This document shows positions 1 through 48,618 of a DNA stretch of 48,618 nucleotides, piece after piece. The DNA lies in assembly GCA_020630805.1 (NCBI GenBank), contig JAHDIM010000004.1:1-48618 (forward strand), in the 5' to 3' direction. The stretch's first letter is position 1. The number at the start of each line of letters is the position of its first letter. The notes beneath the pieces are model-generated. The model saw only the letters and a list, made by a program, of their open reading frames with translations, ran no database searches and had not been told where the DNA came from. The DNA is from Anaerolineales bacterium (lineage in GTDB: Bacteria > Chloroflexota > Anaerolineae > Anaerolineales > UBA6668). The position numbers and the translations under genes were made by a program.

Positions 1-874
1 TGCGTTTGGCGCTTTCGAAGGGATCGCCCATGCCGGGGAGCATGTCTTGTTCGACAACAATCCAGCCGTCGTAGTTGATGTCCTGGAGCGCGCTGTAAAT
101 TGCTGGGAAGTCAACTGCGCCTTTGCCGAGTTCTGGGAACACGCCTTGCGCGATCAGTTGTTGATAGCCCCAATTATTGGCATCAGCTTGCGCAACCAAG
201 TCTGGTCGGAAGTCTTTGAAGTGTACGTGCCGAATGCGGCTAGCGTGCTTGCGTAGCATCTCTGCTGGATCAGCTTGCCCAAGCATGCAGTGCCCTGTAT
301 CAAACACCAATCCGATCAAATCTGGATCAGTAAGACTGAGGAATTTGTCAATTTCTGCGCCAGTTTCCACATAGGTCGCCCCATGATGGTGAATGGCTGC
401 GCGCAGTCCGGTTTCTTTTTTGACGGCTTCCGCGACTTTCATTGCGCCAGCACAGTATTCTTGCCAACCGGCATCGTCTAGCATCAGGTCAGGTGTGACT
501 CGCCCAGACACATCATGTCGGGCTGGCACAGTGCTGTGATCGTCGCCAATAATAATTAAAGCATCTGGTCCGCCAACGTCTGCAAGCAATCGTGCTGTAC
601 GAACCGCTGCCTCTACGCCAGCTTGGTGATGAGCAGCATCGTACAAACGTACAGACACCCAAGACCCCAACATTTGCAGATTGCGCTCTTGCAATTGTGG
701 AATAAGCACCGCAGGATCGGTCGACATAAAGCCCCAGTCTCCAAGCTCTGTACCGACATAGCCAGCAGTAGACATTTCGTCTAACACATCGAGGTAAGTT
801 TTGGGGTCTTCGTCTGTATCGGTATTTTCAATAATGCCCCATGAACAAGGGGCGTTTGCGATTTTTATTGTCAT
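1..874 (-). CDS. iolE: Sugar phosphate isomerase/epimerase (TIM barrel), IolE-like inosose dehydratase; runs off the left edge
   Basis: Manual minus-strand translation from ATG at 874 (alternative 880): MTIKIANAPCSWGIIENTDTDEDPKTYLDVLDEMSTAGYVGTELGDWGFMSTDP...GLVFDTGHCMLGQADPAEMLRKHASRIRHVHFKDF...DGWIVVEQDMLPG. Open to the window edge. The symbol also rests on adjacency to iolA/iolD/iolG; IolI/IolH-type is possible. Confidence 0.7.
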   Translation of the reverse strand, partial: MTIKIANAPCSWGIIENTDTDEDPKTYLDVLDEMSTAGYVGTELGDWGFMSTDPAVLIPQLQERNLQMLGSWVSVRLYDAAHHQAGVEAAVRTARLLADVGGPDALIIIGDDHSTVPARHDVSGRVTPDLMLDDAGWQEYCAGAMKVAEAVKKETGLRAAIHHHGATYVETGAEIDKFLSLTDPDLIGLVFDTGHCMLGQADPAEMLRKHASRIRHVHFKDFRPDLVAQADANNWGYQQLIAQGVFPELGKGAVDFPAIYSALQDINYDGWIVVEQDMLPGMGDPFESAKR

Positions 875-890
875 GTCCATTTCACTCCGT

Positions 891-1303
891 GAAGTAGAGA
901 GTAGAGAGAAAGAGTAAGAGCTGACTTAGCTGCCAAGTTTCGTTAATATAGCTGCGATTTCGTTGGCTTCTGCGCGAAGTGATTTGTATTGTTCCGCAGA
1001 AATATTGCCTCGCTTGCCAGCCATTACTAACAAGCTGATTACTTCGTAGACCGATCCTTTAGCAACACGAAAGAAGTATTTCCTTTCTTTTTCACCATCA
1101 CGACCAGTCGCTTCGGCAATGTTAGTAGGCACGCTAAGCGCCGCTCGCCTCAATTGCTCACCAATTGAATATTGATATTCTTTCGGCAAGCTCTGAGCGA
1201 TATCCATCGCTTCATTTGCCCAGTCTATACTGCGCTTCCAGACTTCTAAGCGCTCGAATTTGAAGAACGCCATTCTCTTACTCTCTACTCTTTCTCTTAC
1301 TTT
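891..1303. repeat. Inverted-repeat-bounded element enclosing the S23-family ORF, GTAGAGAGTAAGAG family
   Basis: Left arm AGTAGAGAGTAGAGAGAAAGAGTAAGAG (892-919); right arm CTCTTACTCTCTACTCTTTCTCTTACT (1275-1301), whose reverse complement is AGTAAGAGAAAGAGTAGAGAGTAAGAG. Confidence 0.8.
926..1273 (-). CDS. Four-helix-bundle protein (S23 / 23S rRNA intervening-sequence protein family)
   Basis: MAFFKFERLEVWKRSIDWANEAMDIAQSLP...YSIGEQLRRAALSVPTNIAEATGRDGEKERKYFFRVAKGSVYEVISLLVMAGKRGNIS matches the S23/IVP family pattern (FExLxVWxxa ... qxRRAAxSvptNIAEa). Confidence 0.88.
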   Translation of the reverse strand: MAFFKFERLEVWKRSIDWANEAMDIAQSLPKEYQYSIGEQLRRAALSVPTNIAEATGRDGEKERKYFFRVAKGSVYEVISLLVMAGKRGNISAEQYKSLRAEANEIAAILTKLGS

Positions 1304-2779
1304 TTAGAACTGCCGTGACCATTCCTTCGGCCAGCGTTCCACCACAACCTTCGTTTGCGTGAAGAATTCCACAGCGTGGCTACCTTGACCGTGCAAGGTT
1401 CCAAAGAAGCTGTCTTTCCAGCCGCTGAATGGGAAGTAGGCCATTGGTGCAGCAACACCAATGTTGATGCCGATGTTCCCGGCTTGCGCTTCGTAGCGGA
1501 ACTTGCGAGCGGCATAGCCACTTTGAGTGAACAAGCAGGCCATATTGCCATATTGACCGCCGTTGACGAAGGCAATCGCATCATCAATCGTGGCGACGTG
1601 GACGAGGCTGAGCACTGGACCAAAGATTTCAGTCTTAGCAATTTCACCGTTCGGATCAACGCCTGACAAGACGGTTGGTTTTACAAATGAGCCGTTTTCG
1701 TAGCCTGAGATGGACGCATTGCGTCCGTCAACTAAGACGTTTGCCCCTTCGTCGGCGCCTTTTTGGATCAGACCTTCAATGCGCCCACGACTGCGCTTAT
1801 CGATGACGGTACCCATTTGCACGCCTTCGTCCAAGCCATAGCCAGTGACGCGTTGCGCTGCCATGTCAGCAATCGCTTCTGTGAAAATGTTGCCCGCTTC
1901 ACCAACGGTGACAGCAACAGATGCGGCTAGACAGCGTTGACCGGCGCAGCCAAAGGCTGAATCAGCAGCAATCTTGGTGGTCATTTCCATGTCTGCATCT
2001 GGCAGCACGATGATTGGGTTCTTCGCCCCACCCTGTGCCTGCACGCGTTTGCCGTTGGCAGTGCCGCGTGAGTAGACATATTTTGCAACTGGGGTTGACC
2101 CGACAAAGCTGATCGCACGCACATCTGGATGATCCAACATCGCATCGACGCTGTCTTTGCCGCCGTGTACCATTTGAAGCACGCCCGGTGGCAGGTCAAG
2201 ATGTTCGTCAACAAGTTGGAAGATCTTTTGCATTGTCAGCGGTACTTTTTCAGACGGTTTGACAATGAAGGTGTTCCCACAGGCAATTGCATAAGGCAAA
2301 AACCAGAAGCTGATCATGCCTGGGAAGTTGAATGGCGCGATACATCCACAGACGCCAACAGGCTGGCGGATCATCAATTCGTCGATGCCGCTGGCAATGT
2401 CTTCAGAGACATCGCCCTGCATCATTTTAGGAATGCCACAGGCGACTTCGACATTTTCAATGGCACGTACCATTTCGCCGCGTGATTCAGCTAAGGTCTT
2501 CCCACACTCTTGGGTGATGATTTCGGCAATTGCGTCAAAGTTGTCATCAAGAACGCGTTTTAGTTTGAATAGTTCTTGGATGCGGGTCCCTGCTGGCGTC
2601 CGACGCCAGCCATCAAATGCGACTTGAGCAGCTTCCGCTGCTGCATTCATGTCAGCACCGTCTGGCATTGGTACTTGTGCCAAGATTTCGCCAGTCGCTG
2701 GGTTTTCAACGTCTAAATAGGTGTCAGCACTAGAAGCTACCCACTCACCGTTGATGTAATTTAGTAATTTATCAGCCAT
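1304..2779 (-). CDS. iolA: Methylmalonate-semialdehyde dehydrogenase (CoA-acylating)
   Basis: 491 aa aldehyde dehydrogenase: [51 protein letters not shown], catalytic [12 protein letters not shown]. MmsA/IolA-type; within inositol cluster. Confidence 0.9.
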
Positions 2780-2809
2780 AACTCTTTTGTTTTCGATAAG
2801 AAAATTATG

Positions 2810-3952
2810 TCAAGCAACTTTTCTGTTGGCTTGCGTTTTGAGTGCATCCATCAATTCTGCAAGCGCCCATTCGTTATCTAGAGCGCGCTTCATCAACTGT
2901 GCTTGTGTTTCTGGGGCGTTACCGCCAATTGGAGGGTCTGAGTCGAGATTTGTCGGGAATGAATATCCTTCTGCAACGCAGGCAATGACGTTGTGAACTT
3001 CGCGCTCGGAAATGTCACCGGCTTGGACGCGTTCAAGCAACGCAGGATACGCTGCTTCAATCATCGCCGTCCGGTTGACAGTTTCCATTGCGCGACCGAA
3101 CGCAGATGAAACTTGAAATAAATTGACCAACCGATCGTTTTCAGATTGATTGGTGCCAGCGCCGTGAAATAGCGCTGGACTAAAGAAAATCAAATCGCCC
3201 TTTTCTAAAGGCAATTGAACGTAATGTTCGTCGAAGTATGCGCGGAACTCAGGCCGGCTGTAGGCCATGTAGCCCGGTTCGTAGGCTTGGGTAAATGGCA
3301 AGAACAGTGTTGGGCCAGTGACTAATGGCATATCAATTTGCGCAACGCCGCCTTGCAGCGTCAGATATTGGGACGCAATTTGCATGTGGGCGGGATACTG
3401 CGCAACGGTTGTCTGTGACTGAAATCCAAGATGATAGTCACGGTGTGAAGACTGCGCTTTGCCTTTTGGTTTTACATTATTGACCTGCGCGGTCATTTGA
3501 TAGTTCGGACCTAACCAAGCTTCACAAACGACAGCCATGGCTGAAGTCTTGTAACATTCAATGAATAATGCAGGGTCATGCAAGCAGGCTTTTTGCAGCG
3601 AATTCCAAATCCGCTCGTTGTTGCCGAAGTGATCGCCCTGCCCGCTACCGGCTGCTTTTTCTTGCTCAATAATGGCATGGAACGCAGCGGTGGAGTCATC
3701 CATCACGCTCAGGTCAGCAAATGCACCTTTGATGACAATGACACCCGGCCCATCTTTCAGTGCGCGGCAAAGTTCAGCTTTTAGCGCCTGCTCCTTATCT
3801 GCCCCATCTAACGCAGCTTCAATTGCTGCATTTTGATAGATCAGGATATCTTTCTGAACATCAGAGGCGTGTGGATAATCTGCAAGATCGGTGGATTGAT
3901 CACAGAGGGCAATCAAATCATCGAGTTTGATGTCGGCGTCGGAGTAGAACAT
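2810..3952 (-). CDS. Phytanoyl-CoA dioxygenase (PhyH) family Fe(II)/2-oxoglutarate oxygenase
   Basis: Likely start at internal ATG 3952 (MFYSDADIKLDDLIALCDQ) rather than 4048, because upstream codons lie in a repeat element. SSHRDYHLGF (HxD) and PALFHGAGTNQSENDRLVNLFQ (distal His/Arg) fit PhyH. Confidence 0.78.
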   Translation of the reverse strand: MFYSDADIKLDDLIALCDQSTDLADYPHASDVQKDILIYQNAAIEAALDGADKEQALKAELCRALKDGPGVIVIKGAFADLSVMDDSTAAFHAIIEQEKAAGSGQGDHFGNNERIWNSLQKACLHDPALFIECYKTSAMAVVCEAWLGPNYQMTAQVNNVKPKGKAQSSHRDYHLGFQSQTTVAQYPAHMQIASQYLTLQGGVAQIDMPLVTGPTLFLPFTQAYEPGYMAYSRPEFRAYFDEHYVQLPLEKGDLIFFSPALFHGAGTNQSENDRLVNLFQVSSAFGRAMETVNRTAMIEAAYPALLERVQAGDISEREVHNVIACVAEGYSFPTNLDSDPPIGGNAPETQAQLMKRALDNEWALAELMDALKTQANRKVA

Positions 3953-4060
3953 AGTTTGTTGGTTGGTAAGTTTGCTGGTTTCCCCGCCTTCGCGAGGACA
4001 GGTGTTGGTCCGTAAGCATCGAGCATATCTCACTAACCAACTATCCAACTAGCAAACTAA
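3953..4060. repeat. Intergenic inverted-repeat element, GTTAGTTTGTTGGTTGG family
   Basis: AGTTTGTTGGTTGGTAAGTTTGCTGG ... CTAACCAACTATCCAACTAGCAAACTAA; abuts the phyH start and iolD stop. Confidence 0.88.
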
Positions 4061-4061
4061 T

Positions 4062-5963
4062 CTACTGTTGATAATAGCGTTCGTTTTTAACCGCTGGCTC
4101 GTAATTTTCACGGGCAGCCTGCGTGTCTTCATTTGTTGAAACTTCAGCAATTGGCACGTCCCACCAAGTGTAGCCCGGGCAGCCAGCGTAGCGGTCGGTT
4201 TCAACATAGATACAGCAGGTGCGGTCGACGTTCTTTGCGTCTTGCAATGCTTGACGTACGTCAGCAATGCTCTTGCAGCGGAATGTGTGGGCACCCAGAC
4301 TTTCCGCGTTGGAAGCTAAGTCAATTGGCAAAAAGTTGACGTCATAGCCAGACTTATCGAGCTGGTGACTGCCATCTTCATTTTTGTACGCATAGCGCGT
4401 CCCAAAGCCGTCATCCCCAATTGAACGCGATAGTGCCCCAATTGATGCATAGCCTTGGTTGTTGACCAGTATGATCACCAATTTGTAGCCTTCTTGAATG
4501 GAGGTCACAATTTCAGACGGCATCATCAGATATGATGCATCACCCACGATGACGTAGACTTCGCGGTCTGGATCAGCCATTTTTGCGCCAATGCCACCGG
4601 CAATTTCGTAGCCCATACAGGAGTTGCCGTATTCAAGGTGATATTGCTTTGGATCAGTCGTGCGCCAGAGTTTGTGGAGATCGCCCGGTGCGGAACCAGC
4701 GGCATTGACGATGACATCTTTGTCATCACAGAAGGTGTTGATCGCGCCAATCACTTCCGCTTGCGCTGGCAATGGATTATTTTCTTGGGTGTAATACCCA
4801 GCAACAATGGTGTCCCATTCCGCTGCCAGTTCTTTGGCGCGGGCTTGGTAAGCGTCATCTGTTGACCAGCCTTCGAGCATTCCGGTTAGAACGTTCAACG
4901 TTTCACGGGCATCGCCAGTGAGCGGCAAAGCACCCTGCTTGAAGGAATCAAATTCGGCAATATTGATGTTCACAAATTTGACATCGCTGCCGCCCATGGT
5001 TTGGGAGGAGGTCATAAAGTCATTGAAGCGTGTCCCAATGCCAATGATGACATCTGCCTCTTGTGCAAGTGCATTTGCGGCTTTGTTGCCAGTCACACCA
5101 ATTGCGCCAACCGCCATTGGATGTTGGTAGTGTAATGAACCTTTCCCTGCTTGGGTTTCACTGACAGGAATGCCAGTGGCTTCTACAAATGCAGCCAGTT
5201 CAGCGGTGGCTTCAGAGTAGATCACCCCACCACCAGCAACAATCAAAGGGCGTTTGGCCGATTTGATCAGTGCCGCTGCGCGTTGCATGAGCGTGGCGTC
5301 TGGCGTTGGGCGTGGAATAAACCAGACCTTCTTTTCGAAGAACAAGGCCGGGTAGTCAAAGGCTTCCGCTTGCACGTCGTGTGGCAGACCAAGGGTGACT
5401 GTCCCAGTGTCAGCCTGCGAGGTGAGCACGCGCATCGCTTGTGGCAACGCAGCAATGAGCTGTTCAGGTCGGTTGATGCGATCCCAGTAACGAGAGACGG
5501 CCTTCAATGTGTCATTGGCTGACATATCTTGTGTATGCGTACTTTCGACCTGTTGCAACAAAGGCCCTGCAGAGCGACGTGAAAAAATATCGCCGGGTAA
5601 CAACAGCACGGGCAAGCGGTTGATGGTTGCGCCTGCTGCTGCTGTGACCATATTGGTGGCGCCCGGCCCAATGGAAGTGGTACAAGCCAACGTTTGCATG
5701 CGATTCGTCATTTTTGCATAACCGGCGGCAGTATGCACCATCGCTTGCTCGTTACGCGTTTGGTAATACGGCATGCTTGGCGTTTGGTGGAGCGCTTGCC
5801 CCATCCCTGCAACGTTGCCGTGCCCAAAAATACCAAAGACGCCGTTGATGAATTTGCGTTCAACGCCGTCTCGCTCGGTGTATTGATTGTTGATGTAGGT
5901 CACGAGGGCTTGTGCCATCGTCATGCGAATAGTGTTCGCCATAGTTCGCTCCGTTAGAGACAA
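4062..5963 (-). CDS. iolD: 3D-(3,5/4)-trihydroxycyclohexane-1,2-dione acylhydrolase (decyclizing), ThDP-dependent
   Basis: 633 aa ThDP enzyme: TRNEQAMVHTAAGYAKMTNR, TSIGPGATNMVTAAAGATINRLPVLLLPGD, GDASYLMMPSEIVTSIQEGYKLVIILVNNQGYASIGALSRSIG, typical of IolD. Confidence 0.95.
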   Translation of the reverse strand: MSLTERTMANTIRMTMAQALVTYINNQYTERDGVERKFINGVFGIFGHGNVAGMGQALHQTPSMPYYQTRNEQAMVHTAAGYAKMTNRMQTLACTTSIGPGATNMVTAAAGATINRLPVLLLPGDIFSRRSAGPLLQQVESTHTQDMSANDTLKAVSRYWDRINRPEQLIAALPQAMRVLTSQADTGTVTLGLPHDVQAEAFDYPALFFEKKVWFIPRPTPDATLMQRAAALIKSAKRPLIVAGGGVIYSEATAELAAFVEATGIPVSETQAGKGSLHYQHPMAVGAIGVTGNKAANALAQEADVIIGIGTRFNDFMTSSQTMGGSDVKFVNINIAEFDSFKQGALPLTGDARETLNVLTGMLEGWSTDDAYQARAKELAAEWDTIVAGYYTQENNPLPAQAEVIGAINTFCDDKDVIVNAAGSAPGDLHKLWRTTDPKQYHLEYGNSCMGYEIAGGIGAKMADPDREVYVIVGDASYLMMPSEIVTSIQEGYKLVIILVNNQGYASIGALSRSIGDDGFGTRYAYKNEDGSHQLDKSGYDVNFLPIDLASNAESLGAHTFRCKSIADVRQALQDAKNVDRTCCIYVETDRYAGCPGYTWWDVPIAEVSTNEDTQAARENYEPAVKNERYYQQ

Positions 5964-6069
5964 GGGTGTGAGGATAGGAGATAGAGGATAGAAGTTTCCG
6001 TTCCTCTATCTTCTGATCGTCAAGCGCGGACTTGTGCTGAGCTTGTCGAAGTAGCGCGTCCTCTATCTT
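5964..6069. repeat. Intergenic inverted-repeat element, GATAGAGGATAGAAG family
   Basis: GAGGATAGGAGATAGAGGATAGAAG ... CCTCTATCTTCTG ... CGTCCTCTATCTTTTA; fills the iolD-iolG gap. Confidence 0.85.
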
Positions 6070-7083
6070 TTAGTCAATCTCAGATATTTTTACTGGCCGG
6101 TTTTCTTTTAGAGACTTGGTTGCTGCCATTGCCAAAACGACCGGCCAGCGTCCATCGATGCCGTTTGTGGCCGGTTCTGTGTCGTTATCAACGCATTCAA
6201 TGAATGACTGCATTTCATTGACGTAAGCATCCATGTAACGTTCAAGAAAGAAATGGTATGGCAATGACCGTTGGATATGATCTGCTGTGCTCACGACTGC
6301 ATAATCAGGATGATGATTGGTCACTTGTACTTGACCGCCAGAGCCAAACCACTCAAGCCGTTGGTCATACCCATACGCCGATTCACGACAGTTATTGATG
6401 ACCGCAGAGGCCCCATTGGCATACTTCAACATCACCATAGCAGTGTCAATGTCGCCGCCTTCAGATCCGATCTTTTCGTCAACAAGGTTGCCGCCCGTGG
6501 CATAGACTTCCACAATTTCGCTGTCTGGCACGAAGAAACGCGCAAGATCAAAGTCGTGGACAGTCATGTCAAAGAACAGGCCACCAGATTTTTTGATGTA
6601 ATCGATTGGCGGTGGTGCTGGGTCGCGGGCGGTAATGACAATCAGCCGCGGATCTCCAAGTTTGCCGGCTGCAACTTGGGCTTGGGCTGCCGCAAAAGTC
6701 GGATCAAAACGCCGTTGAAAAGCAATAAATAGCTTGACACCTGCCTTTTCTACAGCGGCTAGTGCTTCATCGATCTTTGCAAGGTCGATGGCAATTGGCT
6801 TTTCACAAAAAATATGTTTACCAGCTTCAGCGGCAGCAATAATTTGTTCAGCATGAACATCACTACTTGAGCAGATTGCAACTGCATCAATGGTTGGGTC
6901 CGCCAAGATTTGGCGGTAGTCTTCGTAAATGGTTGAAACGTGAAGCTTTGCTGCGAGTTCTTCAGCAGCTGGCAGATACACGTCACTAATTGCGGCAAGA
7001 GTCGCATTCGGATTCCGATTGGCAATACTTTCACCATGGATCTTCCCAATACGCCCTGCGCCAATGAGGCCGATTCGTAACAT
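6070..7083 (-). CDS. iolG: Inositol 2-dehydrogenase / Gfo-Idh-MocA family
   Basis: MLRIGLIGAGRIGKIHGESIANRNPNATLAAISD...FCEKPIAIDLAKIDEALAAVEKAGVKLFIAFQRRFDP...GGLFFDMTVHDFDLARF. Confidence 0.92.
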   Translation of the reverse strand: MLRIGLIGAGRIGKIHGESIANRNPNATLAAISDVYLPAAEELAAKLHVSTIYEDYRQILADPTIDAVAICSSSDVHAEQIIAAAEAGKHIFCEKPIAIDLAKIDEALAAVEKAGVKLFIAFQRRFDPTFAAAQAQVAAGKLGDPRLIVITARDPAPPPIDYIKKSGGLFFDMTVHDFDLARFFVPDSEIVEVYATGGNLVDEKIGSEGGDIDTAMVMLKYANGASAVINNCRESAYGYDQRLEWFGSGGQVQVTNHHPDYAVVSTADHIQRSLPYHFFLERYMDAYVNEMQSFIECVDNDTEPATNGIDGRWPVVLAMAATKSLKENRPVKISEID

Positions 7084-7241
7084 AGTTTGTTAGTGGGTTG
7101 GTTTGTTAGTTTCCCCGCCTTCGCGAGGACAAGTGTTGGTTGACTAGCTAATGCTGTCATTTGTTTATTAACGCCATCAACTTTTTTATGAGATGGCACA
7201 AATGTAGCTTACCAACCAACTATCCAACTTACAAACTAACC
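7084..7241. repeat. Intergenic inverted-repeat element, GTTAGTTTGTTGGTTGG family
   Basis: AGTTTGTTAGTGGGTTGGTTTGTTAG ... TTACCAACCAACTATCCAACTTACAAACTAACC; shares a ~30-nt TTTCCCCGCCTTCGCGAGGACARGTGTTGGT segment with 3953-4060. Confidence 0.9.
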
Positions 7242-8030
7242 CTATTTTTCCCGCGCCCCAGTAATCAAATCAGCAATATCTTGCTGTGTGAGTTCACCTT
7301 TTATGTAAGTGCCCACGCTTTGGCCTTGGCGAATGATGGTGTAACTGTCTGACACTTGATAAATGTGATTCACATTGTGCGTAATGAAAATTACCGGCAA
7401 ACCACGATCCCGCGCAGCGCGGATGTAGTCCAGCACTTTGTTAGTTTCCTTTACAGAAAGTGCTGAGGTTGGTTCATCCAAAATGAGCAGCTTTGCACCG
7501 AAGTGAATGGCACGACCGATGGCAATCGATTGGCGTTCCCCACCGGACATCTTGCCGACTTTTTCTTCTGCTGAACGAATGTGAATGCCGATGTCTTTCA
7601 GCGAGTCGCGGCACTGATTTGCCATTTCACGCCGACGCAACCATTTGACTGGACCAATATCGGTCGTGAGTTCGCGCCCAAGGAAGAAATTGCGCCAAAT
7701 GCTCATGAGCGGAATGAGCGCCAAGTCTTGGTAACAGGTTTCAATCCCAAGGGCGCGGGCATCCGCTGGCGAATTGACTTGGACTTCTTCACCATCAAAG
7801 ATGATTTTGCCAGAGGTTGGTGTGTGGACACCGGTCAATACCTTGATCAGCGTGGACTTCCCAGCCCCGTTGTCGCCCATCAGTGCGCGGACTTCCCCGG
7901 CGCGGACTTGGAAATCGACACCGCGTAAGGCTTCCACCGTCCCAAAGCGCTTGGTGATATTTTGCATATCGACCATTACTTTTGCATCGGCAAATGGATC
8001 TTGTACTTTTTCTAAAACAGCTTCTGTCAT
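7242..8030 (-). CDS. Sugar ABC transporter ATP-binding protein, single nucleotide-binding domain (FrcA-like)
   Basis: Walker A GDNGAGKSTLIKVLTG, signature SGGERQSIAIGRAI, Walker B LLILDEPTSALS. Likely start ATG 8030 (MTEAVLEKV) rather than 8066. Confidence 0.9.
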   Translation of the reverse strand: MTEAVLEKVQDPFADAKVMVDMQNITKRFGTVEALRGVDFQVRAGEVRALMGDNGAGKSTLIKVLTGVHTPTSGKIIFDGEEVQVNSPADARALGIETCYQDLALIPLMSIWRNFFLGRELTTDIGPVKWLRRREMANQCRDSLKDIGIHIRSAEEKVGKMSGGERQSIAIGRAIHFGAKLLILDEPTSALSVKETNKVLDYIRAARDRGLPVIFITHNVNHIYQVSDSYTIIRQGQSVGTYIKGELTQQDIADLITGAREK

Positions 8031-8081
8031 GATTTTGTCTTTGTAAATAAATGAGACGATCAGCAAACCCAGGCGCGTAGG

Positions 8082-8116
8082 CTGAGCCGGTCGAAGCCGG
8101 CCTTCGACCGGCTCAG
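8082..8116. repeat. Perfect 15-bp inverted repeat CTGAGCCGGTCGAAG-ccggc-CTTCGACCGGCTCAG (REP-like)
   Basis: Arms 8082-8096 and 8102-8116 are exact reverse complements; related TTCGACAAGCTCAG cores near 6030, 10850 and 11840. Confidence 0.9.
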
Positions 8117-8168
8117 TCCTCGATAGCTCGCAGACACGTTTAGAGTAGCGTCCTTAGTCACATATGTC

Positions 8169-9263
8169 TTATGATGTCGAACGATTGCGTAGCCAGTTAT
8201 TGAAAATAACCGATGCAATAATGGTTGCCCCAACCACGGCTGGGAAGTTGTCTGCTGGTACCCACGGGAGCTTCATCAGAATTACGGATGAACGCAGGAC
8301 GCTGATGAGCAGGACCCCAACGAGTGCGCCCCACACACTGCCGTAGCCACCGTTGAGCAGCGCCCCACCGACAACTGCGCCAGCAATTGCCGTGAGCTCA
8401 ATGCCGGTCTGTTCCGCTACGCGAACGCTTTTGAACTGGCTAAACTGAACCATCCCGGCAAAGCCTGCCAGCGTTCCGCTAATAACAAAACCCATAATGC
8501 GGGCGCGGACGCTGCGGACCCCCTGAGCGCGGGCAGCACCGTCGTTACCACCAATCGCAAAGATATGGTTCCCAAAGCGGGTGCGCACCAGTAACAGTTG
8601 ATAGATCCCCACCAAGGCTAACAACCAGACTGTTGCCGTTCGGAAATTGACGCGATCACGGACTCCTTCGGCAATGAGATTGTTCGAGATAAATTCGTTG
8701 AGCCAAACCATCCGGCCATTCAATATTTCATAGACAACCGGTTCATCTAGCACCTGAAGCAATTCAGCTCCAGCGACAATCCAGACTAACCCGCGATAGA
8801 TTTGACGTGTCCCCAAGGTCACAATAAATGATGGAATATTTGTCCAGACAAGGATGAGACCATTGACAAGCCCCATCAGACCCGGCACGAAAATCCCCAA
8901 GAAAATGGCAAACGGAATGTTTGGCTCACCGACACCAACTGGCATTCCCCAGCCGCTCAGTGTGTTGACAATGAGGTTGTCAGCTCCGACTGAGACTGAG
9001 CCAAACAAATAGCCGCTCATCGCGATCATTGGTGCGAGTGAAAGGTCAAATTCACCTGAAATCATCAGCAGCGTAATGCCGATGGTGACAATCCCAGAAA
9101 TTGAAACTGCGGTGACAATCCCAGACAGTGTGCGCCAGGTTGCGAAGTTTGGCACAAATAACCACGACAGTGCGTAGATCACAATTAGCGTGATCAGCGG
9201 CCCTGCAATGGGAGAGTTTTCAAAGAGGCGCAATGCGCGCACTCGTAAAGATGAGTTGTTCAT
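8169..9263 (-). CDS. Sugar ABC transporter permease (RbsC/FrcC-like)
   Basis: 364 aa polytopic; LLMISGEFDLSLAPMIAMSGYLFG, NIPSFIVTLGTRQIYRGLVW, TRFGNHIFAIGGNDGAARAQGVRS, typical of BPD_transp_2 permeases. Confidence 0.9.
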   Translation of the reverse strand: MNNSSLRVRALRLFENSPIAGPLITLIVIYALSWLFVPNFATWRTLSGIVTAVSISGIVTIGITLLMISGEFDLSLAPMIAMSGYLFGSVSVGADNLIVNTLSGWGMPVGVGEPNIPFAIFLGIFVPGLMGLVNGLILVWTNIPSFIVTLGTRQIYRGLVWIVAGAELLQVLDEPVVYEILNGRMVWLNEFISNNLIAEGVRDRVNFRTATVWLLALVGIYQLLLVRTRFGNHIFAIGGNDGAARAQGVRSVRARIMGFVISGTLAGFAGMVQFSQFKSVRVAEQTGIELTAIAGAVVGGALLNGGYGSVWGALVGVLLISVLRSSVILMKLPWVPADNFPAVVGATIIASVIFNNWLRNRSTS

Positions 9264-9273
9264 AGCGTCCTTG

Positions 9274-10338
9274 TTACGTCCTGCTAAGCCAAGTGTTACT
9301 AATGACAGCGGTAATGAGAATAAGCCCGACCGTTGCTTGGAAAAGCTGGATGTCTACCCCAGCCAAAATGAGCCCTTGTTCAACCATCTGAAGCAGTAGC
9401 ATCCCAATCGCAGCCCCAATGATGGTGCCAAAGCCCCCTTCAAGCCAGATGCCTCCAATCACGCAGGCCGCAACTGCAATCAATTCCCAGCCTTCGCCAC
9501 GCGCCGGATCAATGGCCGGACGTGACGCGAACTGGATCACGCCAGCTAAGCCAGCAAGCAGACCAGTAATCACAAAGTTCCAAATAATCACGCGTTGGGT
9601 GCGAACGCCTTGGGCTTTGGCTGCGTCGCGGCTCCCGCCAGTTGCATAGACCCAGCTGCCGTAACGGGTGAAGCGCATCACAATCACGAAGATCAGTGTC
9701 AGCAAGAGGAACCAGATAATGGCCATTCGGGCGCCACCTGCCGGTGTGCCAAGCGCATTCAGCGATTCGATACTACCGTTGAGCCATTCGAACATTGGCG
9801 GTGCTTCGCCAGTGAAGCGGATCACGTCGGCGTTGCTGTTGCTTTTTGCAAGCTCTGAATTGCCCATCGCCCGCGCAATGCCGCGGAAGGCGAGCATGGT
9901 GCCGAGCGTAGCAATAAATGAAGGAATGCCTGAGCGCGTCACGATGAGGCCGTTGACGAGGCCAAGCAAACTTGCTACGAGTAACGCAGCTAACATCGCG
10001 AAGCCAGCTAGTCCGGCGGGGAGCAGTTGCGCTCCACCCCAGACAAAGCCGTGCTCCATGAGAATGCCGAACACATACGCGCCAACTGCCAACGTTGACC
10101 CAACAGACAGGTCAAACTCGCCTGAAATCATCAACATTGCCACGCCAAGCACAAAGATGCCTTTAATGCTGGCGATGGTCAAAATATTTGTAATGGAAAG
10201 GAGCGAGAGGAAGTTAGGCGTCGTAAATGCAAAGACAAGGAATAAGGAAATGAAGCTAATCAGAACGACTACTTCTGAATATCCTGAAAGCCTTGCTCGG
10301 ACTTTACTAAGCGTACTGGGTTGAGTCATCGCGGCCAA
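9274..10338 (-). CDS. Sugar ABC transporter permease (RbsC/FrcC-like), paralogue of the adjacent permease
   Basis: 354 aa polytopic; LMISGEFDLSVGSTLAVGAYVFG, SGIPSFIATLGTMLAFRGIARA, TRYGSWVYATGGSRDAAKAQGVRTQ. Confidence 0.9.
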   Translation of the reverse strand: MAAMTQPSTLSKVRARLSGYSEVVVLISFISLFLVFAFTTPNFLSLLSITNILTIASIKGIFVLGVAMLMISGEFDLSVGSTLAVGAYVFGILMEHGFVWGGAQLLPAGLAGFAMLAALLVASLLGLVNGLIVTRSGIPSFIATLGTMLAFRGIARAMGNSELAKSNSNADVIRFTGEAPPMFEWLNGSIESLNALGTPAGGARMAIIWFLLLTLIFVIVMRFTRYGSWVYATGGSRDAAKAQGVRTQRVIIWNFVITGLLAGLAGVIQFASRPAIDPARGEGWELIAVAACVIGGIWLEGGFGTIIGAAIGMLLLQMVEQGLILAGVDIQLFQATVGLILITAVISNTWLSRT

Positions 10339-10406
10339 TGGAATTGTCCTTTGTTCATTTCGAATGAACGTAAATCTAGTTTGGGTTGTAATTATTCGAG
10401 TCTAGT

Positions 10407-10560
10407 TTCTTAACACGGATAAGGAGGAACGCGGATGATTAGATTTTTGTACACGGATATTTTTCTTTATCCGTGTTCCTTCCCATCCGTGTAGGGATTT
10501 TTTAAGGATATTTGCCTAAAAGCCAAAATCCGTGTTCTTCCCTATCCGTGTTAAGAATCA
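10407..10560. repeat. Intergenic inverted-repeat element, AACACGGAT family
   Basis: TTCTTAACACGGATA at 10407-10421 is the exact reverse complement of TATCCGTGTTAAGAA at 10543-10557; interior carries further ACACGGAT / ATCCGTGT words. Confidence 0.9.
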
Positions 10561-10796
10561 AGTCAGCACTTGAGCAATCACGTTGGTTTTTGTAATGACG
10601 TTGATTTTGTTGTCTTCGAAAAGTGTGTGGCCTGCCGAAGACGATGAAAATATACAGTTTGTTTATTTATGCGTCAACAAATGCTCATTTATTGAAGATA
10701 ATTGATAATTTGTTGTACAATGCGCAACATGTGGGCGCAGCAGATGTTACATTTATGAGTTGTTGCGCTTAGTGCACATGCTTTGCAATTATTTAG

Positions 10797-10955
10797 TAGA
10801 TAGAAGATAGAGGACGCGCTACTAGCGGCTTCGCCTTGTTTTCAACACGACAAGCTCAGCACAAGTTCGCGCTCGAGGATAGAAGAGATCCTGCTTTCAG
10901 TAGAGATCTTGGTCCTAGCGCAAATACCTCTATCCTCTATCTCCTATCCTCAATC
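10797..10955. repeat. Intergenic inverted-repeat element, GATAGAGGATAGAAG family, with an internal GACAAGCTCAGCACAAG core
   Basis: Left arm GTAGATAGAAGATAGAGGA, right arm ACCTCTATCCTCTATCTCCTATCCTCAA; core shared in inverse orientation with 6010-6070. Confidence 0.8.
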
Positions 10956-10960
10956 ACCAA

Positions 10961-11722
10961 ATGAGTACAGTTCAGTCATTATCACGTGGATTACAAATCT
11001 TAGAGATCATGAGCAAGACCCAAGAAGGGGTTGGCGTCACTGATCTTGCCAAAGAATTGAAGATAGACAAAAGCAGCGTCACGCGCCTCATGCAAACACT
11101 TGTGATGCATGAGTTCGCTGCTAAGGCATCCAATTCACGGCGTTATATTTTGGGTCCCAAAGTGGGTCAGATTGTTGACAATTCTGCGGTAGGCTTGCCG
11201 CTAAAACATCAGTCGATGCCGATTTTGCAGGAGTTGGTAGAGAAAACGGGTGAAAACGCACACGTTGCCATTTATTCACAGGCGATGTGCTTAGTCGTGG
11301 CAGATATTGAATCCCCGGCGCAATTGCGGGTGGTCAGTGGCGAAGGACGGCTTATTCCGAACCACTGTACGGCCATTGGCAAATGCCTCATCGCCTTTGG
11401 CGGACATCCGATACCAAAGGAATTCTCGCAACACACTTCGCGCACCATTTCTTCACGTGATCAGTTCAAATTACACCTCGATCAAATTCGCGAGCGTGGC
11501 TATGCGATGGATGACGAAGAACACGAAATTGGCGTGCGCTGTGTCGCCGCGCCGGTCTATGACGGTGGCTTAGACGCTGTGGCCTCCATGGGGATCTCTG
11601 GACCTACCGTGCGCGTCACGCACGAAAAAGTGCCGGAACTGCTAGACATTGTGAAACGCTGTGCCCACCAGCTGTCTGAGCTGTTGACAGATATACGATT
11701 GGAAGATGCGATGCGCCCATGA
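10961..11722 (+). CDS. IclR family transcriptional regulator
   Basis: MSTVQSLSRGLQILEIMSKTQEGVGVTDLAKELKIDKSSVTRLMQTLVMHEF (wHTH) plus IclR effector domain GRLIPNHCTAIGKCLIAF ... RGYAMDDEEHEIGVRCVAAPVYD. Confidence 0.93.
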   Translation: MSTVQSLSRGLQILEIMSKTQEGVGVTDLAKELKIDKSSVTRLMQTLVMHEFAAKASNSRRYILGPKVGQIVDNSAVGLPLKHQSMPILQELVEKTGENAHVAIYSQAMCLVVADIESPAQLRVVSGEGRLIPNHCTAIGKCLIAFGGHPIPKEFSQHTSRTISSRDQFKLHLDQIRERGYAMDDEEHEIGVRCVAAPVYDGGLDAVASMGISGPTVRVTHEKVPELLDIVKRCAHQLSELLTDIRLEDAMRP

Positions 11723-11758
11723 GTAGTGACATGGTGCGCCATGTCACTACTCATGGGC
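11715..11758. repeat. Perfect 20-bp inverted repeat overlapping the iclR stop codon
   Basis: GCCCATGAGTAGTGACATGG (11715-11734), loop TGCG, CCATGTCACTACTCATGGGC (11739-11758). No T-tract follows. Confidence 0.95.
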
Positions 11759-12113
11759 CTGCCGCTACTCCCCCATTCGCTCCGCCAACTGTGCCCCAGC
11801 CCTCTAACCCTGGCGGTAACCCTCGAATTGTATTGGTAGGCTGAGCTTGTCGAAGCCGGGCGTGATTACACTCGCAACTCGGCTAGCGGCTAACCCTGCT
11901 CTATTTCTCTCAAGTAATAGAAAGCTGAGCCTACGCAGTCCGAGTCGGCCCGTTGGGCGCGCCTCTACATGGTAATCACTGGATTTGTCACAGCTTGAGT
12001 GCATCGAATATTTTCCGTGTTCTCCTCTATATCCGCGTATTCCGTGTAAAAATCCCAAACTGAATGCCAAACGCGTTGCCGCTGTATCCTAGTCAGCTTA
12101 TACTCAGCCCTAC

Positions 12114-13007
12114 ATGACCACCTTCAACACAATTGACGATCTCCAAGCCGCGTTAGATTCGCAAAACTACATTGCGGAACGTCCGCTGGCAACCAGCTTG
12201 TTTCTGGCACTTCAACTCCAGCGCCCTATCTTTCTGGAAGGCGAACCCGGTGTTGGCAAAACGGAAGTTGCCAAGGTATTAGCAACCTTGCTAGATACAG
12301 ACTTAATCCGGTTGCAGTGTTATGAAGGCTTAGACATCAGCAGTGCAGTGTATGAATGGAACTATGCGCGTCAAATGCTGCAAATTCGGATGAATGAAGC
12401 TTCCGGTGACGCTGTGGCTGCGGCTGACTTGTTTTCGCCTGAGTTTTTGCAGCAGCGTCCTTTGTTACAAGCGATTGACCCAAGTCGTGACAAAGCGCCA
12501 GTGCTACTCATCGATGAACTTGACCGGAGCGATGAAGAGTTCGAAGCTTATTTGTTGGAACTGCTGTCTGACTTCCAAATCACAATTCCAGAGATTGGAC
12601 AGATCAACGCCGCCCACCCGCCAGTCGTCATTGTGACGTCTAACCGCACGCGGGAAGTGCACGACGCGCTCAAGCGCCGTTGTCTGTATCACTGGATTGA
12701 ATTCCCAGACTTTGACAAGGAGTTGACCATTGTGCGGATGAAGGTGCCGGATGCACCCGAAGACCTAGCCAAGCAAGTGACGTACTTTGTCCAAGAACTC
12801 CGCGAAGCGGATCTCTATAAACTGCCGGGCGTTGCCGAAACGCTAGACTGGCTCCGCGCCCTCGTCGCCCTCAACCAAAAATCACTCGATGAAACCATTG
12901 TCCAGCACACCATCGGGGCCTTACTCAAATATCAAGACGATGTCGAGCAAATGACCGACACCAGCGTCCGGCAAATGGTCGACCGGGCGAAACTGATGAC
13001 GAAGTAA
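12114..13007 (+). CDS. MoxR-family AAA+ ATPase (CoxD-like)
   Basis: Walker A LEGEPGVGKTEVAKVLA, Walker B VLLIDELDRSDEEFEAYLLELL, sensor VIVTSNRTREVHDALKRRCLYHWIEFP; adjacent to a VWA gene and coxSLM. Confidence 0.9.
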   Translation: MTTFNTIDDLQAALDSQNYIAERPLATSLFLALQLQRPIFLEGEPGVGKTEVAKVLATLLDTDLIRLQCYEGLDISSAVYEWNYARQMLQIRMNEASGDAVAAADLFSPEFLQQRPLLQAIDPSRDKAPVLLIDELDRSDEEFEAYLLELLSDFQITIPEIGQINAAHPPVVIVTSNRTREVHDALKRRCLYHWIEFPDFDKELTIVRMKVPDAPEDLAKQVTYFVQELREADLYKLPGVAETLDWLRALVALNQKSLDETIVQHTIGALLKYQDDVEQMTDTSVRQMVDRAKLMTK

Positions 13008-13011
13008 AACT

Positions 13012-13076
13012 GCCCACGAAGAACACTAAGAATCACGAAGATGGCTTTAAGACCTCCTTCGTGCCCTTCGTGGGCG
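13012..13076. repeat. Intergenic inverted-repeat element, CACGAAG family
   Basis: GCCCACGAAGAACACTAAGAATCACGAAG ... CTCCTTCGTGCCCTTCGTGGGC; CCCACGAAG pairs with CTTCGTGGG. Fills the coxD-coxE gap. Confidence 0.85.
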
Positions 13077-13084
13077 ACTAAGAA

Positions 13085-14233
13085 ATGGAAGCGCATTTAT
13101 TTCATAATCTGATTTTGTTTGGCCGCATTTTGCGGGGTGTAGGCATTGATGCCACGCCGGGCCGCATGCAGGAAGTGATGCGGGCGCTACGACATATTGA
13201 TGTCACCAAGCGCGGCGATTTTTTCCTGACGTGTCGCACGCTGCTCGTCAAACGCAAAGCGGATTACGAGAAATTTAGTGCTGCTTTTGATGCCTTCTGG
13301 CAAGATCCAGACAGTTGGCAGCCTGATCCACGGCAAGGGAGTGTCAAGCAACTTCCCAAGCAAGCCCAACCGATTGTCATTCCGCCGATGCTGCAAAAGG
13401 CGAGCGCGGAGGAAGATGATGAGCGTGACTTGCCTGAACTCGATGCGCCTGCCATTGAGCTCACCCAAACGTGGAGTAAGCAGGAAGTCCTGCGTCATAA
13501 AGACTTTTCTGAGCTGACAACTATTGAAGAAGCCGAAATCAAGCAGCTAATTGCACGGATGACGTGGCAGCTTGGCTGGCGGCAGACCCGCCGCTTTGAG
13601 CCGGGTAAAGGCCGCACGCCAGATTTTCGCCGCACGTTGCGTCACAGTTTGCGCAATGGTGGTGAAATATTGCAGCTCAAACAAAAGCGCTATAAAAAAC
13701 GCCTACGTCCCCTAATTGTGTTGGCAGATATCAGCGGATCGATGGAGCGCTATACGAAGTTGCTATTGCATTTGCTCTACAGCTTGACTGCTGGGCTAGA
13801 TCAACGCGTGGAGACATTTGTGTTTGGGACCCGGCTGACGCGCATTACCAAGCAACTGCAACATAAAAAGATCGATCAAGCGCTGGCGGAAGTGTCACAC
13901 GAGGTGTTGGACTGGTCCGGCGGCACGCGCATTGGCGACAGTTTGAAGACGTTCAATTACAGCTGGTCACGGCGGGTGTTGGGCCAAGGTGCTGTAGTGT
14001 TACTCATTAGTGATGGCTGGGATCGGGGGGAACCTAAGTTGCTAAACAAAGAAATGGCGCGTCTAAACTTAAGTTGCTCGCGGCTAATCTGGTTGAATCC
14101 TCTCTTGGGCTCGCCAGAATATGAACCGCTCACCCGCGGCATGCAGGCCGCGATGCCGCATATAGATGATTTCATGCCAGTACATAACTTAGCGGCACTG
14201 GATGAGTTGGCAGAGCATTTGTCGTTGTTGTAG
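13085..14233 (+). CDS. VWA-domain protein (CoxE-like)
   Basis: LIVLADISGSMERYTKLLLHLLYSL (MIDAS DxSxS), WSGGTRIGDSLKTF, VVLLISDGWDRGEP; directly after the MoxR gene. Confidence 0.9.
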   Translation: MEAHLFHNLILFGRILRGVGIDATPGRMQEVMRALRHIDVTKRGDFFLTCRTLLVKRKADYEKFSAAFDAFWQDPDSWQPDPRQGSVKQLPKQAQPIVIPPMLQKASAEEDDERDLPELDAPAIELTQTWSKQEVLRHKDFSELTTIEEAEIKQLIARMTWQLGWRQTRRFEPGKGRTPDFRRTLRHSLRNGGEILQLKQKRYKKRLRPLIVLADISGSMERYTKLLLHLLYSLTAGLDQRVETFVFGTRLTRITKQLQHKKIDQALAEVSHEVLDWSGGTRIGDSLKTFNYSWSRRVLGQGAVVLLISDGWDRGEPKLLNKEMARLNLSCSRLIWLNPLLGSPEYEPLTRGMQAAMPHIDDFMPVHNLAALDELAEHLSLL

Positions 14234-14888
14234 CCGTAGTCAATTCGTGATCTCGTTATGAAGCAAAGCTAGTGGTTTGGTGACATTTCAAAATTTAGCC
14301 AAAACAGAAACTTTATTCGTGTCAAAATCATAATCTCACCTTGCTGAACGCAGTGTCGGCAGGTAAGGCGAAGCCGCTAGCATCCACCCGAGACTTGAAA
14401 TTGCAAAATTTTCTTTGCGCATTGGAGTGAATCTCCGTTTCACATGCTCTATTTGTCGTTTAGACTCAGCGTTATCGGGTGGATTCCTCGCAAGCTCGGA
14501 AAGGAGTCTCTTTCTACCTCCAAATGTCAACAGACCCCTAGTATCAAACGCTAAGGTAGCAACGAGATTTTTCGCGCCGAAACTCTTAATCAACCTAAGA
14601 CTTACTCGAACGCGCTCAAAATGACGAAATTGGCGGTGCTGGCGACTTTGCACATTACCCATTCAACAATTAAGCAATTCGCCAATTAACCATTCCTCCC
14701 CTTCTCTACCCTACGCTTGCCCTACTTTACAAACCGGTTTTCAGATTGGTTTCCCTCTCGGTTGCTGTCCTGCAAAACCTTGACTATAAAGTAAGCACGT
14801 AAAAGCATGCTTCCACACTAGAGCATGTTTTCCTCCGCAACATTTGTTGTTTATTCAAAAATCCAATATCGCAAAAGGAGACCTAATT

Positions 14889-15365
14889 ATGGACGTATCG
14901 GTTTCGATGACGGTCAACGGGGTCGAACATTCGCATGCGGTAGAACCAAGAACGCTCTTGGTGCACTATCTTCGCGACACGCTCGGCCTTACAGGGACCA
15001 ATATCGGTTGTGATACCAGTCAGTGCGGTGCATGTACCGTACATATCGATGGTGACGCAGCGAAGTCATGCACTGTGCTCGCAGTACAGGCTGATGGCTG
15101 TGCTGTCACCACCATCGAAGGCATTGGTAATGGCAGCCTCCATCCTATGCAGCAAGCATTTTGGGATGAGCACGGACTACAGTGTGGCTACTGTACTCCC
15201 GGCATGATCATGGCCAGCATTGATCTATTGAACCGTAATGCTGACCCCTCTCGCGCAGAAATTCGACATGGCCTTGAAGGCAATATTTGTCGCTGCACGG
15301 GGTACCAAAACATTGTCAATGCAGTTGCCTCTGCTGCGAAAGAGATGGCAGGAGCAGACGCATGA
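14889..15365 (+). CDS. coxS: (2Fe-2S)-binding small subunit of xanthine/CO-dehydrogenase-type Mo hydroxylase (CoxS-like)
   Basis: [16 protein letters not shown] and [10 protein letters not shown]...[13 protein letters not shown]. Likely ATG 14889 preceded by AAAAGGAGACC. Confidence 0.92.
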
Positions 15366-17725
15366 GCAAGCGATTTATTGGTCAATCCGTAAAACGATTT
15401 GAAGACCCCCGATTTATCAAAGGGCAGGGTCGGTATGTTGCCAACATCGATATGCCCGGCATGACCTACATGGCCATCCTGCGTAGCCCGTATGCCCACG
15501 CCAAAATCAATAATATTGATACTTCGGCAGCAGAGGCAATGGACGGTGTGGTTGGCGTATTGACTGGGCAAGATCTGGTCGATGGTGGCTGCGGTCCGCT
15601 GCCCTGTGGGTGGAACGTGCCAGACATCAAAGTACCAACGCGCTTGGCAATGACAACGGACAAAGCACGGCACGTTGGTGACAGCATTGCGGCAGTCGTG
15701 GCAGAAACGCCCTACATCGCCGCGGATGCGCTAGAAGCGATTGTTGTAGATTATGAAATCCTTGACGCTAGCGTCAACGCGCGTAACACCACTGAAGATA
15801 GCGCTGTGCAGATTCACGACGATGTGCCGAACAACATTAGTTACACCTGGGCGCTGGGCGACCAAGATGGCACCAAAGCAGCCTTGGAGGCTGCTGATCA
15901 TGTGATTGAACTTGATCTCATTAACCAACGTTTGATTCCAAATGCAATGGAACCGCGTGCCGCAGTTGCGCAATGGGACGCAACGCGAGGTGACATGACA
16001 CTATGGACCACGAGTCAAAATCCGCACCCAATCCGGTTGCTGTTGAGCGCCTTTACACTGGGCATTCCAGAACATAAGCTGCGGGTGATCTCACCTGACG
16101 TTGGCGGTGGTTTTGGCAGCAAAATCTTCCACTACCCTGAAGAAATCATTGTACCGTTTGCCGCACGGGCCTTTAACCGCCCTGTGAAATGGGTTGCCAC
16201 GCGTTCTGAGTCGTTTATGACCGACTCCCAAGGCCGTGACCATGTCACCAACTGCAAGCTCGGTGTCAACAATGATGGTACGTTTACCAGTTTATATGTC
16301 TCAACCTGGTCAGATCAGGGCGCTTATATTTCAACCTTCGCCCCACTCATCCCGACCGCGTTTTACATTTGTTTGTTGAGTGGTCTCTACAAGATCCCGA
16401 ATATTTGGGGTGAAATGTGGGGGACACTCACCAACACTGTTCCTGTCGATGCTTATCGCGGTGCAGGGCGTCCGGAAGCCTCTTATCTGGTTGAGCGACT
16501 TGTGAACGAAGCGGCCCGCCAGTTGAACATGGATGCAATTGAAATTCGGCGAAAGAACTTCATTGCAGAAGATGAATTCCCATATCAAACGCCAGTGGCA
16601 CTTGCCTATGACAGCGGCAACTACAGCGGGTTGTTTGACAAGTTGGAATCGCTAAGTGGCTACAGCGACCTTAAAACGATGCAAGCTGAAGCACGTGCCA
16701 ACGGAAAACTGATTGGCATTGGGGTATGTGGCTGTATTGAAGCCTCAGGCCCCGCACCTTCTAAGGTGGCTGGTGCACTCGGGTCAGCAGTTGGGTTCTG
16801 GGAAAGTTCAAAGATGCGCGTGCATCCGAGCGGCAAAGTTTCACTTTACACCGGGTCCCATTCACACGGCCAAGGTCACGAAACTGCCTTCGCACAAATT
16901 GTGGCTGACGAGCTTGGTATACCAATGGCAGATGTTGAAATCATCCACGGTGATACTGGCGAAATTCCATTTGGGATGGGGACTTACGGCTCACGCTCAG
17001 CCTCTGTTGGCGGGAGCGCGATTGTGAAGTCCGCAGAGAAAGTGCGCGCTAAGATGATGAAGATTGCGGCGCATCAGCTTGAAGCGGCTGAAGAAGACAT
17101 GGTCTTTGACCGTGACGAAGGTGGTGTCTATGTGAAGGGCTCACCAGACAAGCGACTGTCTTTCTTTGAACTTTCGCTTGGTGCTTACACTGCGCACAAT
17201 CTACCAGATGATATGGAGCCGGGCATGGAAGAAACCTCTTTCTACGACCCAGCGAACTTTACCTACCCTAACAGCGCACACATTGCCGTGGTCGAAATTG
17301 ATGCAAACACTGGTGAAGTTGACTTACAAGGTTACTATGCAGTCGATGACGTTGGGAACGTGATCAATCCAATGTTGGTGGAAGGCCAAATTGTTGGTGG
17401 CATTGCGCAAGGTATTGGGCAAGCATTGTATGAAAACGGTGTTTATTCCGATGATGGCGCCCTATTGTCAGGCTCTTTCATGGACTATGCCATGCCAAAA
17501 GCAATGCACTTCCCCGCCATCCACGTGGATCGACAAGAAACGCCTTCGCCGCACAACCCACTGGGTGTGAAAGGTGCTGGTGAAATGGGGACGATTGCCT
17601 CTACGGTTGCGACTGCCAACGCCGTGATGGATGCTCTCGCCCCACTTGGGATTGGCCACCTTGAAATGCCGCTAACTGCGAGCAAAATTCATAGTGCAAT
17701 AGCCGCCCACGCTGGACAACTGTAG
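15362..17725 (+). CDS. coxL: Molybdopterin-binding large subunit, form-II CoxL-like
   Basis: [29 protein letters not shown]...VGGGFGSK...[11 protein letters not shown]...[12 protein letters not shown] overlap with coxS. AYRGAGR is the form-II signature; form I has AYxCSFR. Confidence 0.92.
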
Positions 17726-17736
17726 GAGGGAATGGA

Positions 17737-18864
17737 ATGTATCCTGCTAAATTTGATTACTATCGCGCCAATTCTGTTGAAGAGGCGCTTGACTTACTTG
17801 CTGCGCATGAAGACGCAAAGCTGCTAGCTGGCGGCCACAGTTTGGTGCCAGTCATGAAGCTGCGCCTGTCTTCCCCAGCAGCACTGATTGACATCGGCCG
17901 GATTGATGCCCTCAAAGGCATTTGTAAAGATGACGATGGCAACGTCAAAATCGGGGCGTTGACAACCTATGCAGCCACTGCGGCCGCAAACGGAGGCACG
18001 CCACAGGCCGTCACTGAGACAGCTAGCATTATTGCCGACCAACAAGTCCGCAATCGTGGCACAATCGGCGGCGGCTGTGCGCACGCAGATCCTGCTTCTG
18101 ATATGCCTACTGTGTTGACCGCGCTTGGAGCTTCATTTAGCTTAGCTAGTAAAGACGGCATGCGTGACGTTGGCGCAACGGACTTCTTTACCGGATTTTT
18201 CGAAACAGATTTGGGAGAACAAGAGGTGATGACCACGATCAATGTGCCAGCTGAAGGCGCTGGAACGGGGTCAGCCTATATGAAGCTTCCCAATCCCGCT
18301 AGTGGTTACGCCATGGTCGGAGCCGCGGCAACGATTACGGCAAATGGTGGCACTTGTGAAAGCATCGGTGTTGCAGTTGGCGGCTTGACTGCTGGTCCGG
18401 TGAAATGTAGCGCAGTAGAAGCTGCGTTAGTTGGTAAAGCGCTGACGCAAGAGAACATTGCTGCGGCAACGAATGCTGTTCTACAAGATGTTGCTCGTGA
18501 AGATGCCAGTGGTGATATGCACGCGAGTGCTGAATACCGGCATGCTGTGTTACCAACGTTTATTTACCGCGCCCTAACCGCTGCAGCTGAACGCGCAATG
18601 GCAAGCGGTGAAGGTGATGATTTGACGAAGATCGAAGGTGTTGGACCTAAAGTTGCCGAAATTCTTAGCAATGGTGGTTTGAGAACGTTCGCGCAGGTTG
18701 CTGCATCTTCATCAGATGTAATTAGCGCCCTGCTCCGTGACGCTGGGAGTGCGTACAATCGCATGGATCCGACAACTTGGCCGCAGCAAGCATCTCTTGC
18801 GGCGGCTGGTGACTGGGATGCGCTAAAAACGCTTCAAGATGAACTAGACGGAGGGCGGGCGTAA
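17737..18864 (+). CDS. coxM: FAD-binding medium subunit (CoxM-like) with C-terminal helix-hairpin-helix extension
   Basis: FAD motifs LLAGGHSLVPVMKLRL and RNRGTIGGGCAHADPASDMP; residues ~293-375 GDDLTKIEGVGPKVAEILSNGGLRTFAQVAA...DPTTWPQQASLAAAGDWDALKTLQDELDGG are not part of canonical CoxM. Confidence 0.9.
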   Translation: MYPAKFDYYRANSVEEALDLLAAHEDAKLLAGGHSLVPVMKLRLSSPAALIDIGRIDALKGICKDDDGNVKIGALTTYAATAAANGGTPQAVTETASIIADQQVRNRGTIGGGCAHADPASDMPTVLTALGASFSLASKDGMRDVGATDFFTGFFETDLGEQEVMTTINVPAEGAGTGSAYMKLPNPASGYAMVGAAATITANGGTCESIGVAVGGLTAGPVKCSAVEAALVGKALTQENIAAATNAVLQDVAREDASGDMHASAEYRHAVLPTFIYRALTAAAERAMASGEGDDLTKIEGVGPKVAEILSNGGLRTFAQVAASSSDVISALLRDAGSAYNRMDPTTWPQQASLAAAGDWDALKTLQDELDGGRA

Positions 18865-18890
18865 GTCTCATTGAACATTCTCTAGTTAAT

Positions 18891-18926
18891 AAAAGCTCTG
18901 ATCAAAAATGATCAGAGCTTTTTATT
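18891..18926 (+). terminator. Rho-independent terminator of the cox cluster
   Basis: AAAAGCTCTGATCA-aaaa-TGATCAGAGCTTTTTATTT, perfect 14-bp stem plus T-run. Confidence 0.92.
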
Positions 18927-19087
18927 TAATTAGCTTAGGTAAAATAAAACGTGTTACTAACCTGAGAGGTTTATGTCTAACTTTAAATCAATGTCCTAAA
19001 TTTTTATATAAGTCAGTTTATTAGCCACATTGCACATAAATTTTGCCATGACTGGATACCGGTTCGGCGAAACAACAGCACAATCCC

Positions 19088-21046
19088 ATGAACATCTCCA
19101 AGCATCGCATATTTCCATTATTGTTCGTCCTCGCCGCAATTTATATGTCATTGAATCCGCGACACAGTGTTGCGGCTCAGGCTGGGTCTGACACGCCATT
19201 TGCCTATCAACTGACCCTTGAAGATCTGGGCTTTCAGTCGGACGTTCTGCTTTCAGGCCAGCAAAGTGCGTTCAGTATGACGTTTCCAAATCCAAATAAG
19301 CATATTGAGACTGCAATGCTAATGCTTTATTTGCAGCCGGCGCCCGGTATTTCAGATGCATCGACAATTACGATCAATGTCAATGGTAGACCTGTGTTAG
19401 TGCAACCCGTTACGGATTTGCGAGAAGGCGAGCCGCTTGAAGTTCCGATTGCGGATATTGATGAAGAGTTTATTCAAATTGATATTCAGTCACTTCTCCT
19501 GACCGCTAACGAAATTTGCCAAGATAGTAACCATTGGATAATTTTAGGAAATCAGTCTGCACTGTTGTTTGATCGACCAGATCAGTATTCAAGTATTCGT
19601 GATTTCTTGCTTGCTCCGGGTGGACGGATTGTATTTTCCGGTGATTGGTCGACGGCTGAAATGCAAACGCATAGCATTGCGTTATATGCTGCTATTCAAC
19701 ATGCATATCACAACGTTCCGGTGGAGATTGAGATGGCAACCGGAACGCCCCAGTTAGAGTCAACTGGACTGCGGATTATCCAAGTAACTGCGGATCAGTC
19801 TGATGCCTTGCTGTTGAAAGAGAACACGCTATTTATTAGTGCCGATACAAACGTCTTCAACGTGCTTGAGAATGCATTGGCAGACTCTGTCCTGCTAGGA
19901 GATGCCTTGTCCACATTAGACGTCCTTAGTCGGGCAGGTCATAGTGATCAATTACGCACAATCCGAAGCCTAGGCGTTGGAAATACTAATTTAGTTGGCA
20001 CTGGGGAACTGCCGGTTTCAATACCTTTTCGCATCACAGACTTTGGCGGGTGGCCTGAGCAACTGACTTTTCATTTACGGGCGGCGGTAGATCCGATTCC
20101 AGAGGATACCCTAGACCGGGCGCTTGTCCGACTGCGCGTCAATGGTAGTTTGGTTGAAGCGATTGACATACGTGGAACGAGCGTCTTAGATGCCACCATT
20201 GATATTCCATCGAACCTGCTAAAAGCAAATAACAATCTGGAAGTGGAGTTTGCGTACTATCCAGTCGAAGGAAACTGCAGCGGAAATAACTATCGGCTAG
20301 AGGCAACCCTGTTAAGCAATAGCGCTTTTAGCTGGCAGGGAATTGGGGACCCAACCGGCAACATTACAGAAGTGAGTTTATATTTCGCTGGCAAAGGCGA
20401 TCTGATTATGGACAAGCTAGACCCTGAGGTTGCCCAAAGTATTGCAGAATTTTTAGGCACAGCAAGTCGTTTCGCTGCCACACCAATCCGTCCGATCTAT
20501 GCGGGAACCGCACCAAGTGAGAATGAGGCCTCTTACAAGGTTCTTGTCAATCCGACCGATGCAGTTGCTCAGGAATTTGGTGCGGTTATGGCGCTAGACC
20601 GTGCATTTTCCATCAAAACAGAACAGAGTGACATGATGCTGATGAATGCCACCCCGTCAGATGCAATTGGCGTCATTCAATATGTGCCAGACAAGTTACA
20701 GCCAGTCCTGATATTTCAAACCTCAACCGAGGCCGATGCAAGTGTCCTCACCTCGGTGTTGAACAGGGTGAGTGACCCCATTGCGTACAATCGACTAAGC
20801 GGCGACCTTATTATTGGGGATCACGATGAATTTTTGAATTTGACTGCCAATGCGGATGATATTGCCATTTCAAATGGGTCGTCCTCCTTCTGGTCAGGCG
20901 ATCGTGCGAATTTAAGAATTGTGCTGTTTGTTGCGATTGCTGTGCTCATTCTTTTCTTCTGGTGGCAGATTTATCGTCAAATTGGTAGTAAGCGCAATGT
21001 TGCGGCTCCAGATCAAGTTGACTATATCTCTCCAACGCGCGATTAA
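19088..21046 (+). CDS. BcsB-like cellulose synthase regulatory subunit-type protein
   Basis: Signal peptide, repeated carbohydrate-binding-like modules (TITINVNGRPV..., LVRLRVNGSLVEAI...NNLEVEFAYYPVEGNCS), one C-terminal TM helix; upstream of a processive GT2. Confidence 0.8.
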   Translation: MNISKHRIFPLLFVLAAIYMSLNPRHSVAAQAGSDTPFAYQLTLEDLGFQSDVLLSGQQSAFSMTFPNPNKHIETAMLMLYLQPAPGISDASTITINVNGRPVLVQPVTDLREGEPLEVPIADIDEEFIQIDIQSLLLTANEICQDSNHWIILGNQSALLFDRPDQYSSIRDFLLAPGGRIVFSGDWSTAEMQTHSIALYAAIQHAYHNVPVEIEMATGTPQLESTGLRIIQVTADQSDALLLKENTLFISADTNVFNVLENALADSVLLGDALSTLDVLSRAGHSDQLRTIRSLGVGNTNLVGTGELPVSIPFRITDFGGWPEQLTFHLRAAVDPIPEDTLDRALVRLRVNGSLVEAIDIRGTSVLDATIDIPSNLLKANNNLEVEFAYYPVEGNCSGNNYRLEATLLSNSAFSWQGIGDPTGNITEVSLYFAGKGDLIMDKLDPEVAQSIAEFLGTASRFAATPIRPIYAGTAPSENEASYKVLVNPTDAVAQEFGAVMALDRAFSIKTEQSDMMLMNATPSDAIGVIQYVPDKLQPVLIFQTSTEADASVLTSVLNRVSDPIAYNRLSGDLIIGDHDEFLNLTANADDIAISNGSSSFWSGDRANLRIVLFVAIAVLILFFWWQIYRQIGSKRNVAAPDQVDYISPTRD

Positions 21047-21082
21047 CCATCGTTGCTTACCACGACATCTTTGCAACGTTAG

Positions 21083-23014
21083 ATGTATACCGAAGCCTTA
21101 TTCAACATCGAAGCCCTTGCTGGGCGCTTAGATCATTTGCCTGTTATTGAGCAGCAGGTGCTGATTAGGCTGCTCGTTGAAGAAAAACTTTCAACCGAGG
21201 ACCTCTTTGTCGCGCTCGCAATTTCTGAGGATGATGGGTCTAGCATCTTAGACGTGCTGGGCGCAATGGATTTTGTAAAACCTAGTGAGTTTGCCACCCA
21301 TTTAGCCCGCGTGACCGGATCAGGAATTTACAGTGATATTGTTGACAGCGATTTTTATAAATTTGACCCAACAACAACACGCATGATGTCGCCTGCGGTT
21401 CAGGCTCGATTTATGTTCTGTGCAGTCCAGAAATTTGACGACGCAGTGGTTGTTCTTGGCGTTGATCCTGAAGATTCAGATATGCATGGCGCGTTAGAAG
21501 AAACGTTTCCAGGCCACGAAGTGATCTTCTTTGTTGGCACGCCCAGTGATGTGACTCACCTAATTGACCTAGCGTTTCAAGATATTGCAAGCTGGGAAGC
21601 GGTTCACAAAATTGAAGTCATGCGACCGGAAGAGTCAGCTTCAAGGGTATTTTCGGCCGGACAAATTGTTGTGTTTTGCGCGCTAACGCTCTTATTCGCC
21701 TACTTCGCAACCTTCAACCTGTACAGGACTATTTCCGTAATGATGGCGACCTTGAGTCTCTTTTACGTACTTTCCATCTTGTACAAACTGCTACTGGCCT
21801 TAGTAGGAAGCTTTGATGAAATTGAAACCCGCATTAGCGACGCAGAAGTCTATGCCCTAGATGACAGTGAGTTGCCAATTTACAGCATCTTGGTGCCTGT
21901 GTACAAAGAACCTGAAGTTGTTTCAAACCTGTTGGGTGCCTTGTCGCGACTCAACTATCCGCGGCAGAAGTTAGATGTACTTATTCTGATGGAAGCCGAT
22001 GACTTGGACACCATCACTGCCGTGCGCGATGCCGATCCCCCGAGTTTTATTCGTCCGATTTACGTCCCCCCAAGTCATCCGCGCACAAAACCGAAAGCAT
22101 GCAATTACGGTATGTTATTTTGCCGTGGACAGTACGTTACCATTTATGACGCAGAGGACATTCCCCATCCAGACCAGTTGAAGAAGGCGATCATTGGCTT
22201 TGAAAGAGCAGACCCGCCACATGCAGTGGTGCAAGCAGCGCTCAACTATTACAACAGCGATGAAAACTGGCTAACGCGCATGTTCACCCTTGAATATACC
22301 TACTGGTTTGACTACATGCTGCCAGGTCTAGATCGTTTGGGCTTGCCAATTCCGCTTGGGGGGACAAGCAATCACTTTCAAACAAAATTGTTGCGTGAAC
22401 TTGGGGCGTGGGATCCATATAACGTGACCGAAGACGCAGATTTAGGCATCCGGGCCACAGCACGCGGGTTTACTGTTGGTGTAATCAATTCCACCACGAT
22501 GGAAGAAGCCAATAAAGCTCCTAAAAATTGGATCCGCCAGCGTAGCCGCTGGATCAAAGGTTATATGCAGACGTGGTTGGTACACAACCGGCATCCCATA
22601 AAACTCCTTAGCCGTATTGGGTTTATCAACTGGCTCAGCTATCAATTTTTTATTGGTGGAACAGTGTTGACATTTCTCATCAATCCCGTGATGTGGATTT
22701 TTACGATTTTGTGGCTCGTGTTTGGCAATGCTTTCACAGATCTTGTGTTTACACGGTCAACGCTGCACATTATGCAACTCAGTTTTGTAATTGGAAATGC
22801 ATTGGCTATTTATCTCAATATGTTATCTGTCTTGCGTCGTGAACTGTATCACCTAACGCTGTGGGCCTTGTTCAACCCAGTGTATTGGGTGATGCACTCA
22901 TTGGCAGCATATATGGCGCTCTGGCAGTTGTTTACGAAACCGTTTTACTGGGAAAAGACAGAACACGGCCTCACTACGGTAAAACCAGCCGAATTTGCTG
23001 GATCGCATAGCTAA
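21083..23014 (+). CDS. GT2 family glycosyltransferase with N-terminal GspE-N/MshEN-like domain
   Basis: GT2 motifs YSILVPVYKEPEVV, ILMEADD, TIYDAEDIPHPDQL, TEDADLG, RQRSRWIKG; several TM segments. First ~180 aa resemble T2SSE_N (LLVEEKLSTEDLFVALAISEDDGSSILDVLGAMDFVKPSEFATHLARVTG). Confidence 0.88.
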   Translation: MYTEALFNIEALAGRLDHLPVIEQQVLIRLLVEEKLSTEDLFVALAISEDDGSSILDVLGAMDFVKPSEFATHLARVTGSGIYSDIVDSDFYKFDPTTTRMMSPAVQARFMFCAVQKFDDAVVVLGVDPEDSDMHGALEETFPGHEVIFFVGTPSDVTHLIDLAFQDIASWEAVHKIEVMRPEESASRVFSAGQIVVFCALTLLFAYFATFNLYRTISVMMATLSLFYVLSILYKLLLALVGSFDEIETRISDAEVYALDDSELPIYSILVPVYKEPEVVSNLLGALSRLNYPRQKLDVLILMEADDLDTITAVRDADPPSFIRPIYVPPSHPRTKPKACNYGMLFCRGQYVTIYDAEDIPHPDQLKKAIIGFERADPPHAVVQAALNYYNSDENWLTRMFTLEYTYWFDYMLPGLDRLGLPIPLGGTSNHFQTKLLRELGAWDPYNVTEDADLGIRATARGFTVGVINSTTMEEANKAPKNWIRQRSRWIKGYMQTWLVHNRHPIKLLSRIGFINWLSYQFFIGGTVLTFLINPVMWIFTILWLVFGNAFTDLVFTRSTLHIMQLSFVIGNALAIYLNMLSVLRRELYHLTLWALFNPVYWVMHSLAAYMALWQLFTKPFYWEKTEHGLTTVKPAEFAGSHS

Positions 23015-23016
23015 GC

Positions 23017-24438
23017 ATGTTAATGTCAGTTCTTGGTAAGAATAGGCGCCAGATTTACATTCTGGGGCTGTGGTTGTTATTGTCGGTGATTATTTCTGGG
23101 TGCAGTTGGTGGCTGTGGGAAACGCGGTTAGTTATGAGTACGGAAATGCTGTTTTGGGAGAGTATGCGACGATTAACTGTTGGCTTCCAAACACGGCGTT
23201 GGATTAACCTGTTAACGACAGATCCCATATTGCCGTTTTTGCTGACAGTGTTGACAAGCAGTGTTCATGTATTTGTTGGGCTTGTTGGTGCTGCATTTCT
23301 GACAAGCCTGACGGTAGTCTGTAGTCGGGCAAAGTTTAAATTCATCAGTTATCTAATGCTAATTTTCCACCCGGCTGTAATTCTTACATGTTTGTTTTAT
23401 CCGACGCATGCTCTTCAAGCTTGGTTGTTGTTACTAGCGTTATATTTCGCACAGCGTTACCGTGACACGAAGGTCACGGCACGATTAATGCTTGTTGGGT
23501 TAGTACTGGCATGTTTAGTATTTTCGAGCCGAAGTTGGTGGCTTTCTACAATGGTGTTGCTACTTGTTTTCTGGGATACGTCTCAGAGACCTGAACGCCG
23601 CAATTCACTTCTCATTATCTATCTGACTGCACCATTCTTCGCTTATCTTGCGCAGTGGTATTTAGGGGTTGTCACTCGTGGTGTACCGCGATATGCGCTG
23701 TTCGATTTTGTCGGAGCCTTAGCTATTCATAACGTTTGGCACACTGAGTATGTTTTTGGTGACCCCTTGGTTCTCCTTGAAATGCTTGCGGTTTTGGCAG
23801 TCGTTGTGGCTTGGAGCTATGTTGTGGTCTCTGAGTTTAGCTTTCGCCGTCACCTTCTCGGTAATGCCCAGTACCTTTGGCAAAACGGGCTACTCCTTTT
23901 CATTCCCTTTGTTTGGCTGTTTAGTTTGTTCTTGCCGAATCAGCATCTGGATTTATTAAACTGGCTTCCGTTCGTTGTGATGTTACCGATTATGGTGTGG
24001 CGTATGGGATTGACTGACTTACAACGACGCTATTTTATTGTCGTGTTGGTGCTTTCAACAACTGTTGGATGGGTCTCAATTTTTCGGTCTAGCGTGACAG
24101 AGCCGCATTATTTAGCAATGCAAACTATTTCAAATAATCAGTCAGATTGGATGACAGACTGGCGAGATGCTGGAGTTGCCCTACCAGAGAATAGTGCGAT
24201 TTTGTTGCGCCCCACTTTGGAATTTGCGCTGTTAACTTTTTTGGATGATAGCATCGCAGTATATCTTCCTGAGGATGCTGAATATCAGCAGGCGTTTGCG
24301 GGTCATTTTGAACAGAATTTGTATGTGTTAGAGATTTTTCTAGATCGTTCGCGGACAACGCCTTCAGTATATTCAATTTACGATTTTCTCTTTCTTTCTG
24401 GGTATTTTGGTAATTTAGATTTATATCATTTTGATTAG
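23017..24438 (+). CDS. Polytopic membrane protein of unknown function in the exopolysaccharide operon
   Basis: 473 aa, many hydrophobic segments; starts 2 nt after the GT2 stop codon. Confidence 0.7.
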   Translation: MLMSVLGKNRRQIYILGLWLLLSVIISGCSWWLWETRLVMSTEMLFWESMRRLTVGFQTRRWINLLTTDPILPFLLTVLTSSVHVFVGLVGAAFLTSLTVVCSRAKFKFISYLMLIFHPAVILTCLFYPTHALQAWLLLLALYFAQRYRDTKVTARLMLVGLVLACLVFSSRSWWLSTMVLLLVFWDTSQRPERRNSLLIIYLTAPFFAYLAQWYLGVVTRGVPRYALFDFVGALAIHNVWHTEYVFGDPLVLLEMLAVLAVVVAWSYVVVSEFSFRRHLLGNAQYLWQNGLLLFIPFVWLFSLFLPNQHLDLLNWLPFVVMLPIMVWRMGLTDLQRRYFIVVLVLSTTVGWVSIFRSSVTEPHYLAMQTISNNQSDWMTDWRDAGVALPENSAILLRPTLEFALLTFLDDSIAVYLPEDAEYQQAFAGHFEQNLYVLEIFLDRSRTTPSVYSIYDFLFLSGYFGNLDLYHFD

Positions 24439-24604
24439 TTTGCCTCTAGTGTATTGCCTATACGCAATTTAGGGTTTATAGTTGTTTGATCCAGTCCAGC
24501 GCAAGACTATTGCTAGTTCGCGCTTTTGTAATTCCCTAGAGTTAGTCATTTCTTCAAGAACTTCTTCAGAATATCTTCCGATTATTGCATTATGATCGGA
24601 AGAT

Positions 24605-25444
24605 ATGACACTATCTGCCAAATCTACAAACCAATTCGTTCACCTTTTATCGATCTTAGTTCTTAGTAGCATATTAGCCGCCTGTAGCGCCGCACCACAA
24701 GAACCAGAAACAATTGTCGCTAATACAATTGAGCCAAGCATCGTCCCAACTGATGAGCCAACTCCAGCACCAGAAATAGAGGTGCCAACTGTTGCACCAA
24801 CCATAGAAGTTATTGTTGCTGAAGCTACATCAGAACCAACGCTTGAACCTACGCCAGCGCCAACCGCAACACTGGCACCGGCAATTGAGACAATAGAGGT
24901 TACTTATTTCACGGAATCACAGCAAGAGGGACCTTACTATCCAACGCAGAAGCTGGACGACCAAGATAATGACTTGATTGAGGTTGCAGGGCAGACCGAC
25001 CGCCCTGCTGGCAATGAGCTGTTACTAGAAGGCATTATTTATGATGCGACCGGAACCCCTTTGTCTGGCGTTCAGATTGAAATCTGGCAAACAGACGCGA
25101 ATGGCGTATATCTACATCCACAAGATCCAACAACTGAAAGTCGGGATCGCAACTTCCAGTTCTATGGAGAAGCCATTACAGCTGCAGATGGCAGTTACTT
25201 TTTCCGCACCATTGTCCCTGGCAAGTATGAGCCACGCCCGGTCCATATCCACTTCAAGGTCCGGGTAGAAGGACAGGAAGTGCTAACCAGCCAGATGTAT
25301 TTCCCAGACGACACAACCGCTCAAGGGCAAGATAGCTCGGTGTTTATCGAAGTAACCAGCGAAAACGACGTATTCCTTGGCACACGTGACGTCATTTTAC
25401 GAAATGAATATCCTGCATTTCATGCCGTCACGAGCGGGAATTAG
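24605..25444 (+). CDS. Lipoprotein with intradiol ring-cleavage dioxygenase-like domain
   Basis: Lipobox LSSILAACS, Pro/Thr-rich linker, then QQEGPYYPTQ, GVQIEIWQTDANGVYLHP and PGKYEPRPVHIHFKV, which carry the Tyr/Tyr/His/His ligand pattern. Confidence 0.85.
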   Translation: MTLSAKSTNQFVHLLSILVLSSILAACSAAPQEPETIVANTIEPSIVPTDEPTPAPEIEVPTVAPTIEVIVAEATSEPTLEPTPAPTATLAPAIETIEVTYFTESQQEGPYYPTQKLDDQDNDLIEVAGQTDRPAGNELLLEGIIYDATGTPLSGVQIEIWQTDANGVYLHPQDPTTESRDRNFQFYGEAITAADGSYFFRTIVPGKYEPRPVHIHFKVRVEGQEVLTSQMYFPDDTTAQGQDSSVFIEVTSENDVFLGTRDVILRNEYPAFHAVTSGN

Positions 25445-25445
25445 A

Positions 25446-26204
25446 CTACTGCACAGCCTCAATGAGGACTTGGAAGGCGATCATGCCTGCTGCGGCAAGC
25501 GTGATCGTCACGCCGACGGTACTTGGCGAGGCATCTTCAAAGGTTTCTGGCACAATTTCAGAGAACACCATCCAGATCATTGCGCCAGCGGCAAAGCCTA
25601 GTCCCACTGGTAGAAATGGGAAAAATTGTTCCACAAATAAGAACGCAATTACGGCCATAATCGGCTGCGGCATACTAGACAGAATGCTGTAGGCAGCAGC
25701 CTTCCAGACTGGCATTCCGCGTGGCACAGAGACTAAACTAATCGCCAGACCTTCAGGGATATTGTGAATTGCGATTGCCAAGGCGATGAAAATCCCAAAC
25801 TTAATACCATCCCCAAATGACACCCCGACTCCAACACCTTCTGCCACCGAATGTAACGTCATGACGCCAATGATCAGTAACGACTTGCGAGCATCAGCCT
25901 GACGTAATCCTGCCAGCTCAACATCTTCACTTTCTTCTAGCCACCGCTTGCTGCCCATGATGAAGATCAAGCCCAATATTACGCCCAGCAAGACGTTGAG
26001 AGAGCTGTAAGTTAACCCTTCAAAAATCAGGCTAAAACTGGCTGCTAACATCATGCCAGCAGCCACAGCATTTGCAATTGCAATGGTACGCGGTTTTACG
26101 TCTTGAATAAATAGAAATGGCAGAGCGCCAAGGCCAGTGAAAACCGCAGTAAGGAGTGACCAGCCGAAGACAGAGAGTAAGGTTGAATTCATAAAAATCA
26201 GCAA
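25446..26204 (-). CDS. ZIP family metal transporter
   Basis: LHSVAEGVGVGVSFGDG and IHNIPEGLAISLVSVPRG, ~8 TM segments. Confidence 0.9.
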   Translation of the reverse strand: MLIFMNSTLLSVFGWSLLTAVFTGLGALPFLFIQDVKPRTIAIANAVAAGMMLAASFSLIFEGLTYSSLNVLLGVILGLIFIMGSKRWLEESEDVELAGLRQADARKSLLIIGVMTLHSVAEGVGVGVSFGDGIKFGIFIALAIAIHNIPEGLAISLVSVPRGMPVWKAAAYSILSSMPQPIMAVIAFLFVEQFFPFLPVGLGFAAGAMIWMVFSEIVPETFEDASPSTVGVTITLAAAGMIAFQVLIEAVQ

Positions 26205-26363
26205 GAGTTAACTGAGGTAAATTTTATCATTTACTACGGCGTACTGTCAGACGATAGACCAACATTGCTGTCAATTTCAGTCGCTAGCACAGGTTGTTCG
26301 TATTACAATAACTTCCAACAAACGAACACTATCTTCCCCGTCACGCAATAAGGAAAAGGACTC

Positions 26364-28259
26364 ATGACGAGAAAAGAACTGAGTGGCGATGTTTACTACC
26401 CAAGTGAAGACGTCGTCAATAACGCAAATATTCCCGATTATGACGCAGTCAATGAAAAAGCCGTCGCCGACTTAGCCGGATTTTGGGACGAAATTGCCCG
26501 CGAAAATTTTGAATGGTACTCCGACTGGCACACTACGCTAGATGATAGCAATGCCCCCTTCTACAAATGGTTTGTCGGCGGTGAAACCAACATCGTCCAC
26601 AACGCGCTGGATCGGCATATGTCGACTGCCACGCGCAACAAAGCTGCCATCATTTTTGAAGGCGAAGGCGGCGATGAACGCACCATCACATATCAACAAC
26701 TGAATCGATTAGTTTGTAAATTCGCCAATGTCCTGCGCAGTCAAGGCGTTGAAAAAGGCGATGTCGTCACCATCTACATGGGCTGTATTCCAGAAGCGGC
26801 TGTCGCCATGCTAGCCTGCGCTAAGATCGGTGCGATGCATTCTGTTGTATTCGGCGGGTTCTCAGCCGAGGCCTTATTAGGCCGCATCGATGACAGTAAA
26901 TCCAAGGTCTTGGTGACGTGTGATGGCGCTTGGCGGCGTGGCAATGTGGTCAATCTGAAGAAGATGGCGAACGCCGCAGCGAAGAAGTCCAAAACCATCG
27001 AAAAGATGATTGTGGTCAAGCGCACGGAAAACCGCGTGTACATGCAAGAAGGCCGTGACTTCTGGTATCACGACCTGATGGCCGACGCAGCAGACACCTG
27101 CGAAACCGCTCGGCTTTCAACCGAAGACAATCTCTTCATCTTGTATACCTCTGGCACCACAGGGCGTCCAAAAGCAATTTTGCACACCCATGGTGGCTAC
27201 ATGGTCTATACCGCGACGACGTTAAAATGGGTGTTTGATCTCAAAGACAACGATGTCTGGTGGTGTGCCGCAGATCCGGGGTGGATTACCGGCCACAGTT
27301 ACATTGTGTACAGTCCGCTCATCAATGGCGCGACCAGCATTATGTATGAAGGAACGCCAGACTTTCCTACGCCGGAACGCTGGTGGCAACTCATTCAAAA
27401 ATACGGCATCACCATTCTGTACACGTCTCCCACCGCAATTCGTGGACTGATGAAATACGGCAGTGACCGCCCTGCCAAATACGACCTTTCCAGCTTGCGC
27501 TTGCTAGGGTCAGTCGGTGAGCCGATCAATCCAGCGGCGTGGAAGTGGTATTACGAACATGTCGGTGGCAGCAACGCCCCAATCATGGATACGTGGTGGC
27601 AAACCGAAACTGGTGGTTTTATGATGACGCCATTGCCATCAGTCGGCCTAAAGCCTGGCTCAGCGACGCGTGGATTCCCCGGCATCTTGCCAGACGTGGT
27701 GGATAACGACGGCAACTCCGTCAAACCGGGAGAAGAAGGCACCTTGGTCATCAAAGGGCCGTGGCCAAGCATGCTGCGTACTATCTATGGCGATGACGAA
27801 CGCTACTTGAAGCAATACTGGAGCGCATTCAAAGAACAAGGCTGGTATTGCCCATCAGACAGCGCTAAGAAAGACGAAGATGGCTATATCTGGGTCATCG
27901 GTCGTCAAGATGATGTCATCAACGTTGCTGGGCACCGGCTAGGGACGGCAGAAATCGAAAGTGCATTGGTCAGCCATCCCGCTATAGCTGAAGCAGCCGT
28001 AGTTGGACTGCCGGACGAAATCAAAGGCACAGTCGTCAAAGCGTTCTGCATTTTGAACGAAGGCAATGAAGCCACAGACGAACTTGCGCAAGCCGTTCGG
28101 AACCACGTCGGTGTTGAAATCGGCGCGATTGCGAAACCAGCCGCCGTTGCATTCGTCAATGGTCTGCCAAAGACCCGCTCGGGCAAAATCATGCGGCGCG
28201 TGCTGAAAGCGCAAGAACTCGGTCAAGATGTAGGTGATCTTTCTACGCTGGCAGATTAG
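26364..28259 (+). CDS. acs: Acetyl-CoA synthetase (acetate/propionate-CoA ligase)
   Basis: SVVFGGFSAEAL, LYTSGTTGRPKAILHTHGGYM, DTWWQTETGG, VINVAGHRLGTAEIESALVSHP, PKTRSGKIMRRVLK. Confidence 0.93.
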   Translation: MTRKELSGDVYYPSEDVVNNANIPDYDAVNEKAVADLAGFWDEIARENFEWYSDWHTTLDDSNAPFYKWFVGGETNIVHNALDRHMSTATRNKAAIIFEGEGGDERTITYQQLNRLVCKFANVLRSQGVEKGDVVTIYMGCIPEAAVAMLACAKIGAMHSVVFGGFSAEALLGRIDDSKSKVLVTCDGAWRRGNVVNLKKMANAAAKKSKTIEKMIVVKRTENRVYMQEGRDFWYHDLMADAADTCETARLSTEDNLFILYTSGTTGRPKAILHTHGGYMVYTATTLKWVFDLKDNDVWWCAADPGWITGHSYIVYSPLINGATSIMYEGTPDFPTPERWWQLIQKYGITILYTSPTAIRGLMKYGSDRPAKYDLSSLRLLGSVGEPINPAAWKWYYEHVGGSNAPIMDTWWQTETGGFMMTPLPSVGLKPGSATRGFPGILPDVVDNDGNSVKPGEEGTLVIKGPWPSMLRTIYGDDERYLKQYWSAFKEQGWYCPSDSAKKDEDGYIWVIGRQDDVINVAGHRLGTAEIESALVSHPAIAEAAVVGLPDEIKGTVVKAFCILNEGNEATDELAQAVRNHVGVEIGAIAKPAAVAFVNGLPKTRSGKIMRRVLKAQELGQDVGDLSTLAD

Positions 28260-28282
28260 TCACCACCTAACGTACAAAATAC

Positions 28283-28317
28283 AAAAAGCACTGGACGCAA
28301 TGTTCGGTGCTTTTTTG
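28283..28317 (+). terminator. Rho-independent terminator after acs
   Basis: AAAAAGCACtggacgcaatgttcgGTGCTTTTTTG. Confidence 0.85.
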
Positions 28318-28334
28318 TTTGAACATAACAGCAG

Positions 28335-28430
28335 AAAATAATTAACCGCTAAATTGATAACGATTAATTGCTAACTGTGACGCCCCTCATTAGCCATTAA
28401 AAGTTATCCGTTTAGCCATTAATTATTAAA
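28335..28430. repeat. Intergenic inverted-repeat element, TTAATTGCTAAC family
   Basis: Left arm AATAATTAACCGCTAAATTGATAACGATTAATTGCTAACTG aligns to the reverse complement of the right arm, AATAATTAATGGCTAAACGGATAACTTTTAATGGCTAATG. Confidence 0.85.
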
Positions 28431-28573
28431 CAAGTGTTCACCTCGGTTAACTCGCACTCTCCACCCCTGCAACTTCCAAGCACACCGGAAGCCATTTCTC
28501 TATTGTCATTCGGCGCTACAATTCATTTCGCGCAACTGTAAAGATTTCATTGCGCGTTTTTTGAGTAGCAGCA

Positions 28574-30151
28574 TTGACCTTTCATAAACTTCAACCCCGC
28601 TATATAGTGCTCCAAATCTTGGCAGTTCTAATTGGCTTACTGTTGTTACTGCCCCCCATTTACATCCTAATTCGGGCCAGCGAAAGCATTCCTGACGCGG
28701 TCGATATTCTGACAAAATCATCGACGTTTTGGACGCTCATTCGCACCGTCGGATTGTCTGTTACTGTCACGGCACTCTCGACGCTTATCAGCATTCCACT
28801 GGCATGGCTTACAACCCGCGCACAGCTGCCGGGACGCCGAATTTGGGCCATTCTTTTGGCGCTGCCCTTGGTCATTCCAAGTTATGTGGGCGCTTACTTG
28901 TTTGTGTCGGTCTTTGGCCCACTTGGGATGATCAGCAGTTGGCTAGAGCCATTGGGAATAGAGGCTGTTCCCAATGTTTATAGCTTCTGGGGCACAGTCT
29001 TAGTGCTAACATTGATGAGCTACCCCTACGTGTTCTTGGCTACCCGCAATGCGCTCAACAATACAGATCCAGCCTTAGAAGAAGCCGCAAGATCTTTAGG
29101 GTACTCACCACTAGAAACGTTTCAAAAGATTGTCTTCCCACTAATCCGACCTGGGATTGCAGCTGGGGCATTGCTTGTTGCCCTGTATGTGCTGCGCGAT
29201 TTTGGCGCAGTTTCAGTGATGCGTTTCAACACGTTTACGCGCGTCATCTACATTCAATATCAATCCTTTCTTAGCCGTTCGCTAGCAGCCGCGCTCGCTA
29301 TTCCATTGATTGTGTTGACCCTGCTGCTTGTCACGGCCGAAATCCGCCTGCGCAGCCAGCATCGACAGCAGCACAAAGACAGTGGTGCACAACGCCCTGT
29401 CCATCTGCAAGCCTTAGGCGCATGGAAATGGCCTGCTCTCATTTACTGCTCAGTCATTGTCTTGCTTGGTCTCATTGTGCCAGCGGGCGGATTGCTGTAT
29501 TGGTTAATCCGTGGCGTCGCAAATGGCGAAGTCATTGGTAATCTGTGGAGCGCCGTCGGCAATACATTTGTCGCTGGTAGCGGTGCTGCAGTGTTGACAC
29601 TCTTCACTGCGCTGATTGTTGCCTTTCTGTCTGTCAACCGCAGTGAGACGTGGTTAGCGCGCACGCTAGAAAAAATTTCGTATGTCGGGTTCGCCCTGCC
29701 AGGAATTGTTGTCGCGTTGGCACTGGCATTCTTTGCAGTGCGCTACTCGCGTTTCTTATACCAATCACTCCCGATGTTGCTAATCGCCTACATGATTTTG
29801 TATATCCCACAGGCAGTCGGCACGTTGCGGACATCTTTATTACAAGTGCGCAAGAGTCTCAACGAAGCGTCACGCAGCTTAGGCTTCTCTGCATTTCTGA
29901 CTTTTTTACGCGTGACATTCCCCCTAATCCGCTCAGGTGTGTTTGCTGGGGGGGCCTTGGTGTTCTTAACTGTTGTGAAAGAATTGCCAGCTACTCTCCT
30001 CCTTAGTCCATTGGGCTTCCCAACGCTCGCAACGTTAGTGTGGGACAACGTCTCCGAGGCATTTTTTGCAAAAGCCGCCGCGCCAGCGCTTTTATTGATC
30101 TTAGTGTCATCTGTACCGATGGCAATTCTTACTTTCCGTGAACAACGCTAG
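28574..30151 (+). CDS. Fe3+-type ABC transporter permease (fused two-module, FbpB/FutB-like)
   Basis: 525 aa; two BPD_transp_1 EAA loops (EEAARSLGYSPLETFQKIVFPLIRPGI and NEASRSLGFSAFLTFLRVTFPLIRSG). Confidence 0.9.
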   Translation: MTFHKLQPRYIVLQILAVLIGLLLLLPPIYILIRASESIPDAVDILTKSSTFWTLIRTVGLSVTVTALSTLISIPLAWLTTRAQLPGRRIWAILLALPLVIPSYVGAYLFVSVFGPLGMISSWLEPLGIEAVPNVYSFWGTVLVLTLMSYPYVFLATRNALNNTDPALEEAARSLGYSPLETFQKIVFPLIRPGIAAGALLVALYVLRDFGAVSVMRFNTFTRVIYIQYQSFLSRSLAAALAIPLIVLTLLLVTAEIRLRSQHRQQHKDSGAQRPVHLQALGAWKWPALIYCSVIVLLGLIVPAGGLLYWLIRGVANGEVIGNLWSAVGNTFVAGSGAAVLTLFTALIVAFLSVNRSETWLARTLEKISYVGFALPGIVVALALAFFAVRYSRFLYQSLPMLLIAYMILYIPQAVGTLRTSLLQVRKSLNEASRSLGFSAFLTFLRVTFPLIRSGVFAGGALVFLTVVKELPATLLLSPLGFPTLATLVWDNVSEAFFAKAAAPALLLILVSSVPMAILTFREQR

Positions 30152-30153
30152 TC

Positions 30154-31203
30154 ATGACAACTACACCGCCGGTTATTGAATTCAAAAACGTCTCCAAAAC
30201 GTTCCCTAGTCGCGATGTGACAGCCGTTCACGATGTCTCATTCAAAGTGCAGGAAGGTGATCTTGTCATCGTGATTGGCCCTTCCGGTGCGGGAAAAACT
30301 ACCGTTCTCCGCTTGCTGGCTGGGTTTGAAGAACCAGATCAAGGTGAGATTTTGATCAATGGGAATGTGGTTGCGTCTAACCGCAAGTTAGTCCCGCCTG
30401 AAAAGCGTGGCATCGGCATGGTCTTTCAAGATTATGCTCTGTTTCCGCACCTGAATGTCGCGGACAATATTGCATTTGGGTTGCGCAAGGCCTCAAAACG
30501 GGAAAAGAAAGACCGGGTCTCCCGATTACTAGACCTGATTGGTTTACCAGGCATTGAAAAGGCATATCCCCACGAATTGTCAGGTGGGCAACAGCAGCGC
30601 GTCAGCATGGCTCGGGCCCTAGCCCCCAAACCTGTGCTCTTGCTCATGGATGAACCTTTCTCAAACGTCGATGCCGAACTGCGCACGCAACTGCGGGAGG
30701 AAGTGCGGGAGATCCTCAAGCATACAAACACGACTGCGTTGATGGTGACCCATGACCAGCAAGAGGCTAGCGAAATGGCGGACTATCTTGCGATTCTAAA
30801 AGACGGCCATCTTGAACAATGGGGTACCCCACACGACATTTACTGTAAGCCAGTGACAATGTTTATCGCCAACTTCTTTGGCGGCGGGATGCTCATTCCG
30901 GGCGTGGTCAATGGCGACATGATTGAATCAGAACTAGGATCAATTTCCGCACCGAACACGGTAAAAGATGGAGCCACGGTGAAATTGTCCGTGCGGTCAG
31001 AGAATATTCGACTAACCGCAAACGCGCATGGTGTCGCTAGCATTTATCAACGGCGCTACTGGGGTGGACACTACCATTACTCTATCAAGTTGGAGTCTGG
31101 GATGATGCTACAAGCAGCCCAAGATACCGAATCACCTTTTGACGTCGGACAACGCGTCGATGTTCAAGTCGATTTACAAGACATCAATATCTTTGAAGAG
31201 TAA
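30154..31203 (+). CDS. Fe3+-type ABC transporter ATP-binding protein (FbpC/FutC-like)
   Basis: GPSGAGKTTVLRLLAGFEEP, LSGGQQQRVSMARAL, LLLMDEPFSNVDAELR; 2 nt after the permease stop. Confidence 0.92.
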   Translation: MTTTPPVIEFKNVSKTFPSRDVTAVHDVSFKVQEGDLVIVIGPSGAGKTTVLRLLAGFEEPDQGEILINGNVVASNRKLVPPEKRGIGMVFQDYALFPHLNVADNIAFGLRKASKREKKDRVSRLLDLIGLPGIEKAYPHELSGGQQQRVSMARALAPKPVLLLMDEPFSNVDAELRTQLREEVREILKHTNTTALMVTHDQQEASEMADYLAILKDGHLEQWGTPHDIYCKPVTMFIANFFGGGMLIPGVVNGDMIESELGSISAPNTVKDGATVKLSVRSENIRLTANAHGVASIYQRRYWGGHYHYSIKLESGMMLQAAQDTESPFDVGQRVDVQVDLQDINIFEE

Positions 31204-31340
31204 GACTAACCACAGTTAACTCTGCATTTGCATCTGCACATCATTGCAGTTGACTATCCCTTTATTTTGAATAAACCATTAGGATTTGCAGCGCTCTTAT
31301 TTCCCCCCATAATTTCTACAATAAAAACAAACTGAAATTT

Positions 31341-31497
31341 TTCTTAACACGGATAGGGATGAACACGGATTCCTTTTGTAGAACAATTATCTATTGCACT
31401 TATGAGGATAGCCGTTTTATGAATTTCAGAATTGGAAATCGCCATAAATCTCCTAGTAAAAATATCCGTGTTCCTCCACATCCGTGTTAAGAATCAA
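31341..31497. repeat. Intergenic inverted-repeat element, AACACGGAT family
   Basis: TTCTTAACACGGATAGGGATGAACACGGAT ... ATATCCGTGTTCCTCCACATCCGTGTTAAGAA. Confidence 0.92.
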
Positions 31498-31533
31498 AAC
31501 TGGACCTAAATCGTTTCCCTATCGAGGAGAAAA

Positions 31534-32574
31534 ATGTCTACAAAAAATCTATTTACCATTTTGCTGGCTGGCCTAATGCTAGTTGTCTCTGCTTGTAGCA
31601 CTGCAGAAGCGCCAACTGAACCCGTTGAAACAGACAGTTTGGTCATTTACTCTGGCCGCAAGGAAAGCCTCGTTGGCCCATTGATTGAACAATTTGAAGC
31701 CGAAACAGGCATCAATGTTGAAGTTCGCTGGGGGAGCACAGGCGAAATCGCCGCCCTGCTCATGGAAGAAGGTGCGAACTCACCCGCCGATGTCTTCTTT
31801 GCGCAAGACCCAGGTGGGTTAGGTGCCGTTGCCAATGCTGGTTTGCTTCGTGAACTTCCAGCCGAGGTGCTCAATCAGGTGCCAGAAAATTTCCGTTCCA
31901 ATGACAACCAATGGATTGGCATTTCTGGCCGCGCCCGTGTGATTGCATACAACACTGACGCAATTAGCGATCCGGCGACTGAACTACCGCAAGATATTTG
32001 GGACTTTACAAACCCAGAGTGGAAAGGCCGCATTGGGTGGCCACCAACCAACGGTTCTTTTCAAGCCATGGTCACGGCGATGCGCGCCGAATGGGGCGAC
32101 GAAAAGACTCAAGAATGGCTGTTGGGGATCCAAGCGAATGAGCCCGTGGTGTATGAAAAGAACACACCGACTGTTGCCGGTGTTGGGGCGGGTGAAGTCG
32201 AAGTCGGGTTTGTCAACCACTACTATCTCTATCGATTTTTGGCTGAAGAAGGTGAAACCTTTGCGGCGCGCAATCACTTCTTAACTGGTGGTGGTCCAGG
32301 GTCCTTGTTGATGGTCGCTGGCGCGGGGATCATGGACAGCAGCGTGAATAGTATCAACGCTGAAAAGTTCATCAACTACATGCTGTCTGCTGATGGTCAA
32401 CAGTACTTCACCGACGCGACCTATGAATATCCAGTTATTGATGGCATCGCAACTGTTGATGGCCTGCCACCACTCGCTGACCTTAGTGGTAACGCGTTGG
32501 ATATTGATGTATCAGAATATTCTGACCTCGCTGGCACTGTGGAAATGCTCAGTGAATTGGGGATTTTGCCGTAG
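31534..32574 (+). CDS. Fe3+ ABC transporter substrate-binding lipoprotein (FbpA/FutA-like)
   Basis: Lipobox VVSACS; LVIYSGRKESLVGPLIEQFEAETGINVEVRWGSTGEIAALLMEEG...ADVFFAQDPGGLGAV. Confidence 0.9.
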   Translation: MSTKNLFTILLAGLMLVVSACSTAEAPTEPVETDSLVIYSGRKESLVGPLIEQFEAETGINVEVRWGSTGEIAALLMEEGANSPADVFFAQDPGGLGAVANAGLLRELPAEVLNQVPENFRSNDNQWIGISGRARVIAYNTDAISDPATELPQDIWDFTNPEWKGRIGWPPTNGSFQAMVTAMRAEWGDEKTQEWLLGIQANEPVVYEKNTPTVAGVGAGEVEVGFVNHYYLYRFLAEEGETFAARNHFLTGGGPGSLLMVAGAGIMDSSVNSINAEKFINYMLSADGQQYFTDATYEYPVIDGIATVDGLPPLADLSGNALDIDVSEYSDLAGTVEMLSELGILP

Positions 32575-32596
32575 GGTCTAGCGCATAATCTAAACA

Positions 32597-32650
32597 AAAA
32601 AGGCGGGCTTCTTCTCAAGACTTAGATCTCGAAAAGAAGCCCGCCTTTTG
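32597..32650. terminator. Bidirectional rho-independent terminator between fbpA-like and the convergent LysM-GSDH gene
   Basis: AAAAAGGCGGGCTTCTTCTC ... GAAAAGAAGCCCGCCTTTTG. Confidence 0.88.
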
Positions 32651-32670
32651 CTTATGACATAGCAGCAGTG

Positions 32671-34134
32671 TTATTGACCAACAATCTTATACACCGCACC
32701 ACCAATATAATCGAGCACATACACTTCACCAGCTTCATCTTCACCGAACGAGCTCACAAACAATCCAGACTCCGCTAAGGTAATTGTTTGTAAATCCCCA
32801 GGTGCAACTTCACGCAAACCCCAAATAGTGCCCGTGCAATAGTCACTGTATAAATATGTCCCAAACAAGCTTGGGAACTCTACACCACGATAGACATACC
32901 CGCCGGTCACTGAACACCCAAGGCTGTGGTCATATTCTGCAATTGGCGCAAGATATGGCGCTGGATCACACGTGCCTGCACCAGCGTAACAATGGTTGCC
33001 TTCAAGGACATTCCATCCTAGATTCAAGCCACCTACGCCGGCTGGGATGAGGCTAATTTCTTCATATTCATTCTGACCGACATCGGCAACAAACAAGTTA
33101 CCTGTCGCGCGGTCAAAACTAAAGCGCCAAGGGTTACGAAGGCCGGTCGCCCACACTTCAGGCGCTCCGCCGCCGTTGACATACGGATTTGAGGGTGGAA
33201 TTGCATACGTTCCAGACACATTGATGTCGATACGTAAAATCGCGCCGAATGGTGTGCTGGCATTTTGCCCGTGCCCGAGCGGGTCACCGCCACCGCCGCC
33301 GTCACCCAAGCCAAGGTATAGATATCCATCGGGGCCAAATGAGAGCTGCCCCCCATTGTGATTTACAAACGGCTGTGGAATTTGCAAGACAGTCTTTTGT
33401 GTGGCTGGGTCAATCAGGTTTGCATCTGTTGAGACCGTCCAACGTGCGACAACCGTATCGCCTGCTAAGTTTGAGTAATGCCCAAATACATAGCCGTTTT
33501 GCGCATAGTTAGGATGAAAAGCAAGGCCCAGAAAGCCTTTTTCGCTCGTGTTCCCCAACACTTGCTGATTGATATTCAAAAATGGTACTGGATTGATGAC
33601 ACCGTTTTCAACGATCCAAACAATGCCGCGTTGTTCAACAACAAATACCCGACCAGACTGATCACCAGCGTGTGTCAGGTAGACCGGATTTTGGAAGCCT
33701 GTAACAACAGGCAACAACCCTACAGACTGGCTAGCTGAAACTGGGAACTGAGGTACAGCAGGTAACGTTGGTTTTTCAGCAATGTTCCCTGTTGGCAATG
33801 GCGCAATGGTTGGTTCAGGTAATGGTGTCGGGATTGGCGGCGGATCAATGACCACCTGCGGATTAGGCAACGCATTTGAAACACCGGGTAAATTCAAGTG
33901 TTGTCCAACGTAAATCGCGTTGGGGTTTGTAATTTGCGGGTTAGCCGCTAATAGATCATCAACTGAAATCCCAAGATTTCGCGCGATTTTCGACAAAGAA
34001 TCGCCAGCTTGCACAACATACACATTGTTTTCAGCATCACCATGCTGCTGGCTCGCAGCAAAAGTGGTCCCGCCAATAAGCAATGCAACAATAACAATAA
34101 ACCACCACAGTCTAGGGGTGCGAATAGGTTTCAT
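32671..34134 (-). CDS. LysM domain + PQQ-type glucose/sorbosone dehydrogenase-like beta-propeller
   Basis: LysM VYVVQAGDSLSKIARNLGISVDDLLAANPQITNPNAIYVGQHLNLPG; GSDH VTGFQNPVYLTHAGDQSGRVFVVEQRG, GFLGLAFHPNY, FVNHNGGQLSFGPDGYLYLGLGDGGGGGDPLGHGQN, GLRNPWRFSFDRATG. Confidence 0.9.
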   Translation of the reverse strand: MKPIRTPRLWWFIVIVALLIGGTTFAASQQHGDAENNVYVVQAGDSLSKIARNLGISVDDLLAANPQITNPNAIYVGQHLNLPGVSNALPNPQVVIDPPPIPTPLPEPTIAPLPTGNIAEKPTLPAVPQFPVSASQSVGLLPVVTGFQNPVYLTHAGDQSGRVFVVEQRGIVWIVENGVINPVPFLNINQQVLGNTSEKGFLGLAFHPNYAQNGYVFGHYSNLAGDTVVARWTVSTDANLIDPATQKTVLQIPQPFVNHNGGQLSFGPDGYLYLGLGDGGGGGDPLGHGQNASTPFGAILRIDINVSGTYAIPPSNPYVNGGGAPEVWATGLRNPWRFSFDRATGNLFVADVGQNEYEEISLIPAGVGGLNLGWNVLEGNHCYAGAGTCDPAPYLAPIAEYDHSLGCSVTGGYVYRGVEFPSLFGTYLYSDYCTGTIWGLREVAPGDLQTITLAESGLFVSSFGEDEAGEVYVLDYIGGAVYKIVGQ

Positions 34135-34244
34135 ATTCCTCCATGAATAGAAATAGTGAAACTTTATTTTAGTGTTTGGACAATCTTCTGGCAGTTAGAA
34201 GTTGAGAAGTAGTGGTGGAGCGGAATAGAAATGCTCACATTGAG

Positions 34245-35987
34245 CTAAGACTTTTCAACACCGTACTGCACTTCATCGCTAAAGCGTGCTAAATCCGCTT
34301 CTTTCCCCATTACAATGAGCACATCGTGCAGCGCAAACTGATAGGTTGGCGCCGGATTCAGCTGTACTTGTTCCTGCGCTGCTTCAGTCGCAACCAAACC
34401 AATGACACTAATGCCATATTTATGGCGGATATCTAAATCCAACAGTGACTTGCCAATCCATGCGCTAGGGATTTCAATGCGTTTTGTGGCATAACCCGGA
34501 AGGATCTGCTTGCCGGTATAAGTTTCGCGCTGAGTGCGATAAATACTAGTGCGTTGCGCAAACAACAGTCCAAAGATCAATGTGACGAGCGATGGCACCA
34601 TGTAATTCGCCCCAAAGACCTCAGCAACAAACAACATCGCCGCCAAAGGCACATTGACAATGGATACCAATGCCCCCGCCATCGCAGGAATAATCAATAT
34701 TACTGGCGGCAGACCAAACAATACGGCAACAATCGTCGCGACCATTGTGCCGAAATACAATGATGGCACCAATAAACCCGCCGAACCGCCTGAGCCAATC
34801 GTTGCCAACGTTGCAAGCATTTTTGCAAATAGCGCAACAACTGCGACCGTGAGCGTCAGTTCTCCGGCCATTGCTGCCAAGATAGGTTCTTCACCGGGAC
34901 CAAGGACCAAGGCTGGCCCCGCATCGGTGAGATAGATCGCAATGATTGCGATGACCCCAGTAACAACTGCGCCAGTAATATGCCGGAGCCAAACATTCGG
35001 CTGCGCTTTGTGAAAAGCATTATCAAAGCTAACTTGAACACGTGAAAAGTAGAGGCTGACCAACGAGATAAGAATTGCAACGATGACAACCGCACCATAG
35101 TATTGTGGCGTATTGGGCGGATCGATCAAATTATCGACTTCAAAAATCGCAGTGTGCCCACCACTAAAAATACTGCTTAAGAAAAAGGCAACGAGGGCCG
35201 CGACCAGTGAAAACACCAGCTTCTCAATAATTGGTCGCCGCCGATACATCACTTCCGTCGCAAAGAACGCTGCCGCAAACGGTGCGCCCAAGAGCGTCGA
35301 TACCGCAGCTGCGATCCCGCTCAGTTGTGCCGTCTGGAGTTCATCTGGCTCTGAGTTTTGCCACCAGCCAGCAACACGTTGAAACAAGGTTCGGTTTTGG
35401 ACAGCATTTGGCACCCATGCACGCGGTTTGAACAATCCAGCCGCGACGCTTTCCCCAATCAAGGTGACACTTGCTTCTAGCCCCCCGCTGCCACCGGACC
35501 CTAACGTCGCGAGAGTAGCGAGAAACTTTCGAATTGCGAGCGAAAACGTTGGCAGTTCCCAACGCACATCAACGCCTTCTTTGCCAAGTAGCGTCTGTTC
35601 AAACTTGGGTTCCGCCGCGTAATACAAGGCGATTGCGCGTTCTAAGCCATCCCCTTCAACATCATTGAGTTCATGGATATGGTCATCATCCGCGCGATAG
35701 TGAACGGTACTGCTACGCCAATGCACAAAAAACGTTGTGATCATCGCACCTACAATCAGCGGGCCAAACATCCACCATACCGGCGCATGATCCAGCCAAT
35801 GAACAAGCTCATGAAACGCCCAGTGCACACTCGTTTTCAAAGCAAAGACAATCGCCCAGACCACTGCGCCAATCACAATTGCCTGTACCACTTGACGCCG
35901 TTCATTGGCGTCAAACATACTTGGTAATGATTGAACAACTGATAAATGTTTGATTGCTTGCCAGAATGGGCTGAGAATGCGTTGCAT
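34245..35987 (-). CDS. ClC-family chloride channel/antiporter with C-terminal RCK_C (TrkA-C) domain
   Basis: GSGGSGGLEASVTLIGES, GAPFAAAFFATEV, GSGGSAGLLVPSLYFG; C-term IEIPSAWIGKSLLDLDIRHKYGISVIGLV...FALHDVLIVMGKEADL. Confidence 0.9.
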   Translation of the reverse strand: MQRILSPFWQAIKHLSVVQSLPSMFDANERRQVVQAIVIGAVVWAIVFALKTSVHWAFHELVHWLDHAPVWWMFGPLIVGAMITTFFVHWRSSTVHYRADDDHIHELNDVEGDGLERAIALYYAAEPKFEQTLLGKEGVDVRWELPTFSLAIRKFLATLATLGSGGSGGLEASVTLIGESVAAGLFKPRAWVPNAVQNRTLFQRVAGWWQNSEPDELQTAQLSGIAAAVSTLLGAPFAAAFFATEVMYRRRPIIEKLVFSLVAALVAFFLSSIFSGGHTAIFEVDNLIDPPNTPQYYGAVVIVAILISLVSLYFSRVQVSFDNAFHKAQPNVWLRHITGAVVTGVIAIIAIYLTDAGPALVLGPGEEPILAAMAGELTLTVAVVALFAKMLATLATIGSGGSAGLLVPSLYFGTMVATIVAVLFGLPPVILIIPAMAGALVSIVNVPLAAMLFVAEVFGANYMVPSLVTLIFGLLFAQRTSIYRTQRETYTGKQILPGYATKRIEIPSAWIGKSLLDLDIRHKYGISVIGLVATEAAQEQVQLNPAPTYQFALHDVLIVMGKEADLARFSDEVQYGVEKS

Positions 35988-36112
35988 GGAGGTGGTTAGT
36001 GAGTTTGCACGTTAGTAGGTTGGTTAGTTGGGGCGTATTTTACTCGCAGTCTTGAGCAAACCACTAACAAACCAGCAAACTTACCAACCATCAAACTAAC
36101 AACCCACCCCAG
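35988..36112. repeat. Intergenic inverted-repeat element, GTTAGTTTGTTGGTTGG family
   Basis: GGTTAGTGAGTTTGCACGTTAGTAGGTTGGTTAG ... AACCACTAACAAACCAGCAAACTTACCAACCATCAAACTAAC. Confidence 0.82.
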
Positions 36113-36117
36113 AATCG

Positions 36118-36191
36118 AAAAACGGCTCAACCGGTTATCCAATTTTGCCGACTATAAGTCTGGCAGTTCGGTGATTTGTGGTCGAGCCGTT
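36118..36191 (-). terminator. Long branched hairpin downstream of dinB-like gene, possible terminator or structured RNA
   Basis: Outer stem AACGGCTC/GAGCCGTT; internal GCCgACT...AGTcTGGC hairpin; T5 run on the minus strand. Confidence 0.45.
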
Positions 36192-36307
36192 CTTCAGGAG
36201 GAGGAGAAGAAAGATGTTGTTTGTTGTCGCACCTTTAGTATGCCATCTCTCTACCCCAGAATAATTTGGGTTCCCTTGAGGAAAGATTGACAAAAGTTTG
36301 TTGCGGG

Positions 36308-36784
36308 TTATGGTTTTGGGTAATGAACGGTAGGCAAAATCCGCCCGACATACTGTGGCTGGTTTTTATGCCCCAACATTTGGCGAATGCCTTGCATTTC
36401 TCCCAAGTGATACCAATAGTGCCACGTCTGCCGTTGCAACATGGTCGCGCGGCTTTCTTCCGGAAAACGTGATGGCTGTTGCAGATCCGCCTCAGTGAAC
36501 GCGTTTAGGACGTGGTTGACTTCCGTGTTTACAGCATGCCAAGCGGCGAGCATCTCTTCTAAATCCGGCGTGCTAGCGGGTTGTCCCCAGGCCCAGGCAT
36601 CAAGATTTACCACTTTGGTGTCGAGCCATGCCATCTGGTCAAACTGCGCGAGATGGCCGACCATCCAGCTAATGCAGTTTGCATCCCCAAGACGTTTGAC
36701 TGCATCTTCCGGCGAGATATCTTTTAGACCGGTCAGCCAAGACTCTTTTGCAAATTGAATTTGAGTAACAATGAAATGGGTCAT
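36308..36784 (-). CDS. DinB family protein
   Basis: 158 aa; NCISWMVGHLAQFDQM and WHYWYHLGEMQGIRQMLGHK contain the DinB-like His positions. Confidence 0.8.
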   Translation of the reverse strand: MTHFIVTQIQFAKESWLTGLKDISPEDAVKRLGDANCISWMVGHLAQFDQMAWLDTKVVNLDAWAWGQPASTPDLEEMLAAWHAVNTEVNHVLNAFTEADLQQPSRFPEESRATMLQRQTWHYWYHLGEMQGIRQMLGHKNQPQYVGRILPTVHYPKP

Positions 36785-36787
36785 ACC

Positions 36788-37567
36788 TTATGTTCGCATC
36801 GTCTCCGTATTTCCGTCAACGCTAATCACTTGACCGGACACATTCGGCGCTAGTGGCGAGCTTAGAAAGACTGCCATGTTGGCAATTTCTTCCGGTTCAA
36901 TGAACGTTCGCATCGAGACTTGATCGTAATACTTTTCGCGAATCTCATCTTCTGAGCGCCCAGTCGCGTCCGACTCTATGCGTATGACATGATCCATCCG
37001 AGCATTATTGATCGAGCCGGGGCAAATGCAGTTCGCCCGAACATTGAATGCGCCTAATTCCATCGCCAAAGTCTTTGTAAAGCCAATCACCGCCCACTTC
37101 GATGCACAATATGGCGATCGATTGGGATAGCCATACAATCCAGCTGTCGTCGAAATATTGATAATCGAGCCACTACGCTGCGCTTTCATATGCGGGATCA
37201 CATGCTGTGTGCAGTAAAACTGCCCGTTGATATTGACTGCCATGGTCTGTTGCCAACCATCAATATCAATCTCTTCCACTGCGCCAGCCGGGCCAGAAAT
37301 ACCAGCATTGTTGACCAAGACATCAATACCGCCCATTGCCTCGATGGCAGCTTTCATAAACGTTGCCACTTGCTTAGGCTTGGACACATCAGTAACGTGT
37401 GTCTGCACAGCAGGCAAGTCAGACTGACAAGCAGCCAACCGCTCCGCAGAAATATCACAAATATGCACCTGCGCCCCACTGTCGAGGAATGCTTTCGCAA
37501 TCGCCTTGCCAATGCCCTGCGCACCCGCAGTCACAATCACACGCTGGTTAGTAATGTCAATGTTCAT
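36788..37567 (-). CDS. SDR family NAD(P)-dependent oxidoreductase
   Basis: VTAGAQGIGKAIAKAF, VLVNNAGISGPAG, SIINISTTAGLYGYPNRSPYCASKWAVIGFTK. Likely start 37567 (MNIDITNQRV). Confidence 0.93.
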   Translation of the reverse strand: MNIDITNQRVIVTAGAQGIGKAIAKAFLDSGAQVHICDISAERLAACQSDLPAVQTHVTDVSKPKQVATFMKAAIEAMGGIDVLVNNAGISGPAGAVEEIDIDGWQQTMAVNINGQFYCTQHVIPHMKAQRSGSIINISTTAGLYGYPNRSPYCASKWAVIGFTKTLAMELGAFNVRANCICPGSINNARMDHVIRIESDATGRSEDEIREKYYDQVSMRTFIEPEEIANMAVFLSSPLAPNVSGQVISVDGNTETMRT

Positions 37568-37586
37568 TTGAGCAGTTCCTGTGATT

Positions 37587-37690
37587 GTCTTAACACGGAG
37601 TTCTGCTGAGCAACGCCGAAGTATAGGGAAGAACACAGATATTTACAAAATTGTCCCATCCGTGTTCCTCCGAATCCGTGTTAAGAATCA
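37587..37690. repeat. Intergenic inverted-repeat element, AACACGGAT family
   Basis: GTCTTAACACGGAG ... CATCCGTGTTCCTCCGAATCCGTGTTAAGAATC. Confidence 0.85.
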
Positions 37691-37693
37691 TAC

Positions 37694-38797
37694 TTAGTTT
37701 ATTATTGCGATTGGCTCACCCAATACGTCACGATCAATGGTGATACCAAGTCCCGGACGGTCTGATGGCGCAAGTGTTGCATTTGTGCGCACAGGTCCAT
37801 CTGGCGCAACGCGGGGATAGACGTAACCCGACAAGTCGCAAACGTTCAGCACATACTTTGGATCTGTCGAAACGCCCAGATGTGCCAACGCCGCAGTCGT
37901 GATGTCAGAGCCCCACGTGTCTTCGATGACCATCATCACGCCCCACTCTGTGCAGAGGTCGCGGGCTTTGCGAATTTCAGTCACGCCGCCAAATTTAGAC
38001 AGCTTCAATGCCACGACGTCCATACATCCTAAAGCACGCGCTTTCTCCAAGGATTCGAAGTCGTGACCATTCTCATCAATTTTCATTGCCATGCCAGTGG
38101 TTTTACGCACCTCAGCGCAGGCTTCGAGCGTTTTACAAGGTTGCTCTAACATTACATCTAGATGCTTAGTGGCTAAACCAACGCGAATGGCCTCATATGA
38201 AGTCGCCCCTGCATTCCAATCGCCATACAACACAGGTTCAGGACCGATCACTTCGCGGACAAGGCGCAGACGTTCTACATCAGTATGCCATGTGCCAGAT
38301 GCCCCCAGCTTCGCTTGGAATTGGCGAATGCCCTGATCATACGCTTTCTGGGCAATATCCGCCATTGCTTCTGGCTCAATACAGGTGATGGAGTGATACA
38401 GCGGTGCCGCCTCTGTGCGTTTGCCACCGAGCAAAACATACAAAGGCAAATTTGCCGCTTTTGCAGTCAAATCCCAAAGGGCCATATCAAGCGCGCTTTT
38501 CGCATAACGATGTCCCATGAGATAGGCATTGCATTTTGCCATCAGCGCTTCAGGCCCAATCGGATCAGCGCCAATCAATATCGGGGCGAGTTCTTTTATT
38601 GCAGGCACAACCCCGTCAGCATAGGCTGGCAAATAATGCGGGATTGGGCAGACTTCGCCCCAGCCGGTGAGCCCGCCATCGGTTTTGACTTCTAGAACAA
38701 TGGTGTCGATGGTGTCAAAGCATTTGCCATCGGCCATGTTGTATTTTTCGTAGGTGGTTAAGACCACTTTGTAGAGTGCAATTTCTGTGATTTTCAT
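37694..38797 (-). CDS. Enolase-superfamily (MR/MLE subgroup) enzyme; candidate cis-3-hydroxyproline dehydratase or (hydroxy)proline-betaine epimerase
   Basis: GGLTGWGEVCPIPHYLPAYADGV, FQAKLG, YGDWNAG, MLEQPC, KIDENGHD, ALKLSKFGGVTEIRKARDLC. Confidence 0.82.
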   Translation of the reverse strand: MKITEIALYKVVLTTYEKYNMADGKCFDTIDTIVLEVKTDGGLTGWGEVCPIPHYLPAYADGVVPAIKELAPILIGADPIGPEALMAKCNAYLMGHRYAKSALDMALWDLTAKAANLPLYVLLGGKRTEAAPLYHSITCIEPEAMADIAQKAYDQGIRQFQAKLGASGTWHTDVERLRLVREVIGPEPVLYGDWNAGATSYEAIRVGLATKHLDVMLEQPCKTLEACAEVRKTTGMAMKIDENGHDFESLEKARALGCMDVVALKLSKFGGVTEIRKARDLCTEWGVMMVIEDTWGSDITTAALAHLGVSTDPKYVLNVCDLSGYVYPRVAPDGPVRTNATLAPSDRPGLGITIDRDVLGEPIAIIN

Positions 38798-38885
38798 GCA
38801 GGGTATTTAGCCGCGGACGAGCGCGGATGAACGCGGATGGGAGGTCTTGAAAGACCACAGGTGTCCGCAAATACTTTGTCTTTTT

Positions 38886-39992
38886 CTAAGCTTGATAAAC
38901 CGCCACTGGTGCACCGAGCGATTCGAAATCTGGCTCTACGCCAAGCCCAGGTGCATCTGGCGCGAAGATTTTGCCGTTTTCGGTGTGTGGGCCCGGCTTG
39001 CCAGTGGATGCGGTGTTGTACAAATGTAAGTCCGTCGAGTTGATGAGCATGTCCTCTGGCGTTGAGGCGGCCAGATGGGCAACGGCAGCAGAGACAATTT
39101 CACCGCCCCACGTGTCTTCAGAGACCACTGGAATACCATGATCCACAAAATAGTCACGGAACCGCCGCGCTTTGCTAAGACCACCTTGCTTTGAGATTTT
39201 GAGACAAATGACTTCTGCGGCGCGGTCGTTCACGACTTGCTGTGCAACTTTGAAGCTGTCGACACATTCATCTAGCTTCATTGGGATGTCCACACGGCGG
39301 CGGACTTGGAGACATTCTTCATACGTGTGGCATGGTTGCTCCATGAAGTAATCCAGATGCTTTGTAGCGCGGGCAACACGCAGCGCTTCATCGACACGCC
39401 ACCCCTGGTTGGCGTCCGCAAAGGCTTTTTCTCCGGACTTCAACAGTGGCACTGTCGCCTTGATGCGTTCAATATCCACTGCCCAGTCTGCGCCAACCTT
39501 GACTTGAAATTGTCGATAGCCACGCGCTCGGAGGCGATCAAGCTCTTTCGTCATTTCTTCTGGATCGTTTTGCGGAGCGACGCGATACATGGGCGCGCCG
39601 TCAGTCAGTTTCCCACCAAGCAGCATCCAGACCGGCTGTTCCGTAGCCTTACCTAAGATGTCCCAACAGGCGTTATCAAAAGGTGTTTTGGCATAACCAT
39701 GGCCTTGAACGGCATGGTCCATAATCTTTTCGATTTTGCCAACTTGGCGCGGGTCTTCACCAAGCAAGACGGGCGCAACCAAACGCGCCAAAGCTTCCAC
39801 ACCTTCGGAGTGGGCTATCATGTAGTTCTCACCGCAGGGACAGAACTCACCACACCCACTAATGCCCGCGTCTGTGTCAATCACAACCACGCTAGACATC
39901 GCCACGCGAATGGCATTGCCTCGCCCCCAACGATAGACGCCATCGACGTAGGGTAATGCCTTCTTATAGACAGAGATTTTTGTAATTTTCAT
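38886..39992 (-). CDS. Enolase-superfamily (MR/MLE subgroup) enzyme, paralogue of the neighbour
   Basis: AGISGCGEFCPCGENYMIAHSEGVEAL, FQVKVG, FADANQGW, FMEQPC, KLDECVDS, CLKISKQGGLSKARRFRDY. Confidence 0.82.
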   Translation of the reverse strand: MKITKISVYKKALPYVDGVYRWGRGNAIRVAMSSVVVIDTDAGISGCGEFCPCGENYMIAHSEGVEALARLVAPVLLGEDPRQVGKIEKIMDHAVQGHGYAKTPFDNACWDILGKATEQPVWMLLGGKLTDGAPMYRVAPQNDPEEMTKELDRLRARGYRQFQVKVGADWAVDIERIKATVPLLKSGEKAFADANQGWRVDEALRVARATKHLDYFMEQPCHTYEECLQVRRRVDIPMKLDECVDSFKVAQQVVNDRAAEVICLKISKQGGLSKARRFRDYFVDHGIPVVSEDTWGGEIVSAAVAHLAASTPEDMLINSTDLHLYNTASTGKPGPHTENGKIFAPDAPGLGVEPDFESLGAPVAVYQA

Positions 39993-40196
39993 AGGTTATT
40001 TAGATGGCAGTTCCATCTACTTTGCAGGTTGGCGACGCAATGACGTGTGGCACCATTGCGCGATGTAGTTATGCTATCAAAGCAAAATCAGATGGACAAC
40101 TTTCCTGATGTCTCGTTGGCCTAAGACTACAAAATAATGCAATGTTGTGGTCAGACTTTCACAATGTGGCAATTGATCAAAATTCTGCCTTAAGGC

Positions 40197-40227
40197 AAAA
40201 CGGACTACCGATGTGGCAGTCCGTTTT
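40197..40227 (-). terminator. Terminator-like hairpin downstream of pckA
   Basis: AAAACGGACT accgatgtggc AGTCCGTTTT. Confidence 0.75.
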
Positions 40228-40245
40228 ACTAGAGCAGAAAACAGG

Positions 40246-41823
40246 CTAAAGCGTTGGCCCACTTTTGCAGATCTCTGCGCTAGAACCGTCCTTATATTTT
40301 TCGAAGTTTTGTGCAAAAAGATCGGCTAGTTTTTGCAGTTGCAGATCATAGGAGTCCGCATCCGCCCACGTATTGCGTGGCACTAAAATTTCAGTTGGCA
40401 CATGTGGACATTCAGTTGGGATGGCAAAGCCAAAAACATCATCCGTGATGGTGGGCACATCCTCTAAATCTCCAGCGTGGATTGCGTCAATAATGGCCCG
40501 CGTATTTTTCAGTGACATGCGCCGACCAACACCATAAGCACCACCTGTATACCCTGTATTGACCAACCAAGCTTTGGCATTGTGTTCCTGCATTTTTTCA
40601 GCCAACAGCTCGGCATATTTACTTGGATGCCACACCATAAACACGTCGCCAAAACACGCTGAAAATGTTGCTTGAGGTTCAGCAACACCCATTTCAGTGC
40701 CTGCCACCTTGGCTGTATAACCACTAATAAAGTGGTACATTGCCTGCTCCGGAGTCAATTTGCTTACTGGTGGCAGCACGCCAAAGGCATCATAGGTCAG
40801 CAGGATAATGTTGTTTGGATGCCCCGCGACACAGGGAAGCTTTGCTGACTCAATGTAGTCAATCGGATAAGATGCTCTGGTGTTCTGAGTGATAGAAACG
40901 TCACTGTAGTCGACTTCGCGCGATACGTCATCAAATACGACGTTTTCAAGCACGGTTCCAAACCGAATTGCGCCGTAGATGTCTGGCTCACTTTCAGAGG
41001 AGAGGTCAATGGCTTTGGCATAACATCCGCCTTCAATATTGAAGACACCATCATCATTCCAACAATGCTCATCGTCCCCAATCAGCAGTCGCTTTGGATC
41101 TGTTGAAAGCGTTGTCTTACCCGTGCCGGAAAGCCCGAAGAATAAGGCAACGTCTCCGTCTTCTCCCTCATTCGCCGAACAGTGCATTGACATCACATTG
41201 TTTTTCGGCATCAGGTAATTCATAACTGTGAAGATCCCTTTTTTCATTTCGCCAGCGTATTCTGTTCCCAGAATAATTGCTTCTCCGCGTTCAAAAGACA
41301 GATCTACACTTGTTTTTGAGGTCATTCCGCTAGTATGTCGGTTTGCTGGAAATCTACCTGCATTGAAAACGACAAAGTCTGGTTCGCCAAACAGTTCCAA
41401 CTGCTCTTGGGTTGGGCGAATCAACATATTGTTCATAAACAATGCATGATACGGTCGCGTACATACAATTCGCACCTTGATGCCATCCCGCACATCCCAG
41501 CCCGCATAGCCATCCATAACATAAATCCGATCCAGCATATTGAAGTAATCAATCGCCCGTTCCCGGTTGATGATAAAGACATTGTCATCTAGTGGGATGT
41601 TGACATCGCCCCACCAGATGTCTTTTTCAGATGCTGGATTTTGAACAATGCGTTTATCTTTGGGGCTGCGTCCCGTACGCTCACCAGAGCGCACCATCAA
41701 GGCGCCAGAAGATGCAATAGCGGCACCTTCTTCGTACAGCAACGCCTCTTCATAGAGCACAGACGGAGCAGCGTTCCGCACGATATTTTCGACATCAATG
41801 CCATATTGCTTCAAAATAGACAC
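40246..41823 (-). CDS. pckA: Phosphoenolpyruvate carboxykinase (ATP)
   Basis: [79 protein letters not shown]. Confidence 0.97.
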
Positions 41824-42108
41824 GTTGAATCTCCCAGAGTGGCTAGATAAAGATCATTATCACTATATAAAAATTCAAACCAAAAAATCGATCTTCCCAA
41901 TACCCTAGAAATTTGTAAAAACACAACAACTAAAGAGAGTCTGGATTGTACATAGTGAACAATTTGTTTAGCAAATGCAGGTCGATTATAACGTGATGCG
42001 CTTTTTCAACAAGTTGCAATCAAGGCATATTTATCACAATATAAAAACTAATTTCAGTGTCGTTTGTAATTTTTGCTGCAAAAGTTTCATTTTTCGACAA
42101 TGTGAATC

Positions 42109-42134
42109 AAAAACGCCACATCAAGGATGTGGCG
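42109..42134 (-). terminator. Rho-independent terminator of the aminotransferase/methyltransferase operon
   Basis: Minus strand CGCCACATC-ctt-GATGTGGCG-TTTTTG, 9-bp perfect stem plus T5. Confidence 0.85.
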
Positions 42135-42222
42135 ACATTCGTCAAACAATAGACACTAATTTTGAAAATTTCTCAGTTGAAGAACTCAGACATCTATGAA
42201 ATCCAGCCAACTTATGTGTAAC

Positions 42223-43347
42223 TCACAGCTGTTTTAGCGTCGTCTCAATGCGATTTAACGCTTCCAAAAGCGTCTCCCGACCTTGCCCAAAGGCAATTCG
42301 CAGGTGTTTATCCATCCCAAACGAATCGCCAGAGCCAACAAAGACGCTTGCTTCACGACAGAGACGTTCCATCAACGCAGTTGAATTGATATCTAAGTCG
42401 TATTTGATAAACGTAACAGCCGAAGCTTGCGGTGGCGTGTAGCTGAAAATTCCACCTTGGGCGTTCATCCATTCTTCGAGTGTAGGGAAGCCCTTGCGAA
42501 TATAGTCACGCGTGCGTTTGATAATGCGCGGTCGCACTTCTGGTGACAGCGCGTAAGCGGCCAATTTATTGCTAAGCGCCGTCGCAGTAATTGCCGTGTA
42601 CTCATGTCGTCGCCAGATATCCTCAATTGTTTCTGGTGGCCCAACAATCCAACCGACGCGTAAGCCTGGCAGACCATACGCCTTGCTCATGCTACCCACA
42701 GCCAACACTTTGTCATACATTCCGTAAAACGATGGTGTTTCATCCACCTGTTCACGTTCTGCACCAGCATAGACTTCATCGGCCAAAATCCAAGCGCCGA
42801 CTGAATCTGCGATCTCAATAACAGCCTGCATTTCTGCATCAGTCATAATGTAGCCAGTCGGATTATTCGGATTACAAACATAAATGAGTTTAGTTTTCTC
42901 GTTTACGTTATTGCGAAGTTCATCTAAATCTACAGCCCAGCCAGCGTCAGGCAAATGGCTAAATGTGCGCACAACATGTCCTGCGTTTAGGGCAATGCCC
43001 CACACCTGTTTATAAGTTGGCGTTTGCGACACAACTTCATCACCGGGTTCAAGTAAGGTTTGCAGAATGATGTTGTTCGCTTCTGATGCTCCTACGGTTA
43101 CCAACACGTTCGGAACGTTTGCCCCCTTATACAAGCGCGCAATATTCTCACGCAGGTCTGGATTGCCATTGACATGCGGATAGTTGATTTCACTACTCAG
43201 CATCTCTTCCAACAGCGCTCCATTGCCATCGATCAACTCTGCAAGTTGCATTGGATGCACCCCGCTTTCAGTCAGGTTGTAGTCAACAACTTGCTCCCAA
43301 ATGGATTGATGATGTTCTAACTCAAAGACTTGAAAAGGTTTACTCAT
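42223..43347 (-). CDS. PLP-dependent class I/II aminotransferase
   Basis: VTVGASEANNIILQTLLEPGDEVV, VCNPNNPTGYIM, ILADEVYAG, AVGSMSKAYGLPGLRVGWIVG. Confidence 0.92.
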   Translation of the reverse strand: MSKPFQVFELEHHQSIWEQVVDYNLTESGVHPMQLAELIDGNGALLEEMLSSEINYPHVNGNPDLRENIARLYKGANVPNVLVTVGASEANNIILQTLLEPGDEVVSQTPTYKQVWGIALNAGHVVRTFSHLPDAGWAVDLDELRNNVNEKTKLIYVCNPNNPTGYIMTDAEMQAVIEIADSVGAWILADEVYAGAEREQVDETPSFYGMYDKVLAVGSMSKAYGLPGLRVGWIVGPPETIEDIWRRHEYTAITATALSNKLAAYALSPEVRPRIIKRTRDYIRKGFPTLEEWMNAQGGIFSYTPPQASAVTFIKYDLDINSTALMERLCREASVFVGSGDSFGMDKHLRIAFGQGRETLLEALNRIETTLKQL

Positions 43348-44489
43348 ACGTTTTTGACCACCACAAAAGATTCATCTTGAAACCAAAGGCCACCGTGTCG
43401 TTGCAGAACTTTCTGCGTGACATCAATATATTTCCCATTACGCAGCATCGCATTGATGCGATCATCTTCTATTTGCGCCACGTACACTGCCGCATTCCAA
43501 GCTGCTAACAAAGTAGAGGTACCAATGTTACTGCCAATTTCGTCAGGCAAGGCATGCATATGATATGTGAACAAGGCTCGACTGTCGTGATGCGCATCAA
43601 AGGTAAAGCGTTCGCCCTCAGCATTCAAATAGTCCCGCAAGGTGCGGATGAGTAAATGACGTGGCGTCGCAAATGGCTCTTCGTCTGGCCACACTTTGCG
43701 TACAATCTCCATGCCGGGATCATGCCCAGTAGACTGGATCACGACCATGCGTCCATTTGGCGCGAGCGCATTGGCAAGCGGCCCAAGTACTTTACTCACT
43801 TTGAACTCTGCTGTTTGTCGGCTACGGTAAGGTTGTGCCGCCATCACAAGATCATAATTCGCAACGTGCTGACCGCGTTTGGGGATCAATCCATCCAGCG
43901 CAAACGCCTGATCTTTTCGGTACAACACCAACACAGACGGTGTCACATACAAAGGATTCCCCGTCTTTGGGCTGGATTTCGTTTGCCAACCACGCGCCAA
44001 AATCTCATCGAGTTGGCCAATGCCTTGACTGAAATCGTGGGCGCTTTCGCCCTCAAGCGGAACATCCCACCACTGCAGCTTTTCTTTTGCCGATGTACGC
44101 CTTGGCTCCAGATACGGCGCTTCGGCATAATACAAATTCGTCAGCACAACAACCGTCTGCGGATGTTCCGCAAACCGATCTGCGAGTTTAGACAGCGTCA
44201 GCCGCGTGTCTTCCATGCTGATCTCTTTACCCACCACAACTTGCGGCACATTCTTGAAGCGGCAATGCATTTCACGCATCACGCGGCTAAGCACAGTGCC
44301 ATCGCCAACACCAGCATCAAAGACATTCAGTGACGGTGGCGTCGGGGTGATCTTGTCGAGTTCTTCACCAATGCGCTTTGAAATCTCAGTCTTTTCAGTT
44401 GTCGTGGTGACAAACATCAAATACTTTTCGCGATTATCAAAAAAGCGAATAGCGTTGTCGTCGGCTTTGGGTGTTTTTTCTTCAGTCAT
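43344..44489 (-). CDS. Putative SAM-dependent methyltransferase of uncharacterised subfamily
   Basis: Motif I-like NVFDAGVGDGTVLSRVMREM; late PNGRMVVIQSTGHD; ATGA overlap with the downstream aminotransferase. Confidence 0.65.
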   Translation of the reverse strand: MTEEKTPKADDNAIRFFDNREKYLMFVTTTTEKTEISKRIGEELDKITPTPPSLNVFDAGVGDGTVLSRVMREMHCRFKNVPQVVVGKEISMEDTRLTLSKLADRFAEHPQTVVVLTNLYYAEAPYLEPRRTSAKEKLQWWDVPLEGESAHDFSQGIGQLDEILARGWQTKSSPKTGNPLYVTPSVLVLYRKDQAFALDGLIPKRGQHVANYDLVMAAQPYRSRQTAEFKVSKVLGPLANALAPNGRMVVIQSTGHDPGMEIVRKVWPDEEPFATPRHLLIRTLRDYLNAEGERFTFDAHHDSRALFTYHMHALPDEIGSNIGTSTLLAAWNAAVYVAQIEDDRINAMLRNGKYIDVTQKVLQRHGGLWFQDESFVVVKNV

Positions 44490-44542
44490 TGAAAAATATT
44501 TTATTTAGCACTACACAGGAAATTCTTAACACAGATAGGTAA

Positions 44543-45715
44543 TTACGCTGACCAATCGCGTAATCGTTGGGTTGCTGCTCTAACCTTTTTTGTTGGGGTG
44601 CCAAGTGAAAAGCGAAGGTAGTCCGGCGATGTGGTGCCAAATGCCGCACCAGGCGTCAAACTCACCCCAGTCTCTCGTAGTAATTGTTGCACAAAGGTAG
44701 CTGTGTTTTCAACGCCTGGCACGCGTGCCCAGACGTACATGCCACCTTCTGGTACATTGGCTTCCCAGCCAATTGCCGCAATCGTTTCCATGATCATGTC
44801 ACGCCGCAGTTGATATTCGTCGTTACGCGCCATAAGCCACTCTTGTGAACCGGTAAGCGCTGTTGCTGCACCCGTCATCAAGGGTCGGAAAGAGCCTGTA
44901 TCTACATTAGATTTCCAACGCCCTAGATTGCGCAACACCTCAGCATTTCCAACCGCCGCCGCAGTCCGCCAACCTGCCATGTTATACGTCTTAGACATCG
45001 AGTTGAATTCAACTGCGACCTCTTTCGCGCCATCGATTTCTAAAACACTCGGTGCCCGATAGTCTCCAAACGTGATATCTGCATATGGGGCATCATGCGC
45101 CAAGATGAAATTGTGCTGATGCGCTAACTCCACGGCGCGTTTGAAAAAATCCAGTCCTGCCGTCGCCCCAGTCGGATTATTTGGATAATTGAGCCACATA
45201 ATTTTTGCACGCGCATAATCATCCGCAGAAATTGCATCAAAGTCGGGCAAGAACTTATTCTCAGCTAACAACGGCATGCGCACAACCACCCCACCCGCCA
45301 TCAGCGTTCCTGACGTGTACGTGATGTATCCCGGATCTGGCACCAGCACCACATCGCCAGCACCCACATACACTTGCGCCAAATTGAAGATACCTTCTTT
45401 ACTGCCCAGCAAGCTAAACACTTCAGTCGCAGGATCCAATGTGACCCCAAACCGATTTTGATAATACGTCGCCCATGCCTGACGATATTCAGGTGCCCCG
45501 TTGATCGGGCTGTAGCTATGCACAGTTGCATCATCAGCTGCACCACTCATGCTTTCGATAATAAAATTAGCAGGCGGCATATCTGGCGCACCGATATCGA
45601 GGCGTAAGATTTCGACGCCGCTAGCGGCAACTTCAGCTAATAGCTGGCGAAGTTCAAAAAAATAGTTAGGCGGTAAGCTCTCCATACGGGGAGCGAGTTG
45701 GAATTGAGTTGTCAT
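44543..45715 (-). CDS. PLP-dependent class I/II aminotransferase
   Basis: LLGSKEGIFNLAQVYVGAGDVVLVPDPGY, LNYPNNPTGATA, LAHDAPYADITF, FNSMSKTYNMAGWRTAAAVG. Likely start 45715 (MTTQFQLAP). Confidence 0.92.
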   Translation of the reverse strand: MTTQFQLAPRMESLPPNYFFELRQLLAEVAASGVEILRLDIGAPDMPPANFIIESMSGAADDATVHSYSPINGAPEYRQAWATYYQNRFGVTLDPATEVFSLLGSKEGIFNLAQVYVGAGDVVLVPDPGYITYTSGTLMAGGVVVRMPLLAENKFLPDFDAISADDYARAKIMWLNYPNNPTGATAGLDFFKRAVELAHQHNFILAHDAPYADITFGDYRAPSVLEIDGAKEVAVEFNSMSKTYNMAGWRTAAAVGNAEVLRNLGRWKSNVDTGSFRPLMTGAATALTGSQEWLMARNDEYQLRRDMIMETIAAIGWEANVPEGGMYVWARVPGVENTATFVQQLLRETGVSLTPGAAFGTTSPDYLRFSLGTPTKKVRAATQRLRDWSA

Positions 45716-45865
45716 ATTCGAATATTTATGTAACAAACCAGAAAATTCTCAAAAATAGAATTGACGTTAGATCTGTTTTTTTACTGAAGGTTTCGCATGC
45801 ATTTGTCGCATTTATTTCTGAATTCTTGTTGCGAAACACTTAGCATGGAGTGAAATCCATTGCTA

Positions 45866-45920
45866 ACAAACAAAACACGCTAAAGCGCGTTAAGTTGGTT
45901 TCAACATGCTTTGGCATGTT
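45866..45920 (-). terminator. Tandem hairpins downstream of the dadA-like gene
   Basis: AACATGCtttgGCATGTT (45903-45920) and AACACGCTaaaGCGCGTT, followed by TTTTGTTTG on the minus strand. Confidence 0.65.
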
Positions 45921-45940
45921 TTCTTCTCTAGCAACCGAAT

Positions 45941-47149
45941 TCATTCGGCTTGCGATGTCAATATCCCTGTCACCTGCACCCCAGTCACCGGCCCCAGCGA
46001 CAGACCCAGCATGCCATGCCCGGTGGCATAAATCACATTTGGCACACGTTCACTACGTTCAACAATCGGTAACCCATCCGCAGACAGTGGGCGATAGCCG
46101 CTCCACGTTTCTTTGACTTCGACTTGCTCCATATCACGCAATGTACGCCGCAAGCCTTGCCAATTCTTCTCAATCCGATGCGGGTTGATGCTTGGGTCAA
46201 AGCCTGCCAATTCAAGCGTACTGCTAAATCGGAAGTCAGTGCCCAGCGGAGTAATCGCAAGCTTGTAGTCATCCACGGCAATTGCGCGATTGGGACCAGC
46301 AGTTGGTGCGGGTCGCTTCGCAGTAATGCTATAACCTTTTGCTGGTTGCATCGGAAGCCAGTCGCCAAGTTGCTTTGCAACTAAGCTTGTCCAAGCCCCC
46401 GCAGCCATCACAAATTGAGCACCCGAGACCATTCCGTTAGTCGTTTCAATTGCATTAATGCGACCTTTCTCAGTCTTGAAATCTTTGACTTCCGTGTCTT
46501 CAAGAATAGTCACGCCTTGCAACCCACACTGTTCTGCCAAAGCGGCAGTCAACTTGTCTGGATTGACTTGGGCTGGCTCAGGCCGAAATAGCCCGTGTTC
46601 AACTTCTGGCTGCAAATTTGGAATGAGTTCACGCAAATCATCGCGATCTAGCAAGTGACAGTCGACGCCAAAGTCATCCATCATTTGCTTTTCACGTTTC
46701 GCTGCAGCCACATATTTCTCCGCAAATTGGATCTGGACTAGCCCTTGTTGTGCAAAATCAAACTCTAAACCTTGCGCGTCCAATTCTTTATAGAGCGCCA
46801 AACTTTCTTGTAACTGAGACTTGAGAATGGGAGCGCCCTGCTGCACATTGTCATCCGTAGCCGCAGCGCGAAACTTCAGTAGCCAACGCATCAAATCAAC
46901 GTCCGCACGCGGCTTGATATAAAACGGACTGCTACGATCCAGCATCCATTTCAGTCCTTGGCCCAACACACCGGGCGCACTCGTCGGAATCACATGCGAT
47001 GTCGCAATCCAACAGGCATTCCCATGCGTCGCCGCTTGACCCAATCGATCGCGTTCAACAAGCGTGACACCGATGCCAGCTTTGGAGAGATAGTATGCGC
47101 AGCTTAGGCCAATGATGCCGCCGCCGATGATGACAACTTCGTTGTTCAT
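45941..47149 (-). CDS. FAD-dependent D-amino-acid dehydrogenase-like oxidoreductase (DadA family)
   Basis: VVIIGGGIIGLSCAYYLSKAGIGVTLVERDRLGQAATHGNACWI; ETWSGYRPLSADGLPIVERSERVPNVIYATGHGMLGLSLGPVTG. Confidence 0.9.
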   Translation of the reverse strand: MNNEVVIIGGGIIGLSCAYYLSKAGIGVTLVERDRLGQAATHGNACWIATSHVIPTSAPGVLGQGLKWMLDRSSPFYIKPRADVDLMRWLLKFRAAATDDNVQQGAPILKSQLQESLALYKELDAQGLEFDFAQQGLVQIQFAEKYVAAAKREKQMMDDFGVDCHLLDRDDLRELIPNLQPEVEHGLFRPEPAQVNPDKLTAALAEQCGLQGVTILEDTEVKDFKTEKGRINAIETTNGMVSGAQFVMAAGAWTSLVAKQLGDWLPMQPAKGYSITAKRPAPTAGPNRAIAVDDYKLAITPLGTDFRFSSTLELAGFDPSINPHRIEKNWQGLRRTLRDMEQVEVKETWSGYRPLSADGLPIVERSERVPNVIYATGHGMLGLSLGPVTGVQVTGILTSQAE

Positions 47150-47158
47150 GAGGGTTTA

Positions 47159-47246
47159 CTGATGAGTGACGAGTGATAAGTGAAATTGACCAACGGTTTA
47201 GCCAAACACTTAGGTTTACATCACTCGTTACTCATCACTCGTCAGA
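47159..47246. repeat. Intergenic inverted-repeat element, GAGTGATGAGTGACGAG family
   Basis: ACTGATGAGTGACGAGTGATAAGTG ... CATCACTCGTTACTCATCACTCGTCAG; the right arm encodes the last residues and stop of the Ldh2-family gene. Confidence 0.88.
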
Positions 47247-48238
47247 CTCCGAATCTTCTCAACAAGCTCCGTCTTGATCAGCCTCGGCTCAGTTGACAAG
47301 CGGTTCTTGTGCCGTCGTTGGCCCGGTAGACGTACACCATCCATGTTTTCCAACTTAGATAAGAAGTCTTCGCTATGCGCTTCCCAATTGTCACCAGCGA
47401 TGATCTTCGGTGACATCGCGATGATGAGCTGACCGCCCTGCGCTGGGCCGCCATCTTTGTTGTCCGCTTCGCCAGCTTCGTAGCTGAAATAGTCGCCAAC
47501 AAGCCCTGCCGACAACAGCTCTATCATCGTCGCAATGGCAGAACCTTTGTACGTTCCAAACGGCAAAATCACGCCACCTTGATGGACAGCTTTTGCGTCA
47601 GTCGTTGGGTTACCATCACTGTCTAGTCCAACACCTTCAGGCAACGCATGCCCATCACGCGCCGCAAGACCGACTTCACCGCGGGCCATTGCCGCTGTTG
47701 CCATATCAAACACGTACGGCGGTTTGTTTGGACGTGGCCAAGCAAACGAAATCGGATTGGTGCTGAAAAACGCCTTCTTCGCCCCATATGGCGCAACCAT
47801 CGGGGTATGTGCGGTACACGCCAGCCCCACTAATCCACGTTCTGCAATGGCTTCAGTTTCCGGCCAAAGCGCCGCGAAGTGATGGCTTTTGCGAATGGCA
47901 AGCACCGCAATCCCAAGGGTTTCAGCAGCATCTGCCAGCACGGGAATACCGCGCTCTAACGCCAGCGGTGCAAACCCATTATGCCCATCGAGCCTAATCG
48001 CAGCAGGTGTGACCGCTTCAATCTCAGGCTCCGCCTTGCCATTGACCTTGCCGCTCCGCAGCGAGGCCACATGCCCCGGAATACGAAAAAGACCGTGAGA
48101 CTCCGAGCCATCACGCTCGGCAGTACTCACGGTCTTTGCAACCGCAGCCGCGTTCGCAGAATCGCAGCCATTTGCCAGCATGCAGGTTTCTGCGAGGGTG
48201 TAGATTTGTTGGATAGTGAGAGGAGTTCTTTCAGACAT
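47228..48238 (-). CDS. Ldh2/MDH family oxidoreductase (malate/L-lactate/ureidoglycolate dehydrogenase; candidate pyrroline-2-carboxylate reductase type)
   Basis: AERDGSESHGLFRIPGHVASLRSG, HFAALWPETEAIAERGLVGLACTAHTPMVAPYG, FSTNPISFAWPRP, FGTYKGSAIATMIELLSAGLVGD. Likely start 48238. Confidence 0.9.
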   Translation of the reverse strand: MSERTPLTIQQIYTLAETCMLANGCDSANAAAVAKTVSTAERDGSESHGLFRIPGHVASLRSGKVNGKAEPEIEAVTPAAIRLDGHNGFAPLALERGIPVLADAAETLGIAVLAIRKSHHFAALWPETEAIAERGLVGLACTAHTPMVAPYGAKKAFFSTNPISFAWPRPNKPPYVFDMATAAMARGEVGLAARDGHALPEGVGLDSDGNPTTDAKAVHQGGVILPFGTYKGSAIATMIELLSAGLVGDYFSYEAGEADNKDGGPAQGGQLIIAMSPKIIAGDNWEAHSEDFLSKLENMDGVRLPGQRRHKNRLSTEPRLIKTELVEKIRSLTSDE

Positions 48239-48357
48239 CATAATGCGTAAGGTGTAATTCGTAACTGTGCTAAACACGACGGTTACGTAAAAGATTGCAG
48301 CTCATTATAGAGGGTGTCTCGAACAATCTTACGCATTACACGTTACGAATTACACCC
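48239..48357. repeat. Intergenic inverted-repeat element, GTAATTCGTAACGTGTAATGCG family
   Basis: ATAATGCGTAAGGTGTAATTCGTAACTG ... CTTACGCATTACACGTTACGAATTACACC. Confidence 0.88.
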
Positions 48358-48618
48358 CTTTCGTAATCCCACCATCCACTCTCAAATTCTGCCCCGTAAT
48401 ATACGCCGCCCCATCTGACACCAAGAACAGCGCCGTTTCGGCAATTTCATTGACGGTACCATAGCGTTCCATAGGAATTTGCTTTAAGAAGTATTCGCTT
48501 TCTGGCAAGCTGTCGATAAATCCTGGCAGAATGTTATTCATGCGAATATTCTTGCTGGCAAATTCATTGGCGTACAGTTTCGCATACGCGGCCAATCCTG
48601 CACGAAAAACGCCTGAGG
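48350..48618 (-). CDS. SDR family oxidoreductase, C-terminal part (runs off the right edge)
   Basis: SGVFRAGLAAYAKLYANEFASKNIRMNNILPGFIDSLPESEYFLKQIPMERYGTVNEIAETALFLVSDGAAYITGQNLRVDGGITKGV; reading frame stays open beyond the TTG called at 48595. Confidence 0.9.
   Translation of the reverse strand, partial: SGVFRAGLAAYAKLYANEFASKNIRMNNILPGFIDSLPESEYFLKQIPMERYGTVNEIAETALFLVSDGAAYITGQNLRVDGGITKGV

What the first reader, a model, noticed from the sequence alone, without database searches (positions are those of the whole stretch)
891..48357. A vocabulary of stop-to-start intergenic inverted-repeat elements fills many gaps between genes
At least nine intergenic gaps are occupied almost exactly from stop codon to start codon by an imperfect inverted repeat of roughly 65-160 nt (longer where an ORF is enclosed). 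Arms are degenerate short-word runs, and the word differs by family: GTAGAGAGTAAGAG (891-1303), GTTAGTTTGTTGGTTGG (3953-4060, 7084-7241, 35988-36112), GATAGAGGATAGAAG (5964-6069, 10797-10955), AACACGGAT (10407-10560, 31341-31497, 37587-37690), CACGAAG (13012-13076), TTAATTGCTAAC (28335-28430), GAGTGATGAGTGACGAG (47159-47246), GTAATTCGTAACGTGTAATGCG (48239-48357). Arms may supply stop codons and sit next to start codons. This looks like one structural class with several sequence families: mobile MITE-like elements with strict target preference, or processing/insulating RNA hairpins.
Basis: seen in the sequence. Interest (0 to 1): 0.85.

Follow-up and report, generated by a model that had tools for sequence, protein, structure and literature searches.

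The report
Mobile intergenic hairpins with word-coded arms
The gaps between genes here hold degraded and cargo-less copies of a little-recognised class of small mobile DNA elements, found across bacterial phyla, whose hairpin arms are built from repeated short 'words' and whose complete forms carry one of two small genes (a four-helix-bundle S23 protein or a GxxExxY nuclease-like protein).

Summary
The window is Anaerolineae (Chloroflexota). Nearly every S23 (PF05635) and GxxExxY (PF13366) gene in this genus and family sits inside such an inverted repeat. The cargo-bearing arms use the same words as the window's ORF-less gaps. Of 79 testable S23 loci across phyla, 61% are in word-armed inverted repeats against 5% of neighbouring ORFs; arms have a strict 7-nt period. 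GxxExxY arms use CRCRRAG/T words. S23 units lie between co-directional genes, sense-oriented in 56 of 57. Nostoc and Picosynechococcus plasmids give filled/empty pairs, down to a TAATG stop/start overlap split by an S23 unit. They also show an ORF-less form at an S23 site, and an ORF-less unit inside an S23 gene. So these are mobile elements; the gap hairpins are non-autonomous copies. 'Strict target preference' is better read as survival. Who moves them, and whether arms act as DNA or RNA, is unproven. Closest known kinds: 23S rRNA IVS, MITEs, heptamer repeats.

The parts
892..1302 (-). Complete S23 unit: arms 892-920 and 1275-1302 (GAGAGTA words) around the S23 gene 926-1273
   Evidence: arms; PF05635 E 1.4e-29; same site filled in G001 and G002 with rewritten arms and in another family, G021
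926..1273 (-). S23 / four helix bundle protein, 115 aa (TIGR02436, PF05635)
   Evidence: purifying selection pN 0.15 vs pS >=0.73 between congeners
3953..4061 (.). ORF-less GTTAG-word hairpin filling a gap in a minus-strand operon
   Evidence: same words in G001, different sequence in G002; shares 7-mers with arms of S23 gene L104; not significant alone
5969..6069 (.). ORF-less GATAGAG-word (7-nt period) hairpin
   Evidence: p 0.005; (G001 same words, G002 remnant); words of S23 unit L103
7084..7241 (.). ORF-less GTTAG-word hairpin, present in all three congeners with rewritten arms
10402..10562 (.). ORF-less AACACGGAT-word element (ends TTCTTAACACGGAT ... ATCCGTGTTAAGAATC); absent at the orthologous gap of G001
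   Evidence: words of GxxExxY gene L124
10797..10955 (.). ORF-less GATAGA-word hairpin, absent at the orthologous gap of G001
   Evidence: word assignment weak by 7-mers
13012..13076 (.). ORF-less CACGAAG-word hairpin
   Evidence: p 0.010; words of GxxExxY units L118 and L123
28335..28430 (.). ORF-less TTAATTG-word hairpin; the family has about 20 places in G000 and 2-3 in each congener; absent at the orthologous G001 gap
   Evidence: words of S23 units L105 and L110
31341..31497 (.). ORF-less AACACGGAT-word element
35988..36112 (.). ORF-less GTTAG-word hairpin
37587..37693 (.). ORF-less AACACGGAT-word element with a 25-nt insert in the left arm, shared with three other loci of G000 and absent from the orthologous G001 copy
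38806..38831 (.). Solo arm of the GCGGA-word (GxxExxY) family, also solo in G001
44521..44540 (.). Solo AACACGGAT arm (remnant); G001 has the complete element in this gap
47159..47246 (.). ORF-less GTGATGA-word (7-nt period) hairpin
   Evidence: p 0.005; words of S23 unit L095
48239..48357 (.). ORF-less GTAATTC-word (7-nt period) hairpin
   Evidence: p 0.010; words of S23 unit L107

Best explanation
The gap hairpins are cargo-less copies and remnants of small mobile elements. A complete element has two inverted arms, each a run of one degenerate word, around a single short gene: S23 (7-nt words as a rule) or GxxExxY, a PD-(D/E)XK-family protein (CRCRRAG/T-type words spaced 8-10 nt). SHOWN: the cargo/arm association, the word grammars, sense orientation inside operons, presence/absence at the same gene junction, and ORF-less copies sharing words with cargo-bearing ones in the same genomes. 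INFERRED: insertions survive mainly where no gene is broken, i.e. between a stop and the next start. The cargo has no need of its own promoter and is expressed by operon read-through. The cargo protein recognises the words and, alone or with host enzymes, helps move any unit carrying them, so cargo-less copies outnumber complete ones. The arms are rewritten by slippage and by copying between arms and between dispersed copies, so the word drifts while pairing and period persist.
For: Cargo in word arms in four genomes; each ORF-less window family best matches the arms of a cargo gene in the genus, apart from one weak case and one short remnant. Of 79 S23 loci from many phyla 61% have IR score >=36 vs 5% of control ORFs; arm self-identity 0.55/0.50/0.43 at lags 7/14/21 vs 0.28-0.31. 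GxxExxY arms strongly paired in 14 of 22. Sense orientation 56 of 57 in co-directional junctions. Filled/empty junctions: TraM|hyp in Nostoc plasmids incl. an ORF-less form sharing the S23 unit's left end, and a 289-nt insert flanked by a 4-bp GTCA repeat; C|D, B|C and cas10|cmr3 junctions, and an ORF-less unit inside an S23 gene. CACGAAG words co-occur with PF13366 in Chloroflexota: 24/59 vs 4/242 genomes with >=3 hits, p 1e-15; 292-482 word-pair hits in each genome of one genus. Four G000 loci share a derived 25-nt insert. S23 is under purifying selection.
Against: No movement was observed. Flanking direct repeats are short and uneven (about 1, 3, 4, 5 nt), and some insertions replaced host bases, unlike a standard transposase with fixed duplications. 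Neither cargo is a known mobilising enzyme. One genome (G248) has 113 CACGAAG word pairs and no detected PF13366. About 40% of S23 loci show no strong inverted repeat. The co-occurrence test ignores phylogenetic non-independence. The GTTAG family has period 4/8, not 7.
Confidence: 0.7

Rival explanations
1. IVS-type RNA elements: the unit acts in the transcript. Arms pair in the polycistronic mRNA, RNase III cuts the stem as in 23S rRNA intervening sequences, and mobility goes through RNA. This is compatible with the mobile-element claim and differs on the level at which the arms work.
For: S23 is the gene of 23S rRNA IVS elements, which are excised by RNase III (PMC4990558). Sense orientation in 56 of 57 co-directional junctions. 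S23 shows a weak match to the DGR protein Avd.
Against: Sense-strand mispairs are A.C more than G.U (103 vs 64, pooled p 0.003, per-locus sign test p 0.26), the opposite of RNA-pairing selection. None of 80 S23 loci lies in an rRNA gene.
Confidence: 0.3
2. MITEs moved by an unrelated transposase, with S23 and GxxExxY as passengers that happen to sit between the arms.
For: Dispersed ORF-less copies with constant ends; cargo-less copies far outnumber cargo genes.
Against: Two unrelated cargo types recur with two distinct word grammars across phyla; word presence tracks GxxExxY presence; S23 is under purifying selection. No transposase shares these arms in the loci examined.
Confidence: 0.2
3. 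Immobile intercistronic RNA hairpins (processing or insulation) that grew in place by replication slippage and template switching.
For: Same gap keeps the same word family in congeners with rewritten arms; operon position.
Against: Whole-unit gain/loss at fixed junctions including an S23 gene; a derived insert shared by four dispersed loci; cargo genes.
Confidence: 0.07
4. Chance pairing of low-complexity intergenic DNA.
For: Three of the listed gaps are not significant on their own.
Against: 13 of 28 gaps at p<=0.01 vs 0.3 expected; cargo association and period in other phyla.
Confidence: 0.01

Closest known systems
23S rRNA intervening sequences (IVS) with the S23 ORF (Leptospira, Coxiella)
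   Same: Same protein family, element length about 400 nt, ORF inside terminal inverted repeats, regarded as selfish (PMC4990558)
   Different: Located between protein genes in operons, not in rRNA; arms made of repeated words; many ORF-less copies; a second cargo type (GxxExxY) with the same architecture
MITEs and similar non-autonomous palindromic elements (ERIC, NEMIS/Correia, RUP; from general knowledge)
   Same: Short, dispersed, intergenic, inverted-repeat, no ORF in most copies
   Different: Arms are degenerate tandem words with 7-nt or 8-10-nt spacing that drift; no fixed target-site duplication; related autonomous form carries S23 or GxxExxY, not a transposase
Heptamer repeats: TAACTGA in Beggiatoaceae, cyanobacteria and Bacteroidetes (PMC4679880); Nostoc trnL P6b stem repeats TDNGATT / NNTGAGT (PMC4476775); cyanobacterial STRR
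   Same: 7-nt degenerate units, intergenic near start codons or stacked in stems, several vocabularies for one structure, present/absent between relatives; one author proposed a repeat-binding protein as the mobile element
   Different: None links them to S23 or GxxExxY genes in the passages read; TAACTGA sets are direct repeats, almost never inverted
Diversity-generating retroelement protein Avd
   Same: Weak sequence match of S23 to the Avd model (E 8e-5)
   Different: Far below the model's cut-off; no reverse transcriptase or DGR was sought or seen next to the units

Membership tests
23S rRNA IVS | Encodes S23 (PF05635 / TIGR02436) | tested here: met
23S rRNA IVS | Terminal inverted repeats enclosing the ORF | tested here: met
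23S rRNA IVS | Located inside the 23S rRNA gene | tested here: not met
   No rRNA match in the window or in 80 S23 loci
23S rRNA IVS | Excised by RNase III | not testable with these tools
   needs RNA; wobble-pair test did not support RNA-level selection
MITE | Short, dispersed, non-coding copies with related terminal inverted repeats | tested here: met
MITE | Precise presence/absence at orthologous sites | tested here: met
   plasmid junctions; in the window's genus presence/absence without base-precise ends
MITE | Fixed-length target-site duplication | tested here: not met
   flanking repeats of about 1, 3, 4, 5 nt, sometimes loss of target bases
MITE | Shares ends with a transposase-coding element | tested here: inconclusive
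   shares arm words with S23 / GxxExxY units; neither is a known transposase
Heptamer (STRR / TAACTGA type) repeats | 7-nt unit periodicity | tested here: met
   S23-type arms; GATAG, GTGAT, GTAAT families of the window; not met for GTTAG and GxxExxY words
Known Rfam RNA family | Match at gathering score | tested here: not met

The most novel reading that the evidence does not exclude
A separate class of mobile genetic element found across bacterial phyla, in which a small single-gene cargo (a four-helix-bundle protein or a PD-(D/E)XK protein, neither a known mobilising enzyme) recognises arms written in a drifting repeated word, and mobilises complete and cargo-less hairpin units into operon junctions by a mechanism that is neither standard transposition nor group II retromobility; rRNA IVS elements, STRR repeats and trnL P6b stems would be special cases.
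Probability: 0.35. Interest if true: 0.92.

Novelty: new variant of a known kind. Interest (0 to 1): 0.8.

Why it matters
S23/'four helix bundle' and GxxExxY genes are widespread, and I found no described function for the free-standing ones in the open literature searched. Showing that they are the cargo of word-armed mobile hairpins gives them a likely role, links several separately reported puzzles (23S rRNA intervening sequences, heptamer repeats), explains why S23 turns up inside CRISPR operons as a passenger, and makes the old question of how rRNA intervening sequences move testable in culturable cyanobacteria and Bacteroidota.

Tried and rejected
G.U vs A.C test for RNA-level selection: A.C exceeded G.U, so no support and no ready explanation. 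Search for base-precise empty sites within the window's own genus: congeners are about 80% identical and noncoding ends are not resolvable. S23 as part of an rRNA intervening sequence here: no rRNA in the window or 80 loci. GxxExxY empty site in a Chloroflexota genus: all six genomes carry the gene there. Uma2 gene in the Synechocystis cas10|cmr3 gap as a third cargo: only 13-nt gaps, no arms. First pass on cargo flanks with a wrong choice of ORF was discarded and redone. The co-directional, sense-oriented location alone is not proof of targeting, since genes in operons are often so arranged; controls were 70% of adjacent pairs and 19 of 25 sense triples. The heptad-order test (95% of loci above z=2) is biased upward because arms were chosen by their best alignment.
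Full report
WHERE. The window is contig C70 of a 4.67-Mb draft genome in 500 contigs. A contig that appears to be one of its congener G002 (same length, 8,119 bases, S23 gene at the matching place) bears the title 'Anaerolineales bacterium isolate MAG-12', so this is Chloroflexota, Anaerolineae. Two congeners (G001 about 80%, G002 about 70-80% identical in genes) have syntenic contigs.

OBSERVATION. 13 of 28 gaps reach p<=0.01 against dinucleotide shuffles (0.28 expected) and coding windows do not. Nine listed places pass alone. 878-1303, 3953-4061 and 37587-37693 do not, and 10797-10955 was not tested separately. About half the units run almost from stop to start; others lie inside longer gaps.

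CARGO. The ORF enclosed at 926-1273 is S23, the protein of 23S rRNA intervening sequences (PF05635 E 1.4e-29; TIGR02436). All S23 and GxxExxY genes were pulled from G000-G003 and their flanks compared. Most sit in an inverted repeat whose arms are runs of a word: GAGAGTA, GACAGAG, GATAGAG, GTGATTAG, AGGTAATAGG, AGCTGTTGGCT, GTTAG, TTAATTG, GTAATTCGTAATGCG for S23; CGCTGAG, GCGGACGAGCGCGGA, CACGAAG, CACGAAT, AACACGGAT for GxxExxY. By shared 7-mers the window's ORF-less units match the arms of the expected cargo gene; control gaps match none in particular; 10797 is ambiguous and the short remnant at 44521 uninformative. So the 'vocabulary' is the vocabulary of two kinds of cargo element.

GENERALITY. 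80 S23 loci from named genomes of many phyla: 48 of 79 testable loci have inverted-repeat score >=36 against 10 of 194 neighbouring ORFs. Arm self-identity is 0.547, 0.499 and 0.428 at lags 7, 14 and 21 against 0.28-0.31 in control sequence. Words differ widely and are shared mainly among S23 proteins of high similarity (Mantel r 0.17, p 5e-4), so the word drifts fast while the period stays. GxxExxY loci of Chloroflexota: 14 of 22 score >=36, with words of the form CRCRRAG/T spaced 8-10 nt (ACCACAGAGACACAGAGG, CACGAAGGGCACGAAG, CACGGAT, CGCGAATGAA). CACGAAG word pairs occur three times or more in 24 of 59 Chloroflexota genomes with PF13366 and 4 of 242 without (p 1e-15, not corrected for relatedness); one genus has 292-482 hits per genome but few PF13366 genes. 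G248 is an exception.

POSITION. Genes flanking S23 are co-directional in 57 of 65 cases (adjacent pairs in the same loci: 100 of 142). S23 is sense to them in 56 of 57 (controls: 19 of 25). Outer arm ends are a median 4 nt from the upstream gene's end and 9 nt from the downstream start where the repeat is strong. Annotated examples: TraM|S23|hyp, radA|GxxExxY|FAD protein, cas10|S23|cmr3, and S23 between cas6 and cas4.

MOBILITY. In the genus: an AACACGGAT unit fills a G001 gap that is 30 nt in the window (2780-2809); a complete unit in G001 is a solo arm in the window (44490-44542); units at 10402, 10797 and 28335 are absent from G001. The TTAATTG family has about 20 places in G000 and 2-3 in each congener. 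Four AACACGGAT copies in G000 share a 25-nt insert in one arm that the orthologous G001 copy lacks, so dispersed copies exchange or replace sequence. Plasmids give sharper pairs. TraM|hyp in Nostoc: 50-52-nt empty gaps in four plasmids; S23 with GGGAACA arms in two; an ORF-less GGGAACT hairpin with the same left end in a third strain; and in p057_H a 289-nt ORF-less insert of another word flanked by GTCA. In a four-gene Nostoc operon, the C|D junction is a TAATG overlap in four plasmids (2-4 nt gaps in four others) and is split by an S23 unit in pNsp_c with ATG repeated; the B|C junction is 3 nt in five plasmids and holds an S23 unit with TCAGGAG words in three, one of them interrupted by an ORF-less unit of the same words. 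PCC 7002 has a 12-nt cas10|cmr3 gap, PCC 7003 an S23 unit. Flanking repeats vary (about 1-5 nt) and target bases are sometimes lost, so this is not a textbook transposase reaction.

PERSISTENCE AND REWRITING. The S23 unit of the window stands at the same junction in G001, G002 and, beside the same aldehyde dehydrogenase gene, in a genome of another family (G021), with words GAGAGTA, GACAGAG, GAGAGTA and GATAGGGA/GATAGAG. Within-element pairing is kept in each. The protein is under strong purifying selection (pN 0.15, pS >=0.73).

MECHANISM. Shown: element class, cargo, grammar, position, gain/loss. Inferred: survival between genes, expression by read-through, recognition of the words by the cargo protein, trans-mobilisation of cargo-less copies, arm rewriting by slippage and copying. 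Open: DNA or RNA level. Sense orientation and the rRNA precedent favour RNA; the excess of A.C over G.U in the sense strand (103 vs 64) does not.

KNOWN WORK. IVS elements with S23 are described only inside 23S rRNA in the paper read (PMC4990558). Heptamer repeats near start codons, absent from some relatives, are described in PMC4679880, whose author proposed an unknown repeat-binding protein as the mobile element. Nostoc trnL P6b stems use one of two 7-nt vocabularies (PMC4476775). Only two open papers mention GxxExxY, neither about this. 23S rRNA IVP is listed in a figure legend of CRISPR-linked domains in PMC10910872; the passenger reading fits. I found no paper joining these, within an open-access library; subscription papers and preprints were not searchable.

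Noticed in passing
   Followed up: partly
window 8082-8116, 5964-6069, 10797-10955, 11723-12113: A second palindromic motif (GCTGAGC.. TTGTCGAAG / CTTCGACCGGCTCAG) occurs alone and inside the loops of word-armed units, as if units nest.
   Followed up: no
window 11715-11758: A perfect 20-bp inverted repeat (GCCCATGAGTAGTGACATGG) at the end of an IclR-type regulator gene.
   Followed up: no
L328 1965-2394 and L329 1640-2417: S23 genes lie inside CRISPR operons (cas10|cmr3 of Picosynechococcus PCC 7003, between cas6 and cas4 in Anabaena 90), probably as passengers; relevant to reports of S23 as CRISPR-linked.
   Followed up: yes
G248: A Chloroflexota genome with 113 CACGAAG word pairs but no detected PF13366 gene.
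   Followed up: no
43 S23 inverted repeats: Mispairs between arms are A.C rather than G.U on the sense strand (103 vs 64), the opposite of what RNA pairing would allow; unexplained.
   Followed up: partly
L109, L111: One S23 subfamily (ASRAIADQLIRS) has the ACGCAGTACGCACTAC words on both sides in direct, not inverted, orientation.
   Followed up: no
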